Shown here: in pieces, positions 1 through 64,000 of the stretch | Position numbering within the stretch: the stretch's first letter is position 1 | How the letters are laid out: each line of letters starts with the position of its first letter | Source: Cryobacterium ruanii | GTDB taxonomy: Bacteria; Actinomycetota; Actinomycetes; Actinomycetales; Microbacteriaceae | NCBI RefSeq assembly: GCF_004404055.1 | Contig: NZ_SOHK01000023.1 | Location: 1-64,000 of the forward strand | Length of the DNA stretch: 64,000 nt | Reading direction: 5' to 3' | The notes under the pieces: model-generated | Told to the model about the DNA's origin: nothing | The model's database searches: none | Seen by the model: the letters and a program-made list of their open reading frames with translations, nothing else | Translations under genes and position numbers: made by a program

Positions 1-130
1 ACTTGTTCAATATTATTTCCAAAGGAATCTCTTAGCTGCACCCCGCTAGAAACGGGCCACAACCACGAGGTTTTTGGCATTTGACATTGTGCACGCTGTT
101 GAGTTCTCAAGGATCGGACACACCCAGCCG
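1..130 (-). other. rRNA operon 5' leader with boxA-type antitermination element
   Basis: Read on the minus strand, positions 110-96 give TTGAGAACTCAACAG. This is the conserved boxA-like antitermination element of actinobacterial rRNA leaders and spacers. It is followed by an AT-richer stretch that includes ATTCCTTTGG near positions 29-18, typical of the segment just before 16S rRNA. The 16S gene itself should lie just left of position 1 and is not in the window. I could not identify a convincing rrn promoter in 131-419, and I see no protein gene there. The assignment rests on remembered leader sequences of related genera, not on an alignment. Confidence 0.7.
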
Positions 131-419
131 CCGGCCACAAAGACCATTGCACTGGAGTACTTCTCTTATTTCTTGTCGTTCAGCCGAAAGGCAATCACTC
201 GCACTTTCGATGAACTTCATCAAGCCAGTGTCACGCGGAAATTCCGGGCGATATTGACTTGGGATTGGTCCCGCTTGAGGCCGGAAGCACTTGGCTTTTT
301 CCGAACCTGTGGGGTGACTTAGATGACATTACGGTGAATCCTGATACCCCGCAACTCACCACTGCATCCCGGGCGTGTCGGGGGCGGACATCCGCTAAAC
401 CCTGCTCGGAATACCACGG
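131..419. other. intergenic region upstream of the rRNA leader, no gene seen
   Basis: This stretch separates the rRNA leader from the acetyltransferase gene. It should hold the rrn promoters on the minus strand, but no clear -35/-10 pair stands out. Short open frames here have no SD and no recognisable product. Confidence 0.4.
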
Positions 420-983
420 TCAGGGTTCGGGGGCGAACGCCACGAATAGTTCGCTCACGGAGTTGTAGTACTGGTCGGTGCGGCCCTGATGTGTCATGCC
501 GACGCGCAGGCATACCCGCTGTGACGGTCGGTTGTTCGGGGTCGTGACGGCCACGACCCGATCGAGACCGGTCTTCCAGCCTTCGGCCAGCACAGCGGAT
601 GCCGCTTCGGTCGCGTAGCCCTGGTGCCACGCGTTCGGGTGAAAGTGCCAGCCGATCTCGGTGTCCCCCGACGGCTCCATCGGGGTGACAGCGCTCGACG
701 CGGGGATGGACTTCAGCAGCAGGTTGCCGAAGATCTCACCGGTGTCGGCGTCCGTCACCGCCCGGATGGCATGAATGGGATGCTCCATTCCCTGCCAGCG
801 CTTGATCACGGCGATTGCCTCGGCGCGTTCGGTCATCACCCGCGGGTGCAGTCCGATGTGTTGTTGCACAGACCACAGGGAGTACAGCCCGAAGACGAAG
901 TCGGTGTCATCGAGGGTCCAGGGGCGCAGCAGCAGGCGTTGGGTTCGGAGAGTTTCCACGTCGACATCTTGCCACCCGAGCAT
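420..983 (-). CDS. GNAT-family N-acetyltransferase
   Basis: The 187-residue protein has the layout of the RimJ/RimL-like GNAT branch. It begins with a TLRTQRLLLRPW strand typical of the family and ends with the acetyl-CoA-binding portion, including NAWHQGYATEA, a variant of the Q/RxxGxG/A pyrophosphate loop, and a later NxxSxRVCLRVGM segment that matches the usual NxxSxxxxEKxGF. These enzymes transfer an acetyl group to an amine on a small molecule or a protein N terminus; the substrate cannot be read from sequence. I chose ATG at 983 because AGGAGG lies 5 nt upstream. A TTG 15 bases earlier has no such support. It lies between tyrS and the rRNA leader, on the same strand as tyrS but probably a separate unit. 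Confidence 0.85.
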   Translation of the reverse strand: MLGWQDVDVETLRTQRLLLRPWTLDDTDFVFGLYSLWSVQQHIGLHPRVMTERAEAIAVIKRWQGMEHPIHAIRAVTDADTGEIFGNLLLKSIPASSAVTPMEPSGDTEIGWHFHPNAWHQGYATEAASAVLAEGWKTGLDRVVAVTTPNNRPSQRVCLRVGMTHQGRTDQYYNSVSELFVAFAPEP

Positions 984-1128
984 CCGCGCCTCCTGCAACC
1001 GGGCCGTTCTTCAGTGAAGCCGGCCGGTCCACAAACCCGTGGCGGCGGCAGGATTATTCGCGGAGTTGCGAGTTATGTCTGAGCGGGGAGCTGATGACCC
1101 TGTCGCCGCCGTTGCACCACCGCAAGAG

Positions 1129-2430
1129 CTATTCGACGAAGATGCCCGCGAGCGTCTTCTTGCCGCGACGCAGCACTGCTACTCCCCCGGGCAACACAGA
1201 TCCTTCGATGGTCAGGTCGACACTCGTGACCTTTTCGTTGTTCAGGTAGACCCCACCCTGCTGCACGGCACGTCGGGCATCACCGAGGCTCTTCGACAGC
1301 TCGGTGTCGACGAGTAGCTGCAGCACGGTCGCGTGCGGCGCCGTTGTCGTGTTCGGCAGTTCGCGCAGCGCAGCCTCGAGGGTGTCGGGGTCAAGTTCGG
1401 CGAGGTCGCCTTGGCCGAACAGGGCCTCGGCGGCGTGGATGGCAGCATCCGTCGCAGCTTGCCCGTGCACGAGGCTGGTCACCTCGAGGGCGAGCCGGCG
1501 CTGCGCCTCGCGGCGGAACGGTTCGTTTTCGACGAGTTCGGCGAACCCCTCAATCTCCAAGCGCGACAGAAACGTGAAGACCTTGAGCCGAAAGACCACG
1601 TCGGCATCGTCGGTGTTGAGCCAGAACTGGTAGAAGGCATAGGGGCTCGTGAGGTTCGGGTCGAGCCACACCGCGTTCCCCTCGCTCTTACCGAACTTGG
1701 TGCCGTCGCTGTTGGTGATGAGCGGGGTGCCGATGGCATGCACGGTGCCGCTTTCAGCGCGACGAATGAGGTCGGTTCCGCTCGTGAGGTTGCCCCATTG
1801 GTCGCTTCCGCCGGTTTGCAGCACACAGCCGTAGCTCCGGAACAGCTCGAGGTAGTCGAGGCCCTGCAGAATCTGGTAGCTGAATTCGGTATAGCTGATG
1901 CCGGCGTCGGAATTGAGACGAGCGCTGACGGCATCCTTTTTGAGCATGGTACCCACGCGGTAGTACTTGCCGATTTCGCGCAAAAAGTCGATGGCGCTCA
2001 AGGGCGCGGTCCAGTCCAAGTTGTTCACGAGCGTGACGGCGTTGTCGCCCTCGGAGCTCAGGAACCGCGAGACCTGCGCCTGCAGGTAACCGACCCATTC
2101 GGCGACGGTGTCGGTGGGAGTCAGCGTGCGCTCGGCGGTGGGTCGCGGGTCGCCGATGAGTCCGGTGGAGCCGCCGACCAGGCCGAGCGGATGATGCCCC
2201 GCCAGTTGCAGGCGCCGCATCAGCAGCAGCTGTACCAGGTTGCCGAGGTGCAGGCTCGACGCGGTCGGGTCGAATCCGCAGTAGTACGTGATCGGGTCAC
2301 CATCGAGCAGCGCTTTGAGCTCGGTCGCGTCGGTGGAGACGTGCACGAGGCCGCGCCAGTTGATCTCCTCCCAGACGGAATCGAAGGAGGGATCATTGGT
2401 CTGCTGGGCGAGGATGGCGGGGTCTGACAC
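1129..2430 (-). CDS. tyrS: tyrosyl-tRNA synthetase
   Basis: TyrS charges tRNA-Tyr with tyrosine in the cytoplasm. At 433 residues it has the normal bacterial length. The class I signatures are present: HLGN in FDPTASSLHLGN (HIGH equivalent) near residue 60, the GGSDQWGN tyrosine/tRNA-binding segment, and KFGKSEG (KMSKS equivalent). The C-terminal region with DARRAVQQGGVYLN is an S4 RNA-binding domain. The start is GTG at 2430. No SD precedes it, but TAATCT lies six bases upstream, so the mRNA may be leaderless. It is transcribed toward the acetyltransferase gene. Confidence 0.97.
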   Translation of the reverse strand: MSDPAILAQQTNDPSFDSVWEEINWRGLVHVSTDATELKALLDGDPITYYCGFDPTASSLHLGNLVQLLLMRRLQLAGHHPLGLVGGSTGLIGDPRPTAERTLTPTDTVAEWVGYLQAQVSRFLSSEGDNAVTLVNNLDWTAPLSAIDFLREIGKYYRVGTMLKKDAVSARLNSDAGISYTEFSYQILQGLDYLELFRSYGCVLQTGGSDQWGNLTSGTDLIRRAESGTVHAIGTPLITNSDGTKFGKSEGNAVWLDPNLTSPYAFYQFWLNTDDADVVFRLKVFTFLSRLEIEGFAELVENEPFRREAQRRLALEVTSLVHGQAATDAAIHAAEALFGQGDLAELDPDTLEAALRELPNTTTAPHATVLQLLVDTELSKSLGDARRAVQQGGVYLNNEKVTSVDLTIEGSVLPGGVAVLRRGKKTLAGIFVE

Positions 2431-2436
2431 GCGTTC

Positions 2437-2442
2437 AGATTA
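2437..2442 (-). promoter_or_regulatory. -10 hexamer of putative leaderless tyrS promoter
   Basis: TAATCT on the minus strand, followed by 6 nt and the GTG start of tyrS. The position fits transcription starting at the start codon. No clear -35 was identified. Confidence 0.45.
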
Positions 2443-2522
2443 CCAGCCGGGGGCGTCTTGCCGAATTGCCGGCAACATCCGCTCGCAGGCCGCAGGGATT
2501 CAGGCTAGAGACTGAAGCTGGG

Positions 2523-2551
2523 TTGATTTAGCCTGTAGGCTCAATTACACT
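2523..2551 (+). promoter_or_regulatory. promoter of the SatD-like gene with a dyad in the spacer
   Basis: TTGATT (2523-2528) and TACACT (2546-2551) are separated by exactly 17 bp, a good sigma-70-type promoter. The spacer holds the dyad AGCCT-GT-AGGCT (2530-2541), which could be an operator. The expected start is about 18 bases before the ATG at 2576. Confidence 0.6.
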
Positions 2552-2575
2552 GAATGCAGGACGGAGCCTCACACC

Positions 2576-3223
2576 ATGTTTGTCATCACCGCTGACCAGA
2601 TCGACAGCCGCAATGATCACGATCGTGCGCGCGAGATGATCGCTCACTTGGTGGCGCAGAACCAACACGCGTTCAGCTTGCCGCCCGACCAGACCGCGGG
2701 TGACGAGATTCAGCTGCTGGTGTCGGCTGCCGGCCCGGCGCTCGACGCGATCCTCGCCCTGCACCGTTCCGGCCACTGGAGCATCGGGCTCGGCGTGGGA
2801 ACCGTGCGCACCCCCCTGCCGGCTTCGACCCGACAGGCCACCGGTGACGCGTTCATCGCGGCACGCGATGCCGTGCTGCGGGCGAAGAAGACCGAGGCCC
2901 ATTTCGCGCTCGAGCCGGGTCGAACGGATGCTGCCGCCCCCGGCATCGAAGCGCTCCTCACCATGCTTCTGCTGTTGCGTCAACGGCGCACCCCCCAGGG
3001 GTGGCAGGCCGGCGACCTGTTCGAGCGCGGACTGCCCCAGACGGATATCGCTGCACAGCTCGGCATCACCACCGGAGCAGTGAGCCAGCGGCTCAAGGCA
3101 GCACAGTACCGCGTCGAGCAGGCGGCGCGACCGGCGTTGGCTAGGCTGCTGGAGCAGCTTGATGTTTGCCCGAACGTTGCCACGAACGAAACGGCCAAAA
3201 TCGAAACGGAAAGCAGGCCATGA
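2576..3223 (+). CDS. SatD-like DNA-binding protein
   Basis: The 215-residue protein starts with MFVITADQIDSR, a motif I associate with SatD-family proteins. After an alpha/beta region it ends in a helix-turn-helix-like segment (GLPQTDIAAQLGITTGAV, about residues 150-170) typical of sequence-specific DNA binding. The family is poorly characterised; satD was named from an acid-tolerance locus of Streptococcus mutans. A strong promoter with an internal dyad precedes the gene, so self-regulation is possible but is inference. The stop codon overlaps the next gene's start (ATGA at 3220-3223), so the two proteins are probably made together. Confidence 0.7.
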   Translation: MFVITADQIDSRNDHDRAREMIAHLVAQNQHAFSLPPDQTAGDEIQLLVSAAGPALDAILALHRSGHWSIGLGVGTVRTPLPASTRQATGDAFIAARDAVLRAKKTEAHFALEPGRTDAAAPGIEALLTMLLLLRQRRTPQGWQAGDLFERGLPQTDIAAQLGITTGAVSQRLKAAQYRVEQAARPALARLLEQLDVCPNVATNETAKIETESRP

Positions 3224-3819
3224 CCTTCACCATTCTCACGTTCCTATACTGGGTCGCGCTGCTCCTGGTCACGCTCGCCTCGCTCACCTTCGCGGCAATC
3301 GCGTTCAAATTGCACCGCCAGCTGTACGCGATCGCCGCCACGGCGGGCCTTGCCGTTGCCCTCGTGCTCGCCGCCGTTCCGGTCGGACCCGGTCCGAGCG
3401 CCTTCGGCATCGTGCTCGGAATGCTCGCCCTCGCCCTCGCCGTGATCGGCGGTGGCCCGGCAGCGGTACTCGCCCTCGATCTCGCGACCAACAACTCGGT
3501 GCCGCCGGGCCAGCACGGCGGAATTATGGTGCTCAACGCCGGCAAACCGGCCCCCACCATGGCCGGAGTGAGCAACGCTGACACCCACGAGGTGCTGCGC
3601 GGCGGGGTGACCATCGGTATCCTGGAGCGTCTCGCCGTGGCCGGCGCGATTCTGGCCGGTTTTCCCGAGGCGATCGCCGTGGTCGTGGCCATCAAGGGCG
3701 TTGGCCGGTTCACGGAGCTTGCCGCGGCCGAGTCCCGCGAACGGTTTATCATCGGCACCCTGTCAAGTCTCACCTGGGCCTGCGCCTGCGCTGCGCTCGT
3801 GCCGATGGCCCTGGTCTAG
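3220..3819 (+). CDS. hypothetical multi-pass membrane protein
   Basis: The 199-residue protein has about five hydrophobic segments: three near the N terminus up to about residue 90 and two near the C terminus. The C-terminal part (GILERLAVAGAILAGFPEA, then GRFTE, then FIIGTLSS) resembles the end of DUF3307-type membrane proteins, which are often found beside SatD-like genes. I chose the ATG at 3220 because it overlaps the SatD stop as ATGA and follows an A/G-rich stretch. A start 54 bases upstream would only add an out-of-context tail. Function is unknown; the pairing suggests a regulator-membrane partner unit. Confidence 0.7.
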   Translation: MTFTILTFLYWVALLLVTLASLTFAAIAFKLHRQLYAIAATAGLAVALVLAAVPVGPGPSAFGIVLGMLALALAVIGGGPAAVLALDLATNNSVPPGQHGGIMVLNAGKPAPTMAGVSNADTHEVLRGGVTIGILERLAVAGAILAGFPEAIAVVVAIKGVGRFTELAAAESRERFIIGTLSSLTWACACAALVPMALV

Positions 3820-3887
3820 GTGATCTTTTCGGCACGTGCGCGCTTGGCCGCGTGCCGTCGATATGGCGAAACGGATGCCTCTCCCGG

Positions 3888-3909
3888 CACCCGGAACCTT
3901 CCCCGGGTG
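3888..3909. terminator. putative bidirectional terminator
   Basis: CACCCGG and CCGGGTG form a 7-bp stem with an 8-nt loop between the convergent membrane-protein gene and argH. There is no U tract, so this is a weak call. Confidence 0.3.
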
Positions 3910-3979
3910 AGCACCGCGCCGAGCAGCAGCGGGGCGACCTCGAGTGCGGGTCGATCGAGCACGCCCGGCGCGAGCGACA

Positions 3980-5425
<1,446 letters not shown>

Positions 5426-6625
5426 CTACTTGCTGGTGGCGTCGCGGCGAGCCGCGATCTTGCTCGGCAGCGACCACAGTTCGATGAATCCCTTGGCCAT
5501 GGACTGGTCGAAGGAGTCACCGGTGTCGTAGGTGGCGAGGTTGAAGTCGTACAGGCTGGTCGTGCTGGAGCGGCCGGTGACGACGGCGGAGCCGGCGTGC
5601 ATTTTCAAGCGGATGTCGCCGGTCACGTGCTTCTGCGTGTCCTCGATGAACACGTCGAGGCTCTTCTTCAGACCCGAGAACCAGAGGCCGTCGTAGACGA
5701 GCTCGGCCCACTTGCTCTCGACGCCGCGCTTGTAGCGGGCGACGTCACGTTCGACGGTCATGTTCTCGAGCTCTTCGTGCGCGGCAATCAGAGCGATACC
5801 GGCTGGAGCCTCGTAGATCTCGCGACTCTTGATGCCGACGAGACGGTCCTCGACGATGTCGATGCGACCGACCCCCTGGTCGCCGGCGAGACGGTTCATG
5901 AGCTGGATCATCTGCAGCGGGGTGACCTTCTTGCCGTCAATGGCGACGGGCACTCCCTGTTCGAACGAGATGACGACCTCGGTGGGGGCGCGCGTGACCG
6001 ACGGATCCTGGGTGTAGGTGTAGAGGTCTTCGATCGGCGCGTTCCACGGGTCTTCGAGGAATCCGGTTTCAACGGCGCGACCCCAGACGTTCTGATCAAC
6101 CGAGTATGGGCTCTTCTTGGACTGCACGATGGGCAGGTCGTGCTTGGCGGCATACTCGATGGCTTTGTCGCGGGTCAGCGCGAAGTCGCGCACCGGGGCG
6201 AGCGAGGTCAGGTCTGGCGCGAGGGCCGCGACGGCCGCCTCGAACCGCACCTGGTCGTTGCCCTTGCCGGTGCAGCCGTGGGCGACGCTGTCGGCACCGA
6301 GTTCCTTGGCAGTCGAGGCGAGGTACTTGGCGATGAGCGGACGACTGATGGCCGAGACGAGCGGGTAGCGCTTCTGGTACAGGGCGTTCGCCTTGAGCGT
6401 CGGCACGATGTAGTCGTTCGCGAACTCGTCCTTGGCGTCGATGACGATGGATTCGACGGCGCCGCAGTCGAGGGCGCGCTGACGGATCACGTCCATGTCT
6501 TCGCCCTCCTGTCCGACGTCGACGGCGAGGGCTACGACCTCTTTGCCGGTGGCATCCTTGAGCCAGCCGATGCCGACCGAGGTATCCAGTCCACCCGAGT
6601 ATGCGAGTACAACGCGTTCCGCCAT
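5426..6625 (-). CDS. argG: argininosuccinate synthase
   Basis: ArgG joins citrulline and aspartate using ATP. The 399-residue protein begins with [12 protein letters not shown], the N-type ATP-pyrophosphatase SGGxDS-like loop. It also has the [13 protein letters not shown] segment that binds ATP and aspartate. The ATG at 6625 is preceded by AGGGAG. The 56-bp gap upstream contains TAAACT, a possible -10 for an internal promoter ahead of argGH. In many actinobacteria argR sits between argF and argG; here there is no room for it. Confidence 0.97.
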
Positions 6626-6681
6626 GCTTCTCCCTAAATCTTGATCTGTCTAAAGTTTACGTGCTGCGGCGCTGGGCCCGG

Positions 6682-7611
6682 TCAGGCCGCGTTTTGCGCG
6701 AGCAGCCAGACCAGCAGGGCCTTCTGGGCATGCAGGCGGTTCTCCGCCTCGTCCCAGATGATGCTCTGCGGGCCGTCGATGACGTCGGCGGTCACCTCGT
6801 AGCCGCGGTCGGCAGGCAGGCAGTGCATGAAGTGCGCGCCCGGCTTGGCCTGTGCCATCAGCTCAGCGTCGACCCGGTACTGGCCGAGATCGCCGAGCCG
6901 CGTGGCCTTCTCTTCTTCCTTGCCCATTGACACCCACGTGTCGGTGATGACCACGTCGACGCCGGTGACGGCCTCACGCGGGTCGGTGAACAGCGCGACC
7001 GAACCGCCGGTGCGCACGGCGATGGCCGTCGCATCCGCTACCACCTGGTCGGTCGGGGTGTACCCGACCGGAGACGCGATGCGCACGTGCATCCCGGCGG
7101 TCGCACCGGCGAGCAGGTAGGACTGCCCCATGTTGCAGGCTCCGTCGCCGAGAAAGGCGAGGGTCTGGCCGGCGAGGGCGCCTCGGTGTTCGCGAATGGT
7201 GAGCAGGTCAGCGAGCAGCTGGCACGGGTGAAAATCATCGCTGAGCGCGTTGACGACGGGCACGGTCGTGCCGAGTGCCATTTCTTCGAGTCCGGCCTGG
7301 CCGTAGGTGCGCCAGACGATCGCGGCCACCTGGCGTTCGAGCACACGGGCGGTGTCGGAGGCGGTCTCTTTGCCGCCCAACTGGCTGTTTGCGGTGCTGA
7401 TGATGAGCGGGCTACCGCCGAGATCGGCGATTCCGACCGCGAACGACACCCGGGTGCGGGTTGACGACTTGTCGAAAATGACCGCCACGGTCTGCGGGCC
7501 GGCGAGCGGGCGAACCGCGAATCGGTCTCGCTTCAGCTCCAGGGCCAGATCGAGAATCTCGGCCTGTTCGGCCGGGGAGATATCGTCGTCGCGCAGGAAA
7601 TGGCGGGTCAC
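6682..7611 (-). CDS. argF: ornithine carbamoyltransferase
   Basis: ArgF makes citrulline from ornithine and carbamoyl phosphate. The 309-residue protein has SSTRTRVSF (carbamoyl phosphate loop, near residue 50), FHPCQ, and HCLPA near the C terminus, whose cysteine takes part in ornithine binding. The start is GTG at 7611 with GAAAG upstream. A 105-bp gap with two small hairpins separates it from argD. It belongs to the arginine cluster running from argC to argH. Confidence 0.96.
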   Translation of the reverse strand: MTRHFLRDDDISPAEQAEILDLALELKRDRFAVRPLAGPQTVAVIFDKSSTRTRVSFAVGIADLGGSPLIISTANSQLGGKETASDTARVLERQVAAIVWRTYGQAGLEEMALGTTVPVVNALSDDFHPCQLLADLLTIREHRGALAGQTLAFLGDGACNMGQSYLLAGATAGMHVRIASPVGYTPTDQVVADATAIAVRTGGSVALFTDPREAVTGVDVVITDTWVSMGKEEEKATRLGDLGQYRVDAELMAQAKPGAHFMHCLPADRGYEVTADVIDGPQSIIWDEAENRLHAQKALLVWLLAQNAA

Positions 7612-7645
7612 GGTGTCACTTTCGGTTGTCGTTTGAGCACTAGGT

Positions 7646-7727
7646 GAGCGGATGCCGCTCTCCCCGTTGATAGCCCCCGCGCCGGCAAAACCCGCGCAAA
7701 GTGGGATTCGCCCAGCCTAGAGGCTGG
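7646..7727 (-). other. argD-argF intercistronic hairpins
   Basis: Two perfect small stems lie here: GAGCGG-ATG-CCGCTC at 7646-7660 and CCAGCC-TAGA-GGCTGG at 7712-7727, the latter spanning the argD stop. Neither has a U tract. They could adjust mRNA stability or read-through between argD and argF. Confidence 0.3.
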
Positions 7728-8898
7728 CCAGGGCGCGCCCGAACCGCTCCGCGAAGTCGACGAGTTCGGCGTCGCCGATGATCAACGGCGGGGCGATGCG
7801 AATACTGGTCTCGTTAGCGGCGTTCACGATGAGGCCGTTGGCGAAAGCGGCAGCGGCCAGTTTTAGCGCAACCGGTTCGGTCAGGCCGACGCCGAGCAGC
7901 AGGCCACGTCCGCGTACCTCGTCGATCAGTGGTGAGTTAAAGGCGAGAATGATCTCGCGCAGCTGCTGGCCACGACGGGCGGCGTTGGCGGCGAGGTCGT
8001 CACGTTCGATCACGCCGAGCACGGCGTTGGCGGTCGCGGTGACGAGCGGGTTACCGGCGAAGGTCGAGCCGTGCTGGCCGCGGCTAAACAGCAGGGAGGC
8101 CCAACCGAAGGTGACGAGTGCACCGATGGGGACACCGCCGCCCATCCCTTTGGCGATGGTGACGGCATCCGGAAGGATGTCGTCGTGGTTGTAGGCGAAC
8201 CAGGCGCCTGTGCGGGCGATGCCGGTCTGGATTTCGTCGAGGATGAGCAGCACGCCGTGCTCGGTGCACAACTCGCGGGCGCGCTTCAAAAAACCCTCGG
8301 GCAGGTCGATGACGCCCGCCTCGCCCTTGACCGGCTCCAGGAACAGGGCGGCGACGGTGTTGTCGATGGTCGCTTCGAGCGCTTTGATCGTGGTGTCGAT
8401 GTGTTCGACACCGCCGGGCACCGGTTCGAAAGCCTCACGCATGTGCGGTTTGCCGGAGAGGGCGAGCGCGCCCATCGTACGACCGTGAAAAGAGTCGTGC
8501 AGTGAGATGATGCGGGTGCGGTGGCCCGTGTTGTTGAGCCTGGCCAGTTTGAACGCGGCCTCGTTGGCCTCGGCGCCGGAGTTGCAGAAGTACACGCGGC
8601 CAGCCGAGCCCGCACCGGTGATGCGCTTGAGGCGCTCGGCCAGTTCAATCTGCGGCGGCGTGGCGAAATAGTTGGAGACGTGGCTGATCGTGCCGATCTG
8701 CTTCGTCACGGCCGACACGACCTCGGGGTGGGCGTGGCCGAGCGAATTCACGGCGATACCGGCGAGAAAATCGAGGTATTGCGTGCCCTGGTCATCCCAG
8801 ACGTAGCAGCCCTCCCCGCGCACGAGCATGGCCAGCGGCGGACTGAAGGTGCGCATCATCGAGTCGGCGAACCGGTTCTGCCAGGAAACTTCAGTCAT
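7717..8898 (-). CDS. argD: acetylornithine aminotransferase
   Basis: ArgD converts N-acetylglutamate semialdehyde to N-acetylornithine with PLP. The 393-residue class III aminotransferase shows [17 protein letters not shown] (PLP phosphate contact), [14 protein letters not shown] (PLP ring), and the Schiff-base lysine in [11 protein letters not shown]. Its ATG at 8898 overlaps the argB stop as ATGA, giving tight translational coupling. The same enzyme often also serves DAP synthesis as succinyl-DAP aminotransferase; dapA, dapB and dapF lie elsewhere in this window, so a dual role is possible. Confidence 0.96.
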
Positions 8899-9809
8899 GC
8901 GGGTACTACCTCCGTGCCAATGCCGCTTCCAGTGAAAATTTCGAGCAGGATCGAGTGCGGCACTCGCCCATCGATGATCGCAGCCTTGGCCACGCCGCCG
9001 TCGACGGCGTCGAGACAGGCCGTCATCTTGGGGATCATGCCCGATTCCAGCTCGGGCAGCAGGTCGCGCAACTCGACCACGTCGATGATCGAAACGAGCG
9101 AATCCCGATTCGGCCAGTCGCGGTACAGCCCGGCCACGTCGGTGAGAATCACGAGCTTCGCCGCGCCGAGCGCGATCGCGAGGGCGGCAGCAGCAGCGTC
9201 GGCGTTGACGTTGAGGGACTGGCCCGGAACATCCGTATCGGGAGCGATCGAGGAGACCACGGGAATGCGGCCGGCCGCGAGTTGCGCGAGCACCGCTTCG
9301 GGGTCGACGCCGATGACGTCGCCGACCAGTCCGAGGTCGACCTCTTCGCCGTCGATGATCACCCCGCGGCGCCGCCCGCGGAACAGGCCGGCGTCTTCAC
9401 CGGAGAGTCCGGCGGCGAGCGGGCCATGCTGGTTGATGTGACTGACCAGGTCGCGATTGATCTGGCCGGTGAGCACCATGCGCACCACGTCCATCGCCTC
9501 GGGCGTAGTCACCCGGTAGCCGCCACGAAATTCGCTCTCGATACCCAGGCGCGCCAGCATGGATGAGATCTGCGGACCGCCGCCGTGCACGACGACCGGG
9601 CGGATGCCCGCGTACCGCAGGTAGACCATGTCTTCGGCGAAGGCACGCTGCAGGTCTTCGCTCACCATGGCGTTGCCGCCAAACTTCACGACGATGATCT
9701 GGTCGTGAAAACGCTTGAGCCATGGCAGCGCTTCAATCAGCGTTGCCGCTTTAACGGATGCCTCGGCCTGGCTGGTTTCGTCGGCGCTGGTACTCAGTTT
9801 CTCGGTCAT
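8895..9809 (-). CDS. argB: acetylglutamate kinase
   Basis: ArgB phosphorylates N-acetylglutamate and is usually the arginine-feedback step. The amino acid kinase fold is visible: VVKFGGNAM near residue 40, [13 protein letters not shown] near 70, and LTDVAGL near 210. I chose the ATG at 9809, which follows the argJ stop by two bases and gives 304 residues. A longer frame would begin inside argJ with an implausible basic tail. The stop overlaps argD as ATGA. Confidence 0.96.
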
Positions 9810-9811
9810 GA

Positions 9812-10993
9812 TCAGCTCGAGTACGCGCTGTTCTCTTCGACGTAGTCGTGGGTGAGGTCGTTGGTCCACAGGGTGGCCGTTTCGCTACCGGCGTGCAGGT
9901 CGATGAGCACAGTCACGCCGCGGCCCGAGAGGTCGACAAGGTCGCGCGGCTGGTCCGGCTCGCCCGCGGTGCACACCTGCACGCCGTTGATGGCAACATC
10001 GATGCCGTAGGGGTCGAAGGCGGCGTCCTTGACCGGCACGGTTCCGGCGGCGGCGAGCACGCGGCCCCAATTCGGGTCGTTGCCGAAGATGGCCGACTTG
10101 AACAAATTGCTGCGCGAGACCGCGCGGGCCACGGTGACGGCTTCGTCTTCGGAGACCGCGTTGGTGACCGTGATCGCCACGTCGTGCGCGGCGCCCTCGG
10201 CGTCGCCCTGCAGCTGCAGCGTGAGGTCGCGACAGATTTCGACGAGCGCCGCCGTGAATTCGGTCAGGTCGGCGGCAACGCCGCTCGCGCCGGAGCACAG
10301 CAGGCTCACGGTGTCGTTGGTCGACATGCAGCCGTCGGAGTCGAGGCGGTCGAAGGTGACCCGGGTGGCCGCGTGCAGGGCCGTGTCCAGTTCGGCCGAC
10401 TCGAGCACGGCGTCGGTCGTGATGACGACGAGCATGGTGGCGAGCCCGGGCGCGAGCATGCCGGCGCCCTTGGCCATGGCGCCGATGCTCCAGCCGGCGG
10501 GCGACTCGTGCGACGCCTGCTTCGGACGAGTGTCGGTGGTCATGATGGCCTGCGCGGCCAGAAGGCCGGCGGCGGGCGTGGTGGCGGCATCCGCTTTGAT
10601 GGCGAGGGTGGCTTCAAAGACGCCCGCGGTAACGAGGTCGAGGTCGAGCTGTTCGCCGATCAGGCCGGTCGAACAAACCAGAACGTCGCCCGCGGAGATG
10701 TTGAGGCGGGTCGCGACGGCTTCGGCAGTGGCGTGGGTAATCTGAAAGCCGATGCTGCCGGTGTAGCAGTTGGCGCCGCCGGAGTTCAACACGATCGCGC
10801 TGACACGGCCGTCGCTCATGACCTGGGTGCTCCAGATGACCGGGTTGGCCTGGCAGCGGTTGCTCGTGAACACGGTGGCGGCGTTCTGCAGCGGGCCAAG
10901 GTTCTGCACGAGGGCGAGGTCGAGCCCGCCGGACTTCTTCAGGCCGGCGGTGACGCCGGCAGCGGCAAAACCGGCGGGAAGGGTGACACTCAC
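9812..10993 (-). CDS. argJ: bifunctional ornithine acetyltransferase/N-acetylglutamate synthase
   Basis: ArgJ recycles acetyl groups between acetylornithine and glutamate. The 393-residue precursor is cut by itself into two chains at the Ala-Thr bond in GLATMLVV, which puts the nucleophile at about Thr186. KGAGMLAP just before it is the usual context. The C-terminal chain contains [17 protein letters not shown]. The start is GTG at 10993 and overlaps the argC stop as GTGA. I cannot tell from sequence whether it has both activities or only transacetylation. Confidence 0.96.
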
Positions 10994-12036
10994 GGAGCAA
11001 CTCCATTCATGGTCAGACCGAGCGTTTCGGTCAGGCCGAGGGCGATATTGGCGGATTGGATGGCGGCTCCGGCGGTGCCCTTGACAAGATTGTCAATGGC
11101 CGTGACCGTGACGACACGACCGGCTGCTTCATCGACGGCCAGTCCGATCAGCGCGGTGTTGGCGCCCAGCACGTCATTCGTACGCGGGAAGTGTCCCTCG
11201 GGCAGCAGGTGCACGAACGGTTCGTCTGCGTAGGCGTTCTCCCAGGCGGCACGCACGGCGGCGGCGCTCGTGCCCGGGACCAGCCGCGCGGTCGCCGTGG
11301 CGAGGATGCCGCGGGCCATCGGCACGATCACCGGGGTGAACGAAATCGTGGCATCGATGGTGCTACCGGCCCAGCGCAGCGACTGCACGATCTCGGGGAT
11401 GTGCCGGTGGGTGCCGCCGACCGCATACGGGTTGGCCGAGCCGAGAATCTCGGCCGCGAGGTTTGGCAGTTTGAGGCTTTTACCGGCGCCGCTCGGTCCG
11501 ACGGCGAGCACGGCGACGAGGTCCTGCGCTTCGATCACGCCGGCGTGGATGCCGGGGGCGAGGGCGAGGGCGACCGTGCTGGCGTTGCAGCCGGGAGCGG
11601 CGATGCGCCGGGCGCCGACAATTCTTTCGCGCTGTTTGCCCTGCGCGGTGGGCAGCTCAGGAACGCCATAGGTCCAGGCGCCGAAGTGGTCGCCGCCGTA
11701 GAACGCGGCCCAGTCGTAGGCACTTTCAAGGCGGTGGTCGGCGCCGCAGTCCACGACGAGGGTCTCGGCGGGCAGGTGCGCGGTGAGCTCGCCGGATTTT
11801 CCGTGTGGCAGGGCCACAAAAACCACGTCGTGACCGGTGAGATTCTCCGGCGTCGTATCGACGAGGGTCAGGTGCGCGAGGGAACGCAGCGATGGTTGCA
11901 CATCGACCAGGCGCTGCCCAGCGTTGCTGTGCGCGGTGACCGTGCGCACCTCGAATTGCGGGTGACCGGCGAGCAGCCGCAGCAGTTCGCCGCCCGCATA
12001 CCCGCTCGCGCCCGCCACTGCCACCGAAAAAACCAT
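10990..12036 (-). CDS. argC: N-acetyl-gamma-glutamyl-phosphate reductase
   Basis: ArgC reduces N-acetylglutamyl phosphate with NADPH. The 348-residue protein begins with [16 protein letters not shown] (dinucleotide-binding loop), has APGCNAST with the catalytic cysteine near residue 150, and [10 protein letters not shown] in the catalytic domain. It is the first gene of the arginine cluster. The ATG at 12036 has no SD; instead TAGGTT lies six bases upstream, consistent with a leaderless mRNA. A large hairpin at 12171-12220 isolates it from pheT. Confidence 0.96.
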
Positions 12037-12042
12037 GTGTTA

Positions 12043-12048
12043 AACCTA
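12043..12048 (-). promoter_or_regulatory. -10 hexamer of putative leaderless argC promoter
   Basis: TAGGTT on the minus strand, 6 nt before the argC ATG. No SD is present. This would drive the whole argCJBDF unit. Confidence 0.5.
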
Positions 12049-12170
12049 GCGCGGCCCCGGCGGCCCCGTTTCCGCGTGCCGCGCGCGGCGTCACGCGCGG
12101 GATTGGCCTCCCCCGGCCGTCGCGGTACCCCTGGCACCGGGTGCCCGCTTCCCTGAAGAGTGCCGCGAGA

Positions 12171-12220
12171 CAGCGGATGCCGCGGGCCGACCCCGAGAGG
12201 GCGACTTGCGGCATCCGCTG
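12171..12220 (-). terminator. pheST terminator hairpin built from the CGGATGCC motif
   Basis: A perfect 13-bp inverted repeat, CAGCGGATGCCGC (12171-12183) with GCGGCATCCGCTG (12208-12220), has a 24-nt loop. It lies just beyond the pheT stop and upstream of argC. No U tract follows, as in many actinobacterial terminators. Both arms contain the recurrent CGGATGCC octamer. Confidence 0.6.
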
Positions 12221-12247
12221 CGCGCTCGCTACGCGGGCACCGAAGGG

Positions 12248-14851
12248 CTACTCGCGCAGGGTTGCACCGAAGCGCTCGGCGGCGACCGCGACGCCGGCCA
12301 GGCGGGCAGCGCTCGCCTCGGCGGCGGTCAGCGTGCGTTCCTCTCGGCGAAAACGCAGCGCGAAGGTAAGCGACTTCTGGCCGGGTTCGACGCCGGCACC
12401 GCGGTAATCGTCGACCAGTTCGATGCTCTCGAGCAGGTCGGCGGCGCCCTCGGCGACGGCCGTGCGCACGGCGGCAGCCGGCACGGAGGCCGCGACGACG
12501 AGGGAGAGATCCTGTGTGGCCGCCGGCATCGTGCGGATCGGCGTGACCGTGAGGTCCCCGTCAGCCTGCGCGAAGACCAACCCGAGGTTGATCTCGGCGA
12601 CGGCGACGACGGTGGGCAGGTCATAGTCGTCGGCGACTGCGGGAAGCAGCTCGCCGGCGAATCCAACCGACACCGTCGAGGCGGCGGCGGTCGCGGCGGC
12701 AACCGTGACGAACAGCTCGGCGGTGCGCCCCGGGTGCATCGCCGGGTGCCGGCCCTGGCGCACCTCGATGCGCACGCCGGTGGCCAATGCCAGCTGCTGC
12801 ACGGCGGCCAACGCCGACTGCCAGCCAGCGGCAACCGCGGGCAAGGCCGGCTGGTGCCGCACATCGTTGCCGACGAGAACGACGCCGACCAGCAGCGGCT
12901 GCGGCACAATTCCGGTATTCAGTGCCGCCTCAGCCTCGGTGCTCGGACGCTCGGCCCCGGCCGGCAGCACTACCGTGCCGTAGGTCACCCCGACCTCGGG
13001 GCGGAAGACCAGTCCCTGCTCGTAGATGGCGACGTCGACCAGTCCGCGTGAACGGTTGCGGTGCGCGATCTGCAACAGGCCCGGCAGCATCGAGGTGCGC
13101 AGGAACGGCGCCTCGCCGTCGAGCGGGTTGGCGACCTTCATCTGCGGTACCGGAACCGGGGCAGCGGATGCCGCGTCGGCCATGGGCGCGCCGGCATCCG
13201 TTTGAGTCGACATCACGGCCACACCAAACAGGTTGTTTGCCCGCTCCGAAACGAACGGGTAGGTGAGCACCTCGGTGTGCCCGGTAGCGGCCAGGGTCTG
13301 CGCGACGGTACGGCGCAGCGTCTGCGTGCGGGTCAGGCCGCGGCCGGGCGGGGCGACGGGCAACACGGAGGGGATGCGGTCGTAGCCGACGATGCGTGCG
13401 ACCTCCTCGGCGAGGGTCCACTTGTCGGTGAGGTCGGGGCGCCAACTCGGCGGGGTCACCTGCAGGTCGCCATCGGCTTCGACCAACGAAGCACCGACGT
13501 CGACCAGGGCATCACGCACCTCGTCGTCGGTGTAGGCGAGGCCGATAAGGCCAGACACGAACCCGGTCGGCAGGAGAATCGGCTGCGGGGCCGGAGCCTC
13601 GTCGTAGACCGATCCGAGGTCGTCGGCGACTCCTCCGGCAAGGTCGACGAGCAGCTGCACCACGCGGGCGGCGGCAACGGCAGCAACGCGGGGGTCGACG
13701 CCGCGTTCGAACCGCTTGCTCGCCTCGCTCGGCAGCTTGTGGCGGCGGGCAGAGCGTGCGATCGACACCGGGTCGAAGTTGGCCGCCTCGACGAGCACGT
13801 TGACGGTCTGCGTGGTGATCTCGGTGCTCGCCCCACCCATCACGCCGGCCAGGCCGATCGGCCCGGATTCGTCGGTGATCAAGAGATCCTCGACGTTGAG
13901 CGTGCGAGAGACCGCGTCGAGCGTCGTGAATTTCTCCCCAATGGTCGCGCGCCGCACGATGATTCCGCCGGCCAACTTGTCGAGGTCGTAGCCGTGCAAC
14001 GGCTGGCCGAGCTCGAACATCACATAGTTGGTGACGTCGACGATGAGGGAGATCGAGCGGATGCCGACCAGCCCGAGCCGAGCGATCATCCACGCCGGGG
14101 TCGGGCGGGTCGGGTCGACCCCGCGCACGACGCGGGTGACGAACACGGTCGCGCCGGTTTGCTCGCGAATCGGAGCCTGATCGTCGATCGTCACGGGGAA
14201 AAGGGTGACCGGCGCCACGACCGTCAGGGCGAGCGCGGGGTCGCGAAACGGCACTCCGGTGGCGTGCGAGTATTCGCGGGCGACGCCGCGAATGGAGAAC
14301 GCGTAGCCGCGGTCGGGGGTGACGTTGATCTCGACGGCGCTGTCATCGAGACCGAGCAGGGCGATCGCATCCGTTCCGACCGGGGCATCGATGCCGAGGT
14401 TCTTCAGCAGCAGAATTCCGTCGTGCTCGTCTCCGAGTCCGAGTTCGCGGGCCGAAGCGATCATGCCGTCGGACGTGTGGCCGTAGGTCTTTCGGGCGGC
14501 GATGGGAAACGGTCCTGGCAGCGAGGCGCCGGGCAGGGTCACGACGACCTTATCGCCCACGGCGAAGTTGTGAGCTCCGCAGATGATGCCATGCACGGCC
14601 GGGCCGTCGTCAGCGGCGAGTTCACCATCGGGTGCAACTTGCACCTGGCACCAGTTGATGGTCTTGCCGTTGGTCTGCTCTTCGCCGACGAATTCGAGTA
14701 CCTCGCCGACCACGATCGGGCCGGACACCTCGAATCGGTGGATGTCTTCCTCTTCGAGGCCGACGCTCACGAGTGCGGCGTGCACGTCTTCCGGCGTGGT
14801 GCCGGGCGCGAGGTCGACGAATTCGCCGAGCCAGCTCAGTGGTACCCGCAT
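12248..14851 (-). CDS. pheT: phenylalanyl-tRNA synthetase beta subunit
   Basis: PheT pairs with PheS in an alpha2-beta2 enzyme that charges tRNA-Phe. The 867-residue protein has the expected order: an N-terminal tRNA-binding (EMAP-like) domain, B3/B4 editing domain, B5 DNA-binding-like fold, core catalytic-like domain, and a C-terminal anticodon-binding domain ending near FRREERTLT. An Ala/Pro-rich linker between about residues 545 and 570 looks like an insertion; its DNA holds an inverted pair of the CGGATGCC octamer. The ATG at 14851 overlaps the pheS stop by one base (TAATG), so the subunits are coupled. Confidence 0.96.
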   Translation of the reverse strand: MRVPLSWLGEFVDLAPGTTPEDVHAALVSVGLEEEDIHRFEVSGPIVVGEVLEFVGEEQTNGKTINWCQVQVAPDGELAADDGPAVHGIICGAHNFAVGDKVVVTLPGASLPGPFPIAARKTYGHTSDGMIASARELGLGDEHDGILLLKNLGIDAPVGTDAIALLGLDDSAVEINVTPDRGYAFSIRGVAREYSHATGVPFRDPALALTVVAPVTLFPVTIDDQAPIREQTGATVFVTRVVRGVDPTRPTPAWMIARLGLVGIRSISLIVDVTNYVMFELGQPLHGYDLDKLAGGIIVRRATIGEKFTTLDAVSRTLNVEDLLITDESGPIGLAGVMGGASTEITTQTVNVLVEAANFDPVSIARSARRHKLPSEASKRFERGVDPRVAAVAAARVVQLLVDLAGGVADDLGSVYDEAPAPQPILLPTGFVSGLIGLAYTDDEVRDALVDVGASLVEADGDLQVTPPSWRPDLTDKWTLAEEVARIVGYDRIPSVLPVAPPGRGLTRTQTLRRTVAQTLAATGHTEVLTYPFVSERANNLFGVAVMSTQTDAGAPMADAASAAPVPVPQMKVANPLDGEAPFLRTSMLPGLLQIAHRNRSRGLVDVAIYEQGLVFRPEVGVTYGTVVLPAGAERPSTEAEAALNTGIVPQPLLVGVVLVGNDVRHQPALPAVAAGWQSALAAVQQLALATGVRIEVRQGRHPAMHPGRTAELFVTVAAATAAASTVSVGFAGELLPAVADDYDLPTVVAVAEINLGLVFAQADGDLTVTPIRTMPAATQDLSLVVAASVPAAAVRTAVAEGAADLLESIELVDDYRGAGVEPGQKSLTFALRFRREERTLTAAEASAARLAGVAVAAERFGATLRE
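13165..13200. repeat. inverted pair of CGGATGCC octamers inside pheT
   Basis: CGGATGCCG at 13165-13173 and CGGCATCCG at 13192-13200 form a 9-bp stem within the coding sequence of an Ala/Pro-rich linker. It has the same arm sequence as the intergenic terminators at 12171 and 22288. Confidence 0.5.
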
Positions 14852-15909
14852 TAGACCGTCATCCCATACTGCTGGCTGAATCTGATATCGCCCTCGACCA
14901 TGTCGTGCATGTCCTTTACGTCATTTCTAAACATCACCGCTCGCTCCACACCAACTCCGAACGCGAACCCGGAATACACCTCGGGGTCGATCCCGGCCGA
15001 ACGCAGCACATTGGCGTGCACCATTCCGCAACCGCCCCACTCGATCCAACGTGCGCCGTCCTTGAAGGTCGGGTGCCAGACGTCGAGCTCGGCGCTCGGT
15101 TCGGTGAACGGAAAGTAGTTGGGGCGCAGACGCACCTTGGCTTCGGGGCCAAACAGGGCCTGCACGAAGTGGTCGAGCGTGCCGCGCAGGTGAGCCATGG
15201 TGAGGCCCTTGTCGATGGCGATGCCCTCGATCTGGTGGAACACCGGGGTGTGCGTCGCGTCGAGTTCATCGGTGCGAAAGACGCGTCCGGGTGCGACGAC
15301 GTACACCGGCAGTTCCCGGCTGAGCAACGCCCGCAGCTGCACGGGCGAGGTCTGCGTGCGCAAAACGAGGTGGGCATCCGTCGGTTCGACGAAAAAGGTG
15401 TCCTGCATGGCGCGGGCGGGGTGGTCCTCGTCGAAGTTGAGTCCGTCGAAGTTGAACCATTCGCTCTCGAGCTCTGGTCCCTCCGCCACTTCCCAGCCCA
15501 TCGCGACGAACACGTCCGCGGCACGTTCGCTGAGCAGCGAGATCGGGTGCCGCGCCCCGGCTTTCCACGCGGATGCCGCAGCGGTCACGTCGACCGTCTC
15601 GGCGAGCAGCCGGGCGGCCGCTTCGGCCGTGCCGATCTCGTCTTCACGAGCGGTCAACGCCTTCGTGACGGCGCCGCGCGCCTGGCCGACGAGCTTGCCT
15701 GCCGCAGCCTTCTGGTTGCCGGGCACGCTGCGCATCAGGGCATTGAGCTTTGACAGCGGTGACGACTCCCCCGCGTGCTCGCTGCGCACTCGCCTGAGGG
15801 CGGCGGTCGTGTCGGCGGCGGCAATGGCGGCCAGTCCGGCGTCAACCGCGATGTTGACGGCGGCTTCGGTAATGGCGGGTGGGTCGATGGGACCAGCGGA
15901 ATCAGACAC
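14851..15909 (-). CDS. pheS: phenylalanyl-tRNA synthetase alpha subunit
   Basis: PheS is the catalytic alpha subunit. The 352-residue protein has class II motif 2 around TPVFHQIEG and motif 3 in GFAFGVGVERAVMF. Two residues before the motif 3 core, the active-site alanine of FAFGxGxER is retained. The N-terminal coiled coil is about 90 residues. The start is GTG at 15909; TAAACT lies eight bases upstream and AGGGA is also present, so leaderless and SD-led starts are both possible. Confidence 0.96.
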   Translation of the reverse strand: MSDSAGPIDPPAITEAAVNIAVDAGLAAIAAADTTAALRRVRSEHAGESSPLSKLNALMRSVPGNQKAAAGKLVGQARGAVTKALTAREDEIGTAEAAARLLAETVDVTAAASAWKAGARHPISLLSERAADVFVAMGWEVAEGPELESEWFNFDGLNFDEDHPARAMQDTFFVEPTDAHLVLRTQTSPVQLRALLSRELPVYVVAPGRVFRTDELDATHTPVFHQIEGIAIDKGLTMAHLRGTLDHFVQALFGPEAKVRLRPNYFPFTEPSAELDVWHPTFKDGARWIEWGGCGMVHANVLRSAGIDPEVYSGFAFGVGVERAVMFRNDVKDMHDMVEGDIRFSQQYGMTV

Positions 15910-15917
15910 AGTCCCTG

Positions 15918-15923
15918 AGTTTA
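15918..15923 (-). promoter_or_regulatory. -10 hexamer upstream of pheS
   Basis: TAAACT on the minus strand, 8 nt before the pheS GTG. It places the transcription start at or very near the start codon. Confidence 0.45.
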
Positions 15924-16841
15924 GCCGCCTTGCGACGCGTGGCTTCTGCTCTGGGCATCCACCGCATATGGGTCGCCCGAGTGGGGGTCGACCGGAGGGG
16001 CGGAGTCCGTGGTGACGCTGCCAGCCTGCGGCCCGGTGCGCTTGGCGATTCTGCGTGCCAGCCAGGACAGAGACAAGTTCATGGCCAGATAGATGGCGAG
16101 CACAATGAAGAAGAACGAGAATTTATATTGATCGCCGAAGAAGTTGGCGAGCTGGTTCAGTCCGGCCCGGAGGAGTTCGTTGTAGCCCACAATGAAAGCC
16201 AAGGACGTGTCCTTAAGCAGCACCACCAGCTGGGCGATGATGATCGGCAGCATCTGACGAAATGCCTGCGGAAACTCGATGCGGAACCGGGTGGCCACCG
16301 GGGTAAGGCCGATAGCGAGTCCGGCCTCGCGCTGACCACGCGGCAGGGCGTTGATTCCCGCGCGGAGGGCCTCGCCAATGATGGCACCGTTGTACACGGA
16401 CAGAGCCGCTACACCCGCCCAGAACGACCCGGTGGCGAACACCAACAGGATGAAGAGCATCATGAGCAGTACGGGCATACCGCGGAAGAATTCAAGCAGC
16501 ACTGTGGTGGGCACCCGAATCCATGCGGATGCCGACAAACGCCCGAAGGAAAACAGTACTCCGATCAGGAGCGCGAAAACGGCGGCGACCGCCGCCATGC
16601 GCAGGGTCGCAAGGGCGCCGAACCCGAGGGTACGCCAGACCAGCAGGTCGTTGAAAACGTCCCAGCGGCTGATATCCCAGAGCCCCGGCTGCACTGCGCC
16701 GTTGGCGCTGGTCTTGGGCAGGCCGAGCACCACGATCAGAGCGAGCAAGCCAACGATCAAGATAATCGTGCCGATAACGGAGATGAGACGCGATCGCGCG
16801 CGGGACTTCGGTCCGGGGGAATCGTACAGGACAGAACTCAT
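15921..16841 (-). CDS. amino-acid ABC transporter permease (GluD-like)
   Basis: The 306-residue integral membrane protein is the second permease of a polar amino-acid importer. The HisMQ-type permease signature lies around GEALRAGINALPRGQREAGLAIGL, the loop (EAA motif) that contacts the ATPase. A longer N-terminal segment and a polar C-terminal tail of about 40 residues match GluD of Corynebacterium-type glutamate systems. The ATG at 16841 overlaps the upstream permease stop as ATGA. Its stop lies just before the pheS promoter. Confidence 0.88.
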   Translation of the reverse strand: MSSVLYDSPGPKSRARSRLISVIGTIILIVGLLALIVVLGLPKTSANGAVQPGLWDISRWDVFNDLLVWRTLGFGALATLRMAAVAAVFALLIGVLFSFGRLSASAWIRVPTTVLLEFFRGMPVLLMMLFILLVFATGSFWAGVAALSVYNGAIIGEALRAGINALPRGQREAGLAIGLTPVATRFRIEFPQAFRQMLPIIIAQLVVLLKDTSLAFIVGYNELLRAGLNQLANFFGDQYKFSFFFIVLAIYLAMNLSLSWLARRIAKRTGPQAGSVTTDSAPPVDPHSGDPYAVDAQSRSHASQGG

Positions 16842-17485
16842 CGGAGCACCGCCACCTTCTTCTCGATCCTGCCGGCGATGAGGCCGAGAGGAATGGTGAC
16901 GACCAGGTAGAACGCCGCGACCGCGAGCAGAATGGGGATCACCGCATCACCCCGGTCGTTGGTAACCCTACGTGCGGCGCCGAAAAGTTCGAATACGAAG
17001 AACGCACCGGCGACCGAAGTGTTCTTGGTGAGGGCGATGATCACATTGATCAGGGGTGGCACCACCATGCGGATGGCTTGGGGCATCACCACGAAGGTGA
17101 GTGTCTGTCCGAAGGTGAGGCCCACGCTGCGTGCCGCTTCGGCTTGCCCCACGTGCACGCCGTTCACGCCAGACCGAAGGGCCTCGGCTACAAACGGAGA
17201 GGTGTAGACCGTGAGCCCGATGGCGGCCAGCTGGAAGTATCCCGGGCTGTACTCGAGAAGGGGCAGAAGGTAGGCGCAAAAGAATAATACGAGCGTAAGC
17301 GGGGTGTTGCGAACAAGTTCCGTATAGGCGGTTGCGAAGACGCGGAATGACGAGATCGGTGAGATGCGCATGGCTGCGACGATCAGCCCGAGTACGGATG
17401 CGCCCACTCCGGCGATGATGAGCAGGCCCAGAGTGTTCCGGAAACCTTCCAGGAACAGCGGCAGGTTGTCGATCACTGCGTCCAC
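16838..17485 (-). CDS. amino-acid ABC transporter permease (GluC-like)
   Basis: The 215-residue protein has about five membrane helices. The permease EAA loop is visible in EALRSGVNGVHVGQAEAARSVGL. It pairs with the following permease to form the channel. The start is GTG at 17485 with GGAGG upstream. A strong hairpin at 17552-17584 separates it from the binding-protein gene, which probably lowers permease expression relative to the binding protein. Confidence 0.88.
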   Translation of the reverse strand: MDAVIDNLPLFLEGFRNTLGLLIIAGVGASVLGLIVAAMRISPISSFRVFATAYTELVRNTPLTLVLFFCAYLLPLLEYSPGYFQLAAIGLTVYTSPFVAEALRSGVNGVHVGQAEAARSVGLTFGQTLTFVVMPQAIRMVVPPLINVIIALTKNTSVAGAFFVFELFGAARRVTNDRGDAVIPILLAVAAFYLVVTIPLGLIAGRIEKKVAVLR

Positions 17486-17551
17486 AACTCACCTCCTCGT
17501 CTTTTGTATGTCTGTCTGTCGGGCAATGCGTGGAACATGCTGGTTGTTCAC

Positions 17552-17584
17552 TGTAGAGACCCGCCCACTGGGCGGGTCTCTACA
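17552..17584 (-). terminator. intercistronic hairpin between binding protein and permease genes
   Basis: TGTAGAGACCCGCCC and its exact complement flank a 3-nt loop, a perfect 15-bp stem. It lies between the binding-protein stop (17621) and the GluC-like start (17485). No U tract follows, so partial attenuation or 3'-end protection of the upstream mRNA is more likely than full termination. Confidence 0.75.
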
Positions 17585-17620
17585 GCTCAAAGCTGGCTAA
17601 CGAATCCGAAGAAAGTAGGC

Positions 17621-18493
17621 CTAGTAGCGGTCGACGACCGGAGGGGTGGGGGTGTCGAGCACAGCACCCGCGGTGGACTCCCAAGCCGAGACCCAGCTAC
17701 CGTCCGCATAAGCCGCTTCGAGCACGTCGTTGATGAACGAGCGAAATTCGGTATCGTCATGCGCGAGGCCGATGCCGTAGGGCTCTTCGGTGAATGCGTT
17801 ATTGACGACCTCGAACTGACCGGAGTTCTGGTCGGCCAGACCGGCCAGGATTACGTTGTCGGTGGTGACAGCGACGACCTCGCCGCTGCGCAGCGGACCG
17901 AGGCAGTTGGAGTAGGTATCCGAGGCGATGATATCGGTCGTGAATTCGGCGATGTTCTTCTCCGAGGTGGAACCGCTCACGGTACACACCTTCTTGCCGG
18001 CAAGGTCCTCGGGACCGGTGATCTTGTCCGGGTTTCCCGCAAGTACGAGCAGGTCCTGCCCGGCAGAGTAGTACGGTCCGGCGAAGGACACGACCTCCTT
18101 GCGGGTGTCATTGATCGTATAGGTTGCGATCACGAGGTCGACCTGACCGTTCTCAATGAACGGCTCGCGGTTGGCAGAAACCGTCTCGCTCCATTTGATG
18201 CCCGATGCCGGGATGCCGAGCTTGGCTGCGATGAGCTTCCCCATCTCAACGTCGAAGCCGACTGGATCGCCGCTGGGGCCGAGCAGGCCGAACAGCGGCT
18301 GATCGAACTTGGTTCCAATGTTGATGGAACCAGCGTCGGCCAGGCGGGCCATGGTGCTTCCCTCAGGGAACGACACCGCCGTCTCCACTGGGGCGGCGGC
18401 ATCGGTTGGGGCACCCGAGTCCGCGCAGCCGCTAAGCACGAGCGCACTTGCGATCGCAATGGCCGAAATCACTAGACCTTTTTTGAGTCTCAT
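17621..18493 (-). CDS. amino-acid ABC transporter substrate-binding lipoprotein (GluB-like)
   Basis: The 290-residue protein has a lipoprotein signal: basic MRLKK, a hydrophobic core and a lipobox LSGC near residue 23. The mature part is an SBP family 3 domain, with IKWSETVSANREPFIENGQVDLVIATYT as the ligand-facing segment. It captures a polar amino acid, most likely glutamate by gene order, at the outer face of the membrane. ATG at 18493 is preceded by AGGAG; a 16-residue longer frame lacks this. Confidence 0.88.
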   Translation of the reverse strand: MRLKKGLVISAIAIASALVLSGCADSGAPTDAAAPVETAVSFPEGSTMARLADAGSINIGTKFDQPLFGLLGPSGDPVGFDVEMGKLIAAKLGIPASGIKWSETVSANREPFIENGQVDLVIATYTINDTRKEVVSFAGPYYSAGQDLLVLAGNPDKITGPEDLAGKKVCTVSGSTSEKNIAEFTTDIIASDTYSNCLGPLRSGEVVAVTTDNVILAGLADQNSGQFEVVNNAFTEEPYGIGLAHDDTEFRSFINDVLEAAYADGSWVSAWESTAGAVLDTPTPPVVDRY

Positions 18494-18544
18494 GGTTTTT
18501 CTCCTGATTGCTGGTACTGCTGCTGTGTAAACCCTGTCCACCGA

Positions 18545-19333
18545 TTAGTGGGCAAGTATTTTGGAGAGGAAGTCTTTCGCTCTCGTGCTTTGGGGGTTGG
18601 TGAAGAATTCCTCGGGAGTGGTCTCCTCCACGATCTCGCCCTCCGCCATAAAGATGACGCGGTCTGCAGCCTTGCGGGCGAAGCCCATCTCGTGCGTGAC
18701 GACGATCATGGTCATGCCGTCGTTGGCGAGGTCGACCATGACCTCGAGCACCTCATTGATCATCTCCGGGTCAAGGGCACTAGTCGGCTCGTCGAGCAGG
18801 ATGACCTTCGGATCCATGGCAAGGGCACGCGCGATGGCGACTCGCTGTTGCTGCCCACCGGACAACTGGGCCGGCATCTTCTTGGCCTGGTTGGCCACGC
18901 CGACGCGCTCCAGCAGGGCCATGGCCTTTTTCTCAGCGTCCGCCTTCGACAAGCCACGCACTTTGATCGGGCCGAGCGTGACGTTCTCAAGCACCGTCTT
19001 GTGCGCGAACAGGTTGAACGCCTGAAAGACCATGCCGACGTCAGCGCGCAAGTGGGCCAGGGCTTTGCCCTCTTCCGGCAACTTCACGCCGTCGATGGTG
19101 ATCAAGCCGTCATCGATGGTCTCGAGGCGGTTGATGGCCCGACACAGGGTAGATTTGCCCGACCCACTTGGACCGATGACTACGACAACCTCGCCGCGGT
19201 TGACCACGGCGTTGATGTTCTTGAGAACGTGCAGTTCTCCGTAGTGCTTGTTGATGTTCTTGACGACGACTAGCGGTTCACCCCGACGAACGGTGATGTT
19301 CGACGTAGCCGGGGACGAATCTGTTGGCTCCAT
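18545..19333 (-). CDS. amino-acid ABC transporter ATP-binding protein (GluA-like)
   Basis: The 262-residue ATPase has Walker [10 protein letters not shown], signature [14 protein letters not shown], Walker [12 protein letters not shown] and the switch histidine in VVTHEMGFA. It is the first gene of the importer operon, followed by the binding protein and two permeases, the gluABCD order. I chose ATG at 19333 over an upstream TTG. TAAGTT lies seven bases upstream, so the mRNA may be leaderless, although GGGGGA could act as an SD. Confidence 0.92.
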
Positions 19334-19340
19334 GTCCCCC

Positions 19341-19346
19341 AACTTA
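19341..19346 (-). promoter_or_regulatory. -10 hexamer upstream of the importer operon
   Basis: TAAGTT on the minus strand, 7 nt before the ATPase ATG. It would start the gluABCD-like operon at or next to the start codon. Confidence 0.4.
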
Positions 19347-19374
19347 GGTCAGAATAGGAGTTTAGGCATGCCAA

Positions 19375-19412
19375 ATGCCCGGACAGTAACGCATTTGTAA
19401 CAGTCCGGGCAT
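19375..19412 (-). terminator. putative terminator downstream of the SpoU methyltransferase gene
   Basis: ATGCCCGGAC and GTCCGGGCAT form a perfect 10-bp stem with an 18-nt loop, starting 25 bases after the methyltransferase stop and upstream of the importer promoter. The tail is not U-rich, so an operator function cannot be excluded. Confidence 0.5.
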
Positions 19413-19436
19413 GGGGAGTTTGTGCTATGGGACAGG

Positions 19437-20237
19437 TCAGGCGCGCTGGGCGAACGCACTCTCGTACAGGCAGACGGATGCTGCAGTGGCGAGGTTCATC
19501 GACTCAGCTTCACCGTAGATCGGCACGCTGATGCTGCGGTCGACCTTGGCCAGGTCCTCGTCGGTCAGGCCGCGTGCCTCGTTGCCGAACAGCCACACGG
19601 TCGGAGCGGCGAGCAGCCCCTCGTTGCGCGCACTGAGCAGGTCGGAACCCTTGATGTCCGCCGCGAACAATTGCAGACCAGCGGAACGGGCACGGTCGAG
19701 CACGTCGGACAGGTCGGCCGCGATGGCTACGGGCAGGTGAAAGATGGAGCCGGTCGAGGAGCGGATCACCTTGGGGTTGTACAGGTCGACGCTGCGACCG
19801 GTGAGAATGACGGCGTCCGCGCCGGCGGCATCCGCTGCCCGGATGATGGTGCCGGCGTTGCCCGGGTCGCGCACCTCTTCGAGGATGGCGACGAGCTTGG
19901 GGCCTGCGTTGAAGATTTTCTTCACCGAGGTGGGGAACTGGTGACAGACGGCCACAAACCCCTGCGGGGTGACCGTGTCGGCCATCGCCTCGAGCACCTC
20001 CTCGGAGACGAACTCCACCTCCACCTGGGCCTCGACGGCCTTCTGGGCCACGTCGGTGTAGCGGTCGAGAGCTGTGGGCGTGGCAAACAGCTCCACGACG
20101 AGCTCTGGACGAAAGGTGAGGGCTTCGGAAACGGCCTGCGGGCCTTCGAGCAGAAAGAGACCGGACTCGAGGCGCGCGTCGCGCTTGGCAAGTTTTGCGA
20201 CGGCACGGACGCGCGGTGAACGTGGATTATCAAGCAT
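19437..20237 (-). CDS. TrmH/SpoU-family RNA 2'-O-methyltransferase
   Basis: The 266-residue protein has an N-terminal substrate-binding region (FLLEGPQAVSEAL) and a C-terminal SPOUT domain. The SpoU motifs are present: VRDPGNAGTIIRAADAAGA (motif 1), LFGNEARGL (motif 2) and IPIYGEAESMNLATAASV (motif 3), which form the knotted SAM site. It probably methylates a ribose in rRNA; the exact position is unknown. It follows the infC-rplT operon, a common arrangement. TAAACT lies six bases before the ATG at 20237. Confidence 0.9.
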   Translation of the reverse strand: MLDNPRSPRVRAVAKLAKRDARLESGLFLLEGPQAVSEALTFRPELVVELFATPTALDRYTDVAQKAVEAQVEVEFVSEEVLEAMADTVTPQGFVAVCHQFPTSVKKIFNAGPKLVAILEEVRDPGNAGTIIRAADAAGADAVILTGRSVDLYNPKVIRSSTGSIFHLPVAIAADLSDVLDRARSAGLQLFAADIKGSDLLSARNEGLLAAPTVWLFGNEARGLTDEDLAKVDRSISVPIYGEAESMNLATAASVCLYESAFAQRA

Positions 20238-20243
20238 GCCCCC

Positions 20244-20249
20244 AGTTTA
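20244..20249 (-). promoter_or_regulatory. -10 hexamer upstream of the SpoU methyltransferase gene
   Basis: TAAACT on the minus strand, 6 nt before the ATG at 20237. It gives the gene its own promoter after the rplT terminator. Confidence 0.45.
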
Positions 20250-20271
20250 GGTGCACAACGATGCGGTACAG

Positions 20272-20303
20272 AAAAGGAGCGGGCGACCAGGTCGCCCGCT
20301 CCT
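20272..20303 (-). terminator. intrinsic terminator of infC-rpmI-rplT
   Basis: AGGAGCGGGCGACC (20275-20288) and its complement (20290-20303) form a near-perfect 14-bp stem. On the minus strand it is followed by a U run (TTTTCTG). It lies between rplT and the SpoU gene and is among the clearest intrinsic terminators here. Confidence 0.85.
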
Positions 20304-20375
20304 CATTCTAAAATTTCGGACCGGTCACCACATTCATGCCCAGGAGGCGGCCCGTGATGATCCGATCGGTTGAAG

Positions 20376-20768
20376 CTACGCCGTGACGGCGACCTTCGGT
20401 GCCGATGTGTCGGCGGGAAGGGCTGCCTTGGCGCTCTCGACGAGGGCGGCGAACGTCGCTGCCTCGTTGACGGCCAGGTCGGCGAGGATACGACGGTCAA
20501 CCTCGATGCCAGCCAGGCCGAGGCCCTGGATCAGACGGTTGTAGGTGAGGCCGTTGGCGCGCGACGCAGCGTTGATCCGCTGGATCCACAGGCGACGGAA
20601 GTCACCCTTGCGTGCACGACGGTCACGGTAGCTGTAGGTGAAGGAGTGAGTGAGCTGCTCCTTCGCCTTGGTGACCAGGCGTGAACGCTGACCGCGGTAG
20701 CCCTTGGCGCGTTCGAGAATAACGCGGCGACTCTTGTGGGCGTTTACGGCCCTCTTTACTCTTGCCAT
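20376..20768 (-). CDS. rplT: 50S ribosomal protein L20
   Basis: The 130-residue L20 starts [26 protein letters not shown], the family N terminus that threads into 23S rRNA. It is needed for early 50S assembly and in other bacteria represses its own operon. Family length is about 117-120; the extra residues are a C-terminal tail. AAGGA lies upstream of the ATG with a long spacing. It is the last gene of infC-rpmI-rplT and ends in a strong terminator. Confidence 0.97.
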
Positions 20769-20805
20769 TTTTTACAAATCCTTATTCGTTTACGAGGCTT
20801 GGTAT

Positions 20806-20992
20806 TTACAGACCGAGAAGCTTCTTGATGGTCTTCTGATCCGACTTGGCCAGCACCTGGTCCTGGTTCAAACGGGACTTGCGCTGCGTGCTCTTGACCT
20901 CGAGATTGTGACGAAGTCCGGCCTGCTGCTTCATGATCTTTCCGCTTCCGGTGACCTTGAAACGCTTCTTGGTTCCGGAGTGGGTCTTCATC

Positions 20993-21000
<8 letters not shown>
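20806..21000 (-). CDS. rpmI: 50S ribosomal protein L35
   Basis: The 64-residue protein starts [14 protein letters not shown], the invariant L35 beginning. I placed the start at ATG 21000, preceded by a perfect AGGAGG, rather than at an upstream codon. The start lies inside the end of infC, overlapping it by 8 bases, so its translation is tied to infC. Confidence 0.97.
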
Positions 21001-21619
<619 letters not shown>

Positions 21620-21907
21620 GCGTCTCTCCTCTTGGTTAACTCCGTGATCACAACCAGACAGCGGATGCCGACTGGGGACGAAGAGAGGAAAATCACGCGT
21701 TCTCCAGATCAATTTTTCATTGGACTGCAGAACACGACACCCTGTCTACCTTCGCTTTGCCACCTTCCCGGAGGAGGTGAAAACGCGACGGCGGAGTGCG
21801 AACTACCCGGTAACCTTAATGAAGCGGTATGCGCGGGTGGGAGATTCTCCACTTTCGTACCGAGACTATTGTCTCGGAACCGATGATGAGCCTAGCAGAG
21901 GAATGCA
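21620..21907. promoter_or_regulatory. infC leader and divergent promoter region
   Basis: This 288-bp region separates infC (minus) from the DUF1844 gene (plus) and contains no gene. It has the infC SD (GAGGAG near 21627-21632), a CGGATGCC octamer at 21662-21669, and a perfect small stem CCGAGAC-TATT-GTCTCGG at 21860-21877. A long infC leader is usual because the operon is often controlled by attenuation or by L20; I cannot show an L20-binding fold here. Confidence 0.4.
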
Positions 21908-22273
21908 GTGAGCCAAAGTTTTGAGCACGATACGGGTCTTGAGCAGAATGCGGCACAGGCGACACGCGACATCGCCGATGTGGCCGCGGTGGAGATCATC
22001 ACCACGGCCGCGGTGCACCTGATGAGTGCCGCCGCCGTGAAGTGCGGGCTCGCCGAAGATCCCGATGCCCAGATCGACCTTGACGAAGCCCGCAAACTCA
22101 TCACGGCCCTCGCCGGCCTGGTGACGGCCGCGGCCCCCGACATCGCCGACATGCACGCCCGCAGCCTGCGTGACGGCCTGCGTTCCCTGCAGCTCGCGTT
22201 CCGCGAGGCCTCCTTCGTACAGGACCCGATCGGCGAGGGCCCCGGCGAGAAATACACCGGCCCGGTCAACTAA
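21908..22273 (+). CDS. DUF1844 domain protein
   Basis: The 121-residue acidic protein contains the DUF1844 region (VAAVEIITTAAVHLMSAAAVKCGL), which is small, helical and of unknown function. It lies divergent from infC, a conserved position in Microbacteriaceae. The start is GTG at 21908 with AGAGGA upstream. It ends in a strong terminator. Confidence 0.8.
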   Translation: MSQSFEHDTGLEQNAAQATRDIADVAAVEIITTAAVHLMSAAAVKCGLAEDPDAQIDLDEARKLITALAGLVTAAAPDIADMHARSLRDGLRSLQLAFREASFVQDPIGEGPGEKYTGPVN

Positions 22274-22287
22274 CCCACTTCCCGACG

Positions 22288-22330
22288 AGCGGATGCCGCC
22301 GGTCACCCCGACCGACGGCATCCGCTTTTC
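22288..22330 (+). terminator. intrinsic terminator of the DUF1844 gene, built from the CGGATGCC motif
   Basis: AGCGGATGCCG (22288-22298) pairs with CGGCATCCGCT (22316-22326). Inside it CGGTC/GACCG adds five pairs after one mismatch, giving a 16-pair stem with a 5-nt loop. UUUU follows at 22326-22329. It also faces the convergent Nei gene. Confidence 0.85.
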
Positions 22331-22352
22331 GTTCCCCCGGCAGCAGCTCGAG

Positions 22353-23141
22353 TCAGGTCTGACAGTGCGGGCACCAGAAGGTGTTGCGCTGCTCGACATC
22401 GCTGCGGCCCAGGGTGCTGCGTTGTATGCGGGTGCCGCAGCGCCGGCACGCTTGACCGCTTCGCCCGTAGACCCACAGCTGGGCTCCGCGGCGCAGGTTG
22501 CCGGTGGTCGTGCGTTCGTCGCGGTCTTTGTTCGCCAGGAGCAGGCGCCGGGCCAGGCTCACGATCCCGGGTACGTCCGTGACCTCGGCCATGGACCGGG
22601 CCGGTAATAGTCCGCGCAGAAAGCAGAGCTCGTTGACGTAAACATTGCCGAGCCCGGCCAAGTTGCGCTGGTCGGCGAGGGCTAGGATGACGGGTTGTTC
22701 GGGCCGGGCAGCGAGCCGAGTGGCGGCCTCGTCGCTGTCACCCACGCTCCAGCCGGCATCGAGCAGATCGGGTCCCAGATAGCCGACCACCTCGGACTCG
22801 GCCCGGGTCGGAACGAGCTCCAGCACACCGAGGTCGAACCCGACCGCGACCCACTCCGACGTCTGCAGCACGATGCGAGCCTGGAACGCCGGCCGCTGCC
22901 ACCGTGTGTTTGGCCGGTAGAGGTGCCAGGCACCCTCCATCTTGAGGTGGGAGTGGATGCTCGTCTCGCCGATCCGGTGCAGCAGGTGTTTGCCGCGACT
23001 GACGACCTCGAGCACGCTCTGCCCCGCCAGGTCGACGGTGGCGAAAGCGGGTACCCGAATGTCACAGCCGGTCAGGATTCTGCCGCGCAGGGCCTGGTCG
23101 AGGGTGCGCGCCGTGCGGTAAACGGTGTCGCCCTCAGGCAC
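22353..23141 (-). CDS. Fpg/Nei-family DNA glycosylase (endonuclease VIII-like)
   Basis: The 262-residue enzyme removes oxidised bases and nicks the abasic site. It begins MPEGDTV, with the catalytic Pro2 and Glu3 after Met removal and the Nei-type GDT instead of Fpg's ELPE. The H2TH helix (NLAGLGNVYVNE) is present, and the C terminus has a four-cysteine zinc finger, CRRC then CPHC. It most resembles actinobacterial Nei2. The start is GTG at 23141 and overlaps the lhr stop by 8 bases, so it is coupled to the helicase. Confidence 0.9.
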   Translation of the reverse strand: MPEGDTVYRTARTLDQALRGRILTGCDIRVPAFATVDLAGQSVLEVVSRGKHLLHRIGETSIHSHLKMEGAWHLYRPNTRWQRPAFQARIVLQTSEWVAVGFDLGVLELVPTRAESEVVGYLGPDLLDAGWSVGDSDEAATRLAARPEQPVILALADQRNLAGLGNVYVNELCFLRGLLPARSMAEVTDVPGIVSLARRLLLANKDRDERTTTGNLRRGAQLWVYGRSGQACRRCGTRIQRSTLGRSDVEQRNTFWCPHCQT

Positions 23142-26100
23142 GCAGCCTCAGTCCTCTCGGAGTCTCGGTGAACCCGGCGGTGCGCAGGGCCGCACCCACG
23201 TCGGTGCCGATCACGAACACACCGTTGGCCGTTTCGACCGCGATCTTCTGCACGCGACCGGTCGTGACCAGGGCGGCCAGGGTCAGGGTGGCCGCCGCGA
23301 GCACGGCCTCATCCGTTTCGAAGGCGACCACGGTTTTGCCGCCACGCTCGACATAGAGCACGAGGGCACCGTCGACCAGCACGACGAGCGCACCCGCCTT
23401 ACGGCCCGGGCGATGGGTGGTGTCGCCGGGCAGGGTCGGCCACGGCAGCGCGGCGCCGTATGCGTTCGCCGGGTCGGTCGCGGCCAGGGCAACCGCGACC
23501 AACCGTTCTGTAGGGCGTTGCTTGCTCGACATATCAGACACCCCGGCAGCGAAGGTGCGCAGCCGGTCGATGGTGCCGCCGGTGGCGAACTGGGCCGCGC
23601 CGAGCCCCTCGATGAAATACCCGCGTCGACAGCGTGCCATTTCTTCGAACCCGGTGAGCGTGCGGTAGACGAGGGAGAATCCGCCGATGACGCTCTCGGC
23701 CATCACCGCCCCACGCGTGACGACGCCATAGCGTTCAAGCAGAGTCTCGCCCAGGGCGTGCGCGCGACGCGTGGGCGAGTCGTCGGCCACCGGCAGGATC
23801 GACCAGCGACCCGAGACCGTCGGTGGGCCGCTGCGACTGGGCAGGTTCGGCCGCGGCATCGACCGCCCGCGATGCAGGCGGGTGCGCGGCGCGGCCCGGC
23901 TCTGCCGGTGGGCGGTATGGCCGCCGGCCAGAAGCGATCGCACCGGGGCGAAGGTGTCGTTGTTGATCAGCCCGGCCCAGACCAGTTCCCACAGTGCCTG
24001 CACCAGTGCGGCGTCATCCTGACTGCCGACGGCATCCGCCAGCTGCCGAAAGAAGTAGGCGCCGCCGCCGCCCAGGGTAGCTAGGATCTCCTGCTGCAGT
24101 GGCGTCGTCTCTACGTCGATGGGCAGCGGCAGGGTGAGCTGGGCGGTCTCGGCGAGGTGCAGGCTGACCCAGCCGTCGTTGCCGGCGAGAGGTCCGGCGC
24201 CCGCCCAGAGCACCTCCCCCGCGTTGGTGAGTTCATCGAGCATTCCCGGCTGGTAGTCGCTGACGCGGGAGGGCAGAATGAGCGTCTCCCACGCGGAGGC
24301 CGGAATGCGCGCACCCTCGAGCTGCTCCACAACGGATGCGACGCCGTCTATTCCGCGCAACTTGCCGCCCACGTGTTGCCACGCCGGCAGGAACCGGCCG
24401 ATGGCCTGCTGGTCCACCGGTTCGACCTCGTGCCTCAGCGCCGCGAGGGAACGTCGGCGGAGCCGCCGCAGCACCTCAGCGTCGCACCATTCCGGGCCGG
24501 TGCCGTTCGGTCGGAATTCGCCGGCCACGATGCGCCGGGCGTCGGCGAGGCGGCCGAGGGCAATCTTTACGACGGCGGTGCCGAGACCGAACCGGTCGGC
24601 GACGGCGCTGGTGGTGAACGGTCCGTGCGAGCGTGCGTAGCGGCTCACCAGATCGCCGAGCGGATCCGCGACGGGTTCGGTGAACGCGGCCGACACCCCT
24701 ATCGGCAGGGGAACGCCGAGGGCGTCGCGCAACCGACTGGCGTCTTCAACCGCTGCCCAGCGCTGTTCACCTCCCATGCTCATGCGCATTGCGCGGCGCG
24801 CGTCGACGAGACTGAGCAGCGCCTGCTCGGCCAGGAGGAGTCCAGGCGCATCGGTCGCGGACGGCGACTCGGGCAGGAGCATCCGCTCGGCGACCTCGCT
24901 GGTGCTGAGCGGGCCGAGGGTGCGCAGCAGATCGGCGACGCCTTCGACCCCCTTGGCCAGGTAGTCGGGGGCGAGTCGTTGCAGTTCCCGGTCGGTCTGG
25001 TCGATGACGCTCGGATCGAGGAGTTCACGAAGTTCGACCCGCCCGAGCAGTTCGGCGAGCAGGCTCGAGTCGATCGCGAGGGCGGTGGCGCGCCTTTCCG
25101 CCAGTGGGGTGTCTCCCTCGTACATGAAGGCGGCGACGTAGCCGAACAACAGGGTGCTCGCGAACGGGCTGGCGGTGTCGGTCGTGGTCTCGACCAGGCG
25201 CAGTTCGCGCGAGGCGATCTGTCGCGCCAGCGCCCCGAGGGCCGGAAGGTCGTAGACGTCTTGCAGGCATTCCCGCAGGGTCTCGAGAATGATGGGAAAG
25301 GTGGGAAAGGTGCGGGCGACGTCGAGCAGCTGCGCGGCCTTTTGCCGTTGCTGCCAGAGCGGCGAGCGGGCACCGGGCTTGTATCGGGGCAGGAGCAGGG
25401 CCCGGGCCGCGCACTCGCGAAACCGGGAGGCGAACAGAGCCGAACCGCCAACCTCCTCGGTGACCAGCTGCTCGAGCTCATCGGGGTCGAAGATGAACAG
25501 TTCGCTGCCGGGTGGTTCGGTTTCGGTGTCGGGGATGCGCACGACGATACCGTCGTCGCTCGCGACGCAGGAACCGTCGATTCCGTAGCGTTCGCGCACG
25601 CGGGCCCCGACCGCGAGTGCCCACGGTGCGTGCACCGGCGCGCCGAACGGGGAGTGCAGCACGACGCGCCAGTCCCCGAGTTCATCGCGGAACCGTTCGA
25701 CCACGAGGGTTCGGTCGGTCGGCAGCTGGCCGGTGGCGGCGCGCTGCTCATCGAGGAAGGCTAGCAGGTTGGTGGTGGCGCGCGCGTCGAGGCCGCCAAC
25801 AGCGCAGCGGGCCCGTGCGTCGGCGGGTGGCAGGCTCCCGACCTCGCGTACGAAAGCACCGATGGCCTGGCCGAGTTCGGTCGGGCGGCCGAGACCATCA
25901 CCCTTCCAGAAGGGCAGCCGCCCCGGCTGCCCGAAGGCCGGTACGACAAGAACCCGATCGTGGGTGATCTCCTGGATGCGCCAGCTCGTGGTGCCGAGCG
26001 CGAACACATCATTCACGCGTGACTCGTAGACCATCTCCTCGTCGAGTTCACCGACGCGTTTGCCGGTGACCTGTTCACCACCCACCATGAAGACGCCGAA

Positions 26101-27789
26101 CAATCCGCGGTCGGGTATGGTGCCGCCACTCGTCACTGCGAGCCGTTGTGCTCCCGGGCGGCCCGTGAGCGTGCCGGCGTCGCGATCCCAGACGATGCGC
26201 GGGCGGAGTTCGGCGAACCGGTCGGAGGGGTACCGACCGGCGAGCAGATCGAGGGTCGCCTCATAGGCGGAGCGCGGCAGGGTCGCGAACGGCGCACTGC
26301 GCCGTACAGAGTCGAACCACGTTTCTACGTCGATGGGCTCGAGCGCGCAGGCCGCCACGGTCTGCTGGGCGAGGATGTCGAGTGGGTTGGTGGGCACCCG
26401 CAGCGATTCGATCGCACCGGCAACCATGCGTTCGGCGGCGACCGCTGCATGGATGAGGTCGGCCCGATGCTTGGGGTAGATCACCCCGCGAGAAATCTCA
26501 CCGACCTGGTGCCCGGCCCGGCCCAGCCGCTGCAGTCCGCTAGACACCGACGGTGGTGACTCCACCTGCACGACCAGGTCGACGGCGCCCATGTCGATGC
26601 CGAGTTCGAGGCTCGACGTGGCGACGACGCAGCGCAGCCGTCCCGATTTCAAGTCGTCTTCAATGAGCGACCGCTGCTCTTTGCTGACCGAACCGTGATG
26701 CGCGCGTGCGAGCAGCGGTTCAGCGCCCGCACTCTCGCCGCTGGCCCCCATCAACTCGGCCGGCGGGCGCACTGCCGGCGCGGCGCCCACCATGCTGAGT
26801 TCTCCCCGCGAATCGGGCACTAAAGTCGGCACCGGCACCAGAGCGGATGACTCCTCCCCGGCCAACCGTTCGGCATAGATCTCGTTGAACCGGGCCGTGA
26901 GCCGTTCGGTGAGCCGCCGCGAATTCGCGAAGACGATGCTCGAGGAATGCGCGAGCACCTCGTCGACTATGGCCTCCTCGACGTGCGGCCAGATCGACCC
27001 GGTCTGCGGTGCCGCGGCCGAGGTGACACCCTCGCGTTGCGGAACTGGCCCGAGGTCGCTCATGTCGTCGACCGGAACGACCACGCGCAGGTCGAAGCGT
27101 TTCAGCGCCGGCGGTGCCACGACTTGCACGGGGGCAGCTCCACCGAGAAAGCGTGCCACTTCGCTCTGCGGGCGCACGGTGGCCGACAGCCCGATGCGTT
27201 GGGCCGGGTGGCTGAGCAGGGCATCGAGTCGTTCCAGCGAGACGGCCAGGTGGGCGCCGCGCTTGCTTGCCGCCACCGCGTGCACCTCGTCGATGATGAC
27301 GGTCTGCACACCGCGCAGCGATTCGCGCGCCGCCGAGGTCAGCATGAGAAACAGCGACTCCGGAGTGGTGATGAGGATATCGGGCGGCGAGGTGACCAGT
27401 TTGCGCCGGTCGGCGGCTGGGGTGTCTCCCGACCGTACGCCGACAGAGACGTGCGGCGGCTCCAGGCCGAGCCGCTCGGCCTGGCGGCTGATTCCCACGA
27501 GCGGAGCGGTGAGGTTGCGTTCCACGTCGACGCCGAGAGCCTTCAACGGCGAAATATAGAGCACACGGGTGCCGGTCTCGGCCCCTGTCGTCACGTCGGT
27601 CGCCAACCGGTCAATTGCCCACAGAAAGGCAGCAAGGGTCTTCCCCGACCCGGTCGGCGCCACGACGAGGGCGTGCGAACCCTCAGAAATGGCATTCCAC
27701 GCGCCCAGCTGCGCGGCCGTCGGCGCGGCGAACGCCTCGGCGAACCAGGCCCGAGCTGCCGGGGAGAAGCGATTGAGAACGTCGGTCAT
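23134..27789 (-). CDS. lhr: Lhr-type ATP-dependent DNA helicase
   Basis: This 1551-residue superfamily 2 helicase has the length of actinobacterial Lhr. Motif I is APTGSGKTLAAFLW near residue 45, motif II DEVH near residue 168, motif III SATVRP, and motif VI LQRLGRAGHQVGE near 430. A winged-helix and the long Lhr C-terminal region follow. In mycobacteria Lhr is a 3'-5' helicase linked to repair of cross-links and other damage. Here it is coupled to a Nei glycosylase, which supports a repair role. A stretch of basic, low-complexity sequence lies around residues 1290-1320 between folded parts. Confidence 0.93.
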   Translation of the reverse strand: MTDVLNRFSPAARAWFAEAFAAPTAAQLGAWNAISEGSHALVVAPTGSGKTLAAFLWAIDRLATDVTTGAETGTRVLYISPLKALGVDVERNLTAPLVGISRQAERLGLEPPHVSVGVRSGDTPAADRRKLVTSPPDILITTPESLFLMLTSAARESLRGVQTVIIDEVHAVAASKRGAHLAVSLERLDALLSHPAQRIGLSATVRPQSEVARFLGGAAPVQVVAPPALKRFDLRVVVPVDDMSDLGPVPQREGVTSAAAPQTGSIWPHVEEAIVDEVLAHSSSIVFANSRRLTERLTARFNEIYAERLAGEESSALVPVPTLVPDSRGELSMVGAAPAVRPPAELMGASGESAGAEPLLARAHHGSVSKEQRSLIEDDLKSGRLRCVVATSSLELGIDMGAVDLVVQVESPPSVSSGLQRLGRAGHQVGEISRGVIYPKHRADLIHAAVAAERMVAGAIESLRVPTNPLDILAQQTVAACALEPIDVETWFDSVRRSAPFATLPRSAYEATLDLLAGRYPSDRFAELRPRIVWDRDAGTLTGRPGAQRLAVTSGGTIPDRGLFGVFMVGGEQVTGKRVGELDEEMVYESRVNDVFALGTTSWRIQEITHDRVLVVPAFGQPGRLPFWKGDGLGRPTELGQAIGAFVREVGSLPPADARARCAVGGLDARATTNLLAFLDEQRAATGQLPTDRTLVVERFRDELGDWRVVLHSPFGAPVHAPWALAVGARVRERYGIDGSCVASDDGIVVRIPDTETEPPGSELFIFDPDELEQLVTEEVGGSALFASRFRECAARALLLPRYKPGARSPLWQQRQKAAQLLDVARTFPTFPIILETLRECLQDVYDLPALGALARQIASRELRLVETTTDTASPFASTLLFGYVAAFMYEGDTPLAERRATALAIDSSLLAELLGRVELRELLDPSVIDQTDRELQRLAPDYLAKGVEGVADLLRTLGPLSTSEVAERMLLPESPSATDAPGLLLAEQALLSLVDARRAMRMSMGGEQRWAAVEDASRLRDALGVPLPIGVSAAFTEPVADPLGDLVSRYARSHGPFTTSAVADRFGLGTAVVKIALGRLADARRIVAGEFRPNGTGPEWCDAEVLRRLRRRSLAALRHEVEPVDQQAIGRFLPAWQHVGGKLRGIDGVASVVEQLEGARIPASAWETLILPSRVSDYQPGMLDELTNAGEVLWAGAGPLAGNDGWVSLHLAETAQLTLPLPIDVETTPLQQEILATLGGGGAYFFRQLADAVGSQDDAALVQALWELVWAGLINNDTFAPVRSLLAGGHTAHRQSRAAPRTRLHRGRSMPRPNLPSRSGPPTVSGRWSILPVADDSPTRRAHALGETLLERYGVVTRGAVMAESVIGGFSLVYRTLTGFEEMARCRRGYFIEGLGAAQFATGGTIDRLRTFAAGVSDMSSKQRPTERLVAVALAATDPANAYGAALPWPTLPGDTTHRPGRKAGALVVLVDGALVLYVERGGKTVVAFETDEAVLAAATLTLAALVTTGRVQKIAVETANGVFVIGTDVGAALRTAGFTETPRGLRLRA

Positions 27790-27844
27790 ACCGTCATTCT
27801 CACCGAAGCCGCCGACAATACCCTTAATACGCCAGACCCTCGTG

Positions 27845-28678
27845 CTACGCCGACGCGACGAGCTTGACCCGCAGCGAATCGACGCCGGCCGTGATGATCT
27901 CGTTCTCAGACCACCGGATGCCGAGCCGGCTCAAAATCGCGTCGAGATCTGCTTGGGTCAGCCCGTCGACCAGCTCGAGCTGCACCACGAGTTCGGGGCC
28001 GGCAAGCCGTGCCAGCGGATCACCGGCGGAGAGTGCAACGGTCAGGACCGAGAGCTCAGTCGCGATCGACGCCCGGAATGCGTCAGCGACACGGTGACTC
28101 GCGTAACTCGGTGTCCACGGCAAGGATTGGGCGATCGCCCACAGCGCCGGCCGCCGAATGACGAATTCACCGGGCGACGCCGGATCGAGAACTACGATAC
28201 CGGTATTTTCCTGCGCGGCGGCTAGGGCGACGCGTACGGCATCCGCTGGAATGGGCCGCGCAAGCGGGTTCCACGCGTTCATGGCGGCGGTCGAAGAGAA
28301 GGCGGGCAGCACGGTGCGACCGTCGGGGCCGGCCACGGTGATGATCGAGAGTTCCTGCATTTTATCGATCGTCTGGCCACGCGCGTTCAGCGCTGCTTCC
28401 CCGAGTTTGGTAACCAGCGGAATCAGCAGTCGGGAACCGCGGATGGCGTCGATGACGCTTTCTTCACCGGCCTCTCTGGCTTGGAAATGAGCGAGGGCCG
28501 CGGCGAGAGCGGCGGGAGCAGTCCCGTCGTCGCCGGCATCGAGGTTGGCTTCGAATCGACGGCCGGCCCAGGGCTGGCCAGCCGAGTCAGCGAGCTCGTT
28601 CAGTTCACCGGACTGGCCCGGCGAACCCGGCCGCCCCGAAGGATCGCCGGTGGAGCCGAGGTTACGCGCCTTGGCCAT
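27845..28678 (-). CDS. SseB-family protein
   Basis: The 277-residue protein has a disordered Gly/Pro-rich N terminus of about 50 residues, followed by an SseB N-terminal-like domain (SRLLIPLVT..., LPAFSSTAAMNAW) and a C-terminal SseB-like half. The family is widespread in actinobacteria and its function is unresolved. Its ATG at 28678 overlaps the hisA/priA stop by one base (TAATG), so it is translated from the his transcript. Confidence 0.8.
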   Translation of the reverse strand: MAKARNLGSTGDPSGRPGSPGQSGELNELADSAGQPWAGRRFEANLDAGDDGTAPAALAAALAHFQAREAGEESVIDAIRGSRLLIPLVTKLGEAALNARGQTIDKMQELSIITVAGPDGRTVLPAFSSTAAMNAWNPLARPIPADAVRVALAAAQENTGIVVLDPASPGEFVIRRPALWAIAQSLPWTPSYASHRVADAFRASIATELSVLTVALSAGDPLARLAGPELVVQLELVDGLTQADLDAILSRLGIRWSENEIITAGVDSLRVKLVASA

Positions 28679-29424
28679 TAGTCACCCGCGACGTCCAGGG
28701 CCTCGGCCAGGGTGAATGCGCCCGCGTAGAGCGCTTTTCCTACAATGGCGCCTTCCAGCCCCAGCGGCACGAGCCTGCGAAGCTCTTCGATGTCATCAAG
28801 GCTGGAGATGCCGCCGGAGGCGATGACCGGCTTGCGCGTGCGGTCGAGGACCTGACGCAACAGGTCGATGTTCGGGCCCTGCAGGGTGCCATCCTTGGTG
28901 ACGTCGGTCACCACGTAGCGGGCACAGCCGGCCGCTTCCAGGCGTTCGAGCACTTGCCACAGATCTCCGCCGTCCTTGGTCCAGCCGCGGGCGGCGAGCG
29001 TCGTGCCTCGTACGTCGAGGCCGACGGCAACGGCTTCGCCGTACTGCGCGATCACGCTGGCCGCCCATTCCGGGTTTTCGAGCGCCGCGGTGCCGAGGTT
29101 GATGCGTTTCACGCCCGTGGTCAGTGCGGCTTCGAGTGACTCGTCATCGCGGATTCCGCCGGACAGTTCGATCTTGACACCCTTGACCTGACGAATGACC
29201 TTCTTGATCACGCCGGTGTTGTTACCTCGACCGAACGCGGCGTCGAGGTCGACGAGGTGGATCCATTCGGCGCCCTGCCTCGCCCAGTCGGCCGCAGCGT
29301 CGACGGGATCGCCATAGTTCGTTTCCGTGCCCGCCTCGCCCTGCGTCAGGCGAACAGCCTTGCCGTCGGCCACATCGACGGCGGGCAGGAGGACGAGCCT
29401 CGGTGTCTTGTTGAACTCGCTCAT
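28678..29424 (-). CDS. priA: phosphoribosyl isomerase (HisA/PriA)
   Basis: The 248-residue TIM barrel isomerises ProFAR in histidine synthesis. [16 protein letters not shown] at the N terminus holds the catalytic Asp, and [16 protein letters not shown] near residue 170 holds the second. In actinobacteria that lack trpF the enzyme (PriA) also serves tryptophan synthesis; sequence alone suggests, but does not prove, that here. ATG at 29424 has AAGGA upstream. An upstream in-frame start was rejected. Confidence 0.93.
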
Positions 29425-29518
29425 TGGTGTCCTTGATTGGTGCGGTCGCATGCTGCGGCCAATTTCATGGCAGGTGCCGGTGGTGATGATGCGGGTCGTG
29501 AAGTCTAGGCGCGCCTGA

Positions 29519-30151
29519 CTATTGGCGCAGCGTGCCGATCCAGTTCTTCAACAAGCGGATGCCAGCCTCCCCCGATTTTTCCGGGTGGAACTGGGTGGCG
29601 CTAAGCGGACCGTTCTCGATAGCGGCCAAAAACGGCGCCCCGTGTTCAGCCCAGGTCAACCGAGGTTCGGGAAACGGCGGCATGACCTCGAGCGTCCAGG
29701 ACTGAGCGGCGTAGGAGTGCACAAAATAAAACCGTTCCTCTTCGATTCCGCGAAAGAGCTCAGAACCCAGCGCGCTCGTGACGGTGTTCCAGCCCATGTG
29801 CGGCAGGATCGCGGCGGGAAGCTCGGTTACGATTCCGGGCCACTCGCCGAGGCCCTCGGTGTCAATGCCGCGCTCGACACCGTGTTCGAACAACACCTGC
29901 ATCCCCACACAGATACCCAGTACCGGGCGACCTCCGGCCAGGCGACGATCAACGATCTCGTCGCCGTGCACCGCTTTGAGGGCCTGCATCACGGCACTGA
30001 ACGCACCGACACCGGGTACGACGAGTCCGTCGGCTTCGAGGGCGACCTTCCGGTCACTCGTCAGTGTGACGTCAGCGCCGGCCAGTTCGAGCGCCTTGAC
30101 CGCGGAGTGCACATTGCCGGTGCCGTAGTCGAATACGACAACCCTGGTCAC
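29519..30151 (-). CDS. hisH: imidazole glycerol phosphate synthase, glutaminase subunit
   Basis: HisH supplies ammonia to HisF. The 210-residue class I glutaminase has the nucleophile in [13 protein letters not shown] (Cys near residue 82) and the His/Glu pair in [11 protein letters not shown] near the C terminus. Its start is GTG at 30151, overlapping the hisB stop as GTGA. hisF is not in this window. Confidence 0.96.
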
Positions 30152-30771
30152 AAGGCCCCCTTGGTCGAAGGGATGCCGTGCACGAGCGGATCGAGGGCTT
30201 TCGCGAGGCGGAACGCACGGGCGAAGGCCTTGAACTCGGCTTCGGCGATGTGGTGGGGGTCGCGACCGCCCAACAGGGTGACGTGCACGGTCAACCCGGC
30301 GTGGAAGGTGATGGCTTCGAAAACGTGACGAACCATGGAACCGGTGAAGTGACCGCCGATGAGGTGAAATTCGAAGCCAGCCGGTTCGCCGGTGTGCACG
30401 AGATACGGGCGGCCAGAGATGTCGACGACTGCCTGCGCGAGCGCTTCATCGAGCGGTACCAGGGCGTCACCGTAGCGGGAAATGCCCGACTTGTCGCCGA
30501 GGGCCTGGCGGATAGCCTGTCCGAGCACTATTCCCACGTCTTCAACGGTGTGGTGCACGTCGATTTCGATGTCGCCGGTGGCGCGCACTGTGAGATCGGT
30601 CAGTGAGTGTTTTGCGAAGGCCGTCAAGAGGTGGTCATAGAACGGAACCGAGGTGTGGATGTCGCTGACACCGGTGCCATCCAGGTTCAACGAGAGATCA
30701 ATGCTCGATTCACTCGTCTCCCGTTGCAGGTGTGCGACGCGGGGCGCGGACGTGCCAACAGATGAGCTCAT
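30148..30771 (-). CDS. hisB: imidazoleglycerol-phosphate dehydratase
   Basis: The 207-residue enzyme dehydrates imidazoleglycerol phosphate. Metal-binding motifs are present: DVHHTVED near residue 73 and [16 protein letters not shown] near 170, with YDHLL and HLIGGHF between. It is the monofunctional actinobacterial type without a phosphatase domain. It follows hisC by nine bases and has no clear SD; TAAGCT, whose first three bases are the hisC stop, lies six bases before its ATG. Confidence 0.96.
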
Positions 30772-30780
30772 ACCGCTAGC

Positions 30781-31914
30781 TTATTCGGCTCGGGTCGACT
30801 CGGTTTGACGGGACCGATCCGTGCGTCCCAGACGGGCCAGGGCCTCCAGGAACAGGGACGTCTCCTTCTCGGTGCCGGCCGTCACCCGCAAGTGGCCGGG
30901 AATGCCGACGTCGCGAATGAGGATTCCCTCGGCGAGCAGCGCCGTAAACGTCTCCTGCGGGTCAGCCACTCCGCCGAACAGAACGAAGTTGCTCCAGCTC
31001 CGGTGCGGGGCATAGCCCAGGCCAACCAGCTCGACCGCGAGCCGGTCGCGCTGTCCACGAATGTCGTCGACCATCGCGAGCATCTCGACGCTGTGGGCCA
31101 GGGCGGCGTTTGCCGCAGCCTGCGTCAGGACGGAGAGGTGGTACGGCAGACGGACCAGGCGCAGGGCATCCGTCACCGCCGGATCGGCCGCTAGGTACCC
31201 CACTCGGGCACCAGCAAAAGCAAAGGCCTTGCTCATCGTGCGCGAAACGAGCAGGCGTTCCCGACCCGGCAGAAGGGTGAGCGCGCTCGGCGTGCCGAGG
31301 GGCGCGAATTCGGCGTAAGCCTCATCGACGACGACGATACCGTCGGTCGCGTCGTAGGCGGCGGCGATGGTCTCGAGTGAGAGCGGGGTGCCGGTGGGGT
31401 TGTTCGGCGAGCACAAAAAAATGACATCGGGGCTGGTGCGGATGATTTCACTCACGGCGGTGGCCGGCGACAACTCGTAGCCAGCGTCACGGGCGCCCGG
31501 AATCCAGGTGGTGTCGGTTCCCGACGCGAGGATCGAGTACATCGAGTAAGTGGGGGTGAAGCCGAGTAGGCTGCGCCCAGGTCCACCGAAAGCCTGAAGC
31601 ACCTGCTGGAGCACTTCGTTGGAGCCGTTGGCCGCCCAGATGTTTTCGGCACTGAGTATGCTGTCGGCACCGAGCCCTTCGCTGAGATAGCGGGCGAGCG
31701 CCTCGCGCAAGGCGGTGAATTCGCGGTCAGGGTACCGATTCACCGAGCGGATGGCCTCGGCCAGGTTGGCGAGGATGTCGCGGGCGACCGCCTCGGGAAT
31801 GGGGTGCGTGTTCTCGTTGACGTTCAGGGCCACCGGCACGTGCAATTGCGGAGCACCGTACGGGGTCAGGCCTTGCAGGTTGTTGCGGAGCGGAAGGTCA
31901 TCGAGGCTGGTCAC
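30781..31914 (-). CDS. hisC: histidinol-phosphate aminotransferase
   Basis: The 377-residue PLP enzyme transaminates imidazole acetol phosphate. It has LNVNENTHP near the N terminus, FLCSPNNPTG (PLP-binding Asn), VVVDEAYAEF, and the Schiff-base lysine in SRTMSKAFAFAGARVGY. I chose GTG at 31914: upstream codons in the frame give an unrelated tail. TAGCAT lies seven bases upstream and no SD is visible, so the his operon mRNA may be leaderless. Confidence 0.95.
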   Translation of the reverse strand: MTSLDDLPLRNNLQGLTPYGAPQLHVPVALNVNENTHPIPEAVARDILANLAEAIRSVNRYPDREFTALREALARYLSEGLGADSILSAENIWAANGSNEVLQQVLQAFGGPGRSLLGFTPTYSMYSILASGTDTTWIPGARDAGYELSPATAVSEIIRTSPDVIFLCSPNNPTGTPLSLETIAAAYDATDGIVVVDEAYAEFAPLGTPSALTLLPGRERLLVSRTMSKAFAFAGARVGYLAADPAVTDALRLVRLPYHLSVLTQAAANAALAHSVEMLAMVDDIRGQRDRLAVELVGLGYAPHRSWSNFVLFGGVADPQETFTALLAEGILIRDVGIPGHLRVTAGTEKETSLFLEALARLGRTDRSRQTESTRAE

Positions 31915-31921
31915 ACTATCT

Positions 31922-31927
31922 ATGCTA
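31922..31927 (-). promoter_or_regulatory. -10 hexamer of putative leaderless his operon promoter
   Basis: TAGCAT on the minus strand, 7 nt before the hisC GTG, in the gap between hisC and the LysM gene. Confidence 0.5.
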
Positions 31928-31972
31928 CGACCCTGTGCTGTTGCACCTGGCCCGTTAAGAAACGGCGGGTTC

Positions 31973-32392
31973 TCAGGAGTCGGTGGGGACCTCCAGGCGC
32001 TGGCCAGGCTGCAAAGTTTCAACCGACAGCGCGTTCAGGCGTTTGATGTCGGCGACCAGGTCTCGCGGATCTGCGGATGGAGAGATCTCTTCGGCAAGGT
32101 CCCACAGGGTCTGGCCGGGTTCGACCGTGATGAATCGGGCTGAGCCGACGTCGGTCGGTGAGTAGGCAAGCGTGGCGATGATTCCCGAGTCCGTGGTGTA
32201 CGACATGACGTCGATACCCGTGGCGGAATCCGACGCATCGGCCGCTCCCCCATTGATGGCGAAGGCGACGGCACCGAGCACGAGCGGCACGGCGGCCAGG
32301 GCTGTGAGCACGACGCGCCCGCGCCGGGTGAGGCGAAGATGGGTGATGGGGGCGTTGTGAAGAGGTAGTGCGGGTGCAAGTGCTGTGGTCAT
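31973..32392 (-). CDS. LysM-domain membrane protein divergent from lexA
   Basis: The 139-residue protein has a short cytoplasmic segment, one membrane helix (VVLTALAAVPLVLGAVAFAI, about residues 28-47) and a C-terminal LysM domain (ITVEPGQTLWDLAEEI to LQPGQRLEVP) for peptidoglycan binding. Position and layout match YneA of Bacillus and the LysM protein beside lexA in mycobacteria, which are DNA-damage-induced cell-division inhibitors or wall enzymes. That role here is inferred. ATG at 32392 has GGAGG upstream. Its promoter carries LexA-box-like repeats. Confidence 0.85.
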   Translation of the reverse strand: MTTALAPALPLHNAPITHLRLTRRGRVVLTALAAVPLVLGAVAFAINGGAADASDSATGIDVMSYTTDSGIIATLAYSPTDVGSARFITVEPGQTLWDLAEEISPSADPRDLVADIKRLNALSVETLQPGQRLEVPTDS

Positions 32393-32472
32393 GTCAAACC
32401 TCCAGGGTTGGCGGGCTGCGAGTCTCGTATCCGGCCCTCGGCCGGGACGGCCGAATACGAAACTATGTTCCG

Positions 32473-32501
32473 AATATAACTTCGAACAATCGAACATGCA
32501 A
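32473..32501 (-). promoter_or_regulatory. LysM gene promoter with LexA-box-like repeats in the spacer
   Basis: On the minus strand TTGCAT (32501-32496) and TATATT (32478-32473) are 17 bp apart, one of the best promoters in the window. The spacer contains GTTCGA twice, two bases apart, the half-site of the actinobacterial/Bacillus SOS box (CGAAC-N4-GTTCG), but arranged as direct repeats. Confidence 0.65.
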
Positions 32502-32540
32502 GCCTTTTCTGGTCTTGGCCCGGAATTTCGAGCAACACAC

Positions 32541-32556
32541 TCGAATAAGTGTTTGT
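32541..32556. promoter_or_regulatory. candidate LexA operator in the lexA/LysM intergenic region
   Basis: TCGAATAAGTGTTTGT matches TCGAAC-N4-GTTCGA at nine of twelve positions. It lies between the two divergent promoters. Confidence 0.4.
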
Positions 32557-32581
32557 TTCAGGGCGGGGAACTGGATAAACT

Positions 32582-32610
32582 TTCGATAGATCAATTGCGT
32601 GATTTACACT
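32582..32610 (+). promoter_or_regulatory. candidate lexA promoter
   Basis: TTCGAT (32582-32587), 17 bp, TACACT (32605-32610). The -10 is good and the -35 weak. It would give a leader of about 65 nt before the GTG at 32684. Confidence 0.45.
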
Positions 32611-32683
32611 CAACCAGACACCACCGACATTCCCGCCAGGCATGGTTTTAGGCCAGGCGGGACCGACTCCAGAAGGGCAGATC

Positions 32684-33388
32684 GTGACACAAGATTCCGG
32701 CGCTACCCGCGACAAGGGCGGCACCCGACGCCGCAAGAGTTTGAGCCAACGCCAGCTCGCTATTCTCGACGTGATCCAGCGTTCGGTGAGCTCGCGCGGC
32801 TACCCGCCGAGCATGCGTGAGATCGGCGACGCGGTCGGTCTCGCCTCACTGTCGAGCGTGACCCACCAGCTCAACCAGCTGGAGCTCAGCGGCTATCTGC
32901 GCCGCGACCCGAATCGCCCCCGGGCACTCGAGGTACTCATCGAGATTCAGCGTGCCCCCGAAGACGTCGGTACCGGCGACCAGGACACCTTTCACCCCGG
33001 CGTTCAGGTCGGCGACGCCGCAATGGTTCCCCTAGTTGGTCGAATTGCTGCCGGCATCCCGATAACAGCCGACCAGCAGATCGACGAGATCTTCCCGCTG
33101 CCCCGCCAGCTCGTGGGGCAAGGCGAGCTGTTTATGCTCAAGGTCGTCGGGGAATCCATGATCGACGCTGCCATCTGTGACGGCGACTGGGTGGTCGTGC
33201 GGCAGCAGAAGACCGCGGAGAACGGCGAGATCGTCGCGGCCATGCTCGACAACGAAGCCACCGTCAAGGTGCTGCGCAAGCGCGACGGCCACACCTGGCT
33301 GCTTCCGCGCAACAGCAACTTCGAACCGATCGTGGGCGACTTTGCCGACATTCTCGGCAAGGTCGTCGCGGTGTTGCGCTCGGTCTAG
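32684..33388 (+). CDS. lexA: SOS repressor LexA
   Basis: LexA represses SOS genes and cuts itself when RecA is active. The 234-residue protein has an N-terminal winged HTH ([19 protein letters not shown]) and a C-terminal S24 peptidase. Self-cleavage should occur at Ala123-Gly124 in IAAGIP; the catalytic pair is Ser158 (GESMID) and Lys195 (EATVK), with the usual 37-residue spacing. I chose GTG at 32684, preceded by AGAAGGG, over an ATG at 32642. It is divergent from the LysM gene. Confidence 0.96.
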
Positions 33389-33417
33389 TCGTTTTACGTA
33401 CACTTTGGTGCCACATG

Positions 33418-33451
33418 ACAGGCCCGACCACCATTCGGTGATCGGGCCTGT
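33418..33451. terminator. bidirectional terminator between lexA and metE
   Basis: ACAGGCCCGA pairs with TCGGGCCTGT; after one mismatch CACC/GGTG extends the stem to an ATTC loop. It lies between the convergent lexA and metE stops. Confidence 0.75.
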
Positions 33452-33470
33452 TACTGTCCCGAATCTGAAG

Positions 33471-35810
33471 CTAGGCACCAACCCGGGCATCGCGGCGTTC
33501 GCGCACCACCCGGGTCGCGGCGAGCATGTTGTGCAGGGACTGCACGGTCTCCTCGTAGCCACGGGTCTTCAACCCGCAGTCCGGGTTCACCCAGACCTGG
33601 CGTTCGGGAATGGATTCCAGGGCGGTGTCGAGCAGGGTCGTCATTTCGTCGACGCTCGGCACCCGCGGCGAATGGATGTCGTAGATTCCGGCACCGATCC
33701 CGTGGTCGAAACCGCCAGCCTCGATCTCCCGCACCACCTCCATGCGCGACCGCGCCGCTTCAATACTCGTCACATCGGCGTCGAGGTTGCGGATGGCTTC
33801 GATGACGACGCCGAATTCCGAGTAGCAGAGGTGCGTGTGAATCTGGGTCGCATCCGATACCCCGGCTGTGGCGAGCCGGAATGAGCCGACCGACCAGTCC
33901 AGATATTCGGCCTGATCCCCCGTCTTCAACGGCAGCAACTCACGAAGAGCCGGCTCGTCCACCTGGACGATCTTGATGCCCGCGGCCTCGAGGTCCCCGA
34001 TTTCATCGCGCAGGGCAAGTGCCACCTGGCGGGCCGTCTCACCGAGTGGCTGGTCGTCGCGCACGAACGACCAGGCCAGTATCGTAACCGGACCAGTGAG
34101 CATGCCCTTGACCGGCTTCGATGTGAGGCTCTGCGTATACACCGACCAGTCAACCGTGATCGGTGCCGGGCGCGACACGTCACCCCACAAAATTGATGGC
34201 CGGGTGCAGCGGCTGCCGTAGGACTGTACCCACCCGTTCTCGGTCACGGCGAACCCGTCGAGGTTCTCCGCGAAGTACTGCACCATGTCATTGCGTTCGG
34301 GTTCGCCGTGCACGAGCACGTCGAGGCCGATCTCTTCCTGCAGCGCCACGACGCGGCCGATCTCGGCGCGCATCAGGTCACGGTAGTCGTTGGCAGGGAG
34401 AGCTCCCTGGAGAAACTGGGCGCGTGCCCGGCGAATATCTGCGGTCTGCGGGAACGACCCGATCGTGGTGGTCGGCAACATCGGCAACTGCAGCGCAGCG
34501 TCCTGGGCGATCAGGCGATCAGCGTAGGCCCCGCGGGTGAAGTCGGCGTTGATCAATGCGGCGGCACGATCACGCACAGCGTCAACGCGCACACCGGGAG
34601 CGGTCCGCCGTGCGGCCAGCGCGGCCTCGGCAGCGGCCAGCGGCTCGGCAATGGCCACCCGGCCGGCGCTGAGGCCGCGGGCGAGTGCCGCGACCTGTGC
34701 GACCTTTTGGTCGGCGAATGCCAGCCAGCTCACGAGCGAACCCGACAGCGACGTTTCATCGAGCACGTCGTGCGGCACGTGCAGCAGGGAAGTCGAAGTG
34801 CACACGGCCACGGACTCGGACAGTCCGCGAACGCTCTCGGCGGTGTCGAACGCTCCAGCCAGGTCGCCGCGCCAGATGTTGTGCCCGTCGATCACCCCGG
34901 CGACCAGGGTCTTGCCGGCCAGCCCGGGCACCGCCTGCGGCAAGGCGCCCCGCACCAGGTCGAGCCCAATCGCTTCAACGGCCGTGGCGGCGAGCACCGG
35001 CAGGGCATCGTCAAGGCTGCCGTAGGGTGCCGATACGAACAGGGCCGACCGCCCGGTCAGCCGGCCGAGCACGCCATAAGCGGATGCGACGGCCGCCAGC
35101 GTGTCCGCGCGCGCGACGTCGATGGATTCGCTGACCAGACCCGGTTCGTCGAGCTGCACCCACTCGGCGCCGGCATCCGCTAGCCGCGTCAGCAGCGCCG
35201 CGTAGACAGGAATGAGATCGTCGAGCCGCGACAGCGGGGAGAACCCGGCCGGGGCATCGTCGCTTGCCTTGCTGAGCAGCAGGAAGGTCACCGGGCCGAC
35301 GAGCACCGGGCGTGTGAGAAAACCGGCCGCTTTCGCCTCGGCGAATTCCCGTACGATACGGTCACCAGCGAGGGAGAACACGGTCTCCGGGCCGATCTCG
35401 GGCACGAGATAGTGGTAATTGGAGTCGAACCATTTGGTCATCTCCAGTGGCAAGTTCTCACCTTCGCCGCGGGCCAGAGTGAAGTATCCGGCGAGGTCCA
35501 GGGTTCCGTCAGCGGCGACGAGCGAGGCGAACCGGGACGGAATCGCCCCCACGGCGACGATGGTATCGAGCACCTGGTCGTAGTAGGAGAACGTCTCGGG
35601 AATCGAGGAGTCCGTGCGTCCCAGACCGAGTTCAACGAGCCGATCACGAGTGGTCGCGCGAAGCTCGGCAGCAACGCTTTCGAGATCGGAGGCGTTGATC
35701 GTACCCGACCAGAACGCTTCAACGGCCTTCTTTAGCTCCCGCCGCCGCCCGATGCGCGGATAACCGAGGATGGTGCCGGTGGGAAAGGCGGGAGACGCAG
35801 AAATGGGCAT
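33471..35810 (-). CDS. metE: cobalamin-independent methionine synthase
   Basis: MetE transfers the methyl group of methyl-tetrahydrofolate to homocysteine using zinc. The 779-residue protein has the duplicated barrel. The N-terminal GYPRIGRRRELKKA segment and the C-terminal zinc ligands HTHLCYSEF (His, Cys) and VNPDCGLKTRG (Cys) are present. ATG at 35810 has AAGGA six bases upstream. It follows metF, which makes its methyl donor, across a 90-bp gap with a strong hairpin. I see no cobalamin riboswitch in that gap. Confidence 0.97.
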   Translation of the reverse strand: MPISASPAFPTGTILGYPRIGRRRELKKAVEAFWSGTINASDLESVAAELRATTRDRLVELGLGRTDSSIPETFSYYDQVLDTIVAVGAIPSRFASLVAADGTLDLAGYFTLARGEGENLPLEMTKWFDSNYHYLVPEIGPETVFSLAGDRIVREFAEAKAAGFLTRPVLVGPVTFLLLSKASDDAPAGFSPLSRLDDLIPVYAALLTRLADAGAEWVQLDEPGLVSESIDVARADTLAAVASAYGVLGRLTGRSALFVSAPYGSLDDALPVLAATAVEAIGLDLVRGALPQAVPGLAGKTLVAGVIDGHNIWRGDLAGAFDTAESVRGLSESVAVCTSTSLLHVPHDVLDETSLSGSLVSWLAFADQKVAQVAALARGLSAGRVAIAEPLAAAEAALAARRTAPGVRVDAVRDRAAALINADFTRGAYADRLIAQDAALQLPMLPTTTIGSFPQTADIRRARAQFLQGALPANDYRDLMRAEIGRVVALQEEIGLDVLVHGEPERNDMVQYFAENLDGFAVTENGWVQSYGSRCTRPSILWGDVSRPAPITVDWSVYTQSLTSKPVKGMLTGPVTILAWSFVRDDQPLGETARQVALALRDEIGDLEAAGIKIVQVDEPALRELLPLKTGDQAEYLDWSVGSFRLATAGVSDATQIHTHLCYSEFGVVIEAIRNLDADVTSIEAARSRMEVVREIEAGGFDHGIGAGIYDIHSPRVPSVDEMTTLLDTALESIPERQVWVNPDCGLKTRGYEETVQSLHNMLAATRVVRERRDARVGA

Positions 35811-35874
35811 GATAATTCCTTCACTGGAGCAATAGTGGCTGGACCGATCGGAGAAAACGAACGTGATGGGGGTG

Positions 35875-35901
35875 GGCCTGCGCGCTTGAGCGCGCGAGGC
35901 C
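35875..35901 (-). other. metF-metE intercistronic hairpin
   Basis: GGCCT-GCGCGC-TTGA-GCGCGC-(G)-AGGCC, 11 pairs with one bulge, begins at the metF stop. There is no U tract, so it may stabilise the metF mRNA or reduce read-through into metE. Confidence 0.5.
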
Positions 35902-36866
35902 TAGGGCATGGCAGCGGGCACCGGCAGCGCCCCACACCCCTCAAGTACCGACAGCACAGTCTCGTGCTGGTTGAAGGCATAGAGGTGCAGGCCGGGAGCA
36001 CCGCCCGCGAGAACGTCCTGGCCGAGGCGGACGGCGTGGTCGATGCCGATCTGCCGCTGACCTTCCTCGGTCGGTTCGACCTCAAGCTCGATGGAGAGTG
36101 CGGCCGGCAGTTTTTCACCGGAGAGCTGCAGAATGCGACGCAACCGGTTCGGGCTGGTCACCGGCATGATACCGGGAAGAATGGGAAAGAATACCCCGGC
36201 GGAGCGGGCACGCTGGATGAAGCTCAGATAGTCGTCGGCGTGGAAGAACAGCTGGGTGATCGCGAGATTGGCCCCGGCGGCCTGCTTGGCCAGCAGGGTG
36301 TCGATGTCCTGGGTGACCGACCGCGAGTTGGGGTGGCCGTTCGGGAAGGCGGCGACACCGATGCGCACCTTGCTGCGTTCGGTTTTCACCCCGCGGGCGG
36401 CGGGCAGTCCCGGGATCACGGTTTCAATGTACGGCACCCGCTCGGTCTGCACCCGGTGGATGAGCTGCACCAGCTCCCCCGCGCTGTGCAGGTCGCCGAG
36501 AAAGGAGGTGTCGCCTTCGATCGCACCCTGCGGTGCGTCGCCGCGAATGGCGAGGAAGCTGCGGATGCCGGCGTCGAGAAACTGCCGAATGAGCCGACTC
36601 GCCTCCGCGTGCGAGGAGCCGACGCAGGTAAGGTGCGCCATCGCATCCACTGTCGTGTGGTCCTTGATGTAGCGCAGCACGTCGAGCGAGGAGTCGCGCG
36701 ACGAGCCGTTGGCACCGTAGGTAACGGAGATGAACTCGGGCCCGGCCGCGGCCAGGTGATCGATGGTGCGCGTCAGAGCTGCTGCTGCCGCCACCGATTT
36801 TGGCGGATACACCTCGAATGAGAACGCCGGGCGGGCGTTGCACGCAGAAATCCCTGTCGTGGTCAT
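35901..36866 (-). CDS. metF: methylenetetrahydrofolate reductase
   Basis: MetF reduces methylene-THF to methyl-THF with NAD(P)H and FAD. The 321-residue barrel has FSFEVYPPKS at the N terminus with the catalytic Glu, VTYGANGSSR, HLTCVGSS and LAIRGDAPQG. ATG at 36866 is preceded by GAGGAA. It is the first gene of metF-metE, with a roughly 590-bp upstream region that may hold its control sites. Confidence 0.95.
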   Translation of the reverse strand: MTTTGISACNARPAFSFEVYPPKSVAAAAALTRTIDHLAAAGPEFISVTYGANGSSRDSSLDVLRYIKDHTTVDAMAHLTCVGSSHAEASRLIRQFLDAGIRSFLAIRGDAPQGAIEGDTSFLGDLHSAGELVQLIHRVQTERVPYIETVIPGLPAARGVKTERSKVRIGVAAFPNGHPNSRSVTQDIDTLLAKQAAGANLAITQLFFHADDYLSFIQRARSAGVFFPILPGIMPVTSPNRLRRILQLSGEKLPAALSIELEVEPTEEGQRQIGIDHAVRLGQDVLAGGAPGLHLYAFNQHETVLSVLEGCGALPVPAAMP

Positions 36867-37457
36867 AGTTCCTCATTCGGCAGAAGCTGTGCAGCGGTGG
36901 TGGCCGGGCGGCCGCGGACGCCGCCAGCAGGCTGGCGGTTCTTCGCGGGCGGATGCCGGGCTCGGCTGTCGCTCCATGCCGGGGAACGGATTCCGTCGGC
37001 AACGATTGATTAGACACTAACAACCCGAACGCTGACGTTGGCGAATATGACAATTCATGTCATCCCGCGGTCACTGTTGTTACGTTCGGACATCGATGAA
37101 AACTCGGTCTGCCCGTGGCTGGCCTCTTCACGACACCATCTTGGCCGCACGACACAATTACGACGCCTGCAGGAACACGTTCCCCAGGCTGGAGAGGTGC
37201 CGCTTCCGGAACCGGGCGAAACACCATGACAGACGATTCTGCGGCATCCACTCATCCAAAGACGGCGGCACCAACATCGCCGCCACTGCCACCGCCACCG
37301 CCACTGCCAACGTCGCCGCCACCGCCACCGGTCAGCATGCTCAAGCTCCGTCGAGGGAACTGACCATCAGAATCGCTCAGAAGCAATTTCCCGGACCGAT
37401 GCAGAAGGCCCGGGACTCAACCTGCGTTCTCAACTTTGCTGTTACTGAACCACGCGC
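36867..37457. other. 590-bp region between metF and hflX
   Basis: No convincing gene. It holds a perfect stem CCGCCAGC-AG-GCTGGCGG (36921-36938) in the metF leader, a CGGATGCC octamer at 36950, and a palindrome at 37047-37063. A possible 45-codon frame at 37226-37363 (+) encodes a proline-rich peptide with no SD and no known relative. TCCCGG/CCGGGA near 37390-37410 could be a weak terminator for hflX. Confidence 0.5.
37047..37063. promoter_or_regulatory. palindromic operator candidate upstream of metF
   Basis: ATGACA-ATTCA-TGTCAT, 6-bp arms with a 5-bp spacer, AT-rich against its surroundings. It lies about 180 bp before metF. It does not match the McbR site I remember from Corynebacterium, so the regulator is unknown. 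Confidence 0.4.
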
Positions 37458-39035
37458 CTAAGAGGACACTGCGGGCAGAATGACGAACGGCGCGAACTGT
37501 GGTTCGATCTCGGGGGTGACAAACGCCGTCACGTGAGTACCATCCTCCACGTAGTCCGTGACCTCAATGCGCCCCTGATCGTGCAGCACGGCGATGAGAT
37601 CGCCGCGGTCGTAGGGAATGAGCAGGTCGAGTTCAATCTGCGGCGTCGGCAGCAGCAGCGCCACTGCGGCCAGCACGGTGTCGATGCCCTCCCCGGTTCG
37701 CGCAGACACGAACGTTGCTTTCGGCTCGAGACCGCGCAGCACGAGCCGGTCGTCGTCGCTGATCAGGTCACTCTTGTTGAAGACGACTAGTTCGGGAATA
37801 TCGCGTGCACCGACCTCGGAGATGACGTCGCGCACGGTGGCGAGTTGCGCGACGGGGTCGGGGTGGGATGCGTCGACGACGTGCACGATGACGTCGGCGT
37901 CGGCGACTTCTTCGAGGGTCGAGCGAAAGGCTTCGACCAATTGGTGGGGCAGGTTGCGCACGAACCCCACCGTGTCGGTCAGCGTGTACAGGCGGCCGTC
38001 GGCGGTCGTCGACTTGCGCACGGTAGCGTCGAGGGTCGCGAATAGGGAGTTCTCGACCAGCACTCCGGCCTTGGTGATGCGGTTGAGCAAGCTGGACTTG
38101 CCGGCGTTGGTGTACCCCACGATGGCCACCGATGGTACGGCATTGCGCTTGCGGTTGGCGCGTTTGGCTTCGCGGGCCGGCTTCATCTCGACCATCTGCT
38201 TGCGCAGTTTGGACATCCGGGTGTGGATGCGACGTCGGTCGAGTTCGATCTTGGTCTCACCGGGGCCGCGCGAACCCATTCCGGCTCCGGTGCCACCGAC
38301 CTGACCACCGGCCTGGCGGGACATGGAGTCGCCCCAGCCGCGCAGGCGCGGAAGCATGTAGGCCATCTGGGCCAGTTCGACCTGCGCCTTGCCCTCGCGG
38401 CTCTTGGCGTGCTGGCTGAAGATGTCAAGGATCACGGCGGTGCGGTCGATGACCTTGACCTTGACCACGTCTTCGAGGGCACGCCGCTGGCTGGGAGCGA
38501 GTTCGGTGTCGGCGATGACGGTGTCGGCGCCGAGCGCCTTCACGATGTCAGCCACCTCCTGGGCCTTGCCCTTGCCGAGGTAGGTGCTCGGATCTGGCGT
38601 GGCCCGACGCTGGAGCAACCCGTCGAGCACGGTCGCCCCGGCGGTTTCTGCGAGGGCGGCGAGTTCCCGCATGGAGTTTTCGGCGTCGTCGACGGTGCCG
38701 TGGGTATATACGCCCACGAGCACGACGTTTTCCAGCCGCAGCTGCCGGTATTCGACCTCTGTGACGTCTTCGAGTTCGGTGGAAAGCCCTCCTACTCGGC
38801 GCAACGCATTGCGATCGGCACGTTCGGATTGGTCACCGTCGTGGTCACTGCCGTCGTACTCGCCGGAGGCCTGGTCTTGCAGGGCCTGGGCCGACCCGCT
38901 GCGGAACAGGGAGTAACCGGCACTTTTGCTGTCGGCGCTGGCCAATACGCGCGCGACAACATCGTCTGCGTCGAGGGCTTCTGCGCCTGGGTTTACTACC
39001 GCTTCGTTGCCCGAAGGCGCCGTTGGATCATTCAT
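37458..39035 (-). CDS. hflX: ribosome-associated GTPase HflX
   Basis: HflX splits stalled or stressed ribosomes. The 525-residue protein has the N-terminal HflX domain (about residues 110-260), a GSRGPGETKIELDRR linker, and a G domain with GYTNAGKSS (P-loop near 310), DTVGFVR and NKSD. An acidic low-complexity N-terminal extension of about 90 residues precedes the domain. TAAGGT lies seven bases before the ATG at 39035, with no clear SD. Its neighbour in the divergent direction is a methyltransferase gene 40 bp away. Confidence 0.95.
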   Translation of the reverse strand: MNDPTAPSGNEAVVNPGAEALDADDVVARVLASADSKSAGYSLFRSGSAQALQDQASGEYDGSDHDGDQSERADRNALRRVGGLSTELEDVTEVEYRQLRLENVVLVGVYTHGTVDDAENSMRELAALAETAGATVLDGLLQRRATPDPSTYLGKGKAQEVADIVKALGADTVIADTELAPSQRRALEDVVKVKVIDRTAVILDIFSQHAKSREGKAQVELAQMAYMLPRLRGWGDSMSRQAGGQVGGTGAGMGSRGPGETKIELDRRRIHTRMSKLRKQMVEMKPAREAKRANRKRNAVPSVAIVGYTNAGKSSLLNRITKAGVLVENSLFATLDATVRKSTTADGRLYTLTDTVGFVRNLPHQLVEAFRSTLEEVADADVIVHVVDASHPDPVAQLATVRDVISEVGARDIPELVVFNKSDLISDDDRLVLRGLEPKATFVSARTGEGIDTVLAAVALLLPTPQIELDLLIPYDRGDLIAVLHDQGRIEVTDYVEDGTHVTAFVTPEIEPQFAPFVILPAVSS

Positions 39036-39042
39036 CCCATTA

Positions 39043-39048
39043 ACCTTA
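39043..39048 (-). promoter_or_regulatory. -10 hexamer of putative leaderless hflX promoter
   Basis: TAAGGT on the minus strand, 7 nt before the hflX ATG, inside the 40-bp divergent intergenic region. Confidence 0.45.
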
Positions 39049-39075
39049 GTTGAACGAACTTGAAAGGTTCCTCTT

Positions 39076-39684
39076 ATGTCGTCCGACCACTATTTTTCTC
39101 CGGCGCCCGGCACCGTACTTAAAACACGCCAGATCACGGTGGAGTTGCACGGGCAGGATCGGCTCCTGACGACCGCCAATTCGGTGTTCAGTCCCGCCCA
39201 TATCGACACCGGCACCGAGGTCCTGCTCAAGTACGCCCCCGAGCCGCCCCTGTCCGGTCATTTTCTCGATCTCGGCTGCGGCTGGGGCCCGATCGCCCTG
39301 CACCTCGCCCTGGCCTCTCCCGAGGCGACCATCTGGGCCGTCGACGTCAATGAGCGGGCACTTGACCTCGTGCGCACCAACGCCGCGTCCCTCGGCCTGA
39401 CCAACGTCAAGGCCGTGCTCGCCGCCGACGTGCCGACAGATATCTCGTTTCGTACCATCTGGTCGAACCCGCCCATTCGCGTCGGAAAAGATGTACTGCA
39501 CGGTCTCATGCAGACCTGGCTTCCCCGACTCGAGCCCGAAGCGGATGCCTGGCTCGTCATCCAGCGAAACCTCGGCGCGGACTCGCTCCAGCGCTGGCTC
39601 GCCGCCGAACTCCCGACCGACTTCGAGACCACCCGCGAGGCCATCAGCAAGGGCTTCCGGGTACTAGCAGTGCACCGCGGCTAA
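39076..39684 (+). CDS. RsmC-like class I methyltransferase
   Basis: The 202-residue protein has a SAM-binding loop FLDLGCGWGPIAL near residue 65, an acidic second strand WAVDVNE and the SNPPIRVGK motif near residue 135, typical of N-methylation of guanine in RNA (RsmC/RsmD group). It lacks the N-terminal half of E. coli RsmC, like many actinobacterial members. Substrate is probably 16S rRNA, by family only. AAAGG lies upstream of the ATG at 39076. Confidence 0.85.
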   Translation: MSSDHYFSPAPGTVLKTRQITVELHGQDRLLTTANSVFSPAHIDTGTEVLLKYAPEPPLSGHFLDLGCGWGPIALHLALASPEATIWAVDVNERALDLVRTNAASLGLTNVKAVLAADVPTDISFRTIWSNPPIRVGKDVLHGLMQTWLPRLEPEADAWLVIQRNLGADSLQRWLAAELPTDFETTREAISKGFRVLAVHRG

Positions 39685-39828
39685 GGCCAAGTAGTCCCAG
39701 TCAGTCAGGTCGGGTCGTGGTGGCAGGGTTGCCTGCGGGATTGCGAGTTTTCGGGTCTTTCGGGAGGTCTGCGAATGCTTTTCGCGGAGGCCTCCTGGTC
39801 GAAGCGAATGTCTGAGCGAGTAGCGGAT

Positions 39829-39846
39829 GGCCGTGCCGCCACGGCC
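39829..39846 (-). terminator. putative dapF terminator
   Basis: GGCCGTG-CCGC-CACGGCC, a perfect 7-bp stem 20 bases after the dapF stop, in the convergent gap with the methyltransferase. No U tract. Confidence 0.45.
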
Positions 39847-39865
39847 CCACTCGAAACTACAAGCG

Positions 39866-40747
39866 CTACCCGAGGTTCAGAACCCCGTCGAAGACCAGCT
39901 CCGCCGGCCCCGACAACGACACATGTTCCCCGTCCTCGGCCGCAAACATCCGCACCCCGAGCACACCGCCCGGCAGCTCCACCCGCCACTGATGCGGCGC
40001 CGCCTTACCGGCCCAGTGTCGTGTGGCCAGGGCGGCAGCGGCCGCCCCGGTGCCGCACGACAGGGTTTCTCCGCTGCCGCGTTCGTGCACCCGCATGCGG
40101 AAGCGCCCAACGCCGTTGACGACGAGAGGTTCGTTCGGCACGACGAATTCGATGTTCACCCCGCCGACTGGTTCCGGGTCCAGTTGCGGGATGAAGGTGA
40201 GATCGGCGGCATCAAGTTCGTCGTCGTCAGCGAGGGCCACGACCGTGTGGGGGTTGCCAACGTTGATGCCCAGGCCCGGACGTGCCACGGGTAGGTTCTT
40301 GGTGCGCACGAGCGGTTCGGTGCCGTCAAGCTTCCACCGACCGAGATCGACCTGAAAACCCGAGGCGTTGCGCTGTACGTCGCGCACACCGCCGCGGGTT
40401 CCTATTGTGAGGGTGTCGCCGGGCAGCAGCTCGGCGAGGTTGTTTTCAATCAGGAATTTAGCGTAGACACGGATGCCGTTGCCGCACATTTCCGAGACGG
40501 TTCCATCGGCGTTCCAGTAGTCCATGAACCAGTCGGCCGCATCATCTTCGGCGAGGGCAGCCGCTCCGTCTGGCAGGTTCTTGCTGTGCACCGCCCGGAT
40601 GATGCCGTCCGCGCCAACGCCGAACTTGCGGTCGCACACTGCGCGAATCTGCGCCGGGGTGAGTTCCATGGTGCCGTCGGGATCAGCGAACAGCACGAAG
40701 TCGTTGCCCGTGCCGTGGCCCTTGGTGAAGTTCAAAGTGATGCCCAT
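39866..40747 (-). CDS. dapF: diaminopimelate epimerase
   Basis: DapF converts LL- to meso-diaminopimelate for lysine and cell-wall peptides. The 293-residue protein has the two catalytic cysteines in [12 protein letters not shown] and LSCGTGAAA, and GTGNDFV at the N terminus. It follows miaA by nine bases and has no SD; TAAGCT, starting with the miaA stop, lies six bases before its ATG. Confidence 0.96.
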
Positions 40748-40756
40748 GCTGCCAGC

Positions 40757-41734
40757 TTACGGGGCAGCCGCTGGCAGGTCTTCCGCGGGAAAGGTGGGTG
40801 CACCGCCCCGGTCGATGTGCGCGAGGGCGTCCTCGACACGATCCGCCGCATCGGAATCCATCCAGTGAGTATGGGCGTAACGTTTGAACCAGCTCACCTG
40901 TCGGCGTGCGTACCGCCGGGTGAGTTGCTGGGTCGCTTCAATGGCCTCCGCCGCGCTGAGGGCGCCGTGCACCTGCCCGAGGGCCTGCGCGTAGCCGATC
41001 GCGCGGCTTGCAGTGACACCGTCCTCGATGCCGGCGGCGAGCAGGCCGCGGGCTTCGTCGACGATGCCGGCCGCCCACATCCGTTCGACCCGCGCGTCGA
41101 GCCGGGGCGTGAGCCGCTCTCGCGGCGTGCGCAGCCCGAGCAGCACGCTGGGCTGCCAATACACCGGCTCTGCCGGGAGCGCGGCGAGGTGTGGGGCGCC
41201 GGTGAGCTCGACAATTTCGAGCGCCCGAACGAGGCGGCGCCCGTTGCTCGGGCCGATCCGCAGCGCGGCCTGCGGGTCGACAGCCTGCAGTCGGGAGTAC
41301 ATCAGGCCCGGTCCGGTTTGCAGGAGCTCCGATTCGAGCCTGGTCCGCAACTCCGGATCAGTACCCGGGAACCGAAAATCGAAGACGACCGACGACACGT
41401 AGAGACCCGAGCCGCCAACCAGGATGGGGACGACTCCGCGCGCGAGGATCTCGGTGATGGCCTTGCGGGCATCCGTTTGATAGTTGCTGACTGTGGCTTC
41501 GTCGGTCACCGTGAGTACGTCGAGCAGGTGATGGGGAATGCCACGGCGCTCCGCAAGGGTGAGTTTGGCCGTGCCGATGTCCATGCCGCTGTAGAGCTGC
41601 ATGGCATCGGCGTTCACGATTTCAGCCGGCTGACCGCGCGCGCTGAGCTGTTCGGCCAGGTCGAGGGATAACTCGGACTTGCCGGTGCCGGTCGACCCGA
41701 TGACGGCGATCAGCAGGAGTGGAGCAGGGCTCAC
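40757..41734 (-). CDS. miaA: tRNA dimethylallyltransferase
   Basis: MiaA adds dimethylallyl to A37 of tRNAs reading UNN codons. The 325-residue protein has the P-loop [11 protein letters not shown] near residue 15, [26 protein letters not shown], and RRQVSWFKR near the C terminus. The start is GTG at 41734, five bases after the miaB stop. MiaB acts on the same base next, so the order mirrors the pathway. Confidence 0.95.
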
Positions 41735-41739
41735 CAGGT

Positions 41740-43344
41740 TTAGCGCTCGTCGTCGTTCACGTTATAAATGGGGATGGTGGTGGCACCGCTTTCGAGTCGC
41801 AGGCCGATCGTCGGCAGGCCAAGCGAGACGGGGCCGGCTCCGCCGGATGCACCACCATGAGTGGGTACTCCACAGGATTCGGCTTCCATGCGGTCCCAGG
41901 CGTCTCCGGCCCGGGTCGAGCGGATGCGCAGCGGCGCACCGTCGGTCGAGTCGGCGATGAGGTGGAACGGTGCCGCCTGGGTGACGACGACGGTGACCAT
42001 GTCACCGGGCCGGGGCCGGGCAGAACCGGCCGGAACATCGAAGTGCACGAGTCGGCTGTCGGGCGCCCGCCCACTGAGGCGGTGGGTGTCGCTGTCTTTG
42101 CGGCCACTGTTGGCGACGAGAAGCTCCACCTCGAGGCCGATCATCCCCTGGTTCTCTTCGAGGGAAATTCGTTCTTGCAGGGCGGCGAGGCGCTCATAGC
42201 GGTCCTGCACGATCGCCTTGGGAACCTGGTCGCGCATTGTCGCGGCCGGAGTGCCGGGGCGAATGGAGTACTGAAAAGTGAACGCTGTCGCAAACCGGGC
42301 CCGTTCAACGACGCGCAGGGTTTCCTGAAAGTCTTCTTCGGTTTCGCCGGGGAAGCCGACGATGATGTCGGTGCTGATGGCCGCGTTCGGAATCTGAGCG
42401 CGCACCCGGTCGAGAATGCCGAGGAACTTCGCGCCACGGTAGGACCGACGCATCGACTTGAGAATGCGGTCGGACCCGGACTGCAGCGGCATGTGCAGCT
42501 GCGGCATGACGGCGGGCGTTTCAGCCATGGCGTCGATGACGTCGTCGGTGAACGCGGCAGGATGCGGGCTGGTGAAGCGGATGCGCTCCAGCCCCTCGAT
42601 CTTGCCGGCCGCGCGCAGCAGCTTGCCGAAGGCGAGGCGGTCACCAAACTCGACCCCGTAGGAGTTGACGTTCTGGCCGAGCAGGGTGACCTCAATGGCG
42701 CCGTCGTCGACGAGCGCTTGGATCTCGGCGAGAATCTCTCCGGGGCGGCGGTCTTTCTCCTTGCCCCGGAGCGCTGGCACGATGCAGAAGGTGCAGGTGT
42801 TGTTGCAGCCGACCGAGATGGAGACCCAGCCGCTGTAGCTGGAGTCACGCTTGGTCGGCAGGGTCGACGGGAACGTCTCGAGGGAATCGAGAATCTCTAA
42901 CTGGGCCTCACCGTTATGCCTGGCTCGTTCGAGGAGGCTGGGTAGGGAGCCCATGTTGTGAGTCCCGAAGACCACGTCGACCCACGGCGCTTTCTCAAGG
43001 ATGGTGGTCTTGTCTTTCTGGGCGAGGCAGCCGCCGACGGCAATCTGCATGCCGGCGTGCTTGCGCTTGACCGAGGCGAGGTAGCCGAGGTTACCGTAGA
43101 GCTTGTTGTCGGCGTTCTCGCGCACCGCGCAGGTGTTGATCACGACGATGTCGGCCTCGCCACCGACGGCTGCGACGTAGCCGGCCGCTTCGAGTGAACC
43201 ACTCAGGCGTTCGGAGTCATGCACGTTCATCTGGCAGCCGAACGTGCGCACCTCATAGGTGCGAGCACGCCCCGACTCGTCGATCGCGGCTACCGAGGGC
43301 GTGATGACGGTTCGGCGGGCTTGTTCGGGGGCGACGATACTCAT
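41740..43344 (-). CDS. miaB: tRNA-2-methylthio-N6-dimethylallyladenosine synthase
   Basis: MiaB is a radical-SAM methylthiotransferase acting on i6A37 of tRNA. The 534-residue protein has the N-terminal UPF0004 domain with its iron-sulfur cysteines ([22 protein letters not shown]), the radical-SAM CxxxCxxC motif (CNNTCTFC) and a C-terminal TRAM domain. It has a tail of about 60 residues beyond TRAM that is rich in Gly and Ser. TAAACT lies close upstream of the ATG at 43344. Confidence 0.95.
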
Positions 43345-43408
43345 AATACCTATAGTTTACGCGAGCAATTCGGTGTGCGGGCCGTGTGGCCTGGCCCAAT
43401 CGAGAGCA

Positions 43409-44191
43409 TCACCGGAATCGGACTTTAGAGCCGCCACCGCCACCACGGCTGTCCATGGCGGCCCTGACGGCGAGTCGTACCGCTGCCGAACCGTAGCCCT
43501 TACGCATGAGAAAGCCGGTGAGACGGCGGTCGATGGTCTGATCGTCGAAGCGTTCCATCTGCCCGATCCGCTTGGTGGCCAGGTCGATGGCGCGTTCAGC
43601 TTCGTCGTCGGGAAGCTCCTCGAGTTTGTCGAGCATGACGCCCGGGTCGAGCTTGCGCCGACGCATCTCGGCCTCGACGCCGGTGCGGCCAAGGCCCTTG
43701 CGCACGTTGTGGCTGTGGATAATCTGGTCCGCGAGCTTGGCCTCGTCGAGGTACTCCAGCTCAATAAACTTCTCGATGATCTCACTCGCTTCGCCCGAGT
43801 CGACACCGGTGGCGTTCAGCACCAGTAAGGCCTCGACCATCGACAGGGAACGACCGCGCAGCCGGTGCAGCAGCACCTTCTCCGCCCGCTCACGCTGGTC
43901 GAGTGCATCGGCCGCAGCATCAGCCTCATCGTCGTCACCGTTGGCTGCCAACTCGACATTGGCCTCGTCAGCGGCAGCGGCAGCCTTGCTGGCGGCTGCC
44001 GCTGAAAATCTGTCGATCTCGATCGGACCAGCCTCGAGCGGGGTGGCTTCGAGCGAGGAGGCTTCGAGTAAGGAGGCCTCGAGCGGGGAGCGTCGTTTCA
44101 TTCCCGGCGCCGCACCGTGCAGGTAGGTCACGGGAGCCAAATCGGCGTCTGCGCGTTCTGCTGCATCATCCTGGGGTTCGAAGTGAACCAT
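43409..44191 (-). CDS. recX: recombination regulator RecX with repeat-bearing N-terminal extension
   Basis: RecX binds and modulates RecA filaments. The RecX domain occupies roughly residues 100-250 of 260, with LHRLRGRSLSMVEA and GLGRTGVEAEMRRR as family segments. The N-terminal 100 residues are an acidic/alanine-rich extension containing four LEA(S/T/G)-type pentapeptide repeats encoded by a 15-bp tandem repeat. The gene follows recA by about 60 bases, as usual. Confidence 0.9.
   Translation of the reverse strand: MVHFEPQDDAAERADADLAPVTYLHGAAPGMKRRSPLEASLLEASSLEATPLEAGPIEIDRFSAAAASKAAAAADEANVELAANGDDDEADAAADALDQRERAEKVLLHRLRGRSLSMVEALLVLNATGVDSGEASEIIEKFIELEYLDEAKLADQIIHSHNVRKGLGRTGVEAEMRRRKLDPGVMLDKLEELPDDEAERAIDLATKRIGQMERFDDQTIDRRLTGFLMRKGYGSAAVRLAVRAAMDSRGGGGGSKVRFR
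44031..44090 (-). repeat. 15-bp tandem repeat (4 units) in recX
   Basis: Units start at 44031, 44046, 44061 and 44076; each is a variant of GCCTCGAGCGGGGAG. They encode LEASx-type pentapeptides. Because the period is a multiple of three, copy-number change would keep the frame. Confidence 0.9.
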
Positions 44192-44250
44192 TCCCGTGAC
44201 CTGCCTTTCACTGCTTCTGCTGGGCTGTGCTGCGGTGTGGTGCTGCCTGG

Positions 44251-45396
44251 TTAGGCGGTCTTGCGGGCGGGCGGGGCCTTCGCGACGACCGGCCCACCGG
44301 ACAGGAGGGCCTCAGCATCAGCTTCGGCCTTGGCCTTCGTCTCTGCCTCCAGCGCGATGGCGGCGGCCACCTTTTCGGCAGCCTTGGCGGCGATACCTTC
44401 GGGGCCGATGCCGAGCTTTATCAAAATCTTGCGCTCGATCTCGTTGGCCATTTCGGGGTTCTTGAGTAGGAAGTTGCGCGAGTTCTCTTTACCCTGGCCC
44501 AGCTGATCGCCGTCATAGGTGTACCAGGCGCCGGACTTCTTGACGATGCCCTGGTCGACACCGAAGTCGATCAGGCTGCCCTCGCGGGAGATACCGATGC
44601 CGTAGATAATGTCGAACTCTGCCTGTTTGAAGGGCGGCGCCATCTTGTTCTTGACGACCTTGACCCGGGTGCGGTTACCGATGGCCTCTGTTCCGTCTTT
44701 CAGGGTCTCAATGCGGCGAATGTCGAGGCGCACCGAGGCGTAAAACTTGAGTGCCTTACCGCCAGAGGTCGTCTCGGGGCTGCCGAAGAACACGCCGATC
44801 TTTTCGCGCAGCTGGTTAATGAAGATCATGGTGGTGTTGGTCTGACTGAGGCCACCGGTGAGCTTGCGGAGGGCCTGGGACATGAGGCGGGCCTGGAGGC
44901 CGACGTGAGAGTCACCCATCTCGCCCTCGATCTCGGCGCGCGGTACGAGGGCCGCAACGGAGTCGACGACGATGAGGTCGATGGAGCCGCTTCGCACGAG
45001 CATGTCGGCGATTTCGAGGGCCTGTTCACCGGTGTCGGGCTGGGAGACGAGAAGGGCATCGATGTCGACGCCGAGCTTCTTGGCGTATTCCGGGTCGAGG
45101 GCATGCTCGGCGTCGATGAAGGCGGCTATGCCACCGTTCTTCTGCGCATTCGCGATGGCATGCAGGGTGAGTGTGGTCTTTCCCGAGGATTCCGGGCCGT
45201 AGATTTCGACGATGCGTCCACGCGGCAACCCGCCAACGCCGAGCGCGACATCCAGGGCGATCGACCCGGTAGAAATGGTTTCAACGGGCGCACGTTCGTC
45301 GCTGCCGAGGCGCATGACCGATCCTTTGCCGAACTGACGATCGATTTGCGCGAGAGCGGTTTCGAGTGCTTTCTCGCGGTTCGCTTGTGATGCCAT
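44251..45396 (-). CDS. recA: recombinase RecA
   Basis: RecA drives strand exchange and activates LexA cleavage. The 381-residue protein has Walker [10 protein letters not shown] at residues 66-74, [12 protein letters not shown] (Walker B), loop L1 and loop L2 (around [10 protein letters not shown]), and an Ala/Lys/Glu-rich C-terminal tail of about 45 residues. ATG at 45396 has AGGAG upstream. A candidate SOS box overlaps a promoter about 225 bases upstream. Confidence 0.98.
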
Positions 45397-45701
45397 GGTC
45401 GTGATCTCCTAGGTTCTGCACGGTCGCTATGACCCGTGCATGGTGGCGCCTGTAGGCTGTCGGCCCGCGTATCGGGAGCACCCCGGTACTTGTTTCGACA
45501 AGGCAATTGCTGACTTTGTCTGACAAATGCGACTGTACGCCGCACCTCCGACACTGGCCGGGGGCACGATCGAGCAGTGCACAATCTGTTAGATGGTCTG
45601 CTGTGGAGGAGCCTATCAAGGCCGAACAGGTATTCGAGCATTGTGCGTGATATTTTTTTGCGTGTCGAACTGTCGGCCTAACCGGGGGTGTAAACAGCGC
45701 G
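45397..45701 (-). promoter_or_regulatory. recA upstream region with SOS box and promoter
   Basis: On the minus strand CTCGAA (45638-45633), 17 bp and TAGGCT (45615-45610) form a promoter-like pair. The box CGAAC-AGGT-ATTCG (45623-45636) overlaps its -35 and spacer, differing from CGAAC-N4-GTTCG at one base. The implied leader is about 205 nt; small dyads at 45489-45502 and 45512-45524 could form stems in it. No gene is visible in this region. Confidence 0.65.
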
Positions 45702-45926
45702 CTACAGACGGGGAGCGGGGATACCGGCGCCGTACCAGCGACTGCGCGGCACGTCGACTTCGGCGCAAAGAGCCAGCCAGACATCCCGGGCAGGTACACC
45801 GGCCGCGAGGGCCTGGTCGGCGGTTCGCCCGCCGAGCGGCGTGAGCACGAGGTCTCGGGTGAGTACGCGCCCGTAGGCGTCGCCGAACTCGTCCTTCATG
45901 GCGGTGCGAAATTCGCTCAGTCGCAC
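45702..45926 (-). CDS. DUF3046 protein
   Basis: The 74-residue protein (MRLSEFRTAMKDEFG to the C terminus) is a DUF3046 member, a small actinobacterial family almost always found between clgR and recA. Function unknown. The start is GTG at 45926 with AAGGAG upstream. A strong terminator separates it from clgR, so it is transcribed separately. Confidence 0.85.
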   Translation of the reverse strand: MRLSEFRTAMKDEFGDAYGRVLTRDLVLTPLGGRTADQALAAGVPARDVWLALCAEVDVPRSRWYGAGIPAPRL

Positions 45927-45968
45927 AAGACTCCTTCACGCTGCCCTGACAGGCAGCAACTCCTGAAA

Positions 45969-46005
45969 TGAAAACCACCGCCGACACTCAGTGTCGGCGG
46001 TGGTT
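45969..46005 (-). terminator. intrinsic terminator of clgR
   Basis: AACCACCGCCGACAC and its exact complement enclose a TCA loop, a 15-bp stem, followed on the minus strand by TTTTCATTTC. Confidence 0.85.
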
Positions 46006-46044
46006 GACGATGATGTAATTCCTGAGGATGCTGTCGGTCGGTGG

Positions 46045-46353
46045 TTATCGCACCATGAAGTCTGCATCAAACGTGGTGACGAAGTCGTCCGGTACCGTAT
46101 CGGGGAACTGATCAATTCCCTCGATGACGGCGAGACGGTCACCAACTTCACGCATGATGACCGAAATCGGGGTTTCCAATGCGTCGGCGACAGAGGCGAG
46201 GATCTCGGATGAGGCCTCTTTCTGTCCTCGTTCTACCTCGCTGAGGTAGCCGAGCGCGACGCTGGCTTTGCTTGCGACCTGACGCAGGGTACGCCCCTTT
46301 TGCAGGCGGAAGTCCCTGAGCACATCGCCGATCTCCTGACGAACAAGAATCAT
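46045..46353 (-). CDS. clgR: XRE-family regulator, ClgR-like
   Basis: The 102-residue protein has a HTH near residues 20-60 (GRTLRQVASKASVALGYLSEVERG), whose sequence and genomic place match ClgR. ClgR activates clp protease and chaperone genes in actinobacteria. ATG at 46353 follows AAGGAGG. The C-terminal end is shorter than in some relatives but retains the FD.DF.V-like tail. Confidence 0.85.
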   Translation of the reverse strand: MILVRQEIGDVLRDFRLQKGRTLRQVASKASVALGYLSEVERGQKEASSEILASVADALETPISVIMREVGDRLAVIEGIDQFPDTVPDDFVTTFDADFMVR

Positions 46354-46510
46354 CGGAACCTCCTTCTTATGACTGATATCCGAAGCCTATAACTGCCGGG
46401 TTGCTGTGCTGGATGCTTACAATACTGCATTCATCCGACACGTTGACACTACCGAGAATCATTGGGCTTTACTTGTGAATGTCCTCGATGTAACCAGCCC
46501 GTAACAGGAA

Positions 46511-47089
46511 CTATTCCGGGTCACCCTGCGCTATCAGCGCACGCACAGCATCGATGGCCTGGCGCACGGTTTCGGCACGAATTTCGGTGCGGTCGCCGTG
46601 CAGTTGGAGCGGCACGGCCCAGGAACCGGTGCCTTTGGACAGGCCGATGAACACCGTACCGGCGGGATGACCACCGTCCTGACCAGGCCCGGCCACACCC
46701 GTGGTCGACACACCGACATCTGCACGCACGTCGTCCACGGCAAGCAGGGTGCGTACGCCGCCCGCCATTTGCTTGGCGACGTCGGCGTGTACGGGCCCGT
46801 GCACGTTGAGCACACTGCTGTCGACGTGGAGCAGGCTGCGTTTGAGCGCGGTGTCGTAGGCGACCAGTCCCCCACGCAGCACAGCGGATGCGCCGGGGAT
46901 ACGCACGAGTTCGGCCACAAGCAGGCCCCCGGTCAATGACTCAGCGACGGCGATGGTGAGACGGCGGGCGGTGAGCTCCGCGATCAGCTCGGCCGCCGTA
47001 TCCACCTGACCAGCCGCCGGCCCGGCTGATTCAGGCGAGTAAATGACGGGCATTGACGACGTGATCGGGGCAGGGTCAGGCAACGTCAT
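46511..47089 (-). CDS. CinA C-terminal-domain protein (nicotinamide-nucleotide amidohydrolase)
   Basis: The 192-residue protein corresponds only to the C-terminal amidohydrolase half of CinA. It has the family segments AVAESLTGGLLVAELVRIPGAS, GGLVAYDTALK, VSTTGVAGPGQDGG and GTVFIGL. It deamidates nicotinamide mononucleotide in studied homologues. The start at 47089 overlaps pgsA by 14 bases with GAAAG upstream; ATG at 47053 has no SD. Actinobacteria commonly carry this short form beside clgR. Confidence 0.9.
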   Translation of the reverse strand: MTLPDPAPITSSMPVIYSPESAGPAAGQVDTAAELIAELTARRLTIAVAESLTGGLLVAELVRIPGASAVLRGGLVAYDTALKRSLLHVDSSVLNVHGPVHADVAKQMAGGVRTLLAVDDVRADVGVSTTGVAGPGQDGGHPAGTVFIGLSKGTGSWAVPLQLHGDRTEIRAETVRQAIDAVRALIAQGDPE

Positions 47090-47669
47090 GCTTTCGCAGT
47101 CGCCAGGCCGAGACGAGGTAGTCGAGGCCGGATGCCACGGTCAGTACGAGAGCAATGGTCATGGTGGCCGTGTTGACCCAGTCCACCCAGTCGCCGAAGA
47201 CCAGCTGGAACGGGAGTAGCGCTAGCGAGATAGCCACGGACTGAGCAATGGTCTTGAGCTTGCCGCCGCGGCTGGCCGGAATGACCCGGTCACGCAGCAT
47301 GACGAACCGAAACACGGTGATGCCGACTTCGCGGACGAGGATGACGATGGTCACCCACCAGGGCAGCTCTCCGAGGATGGACAGGCAGACCAAGGCACCA
47401 CCGGTGAGGATCTTGTCGGCGATCGGGTCGAGAATTTTGCCGAGGTCGGTCACGAGGTTGTAGCGGCGAGCGATCATGCCGTCGATGCCGTCGGTGGCGA
47501 TCGCGATGATGAACAGCACGGCGGCCGCCCAGCGCAGGGCATCGTGGGCACCGTTGTCGGCGAGCAGCATCCAGATGAAGACGGGCGCGAGCAGAATACG
47601 CACGACCGTGATCAGGTTGGGCACATTCCAGTTGCTGGGGCGGGTGAAGGATGGTTGCGGTGTTGCCAT
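47076..47669 (-). CDS. pgsA: CDP-diacylglycerol-glycerol-3-phosphate 3-phosphatidyltransferase
   Basis: The 197-residue membrane enzyme makes phosphatidylglycerol phosphate. The CDP-alcohol phosphotransferase motif is complete: DGIDGMIARRYNLVTDLGKILDPIAD. About five membrane helices are visible. ATG at 47669 has AGGGA upstream and lies three bases after ftsK. Confidence 0.92.
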   Translation of the reverse strand: MATPQPSFTRPSNWNVPNLITVVRILLAPVFIWMLLADNGAHDALRWAAAVLFIIAIATDGIDGMIARRYNLVTDLGKILDPIADKILTGGALVCLSILGELPWWVTIVILVREVGITVFRFVMLRDRVIPASRGGKLKTIAQSVAISLALLPFQLVFGDWVDWVNTATMTIALVLTVASGLDYLVSAWRLRKHDVA

Positions 47670-47672
47670 AGT

Positions 47673-50585
47673 TCAGTCCCTGCCGGTTAGTTTCCAGGCA
47701 TCCTCGTCATCCTCGGTGCCGTCCACCTCAGGATACCCCTGTGACATTTTCTCCACGGGGTCGTCGGCGTAGCGCGGATCGGGCGCCGATTCGGCGCGCC
47801 CGTCGGACTGGGCCTTGAGGGCGTGCTGCTCATCATCGGAGCCGCGCAGGCGGGCGAGCACGCTCGGCAGCTGCTCGGCATTGACGAGCACATCGCGCGC
47901 CTTCGAACCTTCGGACGGGCCGACGATCTCTCGGGATTCAAGCAGGTCCATCAGGCGGCCCGCCTTGGCAAATCCGACGCGCAGCTTGCGCTGCAGCATC
48001 GAGGTCGATCCGAACTGGGTCGAAACGACAAGTTCGGCGGCCGCGAGCAAGACCTCGAGGTCATCGCCGATGTCTGAGTCGATCTCCTTGCGCGGGGCGA
48101 CCATGGAGACGTCGGGTCGGTAATCGGGCCGGGCCTGCATGGTGACGTGCTTGACGACCTTCTCGATTTCGTCTTCGGTGACCCAGGCACCCTGCACGCG
48201 CACGGCTTTCGAAGCGCCCATCGGCAGAAACAGCGCGTCGCCCTGACCGATGAGTTTGTCGGCACCGGGCTGGTCGAGGATGACCCGGGAGTCGGTGACG
48301 CTCGTGACGGCGAAGGCCAGGCGCGAGGGAACGTTGGCCTTGATCAGCCCGGTGACGACGTCGACGCTCGGCCGCTGCGTGGCCAGCACGAGGTGGATTC
48401 CGGAGGCACGGGCGAGCTGCGTGATGCGCACGATGGAGTCTTCGACGTCGCGCGGCGCGACCATCATGAGGTCGGCGAGCTCATCGACCACGACGAGCAG
48501 GTAGGGGTAGGGCTTGAGCTTGCGTGCGCTACCGACCGGCAGCACGATCTCCCCGTTGACGACGGCCTTGTTGAAGTCGTCGATGTGGCGAAAGCCGAAA
48601 CTGGCCAGGTCGTCGTAGCGCATGTCCATCTCTTTCACGACCCACTGCAGCGCTTCCGCCGCTTTTTTCGGGTTCGTGATGATGGGCGTGATGAGGTGCG
48701 GAACGCCGGCGTAGGCGGCGAGCTCGACCCGCTTCGGGTCGATGAGTACCATGCGTACGTCGCTCGGCTTGGCACGCATCAGCAGGCTCGTGATCATGGA
48801 GTTGACGAAGCTCGACTTGCCCGAGCCGGTGGAACCGGCCACGAGCAGGTGGGGCATTTTCGCGAGGTTGGCGATGACGAAGCCGCCGCCGACGTCTTTA
48901 CCGACGCCGATGGTCATCGGGTGGGTGGCGTTGGTGGCGGTGCTCGAGCGCAACACGTCACCGAGGGTGACGATTTCACGGTCGGTGTTGGGAATCTCGA
49001 TACCGATGGCGCTTTTGCCGGGAATGGGCGAGAGGATACGCACCTCGTTCGAGGCGACCGCGTAGGAGAGGTTCTTGCTGAGCGCGGTAACGCGCTCGAC
49101 CTTAACCCCTGGGCCGAGTTCGATCTCGTACTGGGTGACCGTTGGACCCCGAGAGAAACCGGTGACCTTCGCGTCGACCTGGAATTGGCGCAGCACCTCG
49201 GTGATCGACTTGACGACGTCATCGTTCGCGGCCGAGCGTGCCTTGGCCGGCGGTCCGGCGGTAAGAGTAGAAGCCGCGGGCACGAGATAGGGAATGGCCG
49301 ATTGCGGGTCGGCCAAGTCGGAATCGGAGCCTGCAAGCGGCGGGATGGCGGCGCCGTCGGCATCCACTGCCTGGCTCAGTTCGGGGAAGACGTCGTCGAA
49401 GCCGGGGAGCGCCTCGGTGTGGCCTGCCGGGTCGTCGGAGTGCAGGCCGGTGGACGGACCCGTGCCGAGGTCGACTTCGCCGGTGAACCGCTTGACGGCG
49501 AGTTCGGCCTTGCGCAGGTCTTCGAGCACCTCCGTGCCGTAGTGATCTCGCTCCGGCGGCGCCGTGTGGTCGGTGACCTCGGATTCGATGGCGCTATCGA
49601 AACCGCCGCGGGACTGGGCACCGCCGAGCAGCACGCTGAGCGGGTCGGGGGCTTCGGTAGCCGCTGCTGCCATGGATTCACTCGACAAGGGGCCGCCAAA
49701 GTCGGGGTCCTCCTCCCGCTTGCTGTTGTTGCGGCGCCACCACGGCAGGGCACCCTCTGGGCCGTCTTCGGCGTCGACGCCGTCGAGCTCGACCTGCGCG
49801 GTCTTGCCCGGCTTGTCGCGCTTAGTGTCCTTGGCCGCCGCACGCTCTTCGTCGTCGGTGAGCTGCGCGCCGAACAGCCAGTCGTAGAGCTCGCGGGAGC
49901 GCTGGCCGATGCGATTCGGCGGGGTTTTAGTGATGATGAACAGGCTCAGCAGCAGCAACAGGATGACCACGATCGTGGCGCCGATCGAGGTGGTCAGCAT
50001 GATAAGCGGGGCGGCGATCATCCAGCCGATCACCCCACCGGCCAGCGCGAGCTCCGGCATGCCGTCTTGAGGCTGCGGCTGCACGCCGAAGATGTGGCAG
50101 AGCCCCGAGATGGTCACGAGCAGCAGGCTGAGTCCGATTCCGATGCGGCCGTTGTCGTGCACGGAACTTGGTTTGCGAAACAGCCAGACGGAGAACAGCA
50201 GCAGGATGACGGGCAGGGCGAAGGCCACCCGGCCGAACAGGCCGCCGAAGGTGTATGCGTCGAGCTTCTGGGCGACGACGTTGTTGATCAGGAACCATTC
50301 GACGATGGCGCCAGAGATGGCGAGCAACACGAGAAAGAACGGCAGGCCGTCGCGGCGTTCGTCTTTGGAAAGTTTTTCGGGGCCGAGAGCGCGGGCGGCA
50401 CCGCCCGTGAGGTGGGCCAGGCCCATCCACGCGCGCGCGCCGAGGCTGGGCTTCACGTCGACGGCGGTGAACTTGACCGTCTTCTGGGCGGCGGTACCGC
50501 CGTTGCGGATCGGCGGTTTGCGCGCCGGAGCGCCCTTCGGTGCCGGGGTGCGGGCACGCCCGCTCGACTTAGTGCTCGTAGCCAT
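47673..50585 (-). CDS. ftsK: DNA translocase FtsK/SpoIIIE
   Basis: FtsK pumps chromosome ends through the closing septum. The 970-residue protein has four N-terminal membrane helices (about residues 75-215), an acidic linker, a RecA-like motor with Walker [10 protein letters not shown] near residue 590 and [13 protein letters not shown] (Walker B), and a C-terminal gamma winged-helix domain ([21 protein letters not shown]), which reads orientation sequences. TAGCGT lies six bases before the ATG, without an SD. Confidence 0.96.
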
Positions 50586-50591
50586 AAAATA

Positions 50592-50597
50592 ACGCTA
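50592..50597 (-). promoter_or_regulatory. -10 hexamer of putative leaderless ftsK promoter
   Basis: TAGCGT on the minus strand, 6 nt before the ftsK ATG; the intervening bases are all A/T. Confidence 0.5.
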
Positions 50598-50635
50598 CCA
50601 AGCACCGGTGACATTTTCGGGGCCCCACGCCCACG

Positions 50636-50671
50636 GCCGGCGGGAGCGGCCTTCGAATGCCGCGCGCCGGC
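50636..50671 (-). terminator. putative terminator of the ABC exporter operon
   Basis: Nested stems GCCGGCG...CGCCGGC and GCGGC...GCCGC follow the permease stop and precede the ftsK promoter. No U tract; a GGCATCCG octamer overlaps the 3' arm. Confidence 0.55.
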
Positions 50672-50697
50672 ATCCGTTTGCGGCGTCGTGGCCGGCA

Positions 50698-51924
50698 TCA
50701 GTAGCGGATGGCGTCGATCACTTTCACCCGCACCGCGACGAGGGCCGGGATAAGCCCGGCAAGGGCACCGACGACGGTCGCACAGACCAGACCGAGAACG
50801 GCCGCTTCGACCGGAAACGGCGGAAAATCGGTGACCTGTCCCTGGCTGATGAAGTCCTCCACGAAGGGGCTCTTCACGATGAGCACGGCGGCGATCACCC
50901 CGACAATACCGGCCACGACGGTCGCGACGACGCTTTCCATCATGACCGCAAAGAACACCCGGGCAGCGGTCGCGCCGAAGCTGCGTCGAATGCCGATCTC
51001 CCGAATGCGCTGCTTGAGGGTGACCAGGGCAATGTTGACCAGGCCGAGGGCGCCGAGAAGCAGCACGAGTCCGGCGATGGCGCCGACGGTGAGCTTGAGC
51101 GAAAGGTACGGGTCGCCGACCGTGTACGCCGCGTAGTCCTGCCGGTTCAGCTGAACGGATGCCTCACTCCCCAGAGCACCCTGCACGTCACGCTGCAGCG
51201 CGGTCACCAGCTGTTCGGACACGTCGACCGGCACCCACAGCTCGTAGGACGGCGGTCCGAATTGCAGGTTCGGGTCGGCGACAACCGGCGTGATGGCGGT
51301 GAGCGCATCGGCGAGCATGTACATAACCGGCTCGGTCTCATACGGGAGCGCCGGGAAGACACCGGTAATGACGGCCGTCGTGGTTCGTTCGCCCACCAGG
51401 GTCGCGGTCGGGTGAGTGCGCAGGTCGGGGCGGCCGAGGCGGTCCCAAAAGACGGAGTTGACCAGCACGGCTGGCGCGAGCCGGGCCTGATCCTCGTCGG
51501 TGAACCAGACGCCCTCCTCGAGTGTCATGCGGTGCATGGTGCCGTAGGGCTGGTCGACGCCGACGGTGCGCACCGGGACAGCGCCGTCGGCGAATTGCAC
51601 CGTCTGGCTGGTGTTGACAACCCGGCTGGCATAGTCGATTTGGTAGCGTTCGAGCGCCGTGCGCCAGATTTCGGGCATTTCAGGCGGGGTAGAGCCGTCA
51701 TTCATCGACACGAATAAAGACAGGCTGGCGGCGCGCCCCCCCGACCGCTCGCTCGATTCAACGGTCGCCTGCTGGGCGACCGCGCCGAGTCCGACGACGG
51801 TGGTGATGGCGCAGACGGCAACGGCCACGCCGATCAGTGAAAGCATGACGCGGGTTTTGTGGATTCGCACCTCCTGCCAGGCTTCGATGACGGAGCCAGC
51901 CAGGTTGCTCGCGATGCGCTTCAT
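50698..51924 (-). CDS. MacB/FtsX-type ABC transporter permease
   Basis: The 408-residue protein has one N-terminal helix, an extracellular domain of about 230 residues (MacB periplasmic-core type) and three C-terminal helices of the FtsX family. It probably acts as a mechanotransmission permease for export or signalling rather than import. The ATG at 51924 overlaps the ATPase stop as ATGA. Substrate unknown. Confidence 0.88.
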   Translation of the reverse strand: MKRIASNLAGSVIEAWQEVRIHKTRVMLSLIGVAVAVCAITTVVGLGAVAQQATVESSERSGGRAASLSLFVSMNDGSTPPEMPEIWRTALERYQIDYASRVVNTSQTVQFADGAVPVRTVGVDQPYGTMHRMTLEEGVWFTDEDQARLAPAVLVNSVFWDRLGRPDLRTHPTATLVGERTTTAVITGVFPALPYETEPVMYMLADALTAITPVVADPNLQFGPPSYELWVPVDVSEQLVTALQRDVQGALGSEASVQLNRQDYAAYTVGDPYLSLKLTVGAIAGLVLLLGALGLVNIALVTLKQRIREIGIRRSFGATAARVFFAVMMESVVATVVAGIVGVIAAVLIVKSPFVEDFISQGQVTDFPPFPVEAAVLGLVCATVVGALAGLIPALVAVRVKVIDAIRY

Positions 51925-52616
51925 GCTGGCACCGCGCTGGTGACTTGCAGAACCCCGTGGTCGAGCCGCAGGTGCCGGTTGGCACGGGCGGCGATGGCCG
52001 GGTCGTGTGTGATGGTAATGAGGGCGGCTCCGGACTCGGTGGCGACCTCGTCGATGAGGTCCATCACCGTCTCGCCGGTTTCGAGGTCGAGGGCGCCCGT
52101 GGGTTCGTCAGCCAGGATCAGTCGCGGGCCGCGCACCAGCGAACGGGCGATCGCCACGCGCTGTTGCTCACCGCCGCTCAATCGGTCGGGCAGCGAGCCG
52201 AGCCGGTTGCCAAGGCCGACCCGTTCAAGCATTTCGGTGGCGATGCGGGCGCGCTGCCAGAACTGGCGACCCTCGGCGTAGAGCAACGGGGTCATCACGT
52301 TCTCAAGGGCGGTGCGACCCTGCAGAAGGTTGAACTGCTGAAAGATGAACCCAACCTCACGGCCGCGGAGGCGGTCCCGGGCACCGGACGACAGCGATTG
52401 CACCGGGCGGTCTTCGAACAGCATGGTGCCGCTCGTGGGGTTGTCGAGCAGCCCCAGCAGGTTTAGCAGGGTGGTTTTGCCCGAACCCGACCGGCCGACG
52501 ATCGACACGCGGTCGCCCACCTCGACGTCGAGGTCGACGCCGGAGAGAATCGTGAGTGGCGGCGCATCGATAAGTTGCACGGTGCGGGTCACGCCCGCGA
52601 GGTGCAGGAGGGTCAT
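51921..52616 (-). CDS. MacB-type ABC transporter ATP-binding protein
   Basis: The 231-residue ATPase has Walker A GRSGSGKTT, signature [14 protein letters not shown] and Walker B LILADEPTGALD, with the LolD/MacB TGALD pattern. ATG at 52616 overlaps the adaptor stop as ATGA. It powers the permease encoded next. Confidence 0.93.
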   Translation of the reverse strand: MTLLHLAGVTRTVQLIDAPPLTILSGVDLDVEVGDRVSIVGRSGSGKTTLLNLLGLLDNPTSGTMLFEDRPVQSLSSGARDRLRGREVGFIFQQFNLLQGRTALENVMTPLLYAEGRQFWQRARIATEMLERVGLGNRLGSLPDRLSGGEQQRVAIARSLVRGPRLILADEPTGALDLETGETVMDLIDEVATESGAALITITHDPAIAARANRHLRLDHGVLQVTSAVPA

Positions 52617-53671
52617 CGGGAGATCCCGGTGCTCGAGATGCTGGGGCTGAAGCAGACCTCGCTGCCGTCGGGCTGAAGTTCGCAGCCCGAGCCGCCGCCG
52701 ACGACGGCACCGGGAACGAACTGGTTGATCAGGTCACCCGCGACGAGTCCGTCGATGACTTGCACGTTGACGCCGTCGGTCATGCCGAGCGTAACCGGGC
52801 GTTCTTCGGTACCGCCGTCGGGCAGCACGAACCAGACAACGCCGGTTTCGGCGGAGCCCTTCACAGCGGTGGTAGGCACCACGAGCACGTTCTCGGCCAG
52901 CCCGGCGGCGATGGTGATCTGCGCGGCCAGGCCGGAGAAGACGGTCACCTCGGCCGGAATCGCGCAGGTCACAGTGGTGCCGCTCGTGCCGTTCTCTCCG
53001 CCGGTCCCGCCGTCACCGCCGACCTGGGCACCAGCCAGCGGGGTGGTGATGGTCAGGCCGGTGCAGGTGAACGGCGCCGGCCCGTTCGTGATCGCAACGG
53101 ATGCCTCGGTCGGCCTGGTCAGCAGCCGATACTGCTGCTCGGGGCTGAGCGCTCCGCTCACCGAGAAGCTCGGTGGCGCGACCTGTCCGGTGGCATCTCC
53201 CACGGCCACGCTCTGGCCGTGGATCACAGTGAGCGAGCTGAGGATGCCGGTGATCGGGGCAAGGACCCTGACGAAGGTGACCACCGGTTTCGGTTGGGTA
53301 ATAGTGACGTTGCCATCGGCACCCGTTGTTTCGACGGGGTCCTTGATCGTTTCGACCCGGATGTCGTAGATCTTGTCGTCTTTGTTCACGGCCTGGCCGG
53401 ACGCCACGAAGATCTCATCGACCGTGCCGATGGCGGTCGCTTTGACGGCGACGGCCGGATCGGCGCTGACCGTGCCGGGTAGGGTCACGTCGTTGCTGAT
53501 GGTGCCGAGGCCCACCGGAATCTGCGGTTCAACGATGACACCGGTCGGTTCGGCGGGATTGCTGTCGGCGGCAGCGTCTGGGTAGAACGCGAGCTTCACG
53601 AGAGCTACGGCGATCGCGGCAATGACGATCAGTCGAAGGATTGGAAAGACCCATTTGCGTGCAATGTTCAC
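52613..53671 (-). CDS. HlyD/MacA-like membrane-anchored adaptor
   Basis: The 352-residue protein has one N-terminal helix (about residues 8-28), a lipoyl/barrel-sandwich region with VDEIFVASGQAVNKDDKIYDI, and a beta-barrel region (VLVVPTTAVKG) as in HlyD-type adaptors. It lacks a long coiled-coil hairpin, as is common in Gram-positives. The insert GGDGGTGGENGTSG is an unusual glycine-rich stretch near residue 220. I prefer GTG at 53671 because GGGGAG precedes it; GTG at 53683 is possible. Confidence 0.8.
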   Translation of the reverse strand: MNIARKWVFPILRLIVIAAIAVALVKLAFYPDAAADSNPAEPTGVIVEPQIPVGLGTISNDVTLPGTVSADPAVAVKATAIGTVDEIFVASGQAVNKDDKIYDIRVETIKDPVETTGADGNVTITQPKPVVTFVRVLAPITGILSSLTVIHGQSVAVGDATGQVAPPSFSVSGALSPEQQYRLLTRPTEASVAITNGPAPFTCTGLTITTPLAGAQVGGDGGTGGENGTSGTTVTCAIPAEVTVFSGLAAQITIAAGLAENVLVVPTTAVKGSAETGVVWFVLPDGGTEERPVTLGMTDGVNVQVIDGLVAGDLINQFVPGAVVGGGSGCELQPDGSEVCFSPSISSTGISR

Positions 53672-53790
53672 AACACTCCCCACACGGCCGACCGGAAGTG
53701 GTCAAGCTCGATGGCCCGATCCTAGCGTTTTGAGAGTTCGTAGGGCTCAGGACGTGCGATCAAGATCGCCACGGATATTCCCCGCGATCC

Positions 53791-53819
53791 TTGCCTCACT
53801 GACCGTCTCGGAATACTAT
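53791..53819 (+). promoter_or_regulatory. promoter of the Ig-like secreted protein gene
   Basis: TTGCCT (53791-53796), 17 bp, TACTAT (53814-53819), about 65 bases before the ATG at 53884. Confidence 0.6.
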
Positions 53820-53883
53820 CCGCTCGATAACGGGACTATTTGGACACTAACGGCGCTGTCACGGCGCTGAGTTGAGAGGCGCC

Positions 53884-56046
53884 ATGCGCGGGTCACTGGT
53901 TCGGGGAACTATCGCTGTGACAATCGGCGGTCTGTTGCTCGCCGGGCTGACGCCCCATGCGCAGGGCGCGGCGGCCGCCAGCAAGACGATCGACGTACCA
54001 GATCCCTACAGCCACGGCCTGCGCGTATCCGCGGACTCGAGATACCTGCCCGACCCGATGGTGGTGCCACGGTCGGCACGAAGTATCCGCCTCGACCTGG
54101 CAGACCCAACATTGCTCCTGGATACCGCTTCGTACCGTATTTATGGTGACAACTTTGAAGTGCGGGGAACGGCAACGGTCGGCACTGCGTCGCACAGCAT
54201 CGTGGTGCCCCTCCCGACCGACTTCTTTCAGGTCAGCGCTGGACATTCGCCGATTCGACTTATCGATTCAGCTAAAGACTTCTATGGAATCGAAGTCGAA
54301 GCATCTGGTGCTGCAAACGGGCCGACACCCCCGAGCGAATACGAGCTCCGTCCGGGCGACGGTCGGAGTCATCTCAGTGTCAGCGTCGTCTTCCAGGCGG
54401 GCACGGCGACATCGGACACTCTGGGAGTGTTGGATCTGACCCTCCCGCTCAGTGAGGCCTGGGCCCCGGGCGGTGATCGGACCTACTCGCACAGCGAGGT
54501 CACCTGGACTCCACAAAAGCAGGTTGTCGCTGCAGGCGACACGATAACGCTGGTGGGCGCACCCGGGCAATGGAAAACCAATTTTCGCGGAGAGTCTGTG
54601 AATCCCTACGCAATAGTTTGGTACGCGAATGAAATTGATAACTACAACCAGTTGGACCTTCCGACAGCAACGTCTTTGGACGGTAGCCGTTTGACGATCA
54701 CCATCCCGGAAACGATCGACCGGTATATCTACAACGCACCGCCACGAATTGAGATTTACACCAATACCGGTCCCGAAGGCGAAAACACGGTCGAAACTTT
54801 TGTACCCATCGCTATCAGCTACCGGTCGATCGCTCCCGGAGTGCCTGTTGTGGATTCGGTTCGCGCGGGCAATGGCTTTGTCGATCTGTCTTGGGGGGCA
54901 CCGACCACCGGCGGGAGAGTCGAAACGTACCGGGTTCGGTCGTTCTCCGGCGCCACTGTCGTCAAGACTCAGGTCGTGGCGGGTCGGCTCGATTTCGCAA
55001 CAGTTGTTGGTCTGACCAACGGCAGGCCATACAGCTTCGACGTAACCGCAACGAACGCGTCGGGCAGCGGCGCTCCCTCAGCCCGCACCGCGATCGTTAC
55101 GCCACGAACGGAATTCGTGCCCCCCACGGTCATCAACAAGAATCCTGCGTCCGATGCACGTTCGATCAGCCAAACGGCCAATGTGACCGCGGTCTTCAGC
55201 GAAGCGGTGACGAATGTGAACGCGACCTCTGTTTCGCTTCGGTACGGCACAACGTTGATCCCGGCTGCAGTGACCTACGATTCGGCCACCCGCACCACGA
55301 CGTTGAACCCGACTTCTACGCTGGGCCCAGATCGTCTCTACTCGGCGTTCATCTCGGGCATCCGGGACCTGGCCGGCAACCTCATATCTCCAATGACCTG
55401 GTCGTTCAAAACCGGGCCGGCTCCCACGATCGTGAGTAAAACGCCGACGAGCGGTGCAAACTCGGTCGCACAAACGTCAAATGTCTCGATAGTCTTCAGC
55501 GAACCGGTGACCAAGGTCTCTGGAGCCTCGATTTCGCTGCGGCGCGCAGGCGCCGTCATCCCGGCGACGATCACCTACAATTCCGTCACACGAACGGCCC
55601 TCCTGAACCCCTCTTCGACACTGTCAGCGGATGTCGTGTACACGGTTGATGTGACGGGGGTGCTCGACGCAGTCGGCAACCCGCTCGTTGCTACGACCTG
55701 GTCGTTCACGACGGGCCCGGCTCCGTCCGTTCTGAAAACCGCGCCGGCAAGCGGCGCAACGACCGTTCAGCGTACCGTCAGCCCTACAGCCACTCTCAGC
55801 GAGACGATCACAGGCTACACTTCGGCAACCGTGCGCGTCACTCAAGCGGCCACAGGCGCCGCCATCGCCGCAAGTGTGTCCTTCAATTCGACTTCAAAGA
55901 TTCTGACGGTGAATCCATCTTCGATCTTGGCGGCGAACACGAAATATCTGGTGACGATCACCGGAGGGACTGGTGCCGTCCGAGACTTGGCCGGCAACCC
56001 GCTGGCAACCAAAACCTGGACCTTTACCACGGGAAGCAGCCTTTAG
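53884..56046 (+). CDS. secreted FN3/Ig-like domain protein
   Basis: The 720-residue protein has a signal peptide (positively charged start, hydrophobic core, cleavage near AQGAAAA around residue 30). An unrecognised beta-rich region to about 315 is followed by an FN3 domain (about 318-407) and three homologous domains of about 100 residues (about 413-511, 513-611, 613-717) of the SbsA/Big_5 Ig-like kind, each ending in TWSF/TFTTG. There is no LPXTG motif or membrane anchor. It is probably an extracellular adhesin or wall-associated protein. ATG at 53884 has GAGAGG upstream. It diverges from the exporter genes and uses more A/T than its neighbours. Confidence 0.8.
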   Translation: MRGSLVRGTIAVTIGGLLLAGLTPHAQGAAAASKTIDVPDPYSHGLRVSADSRYLPDPMVVPRSARSIRLDLADPTLLLDTASYRIYGDNFEVRGTATVGTASHSIVVPLPTDFFQVSAGHSPIRLIDSAKDFYGIEVEASGAANGPTPPSEYELRPGDGRSHLSVSVVFQAGTATSDTLGVLDLTLPLSEAWAPGGDRTYSHSEVTWTPQKQVVAAGDTITLVGAPGQWKTNFRGESVNPYAIVWYANEIDNYNQLDLPTATSLDGSRLTITIPETIDRYIYNAPPRIEIYTNTGPEGENTVETFVPIAISYRSIAPGVPVVDSVRAGNGFVDLSWGAPTTGGRVETYRVRSFSGATVVKTQVVAGRLDFATVVGLTNGRPYSFDVTATNASGSGAPSARTAIVTPRTEFVPPTVINKNPASDARSISQTANVTAVFSEAVTNVNATSVSLRYGTTLIPAAVTYDSATRTTTLNPTSTLGPDRLYSAFISGIRDLAGNLISPMTWSFKTGPAPTIVSKTPTSGANSVAQTSNVSIVFSEPVTKVSGASISLRRAGAVIPATITYNSVTRTALLNPSSTLSADVVYTVDVTGVLDAVGNPLVATTWSFTTGPAPSVLKTAPASGATTVQRTVSPTATLSETITGYTSATVRVTQAATGAAIAASVSFNSTSKILTVNPSSILAANTKYLVTITGGTGAVRDLAGNPLATKTWTFTTGSSL

Positions 56047-56262
56047 CGGAAGAAGGCTGGAACCCACGGATAGGTCGCGTTGGGCGATGGCGGTCGCAGC
56101 AGCCTTGGATCGAGCTAGTCGATATTTCAACCAGCGGAAAGGGATGTGTTGGCGTGTCGCTCACCGTGTATGGCGAGCTCGCGGCGCCTGTGGTGGTTCG
56201 TGGCCCCCTCAAAACGGGTGCCTCCGAACGTCAAGGAGTGTCGCGAGCACGCGAGCATCGGC

Positions 56263-57240
56263 TCAGCGGGTGGTGCCGGCGACCTTGGGCAGCGATCCGC
56301 CGGCGGCCGCGTTGCGGTCCGGGCGGAAGTTTGAGAAGTCGACGCCGGGGATATTCCTGACCAATGACAGCTCGTCTTCGATCTGTGCGGCTTCGGAGTC
56401 TTCCGGGCCGACCAGGGGCAGCCGCACCCGCGGGCTGCCGATGCGGCCGAGGCCGTGCAGAATGTACTTCACCGCGACGGTTCCGGGAACGTGGGTCATC
56501 ACGGCGCGCACGAGCGGTTCCAGCTGCTGGTGGGCGGCGGTGGCGACCTTGAGGTCACCACGGTTGACGGCGTCGACCATCTGTCGGTATGGGGTCGCCG
56601 TGATGTTGCCGGTGACGCCGATCAGGCCGGTCGCGCCGATCGACAGGTGCGCCAGCACATTCGGGTCATCGCCGGAGAAGTACATAAGGTCGGTTTGGTT
56701 GAGCACCCGGCTCACCTGGGCGAAGTCGCCCTTGGCGTCCTTCATGGCAAGGATGTTGGGGTGTTTGGCCGCACGCAGGATGGTCTCGTAGGCGATCGCG
56801 ACACCGGTGCGTCCCGGGATGTCGTACAGAATCACGGGGAGATCCGTGGCATCGGCGATCATGCGGAAATGCGTAAGGATGCCGGCCTGAGTTGGCTTGT
56901 TGTAGTACGGGGTGACGATCATGTTGCCGTCGGCGCCGGCTTTCTCGCTCTGCCGGGCGAGCTGCATTGCGTGGGCGGTCTCGTTGGAGCCGCCGCCGGT
57001 GATGATCTTAGCCCGGCCGTTCGCGACCGACTTGCCGACCTCGACCAAACGGATCTTCTCCGGGTCGGTCAGGGTGCTCGTTTCCCCGGTCGTGCCCGTG
57101 ACGACGATGCCATCGGCACCGGCGTTGATGACGTCGTCGATGTGCTTCTCCACCCCGGCCCAGTCCACTTCGCCATCAAAGGTAAACGGGGTGACCAGCG
57201 CGACCAGCACCTGGCCAAAGGGATTCGTAGAGGTAGACAC
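56263..57240 (-). CDS. dapA: 4-hydroxy-tetrahydrodipicolinate synthase
   Basis: DapA condenses pyruvate with aspartate semialdehyde. The 325-residue barrel has GTTGETSTL near residue 50, the catalytic Tyr in VTPYYNKPTQ, and the Schiff-base Lys in LAMKDAKGD near residue 170. I chose GTG at 57240, since the longer frame adds an arginine-rich tail out of the family. TAACCT lies seven bases upstream with no SD. dapB lies 4 kb away. Confidence 0.95.
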   Translation of the reverse strand: MSTSTNPFGQVLVALVTPFTFDGEVDWAGVEKHIDDVINAGADGIVVTGTTGETSTLTDPEKIRLVEVGKSVANGRAKIITGGGSNETAHAMQLARQSEKAGADGNMIVTPYYNKPTQAGILTHFRMIADATDLPVILYDIPGRTGVAIAYETILRAAKHPNILAMKDAKGDFAQVSRVLNQTDLMYFSGDDPNVLAHLSIGATGLIGVTGNITATPYRQMVDAVNRGDLKVATAAHQQLEPLVRAVMTHVPGTVAVKYILHGLGRIGSPRVRLPLVGPEDSEAAQIEDELSLVRNIPGVDFSNFRPDRNAAAGGSLPKVAGTTR

Positions 57241-57247
57241 GAGGTAC

Positions 57248-57253
57248 AGGTTA
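57248..57253 (-). promoter_or_regulatory. -10 hexamer of putative leaderless dapA promoter
   Basis: TAACCT on the minus strand, 7 nt before the dapA GTG, in the thyX-dapA gap. Confidence 0.45.
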
Positions 57254-57284
57254 TCGCTTCCCCGTCCCCGCCCCGCATACCCGG

Positions 57285-58022
57285 TTACGGCGAGACTCGA
57301 CCGTTCTGATTGAAGGCGTCGTAGGTGAGAGGCATGAGCTTCTCGAAGTGGGTCTCCATCTGCTCGGCGCACATTTCGATCTCGCGCTGCGGGAACGACG
57401 GGAACGAGGAGTCCTCGCGTTTGGTGCGCAGGCTGAGGAAGTTCATTAGCGAGCGAGCGTTGAGCGTGACATACATCGAGGAATAGATGTTGAGCGGCAG
57501 CACAATGCGGGCGACTTCACGGGCTACGCCGGCTTCGAGCATCCGTTGATATGCCTCGTAGGCGTGAATCGCGGCGGCGCGGGTCTGCTGCTGCACGAGC
57601 GCGGTCTGCTCGGCCGAGCCGGGCAGAAATTCGTAGGCGCCCGGCTTGCCGACCTGCACGAGGTTGCGCTCGGCGGACGGCACGTAGAACACCGGGCCCA
57701 GTTCCCGGTACCGACCGGACTCTTCGTTGTAGGAGGCGATGCGATGCCGCATGAACTCGCGGAACACAAAGATGGGCGCGCGCACGTAGAACGTCATTGA
57801 ATTGTGTTCGAACGGTGAGCCGTGCCGGTCGCGCATCAGGTAGTTGATCAGCCCGCGGTCACGCTTCTCGTCGACCTCGCTCGCGGAGCCGTCGAGCTGG
57901 CTCTGCTTCAGGGTCTGCTCCCCCAGGGTAGACACCCGGGCGGCAAACAGTACATCGGAGTCGTGGGCGCTCGAACGCACCAACTCCACGGTCATCTCAG
58001 ATCGAAACTCAATTTCAGACAC
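57285..58022 (-). CDS. thyX: flavin-dependent thymidylate synthase
   Basis: ThyX makes dTMP with FAD and methylene-THF. The 245-residue protein has the signature RHRIASYNEESGRY near residue 90 (RHRx7S) and YVTLNARSLMNFLSLR near the C terminus. The start is GTG at 58022; TAGCCT lies six bases upstream and GAGG is also present. Confidence 0.96.
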   Translation of the reverse strand: MSEIEFRSEMTVELVRSSAHDSDVLFAARVSTLGEQTLKQSQLDGSASEVDEKRDRGLINYLMRDRHGSPFEHNSMTFYVRAPIFVFREFMRHRIASYNEESGRYRELGPVFYVPSAERNLVQVGKPGAYEFLPGSAEQTALVQQQTRAAAIHAYEAYQRMLEAGVAREVARIVLPLNIYSSMYVTLNARSLMNFLSLRTKREDSSFPSFPQREIEMCAEQMETHFEKLMPLTYDAFNQNGRVSP

Positions 58023-58028
58023 CGCCTC

Positions 58029-58034
58029 AGGCTA
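58029..58034 (-). promoter_or_regulatory. -10 hexamer upstream of thyX
   Basis: TAGCCT on the minus strand, 6 nt before the thyX GTG. Confidence 0.4.
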
Positions 58035-58110
58035 GCCGGTCTGTCGGCCGGCCTGCCCTTGCGCGCCCGTAATCTCTCGTCATACTCCCCCGACGTGTTC
58101 CTCGCCCGCG

Positions 58111-58116
58111 TAACGT
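58111..58116 (+). promoter_or_regulatory. -10 hexamer of putative leaderless thioredoxin-like gene promoter
   Basis: TAACGT, 7 nt before the ATG at 58124; no SD is visible. Confidence 0.5.
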
Positions 58117-58123
58117 CAATACC

Positions 58124-58594
58124 ATGAATTCACTCGAAGCGATCGGACTGCTGTTCGCCCTGTTGGCTGCGACGACCGTTCTTGGCTTGGTCTGGCGGGC
58201 TCGACAGGGGCGAGTGGCCTCGGTGAGCGGCGTCACAATCACGCCAGCGGATGTCGCCTCGCCGACCGCGTTCGGTCCAGCTGCCACCCTGCTCCAATTT
58301 TCGACCGAGTTGTGCGCCCGCTGCCCGGGTACGCGCCGGCTTCTGGCCGCTGTGGCCGAGCAGCGCCCCGGGGTTGTGCACGTTGACGTGGATCTCACCC
58401 ATCGTGCCGATCTCGCCAATCGGTACGCCGTTTTGCAAACCCCGACGACCTTGATTCTGGACGGGTCGGGTCGGGTGCGGGCCCGCGTGGGCGGCGCGCC
58501 GAATCGGGTCGACATCAACGCGACGCTCGATGCGGTCACGCAGAACTCCAACATCCGCACTCCCACCGAAACGCCAGGGGCCTCTTATGTCTAG
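58124..58594 (+). CDS. membrane-anchored thioredoxin-like protein
   Basis: The 156-residue protein has an N-terminal membrane helix (about residues 5-25) and a thioredoxin fold whose active site reads CARC near residue 65, with the cis-proline in TPTT. The fold therefore faces one side of the membrane; orientation cannot be fixed. It overlaps the DUF4395 gene by eight bases. Its product and the next form a conserved actinobacterial redox pair. Confidence 0.85.
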   Translation: MNSLEAIGLLFALLAATTVLGLVWRARQGRVASVSGVTITPADVASPTAFGPAATLLQFSTELCARCPGTRRLLAAVAEQRPGVVHVDVDLTHRADLANRYAVLQTPTTLILDGSGRVRARVGGAPNRVDINATLDAVTQNSNIRTPTETPGASYV

Positions 58595-59066
58595 GACACC
58601 GCGCCCTATGCTCGATCCGCGCGGGCCCCGCTTTGGCGCAGGCCTCACGGGCGTGCTGTTGCTCGTGGTGGTGTTTCTCGCGCTCACCGGGGCATCCGCC
58701 GCCGCACTGGCCCTTCTGGCCGTGATCACCGCGCTCTTCGCGTGGGGTGCGTTGGCCGGCGCCGGTCGGCATCCGTACGGCGTTCTCTTCAAAAAGTTCG
58801 TGCGGCCGCGCCTCGCGCCGCCGACGGAGCTCGAAGACGCTGCCCCGCCCACCTTCGCGCAGGGCGTCGGCCTGGCCGTGACCCTCGTCGGCCTCGTTCT
58901 GGGACTGGTAGGAGTGCCCGGCGCTGTTGGAATCGCTGCGGCCGCCGCGTTCGCCGCTGCCTTTCTGAACGCGGTCTTCGACTACTGCCTCGGCTGCCAG
59001 ATCTACCTGCTGCTCCTGCGCTTCGGCGTGCTCAACCGGGGTGGCAGAACGGTCGAGAACGTCTGA
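58587..59066 (+). CDS. DUF4395 membrane protein
   Basis: The 159-residue protein has about four membrane helices. A DYCLGCQIY segment near the C terminus carries a CxxC pair, which would suit electron exchange with the preceding thioredoxin-like protein. ATG at 58587 has AGGGG upstream and lies inside the end of the thioredoxin gene. Function unknown. Confidence 0.8.
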   Translation: MSRTPRPMLDPRGPRFGAGLTGVLLLVVVFLALTGASAAALALLAVITALFAWGALAGAGRHPYGVLFKKFVRPRLAPPTELEDAAPPTFAQGVGLAVTLVGLVLGLVGVPGAVGIAAAAAFAAAFLNAVFDYCLGCQIYLLLLRFGVLNRGGRTVENV

Positions 59067-59220
59067 GCCGCTTGCCCCGACCCGAACGGGACACGCCCCG
59101 TACGTCGGATCTCGCGCTACCCTAACGTGTCGGCTGGCTCTCAGGTAATTCCCAGACGGTAGGCGTTCGCGGTGCAGGTCGGACGGTTAGGGTGGAGTTC
59201 AATCACCTGGAGGTAACAAC

Positions 59221-59652
59221 ATGCCCACGACGCTCACGAGTGAAGCAACCTCAGTATGGACCGGCGATCTTCCCACCGGCACCGGCACCGTCACCCTCGA
59301 TTCCTCGCACGCCGCCGAGTTCTCGGTGAACTGGAAGGCACGCGCTGAGGGCGTGTCGAACACGACCAACCCAGAGGAACTGCTCGGCGCCGCCCACGCC
59401 GCCTGCTTCGCGATGGCACTCGCTAACGCACTCGGTTCGGCCGGCCACACTCCGGAGAGCATCCAGGCCACCGCCGCCGTGACTTTTGCGGCCGGCACCG
59501 GCGTTATCGGAAGCCACCTGCTGGTCAGTGCCAAGATCCCCGGCCTGACCGAAGCCGAGTTCGAGGTGTTCGCCCAGGATGCCAAGGAAAACTGCCCGAT
59601 CTCTAAAGCACTCGCGGGCATCCCCATCACCATCGAAGCAGAGCTCGCTTAG
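59221..59652 (+). CDS. OsmC-family peroxiredoxin
   Basis: OsmC/Ohr proteins reduce organic hydroperoxides. The 143-residue protein has the two active cysteines in AAHAACFAMAL near residue 60 and AKENCPISKAL near residue 125. ATG at 59221 has GGAGGT upstream. It continues the redox group after a 154-bp gap. Confidence 0.9.
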   Translation: MPTTLTSEATSVWTGDLPTGTGTVTLDSSHAAEFSVNWKARAEGVSNTTNPEELLGAAHAACFAMALANALGSAGHTPESIQATAAVTFAAGTGVIGSHLLVSAKIPGLTEAEFEVFAQDAKENCPISKALAGIPITIEAELA

Positions 59653-59661
59653 GGCACCGGC

Positions 59662-60552
59662 GTGCGCGTTCTGATTGCCGGCGCGTCCGGCCTCATCGGC
59701 CGGGAACTCATCCGGCAGTTGGCCGCGGCCGGCCACACTCCCGTGCGACTGGTGCGGCGGGAAGCCCTGGGCAAGATCGAGTTTCGGTGGGACCCGGCCG
59801 CACACGCCCTGGATGCGCACGTACTCGATGACGTCGACGCTGTCGTAAACCTGTCGGGGGCCTCCCTCGCGCGGCTTCCGTGGACGGAGGGTTATCGCAA
59901 AGAAATCCTGAGTTCTCGCCTGGCGGCTACCCGCACGATTACCGGTGCACTGAGCAGGGCGGCTACACCGCCGACCGTTCTGCTCAACGGCTCCGCGGTG
60001 GGGGTCTACGGTGATCGCCCCGGGGAGATCCTGAGCGAGACATCCGCTGTGGGAACCGATTTTCTCGCCGACGTCGTCGTGCAGTGGGAGGCGGCGGCTG
60101 CGCTCGCGCCTCACCCGACCCGGGTGGTGATGCTACGCACCGGCCTCGTGCTCGCCAAGGGCGGGGCGCTGAAACCGGTACTGCCGCTCGCCAAACTCGG
60201 CCTGGCCGGACCGCTCGGCAGCGGGTCCCAGCACTGGGCCTGGGTGAGCCTGCACGACGAAGCCGCAGCCATAGTGCACTTGCTGACCTCAACGTTGTCC
60301 GGACCGGTCAACCTGGTCGGGCCGACTCCGGCAACGTCCAACGACATCATCCGTGGACTCGCCACCGCACTGCACCGGCCATTCGTTCTCCCGGTCCCGA
60401 AGGCGATCCTGACACTCGTGTTGCAGGATGCCGCCCGCCAGTTGCTGCTGGCCGACCAGCAGGTCAGCGCCCAAAAGCTGCTCGACGACGGCTTCGAGTT
60501 CTTTCATCGCACGCCGGCCACCGCGATCGCCTGGATGCTGCGCCAGCCGTAG
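59662..60552 (+). CDS. TIGR01777-family NAD(P)-binding protein
   Basis: The 296-residue short-chain dehydrogenase/epimerase relative starts VLIAGASGLIGRELI (dinucleotide loop) and has VVNLSGASL and NGSAVGVYGDR near residue 110, whose Tyr aligns with the YxxxK position. The C-terminal DUF1731 region (HRPFVLPVP..., LLADQQVSAQKLLDDGFEF) confirms the family. Substrate unknown. GTG at 59662 lies nine bases after osmC, so they are co-transcribed. Confidence 0.88.
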   Translation: MRVLIAGASGLIGRELIRQLAAAGHTPVRLVRREALGKIEFRWDPAAHALDAHVLDDVDAVVNLSGASLARLPWTEGYRKEILSSRLAATRTITGALSRAATPPTVLLNGSAVGVYGDRPGEILSETSAVGTDFLADVVVQWEAAAALAPHPTRVVMLRTGLVLAKGGALKPVLPLAKLGLAGPLGSGSQHWAWVSLHDEAAAIVHLLTSTLSGPVNLVGPTPATSNDIIRGLATALHRPFVLPVPKAILTLVLQDAARQLLLADQQVSAQKLLDDGFEFFHRTPATAIAWMLRQP

Positions 60553-60564
60553 CCGACCGTCCGA

Positions 60565-61008
60565 CTACTTCGGGGTGCGCTCGAGGGCGATCGCGGTGCG
60601 AATGGCGCCACGGGCTCGCTTGCGGTCGCCGGAAGCATCGTAGGCGAGACCGAGACGCAGCCAGGCGTGCCAGTTCTCCGGTTCGGCTTCAACCCCGGCC
60701 TGCGCCGCCGGAAACTGCTCATCGGCGGCGTCCCGGTACGGACGACCACTCGGACGTAGGGGTAAATCAGCGCCGGAAAGCCCGCCGAGGTCGTCGAGTT
60801 GGCGCACCAACCGTTCCGAGCGGATTCCGAACGCAACCTCTCGCGCGAGCGCCCAGAAACCGATCAGCGGCAGGATGAGCAGTGCGAGCCCGATAGCGAT
60901 ACCGACCGGCTCACCGCTTTGAATGAAGAGTACGGCGCGCACACCAACCAGCACGAGGTAGAAGACGAGCAGGGCTGCCATGACGACGACGGCGATCTTG
61001 CCCTTCAT
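60565..61008 (-). CDS. membrane protein with TPR-like C terminus
   Basis: The 147-residue protein has two membrane helices (about residues 5-30 and 35-58) and a C-terminal single TPR-like unit (ENWHAWLRLGLAYDASGDRKRARGAI). The ATG at 61008 overlaps the dapB stop as ATGA, a conserved pairing in Microbacteriaceae. Function unknown. Confidence 0.8.
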   Translation of the reverse strand: MKGKIAVVVMAALLVFYLVLVGVRAVLFIQSGEPVGIAIGLALLILPLIGFWALAREVAFGIRSERLVRQLDDLGGLSGADLPLRPSGRPYRDAADEQFPAAQAGVEAEPENWHAWLRLGLAYDASGDRKRARGAIRTAIALERTPK

Positions 61009-61772
61009 TTAGAGGCTCCCTCGCTGGAAGTGGGGGCACCGAATCCTAGGTCAACGACCTGGTCGAGGCCGACCGTCACTCCCGTGGCCGTTCGCGCGGC
61101 AGCGAGACACAGCAAAATCCCGCTCTCGTAAGCGCTCGGCGACAGCGTGTTGTGGCTGATCGTGAGCGTCTCCCCGGTACCGCCCAAAAAAACGTCCTGA
61201 CGGGCCAGCAGGCCGGACAGGCGCAGGCTGTGCACGGGCACGCTCGAGACCTGCTGGCCGCGGGCACGCTGGTCGGTGTGCGGTGCCGCAACGGGGCCCA
61301 GTTCGGCGCGCGCCCGGCCGATCATTTCGGCGGTGCGCACGGCCGTGCCCGACGGTGAATCGACCTTGGAGGGCTGATGCGCTTCGACGATTTCGATGGA
61401 GTCATAGAACCGTGCGGCGAGGGCCGCGAACGCCGTTGCGAGCACCGACCCGATCGAGAAGTTCGGAATGATGACGACGCCGGTATCGTCGCGCCCGTAC
61501 AGGCGGCTGCTGAGCGAGTCGATGCCGTCCTGGCTCCAGCCGGAGGTACCGACCAGCACCCGCAAACCGTTCTCCGTCGCAAAGTCGACGACACCGCGGC
61601 TCACGTCGGGCCGGGTCAGGTCGACGGCGATCTCGGCCCCGAGCATCTCGCTCAGTTCGCTGTGGGAGTCGAGTCTGGCGACGACTTCATACCCGTCGGT
61701 TCGGTCGATCAAGTCGGAGACCAGGCGGCCCATCTTGCCCGTTGCGCCAATGATGGCCACCGTCGTTGTCAT
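61005..61772 (-). CDS. dapB: 4-hydroxy-tetrahydrodipicolinate reductase
   Basis: DapB reduces the DapA product. The 255-residue protein has IIGATGKMGR (NADPH loop) and EAHQPSKVDSPSGTA near residue 135; the usual EAHHxxKxDAPSGTA has Gln here at the second His, a common actinobacterial variation in my recollection. TAGATT lies six bases before the ATG at 61772, no SD. Confidence 0.95.
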   Translation of the reverse strand: MTTTVAIIGATGKMGRLVSDLIDRTDGYEVVARLDSHSELSEMLGAEIAVDLTRPDVSRGVVDFATENGLRVLVGTSGWSQDGIDSLSSRLYGRDDTGVVIIPNFSIGSVLATAFAALAARFYDSIEIVEAHQPSKVDSPSGTAVRTAEMIGRARAELGPVAAPHTDQRARGQQVSSVPVHSLRLSGLLARQDVFLGGTGETLTISHNTLSPSAYESGILLCLAAARTATGVTVGLDQVVDLGFGAPTSSEGASK

Positions 61773-61778
61773 GAAACC

Positions 61779-61784
61779 AATCTA
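61779..61784 (-). promoter_or_regulatory. -10 hexamer of putative leaderless dapB promoter
   Basis: TAGATT on the minus strand, 6 nt before the dapB ATG. Confidence 0.5.
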
Positions 61785-61837
61785 CCAATTGATCGCCCCA
61801 TCACCCGCCCACGCCCGAGCGCTGAGGACATGACCGC

Positions 61838-62443
61838 CTAGAACATCAACGGTTCGGGCAGCCCGGTGCGCAGCTCTACCGGCAGGTGGCCGAGATCGTT
61901 GTGGGTGACGAGCGTCCATGGTCGCCCCGGCTTTTGCTGCAGCACCGTCAACCCGCAATTGGCCTGGTTGATGCCGACCCACCGCCAGTCCGGGGCCCCA
62001 AGAACCTCGCGCACGAACCAGGCGATCACGAAATTGTGGGTGATCAGCAGGTCGTGCCGTTGGCTGCGACGAGGCTGCAGAAATTCGGCAACAGCGTCTT
62101 CCATCTGCGCACGTCCCGCAGCGATCTCATCGTCGGTGACCGAGCCGAAGAATGGGTCGTAGGCCGACGGTGTCTCGGCAGCCCGGCCGGAGGGTATGCA
62201 GTCGAATAGCAGAGCCGACGGCTCGCTCTGCACCGCCGGCAGCCGTCCCCCCATGATCTCGGCGGTTTCGGCGGCGCGCTGCAGCGGCGAATGCCAGGCA
62301 CCCGTGAATGGAACTCCGCTGAGGCGATCGGCGATCAGCAGAGCCTGGCGCTTGCCGCGCGGCGACAGCGGGCCGTCATGCAAGCCGTGTTCGGCATCCT
62401 GCTGCTCGCCGTGGCGTATCAGATAGACGTACTGGGGCATCAT
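61838..62443 (-). CDS. histidine phosphatase family protein
   Basis: The 201-residue protein has the phosphoglycerate-mutase-like motif YLIRHGEQ near residue 10, WHSPLQRAAETAEI and a late LLITHNFV with the second catalytic His. It is a phosphatase of the broad family; the substrate is unknown. Two ATG codons stand together at 62443 and 62440, with no strong SD. Confidence 0.88.
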   Translation of the reverse strand: MMPQYVYLIRHGEQQDAEHGLHDGPLSPRGKRQALLIADRLSGVPFTGAWHSPLQRAAETAEIMGGRLPAVQSEPSALLFDCIPSGRAAETPSAYDPFFGSVTDDEIAAGRAQMEDAVAEFLQPRRSQRHDLLITHNFVIAWFVREVLGAPDWRWVGINQANCGLTVLQQKPGRPWTLVTHNDLGHLPVELRTGLPEPLMF

Positions 62444-62505
62444 TGTCCATTTCGAAGATCGGGAGCCCGGCTGGGCCGGTTAGTGCAGAAGCAGGTGGCA
62501 GCCGG

Positions 62506-63858
62506 TCAGCCAGGGAAGATCGCCGCGAACGCGTCGTCCTCGAGGGCTCCGACGGCGGCGATCGACACCGGACCGCTGACGAGCTCGCCGGCGAGCGCCT
62601 GCACGTCGGCCGCAGTGACGAGCGCGAGGCGCCGCAGGGCTTCGTCGAGGTCAGCGAACTCGCCGAGGGTAATTTCGGAGCGGCCCAGCCGGGACATACG
62701 GGTGTCCGAGTCTTCGAGTGCGAGAGCGGATGCCCCACTCAACTGTCCAGACGCCCGCTTCATCTCGTCGGCGGTCACCCCGCCATCGGCAAGCCGGCGC
62801 AGTTCGCTGAGCATGAGCTCGGCAACCTGGCCGGCCTTGGCCGGAGTGCACCCGGCATACATACCAAACAGGCCGGCGTCTGAGTAGCCGGGCGCGAACG
62901 AATACACGGAGTAGGCCAGGCCGCGCTTCTCCCGCACTTCCTGAAACAGGCGACTCGACATACCCCCGCCGAAGATGGAGGTGAGTACGCTCATCGCAAC
63001 GCGGCGGTCATCAGTCGCCAACAGGCCGGGCATGCCGAGCAGCAGATTCGCCTGCTCCAGCGGGCGTTTGACGATGGTCAGGGCCTGGCCCTGGTGAATC
63101 TGGGCTGGCGCACCGCCACGACGACCGACCGGAGTCTGGGCGATGCTGAGGTCCCAGCCGGCGCGTTCGAGGGCCCGGGTAACGGCGGCGAGGAGCCCAT
63201 CGTGGTCGACGGCACCGGCAACAGTGACGACGAGGTCCTGAGGTCGATAGTTGGCCTGGTAGTGCTCCCACACGGCCGTGCGGGTGGCGCCCCGAATGTC
63301 GTCTGCGCTGCCGCCGATCGGGCGGCCGAGCGGATGCCTACCGAGCACGGCTTCGAAGAACCGCTCATTGGCGACGTCGGACGGGTCGTCATCGGCCATG
63401 GCGAGTTCCTCGAGAATAACGCCGCGCTCGGTTTCGAACTCATCGGCATCCAGTTTTGAGGAGGTAAGCATGTCGGTGAGCACGTCGATCGCCATGCCAA
63501 GGTCGCGGTCCTGCACCTTGGCGTAGTAACAGGTGTATTCCTTGGCGGTCATGGCGTTGTGCTCGCCGCCGACCGCGTCGAACGAGATTGCTATGTCGAG
63601 GGCCGACCGCGTTGCCGTTCCCTTGAACAGCAGGTGCTCGAGAAAGTGTGTGGAGCCGAAATGGCCCGGCTGTTCGTCACGCGACCCGACGGCGACCCAA
63701 TAGCCAATGGTGACGCTGCGTGCACCCGGAACCTGCTCGCTGAGAATGCGCACGCCGCTCGGTAGAACGGTGCGACGCACGAGGGCATCGCCGGCGGCCC
63801 GAAACGAAAGTTCGGCCTGGTCTAGGGGAAAGTCGACTGCACCGTTCATATCATTCAT
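62506..63858 (-). CDS. M16 family zinc peptidase
   Basis: The 450-residue peptidase has the inverted zinc motif HFLEH near residue 70 (HxxEH), followed by the distal Glu (about 75 residues later) in ERGVILEELAMADD. It has both M16 halves on one chain. In Microbacteriaceae it normally follows pnp, which would lie to the right. I chose ATG at 63858; 63849 is also possible, and the upstream frame is unlikely. Confidence 0.88.
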   Translation of the reverse strand: MNDMNGAVDFPLDQAELSFRAAGDALVRRTVLPSGVRILSEQVPGARSVTIGYWVAVGSRDEQPGHFGSTHFLEHLLFKGTATRSALDIAISFDAVGGEHNAMTAKEYTCYYAKVQDRDLGMAIDVLTDMLTSSKLDADEFETERGVILEELAMADDDPSDVANERFFEAVLGRHPLGRPIGGSADDIRGATRTAVWEHYQANYRPQDLVVTVAGAVDHDGLLAAVTRALERAGWDLSIAQTPVGRRGGAPAQIHQGQALTIVKRPLEQANLLLGMPGLLATDDRRVAMSVLTSIFGGGMSSRLFQEVREKRGLAYSVYSFAPGYSDAGLFGMYAGCTPAKAGQVAELMLSELRRLADGGVTADEMKRASGQLSGASALALEDSDTRMSRLGRSEITLGEFADLDEALRRLALVTAADVQALAGELVSGPVSIAAVGALEDDAFAAIFPG

Positions 63859-63951
63859 CAGCTTACAAGACCCGATCAGGACGACCATTGCGGGCGCGCC
63901 CACCGGTGAGTTACCCCCAGTTTGGCCGGAATGGCTCGTGCAGCCGGTTAC

Positions 63952-63967
63952 GACAGACTGGTCTGTC
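63952..63967. promoter_or_regulatory. palindromic operator at the right edge
   Basis: GACAGAC-TG-GTCTGTC, a perfect 7-bp dyad with a 2-bp centre, resembles TetR-family operators. It lies upstream of the M16 gene (minus) and of whatever lies to the right (plus). Confidence 0.5.
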
Positions 63968-64000
63968 TAGGGTGTGTTACAGTCTGGATGACGATCGGGG

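Follow-up and report, generated by a model that had tools for sequence, protein, structure and literature searches.

Occurrence of the motif in the window

The window (the whole stretch of 64,000 nucleotides of Cryobacterium ruanii DNA analysed here) carries many copies of one short word, and the question is why. Exact matches to the octamer CGGATGCC number 39, of which 23 are on the plus and 16 on the minus strand, compared to 5.69 expected (sd 2.39) from 100 dinucleotide shuffles, the highest of which has 12. The initial annotation had described a strong over-representation in both orientations from 38 copies counted by eye, which understated it; all 38 positions are real, with the corrections that 10585 should be 10586 and that a site at 55357 was overlooked. 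These eight letters are part of a longer word, A[G/A]CGGATGCC(GC), and the extension of most copies to GCGGATGCC described at that time holds for 24 of the 39. The sites are as follows.

594-603, plus strand, full motif AGCGGATGCC
3870-3879, plus strand, full motif AACGGATGCC
7647-7656, plus strand, full motif AGCGGATGCC
8164-8171, minus strand, core octamer CGGATGCC
9601-9608, plus strand, core octamer CGGATGCC
9753-9762, plus strand, full motif AACGGATGCC
10586-10595, minus strand, full motif AGCGGATGCC
12172-12219, convergent AGCGGATGCC pair (12172-12181 plus, 12210-12219 minus)
13163-13202, convergent pair within pheT (AGCGGATGCC 13163-13172 plus, AACGGATGCC 13193-13202 minus)
14056-14065, plus strand, full motif AGCGGATGCC, within pheT
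15373-15380, minus strand, core octamer CGGATGCC
15570-15577, plus strand, core octamer CGGATGCC
16526-16533, plus strand, core octamer CGGATGCC
19827-19836, minus strand, full motif AGCGGATGCC
21660-21669, plus strand, full motif AGCGGATGCC
22288-22326, convergent AGCGGATGCC pair (22288-22297 plus, 22317-22326 minus), between two called genes that face each other
24031-24038, minus strand, core octamer CGGATGCC
27915-27922, plus strand, core octamer CGGATGCC
28238-28247, minus strand, full motif AGCGGATGCC
29554-29563, plus strand, full motif AGCGGATGCC
31165-31172, minus strand, core octamer CGGATGCC
35172-35181, minus strand, full motif AGCGGATGCC
36562-36569, plus strand, core octamer CGGATGCC
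36950-36957, plus strand, core octamer CGGATGCC
39540-39549, plus strand, full motif AGCGGATGCC
40470-40477, plus strand, core octamer CGGATGCC
41468-41477, minus strand, full motif AACGGATGCC
47129-47136, plus strand, core octamer CGGATGCC
50669-50678, minus strand, full motif AACGGATGCC
51154-51163, plus strand, full motif AACGGATGCC
53096-53105, plus strand, full motif AACGGATGCC
55357-55364, minus strand, core octamer CGGATGCC, absent from the earlier list
58691-58698, minus strand, core octamer CGGATGCC
58768-58775, minus strand, core octamer CGGATGCC
62725-62734, plus strand, full motif AGCGGATGCC
63329-63338, plus strand, full motif AGCGGATGCC

The pair at 12172-12219 lies between called genes, immediately downstream of the minus-strand pheT gene, and has a predicted RNA fold of -40.6 kcal/mol. 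The pair at 22288-22326 is predicted to fold (over 22286-22336) into a hairpin at -32.9 kcal/mol with CUUUUC directly after it, and appears to be terminator-like.

AGCGGATGCC is non-palindromic, differing from its own reverse complement, and is present 17 times in the window (0.25 expected); its one-mismatch neighbours are pooled at 41 versus 7.8 expected, and its two-mismatch neighbours are at expectation (102 versus 101.6). The Cryobacterium genome contains 677 copies of AGCGGATGCC (336 and 341 per strand) versus 30 of the reversed word, and 1613 of CGGATGCC versus 172, the reversed-word control containing a TA step that makes it a rare word itself. Such numbers of a short non-palindromic word, hundreds to thousands in a genome, are what is expected of an uptake sequence.

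Protein sequence, codon use and composition

The initial annotation had argued that the copies cannot be put down to protein sequence alone, and this is borne out by shuffling synonymous codons within genes, which reduces the sense copies from 37 to 0.7 and the antisense copies from 33 to 2.9. The outcome is the same in six other genomes, and no motif excess was found by synonymous shuffling of two negative sets. Ala-Ser-Ala is encoded by GCA TCC GCT in 24 of 132 instances (0.31 expected), and GCG GAT GCC is preceded by an A-ending codon in 35 of 38, with A at ~9% of third positions. The negative controls (G110, the Arthrobacter group and G318) behave as controls, and AGCGGATGCC does not exceed 30 copies in any of 23 genomes from other families.

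With an order-4 Markov model of 427 kb of the genome, the motif and its parts are the top over-represented 8- to 12-mers (e.g. AGCGGATGCC, 88 versus 3.8 expected; AGCGGATGCCGC, 34 versus 0.5). In an order-6 model of the same 427 kb there are still 88 copies of AGCGGATGCC versus 42, an expectation that is high because order-6 counts already include most of the motif. Within the window alone, a model one order below maximal leaves only a small residue for the octamer (39 versus 34.6), which is expected because copies of the longer word also raise the counts of its sub-words. The motif is in excess beyond protein and codon use; codon and dipeptide use are ruled out by the synonymous shuffles, and plain composition by the Markov test. 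These are the explanations to which the initial annotation had said its claim would yield, and the excess survives both when they are applied to part of the genome.

Strand, spacing, location and pairing

The motif is found in both coding and intergenic DNA and in several reading frames. No intergenic preference was found (0.196 per kb intergenic, 0.203 coding), nor any regular spacing (CV of 1.06 versus 0.99, as for random positions). In five motif-excess genomes no leading- or lagging-strand bias was found (leading/lagging 173/160, 131/122, 77/82, 69/72 and 81/105), as assigned by GC skew, which is weak in these genomes and a proxy only. Runs on one strand among the listed matches on large contigs had raised a leading-strand bias as a candidate, which was rejected; whole-genome counts are balanced (G304, 1135/1096, although its listed matches are all on the plus strand), and GC-skew counts in the sampled genome stretches also contradict it. 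The most uneven strands among 110 genomes are 790/920 (G135; 3.1 standard units).

Core stretches contain 86 motifs versus 1.2 expected (69-fold) and atypical islands 2 versus 0.5 (4-fold), although the islands for this count were picked with motif counts in view. That does not apply to a test of 36 bins outside the training stretch, in which codon typicality correlates with site number (rho 0.74). Island depletion tracks GC as well (rho 0.83), which is a partial confounder of the core enrichment.

Close pairs of sites are convergent in 48 of 82 instances (25% expected), or in 38 of 69 leaving out six relatives, some of whose pairs are orthologues of pairs in the window. For mostly intergenic close pairs the proportions are 23 of 35, and 17 of 29 leaving out the same relatives. 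Convergence is not favoured in G116 (one convergent, three divergent) or G294 (none convergent, five on the same strand). Among sites aligned with the six relatives, 59 of 106 are intact if G or A is allowed at the second base and 50 of 106 letter for letter, versus 0.31 of random 10-mers, and 19 of 91 of the relatives' aligned sites are one mismatch off in the window. Sites are shown to turn over through point substitutions and to be retained more often than the background.

Relatives and dialects

A comparison with other Microbacteriaceae had been suggested from the outset, and in these genomes a GGATGC core recurs with flanks that are genus-specific ("dialects"), including CCGGATGCC and GGATGCCGCGG, which do not have AGCGG. 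The dialect pools comprise 14 of 15 Microbacterium loci (L120 from M. indicum, with no excess, is omitted), 13 of 21 Micrococcaceae loci, and the window's own genome without its island stretches. CGGATGCC is more than 5-fold over the reversed word in 54 of 110 family genomes, and the highest count per genome is 4,041 (1.04/kb). Terrabacter's family has a related word, GTATGCCG, with up to 4,724 copies per genome, and dialects around a GTATGCC core. Both families include motif-free genomes. No clear excess was found in a 60-kb sample of a genome of the same genus (G004), and among the 9- and 10-mers of G067 and G002 the motif ranks below other repeats. Words in Janibacter and Nocardioides were noted in 21-kb stretches only.

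In a 76-row MiaB tree, made from the window and 75 of 80 loci (the five under 9 kb being omitted), GGATGC is enriched in 23 of the 42 Microbacteriaceae and in three of six rows without a named family (window included). No enrichment was found in the 21 Micrococcaceae, three Intrasporangiaceae, three Streptosporangiaceae and one Nocardioidaceae. There are at least 12 changes on this tree, and loss or gain has therefore been repeated.

Uptake machinery

The Cryobacterium genome encodes comEA-comEC, Tad and type IV pilus (pil) genes, and the competence machinery that uptake calls for is present, yet it is not discriminating. ComEC is found in 245 of 249 genomes and, because it is nearly universal, does not distinguish genomes rich in the motif from those poor in it. 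Across 110 genomes, motif excess rises with the number of TadE pilin genes (rho 0.45, uncorrected for phylogeny) and more weakly with PilM, and four of 17 genomes with no TadE match still have a more than 5-fold excess. The idea that a type IV pilus (PilM) is required was rejected, as PilM matches occur in 123 of 249 genomes, which do not include the strongly enriched G116 (the strongest genome), G199 and G184.

Two other Microbacteriaceae, from reduced-genome lineages, are described as naturally transformable (PMC11577799). One of 18 family genomes smaller than 2 Mb exceeds 5-fold, a figure for the size class overall and not for the named transformable strains. With transformable members in reduced-genome lineages and this proportion of small genomes, transformation therefore does not require the motif.

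A candidate DNA uptake sequence

Among the roles proposed in the initial annotation we favour an uptake-type sequence, and the motif is fairly probably a DNA uptake sequence for transformation. We prefer this interpretation because the motif is strand-neutral, overrides codon use, is enriched in the core, forms convergent pairs, has genus dialects and is at copy numbers like those of DUS and USS. Set against it are the random spacing, an intergenic density no higher than the coding one, the two data sets in which convergence is not favoured, the near-universal ComEC, the TadE exceptions, the lack of a PilM match in G116, the low proportion of motif-rich small genomes and the part played by GC in island depletion. 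The transformation machinery would prefer the motif on free DNA, such that fragments with it, mostly from dead kin, would be taken in preferentially and become part of the chromosome by recombination. Point mutations giving rise to the motif would then spread as a by-product of the uptake bias (molecular drive), and the motif would gradually fill tolerant positions, in both orientations, in genes exchanged among kin, while recently acquired islands would remain motif-poor. As the receptor preference drifts the flanks would drift with it, giving genus dialects around a conserved core; the putative receptor is perhaps on a Tad/Flp pilus. It is an evenly balanced question whether sequence-selective transformation is ancient in the Micrococcales (at least in the Microbacteriaceae and in the family of Terrabacter), with related uptake words (G[G/T]ATGCC), genus-specific flanks, and perhaps a Tad/Flp competence pilus on which the words are read.

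To our knowledge uptake sequences are known only from two proteobacterial families, and transformation in monoderms is generally regarded as non-selective. The literature searched, which was open-licence only and is weak evidence, gave no description of an uptake sequence in Actinobacteria, and, among the listed papers, no work related to the 10-mer itself as judged by title. If the motif is an uptake sequence, the system would be the first known to us from beyond the Proteobacteria, the first from any monoderm phylum, and would act to isolate genera genetically from one another. Having arisen independently, with two families, dialects and motif-free genera, it would also allow study of the emergence of self-recognition in bacterial sex and the coevolution of receptor and word, and harmless Actinobacteria that are hard to transform may become amenable to genetics once their dialect word is added to the DNA. 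Even without a role in uptake, a 10-mer driven to densities of up to one per kb demands explanation.

Alternative explanations

The alternative that survives best, although unlikely, is a Chi-like recombination hotspot read by a helicase-nuclease such as AdnAB, which would protect or promote chromosomal recombination and so accumulate in the core. AdnAB is reported not to read Chi. The Cryobacterium spelling begins with AGCGG, the Chi of Bacillus subtilis, but AGCGG is missing from other dialects (CCGGATGCC and GGATGCCGCGG), and no Chi rationale is known to us for convergent hairpin pairs. Enrichment in the core is as for Chi (PMC8022716), but no replication polarity was found by GC skew in the five genomes. 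RecC (PF04257) was found in none of 110 genomes, with E. coli positive as a control, and RecBCD-Chi itself is ruled out by this and by the lack of leading-strand polarity.

It is similarly doubtful, and slightly more so, that the motif is bound by a protein of chromosome organisation, segregation or phage exclusion (modification and self-labelling included), with selection acting site by site. The retention of sites above background and their sparsity in foreign-looking DNA would fit, but turnover by point mutation (the 19 of 91 aligned sites above) and random spacing would not, and selection on single sites would carry a great burden in maintaining about one site per kb in genes in opposition to codon use. 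The segregation protein of the initial annotation, if of the KOPS kind, is not favoured, as no strand polarity was found by GC skew. A nucleoid protein or a methyltransferase may be what the motif serves, although we know of no reason why a methyltransferase target alone would give such an excess of a non-palindromic 10-mer.

A functionless word arising from mutation or repair (e.g. biased gene conversion) is improbable. Strand neutrality and occurrence in several frames are consistent with it, but context-dependent mutation would not easily give a non-palindromic 10- to 12-mer that has dialects, pairs convergently and is patchily distributed, and the two-mismatch neighbours are at expectation. 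An artefact of codon, dipeptide or composition, for which one can cite the intrinsic rarity of the reversed-word control (the TA step) and the high order-6 expectation with the motif inside it, is next to impossible, as it is contradicted by the synonymous shuffles, the order-4 model, the three negative controls and the low counts in the 23 other-family genomes.

Comparison with known systems

The motif, as a candidate uptake sequence, shares features with several iterated words. Like the cyanobacterial HIP1 it is highly iterated and ignores codon use, but HIP1 is palindromic whereas the motif is non-palindromic with dialect flanks; one view of HIP1 is that it is driven by mutation or repair and is functionless. 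Like the FtsK orienting sequences (KOPS) it is a short repeated word, but KOPS are strand-polarised towards the terminus and no polarity was found here with the GC-skew proxy. We note that an ftsK gene happens to sit in the window (47673-50585). Chi (RecBCD/AddAB) is also over-represented in core DNA, but is polarised to the leading strand (PMC8022716). Neither polarity, in the five genomes, nor RecC, in the 110, was found here.

The Pasteurellaceae USS is likewise a short non-palindromic word at about one per kb on both strands, although its sequence is unrelated and its hosts are diderm. The Neisseriaceae DUS (receptor ComP) is also unrelated in sequence and from another phylum, and the intergenic density of the motif is not above that of coding DNA; intergenic DNA is described as especially permissive for DUS, which is a tendency and not a requirement. 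The motif resembles DUS, alongside which USS is named, in being a 10- to 12-mer in thousands of copies, enriched in the core, with dialects around a short conserved core and with inverted pairs, which lie at terminators in DUS and are in part terminator-like here (PMC3630211).

An iterated word in the Cryobacterium ruanii genome

The octamer CGGATGCC, which the initial annotation had described as over-represented, is present in 39 copies in the window (both strands summed), compared with an expectation of 5.69 and a maximum of 12 in 100 dinucleotide shuffles. All 38 of the places listed there are real, although one is off by 1 base and a copy at 55357 was overlooked. When aligned outward the 39 copies share flanking bases (A at -2 in 25, G at +8 in 24, and G in 24 or A in 11 at -1), and the octamer is thus part of a longer word, the ten-letter AGCGGATGCC, with 17 copies in the window (0.25 expected). 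The word is sharp, since one-mismatch neighbours are also in excess (41; 7.8 expected) and two-mismatch neighbours are at expectation (102; 101.6 expected). In the genome assembly (3.37 Mb) there are 336 and 341 copies on the two strands, and 17 and 13 of the same letters written backwards (the reversed word). At the MiaB locus the closest named relative is Cryobacterium glaciale (Microbacteriaceae; 97% protein identity).

The excess is not a product of codon use or plain composition. Ranked under an order-4 Markov model, the over-represented 8- to 12-mers in 427 kb of sequence from this genome are headed by the word and its parts (AGCGGATGCC, 88 vs 3.8 expected; the longer form AGCGGATGCCGC, 34 vs 0.5). 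Gene calls came from a simple codon-usage program made for this analysis that overlooks part of the genes in atypical DNA. Synonymous codons were permuted 40 times within each gene, leaving proteins and codon counts unchanged; AGCGGATGCC then falls from 37 to 0.7 copies in the sense orientation and from 33 to 2.9 in antisense. The rarer alanine codons GCA and GCT are used as GCA TCC GCT in 24 of 132 Ala-Ser-Ala tripeptides (0.31 expected), and the codon preceding GCG GAT GCC ends in A in 35 of 38 instances. The word therefore bends codon choice to its own spelling, in more than one frame and whichever strand it lies on.

Genomic placement and turnover of sites

AGCGGATGCC has no intergenic preference (0.203/kb coding, 0.196/kb intergenic). 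No leading or lagging strand preference was seen by GC skew, which is small in these genomes and makes the test a proxy, either in C. ruanii (173/160), in four more genomes that show an excess (131/122, 77/82, 69/72 and 81/105) or in two genomes of the same genus with a weak excess (59/64 and 11/11). Core stretches (297 kb) contain 293 merged sites with Poisson-like spacing (CV 1.06; random 0.99) and 86 copies of AGCGGATGCC (1.2 expected), whereas four low-GC atypical stretches (130 kb), picked with motif counts in view, contain two (0.5 expected). Ten proteins sampled from two of the atypical stretches include glycosyltransferases, an LGFP-repeat protein, oxidoreductases, and transport and amino-acid degradation proteins. 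Site number correlates with codon typicality (rho 0.74) and GC content (rho 0.83) across 36 bins, excluding the training stretch.

Closely spaced sites (≤60 bp apart) were collected from ten data sets from the Microbacteriaceae and the family of Terrabacter. Convergent pairs predominate among the 82 (48 convergent, 20 divergent, 14 same-strand), as they do among those mostly between called genes (23, 5 and 7). Six Cryobacterium relatives share some of their pairs with the window by orthology; with these relatives set aside, the counts are 38, 20 and 11 overall and 17, 5 and 7 for the mostly intergenic pairs. The convergent excess is missing in two sets, genomes G116 (one convergent, three divergent) and G294 (five same-strand only). 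Three pairs in the window have predicted folds:

Predicted folds of close pairs in the window
22288/22317, between two facing genes: -32.9 kcal/mol, z -7.1, followed by CUUUUC
12172/12210, downstream of pheT: -40.6 kcal/mol, z -4.6
pair inside pheT: weaker fold, z -2.4

The six Cryobacterium relatives (~60 kb each) align with the window over 28.8 to 56.5 kb at 87–88% identity. Among 106 alignable site-by-genome cases (of 144), 59 are intact with G or A at the second base and 50 match exactly; for random 10-mers the proportion is 0.31. Starting instead from the relatives, 91 of their 111 sites are alignable, with 59 intact in the window and 19 one mismatch away. These counts draw repeatedly on one set of 24 window sites and are not independent. 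These retention figures, the one-mismatch cases and the gapless alignments show that sites arise and vanish by point substitution, and yet are kept above background.

Occurrence across genomes and flank dialects

Every one of the 36 other genomes in the genus has more AGCGGATGCC than reversed word, by at least 2.2-fold. No genome among 23 from other families of the order has more than 30 copies; the ratio to the reversed word there is 0.35 to 2.5 and lies below 1 in 19. Among 110 Microbacteriaceae genomes (85 genera), 54 have CGGATGCC at more than 5-fold over the reversed word and 81 at more than 2.5-fold, the highest count being 4,041 copies in 3.9 Mb; some have no excess (e.g. G110, 0.37-fold; G154, 0.6-fold). 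Stretches aligned on GGATGC reveal differing flanks:

Dialects in the Microbacteriaceae
Cryobacterium: AGCGGATGCCGC
Genome G199: CGGATGCCGCGG
Genome G294: CCGGATGCCg
Genome G177: CGGATGCGgt
Microbacterium pool (14 of 15 loci): GGATGCCGCG

In G199, G294 and G177 the same words, core included, are top k-mers without any alignment. The excess withstands synonymous shuffling in six other genomes and is absent from both G110 and the Arthrobacter group; GGATGC is at 0.73 of expectation in 13 pooled Arthrobacter-type loci. A MiaB tree (76 rows) shows enrichment of GGATGC for 23 of 42 Microbacteriaceae and for none of 21 Micrococcaceae, and implies a minimum of 12 changes. In two genomes other repeats rank ahead of the motif when 9- and 10-mers are compared, TGTCGAGACC/GAGCTTGTCG in G002 (L045–L054) and GTTTCGAGAC/GGTTGAGGAG in G067 (L026–L034), and these look like interspersed palindromic (REP-like) elements.

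A word differing by one base from the Microbacterium form, GTATGCCG, was seen in a stretch of Terrabacter, which NCBI places in the Intrasporangiaceae. The Terrabacter genome has 1135 and 1096 copies by strand (reversed word, 250), and none of eight further genomes, drawn from several families, exceeds 108. In 29 of 59 genomes of Terrabacter's family it is more than 5-fold over the reversed word, with a strand-balanced maximum of 4,724 in 4.2 Mb, and 28 hold at most 300 copies. Stretches of four such genomes have the dialects CGTATGCCG, GGTATGCCGCG, GTATGCCGTG and CGTATGCCGT, with 18–31 sense copies of which synonymous shuffling leaves 1.6–3.6; genome G318 has no such excess. Both families have the ATGCCG core, and each has one dialect with the same CG flank; this suggests, short of proof, a common origin. 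Janibacter melonis, which lacks GTATGCCG, perhaps has another iterated word (L153, 21 kb; CGAAGGGG, 23 vs 2.8 expected; GGCGAAGGGG, 10 vs 0.26), and a Nocardioides sp. stretch (L161, 21 kb) has the short repeats GTCGTGTGCC (8 vs 0.1 expected) and CCGGAGGCGT (10 vs 0.3).

Competence and pilus genes, and comparison with known systems

ComEC matches are present in 245 of 249 family genomes. In C. ruanii comEC adjoins comEA, whose product has HHH and SLBB domains, and there is a Tad locus including TadE and a prepilin peptidase, as well as PilM matches at two places, one alongside PilB and a pilin. The tad stretch (L006 1-6000; G000 C16) has no motif copy in any of its seven called genes, with copies present in genes to its right; the locus may have arrived recently or be under constraint. 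The number of TadE matches correlates with motif excess, ignoring phylogeny, both overall (rho 0.45, n=110) and among 84 genomes representing one per genus (0.39) or the 85 genomes no smaller than 2.5 Mb (0.38). Median excesses are 2.0, 3.5, 9.0 and 6.8 for zero, one, two and at least three matches, and 4 of 17 TadE-less genomes exceed 5-fold. The PilM correlation, also ignoring phylogeny, is weaker and not significant among genomes of at least 2.5 Mb. Transformation in the actinobacterium Micrococcus luteus, which has comEA and comEC, is described as needing Flp/Tad pili (PMC6370729), and natural transformation is reported in two reduced-genome Microbacteriaceae (PMC11577799).

Other driven or selected DNA words could have these features too, and for that reason our confidence in an uptake sequence is moderate. 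Chi read by RecBCD fails, with RecC in 0 of 110 genomes and no polarity seen by GC skew, and KOPS fails on the same lack of polarity. With these failing, and with the features resembling those of DNA uptake sequences (DUS), the best single explanation is probably an uptake word, with a putative receptor and putative uptake, which transformation drive would maintain. The DUS of Neisseriaceae are described as 10–12-mers in thousands of copies, accumulating in the core genome and paired at terminators, with dialects that have a conserved CTG core and agree with the core-genome phylogeny (PMC3630211). Apart from its lack of intergenic preference, the motif is like the Neisseriaceae DUS in the features examined here, namely word length, copy number, core-genome enrichment, close convergent pairs and dialects with a shared core.
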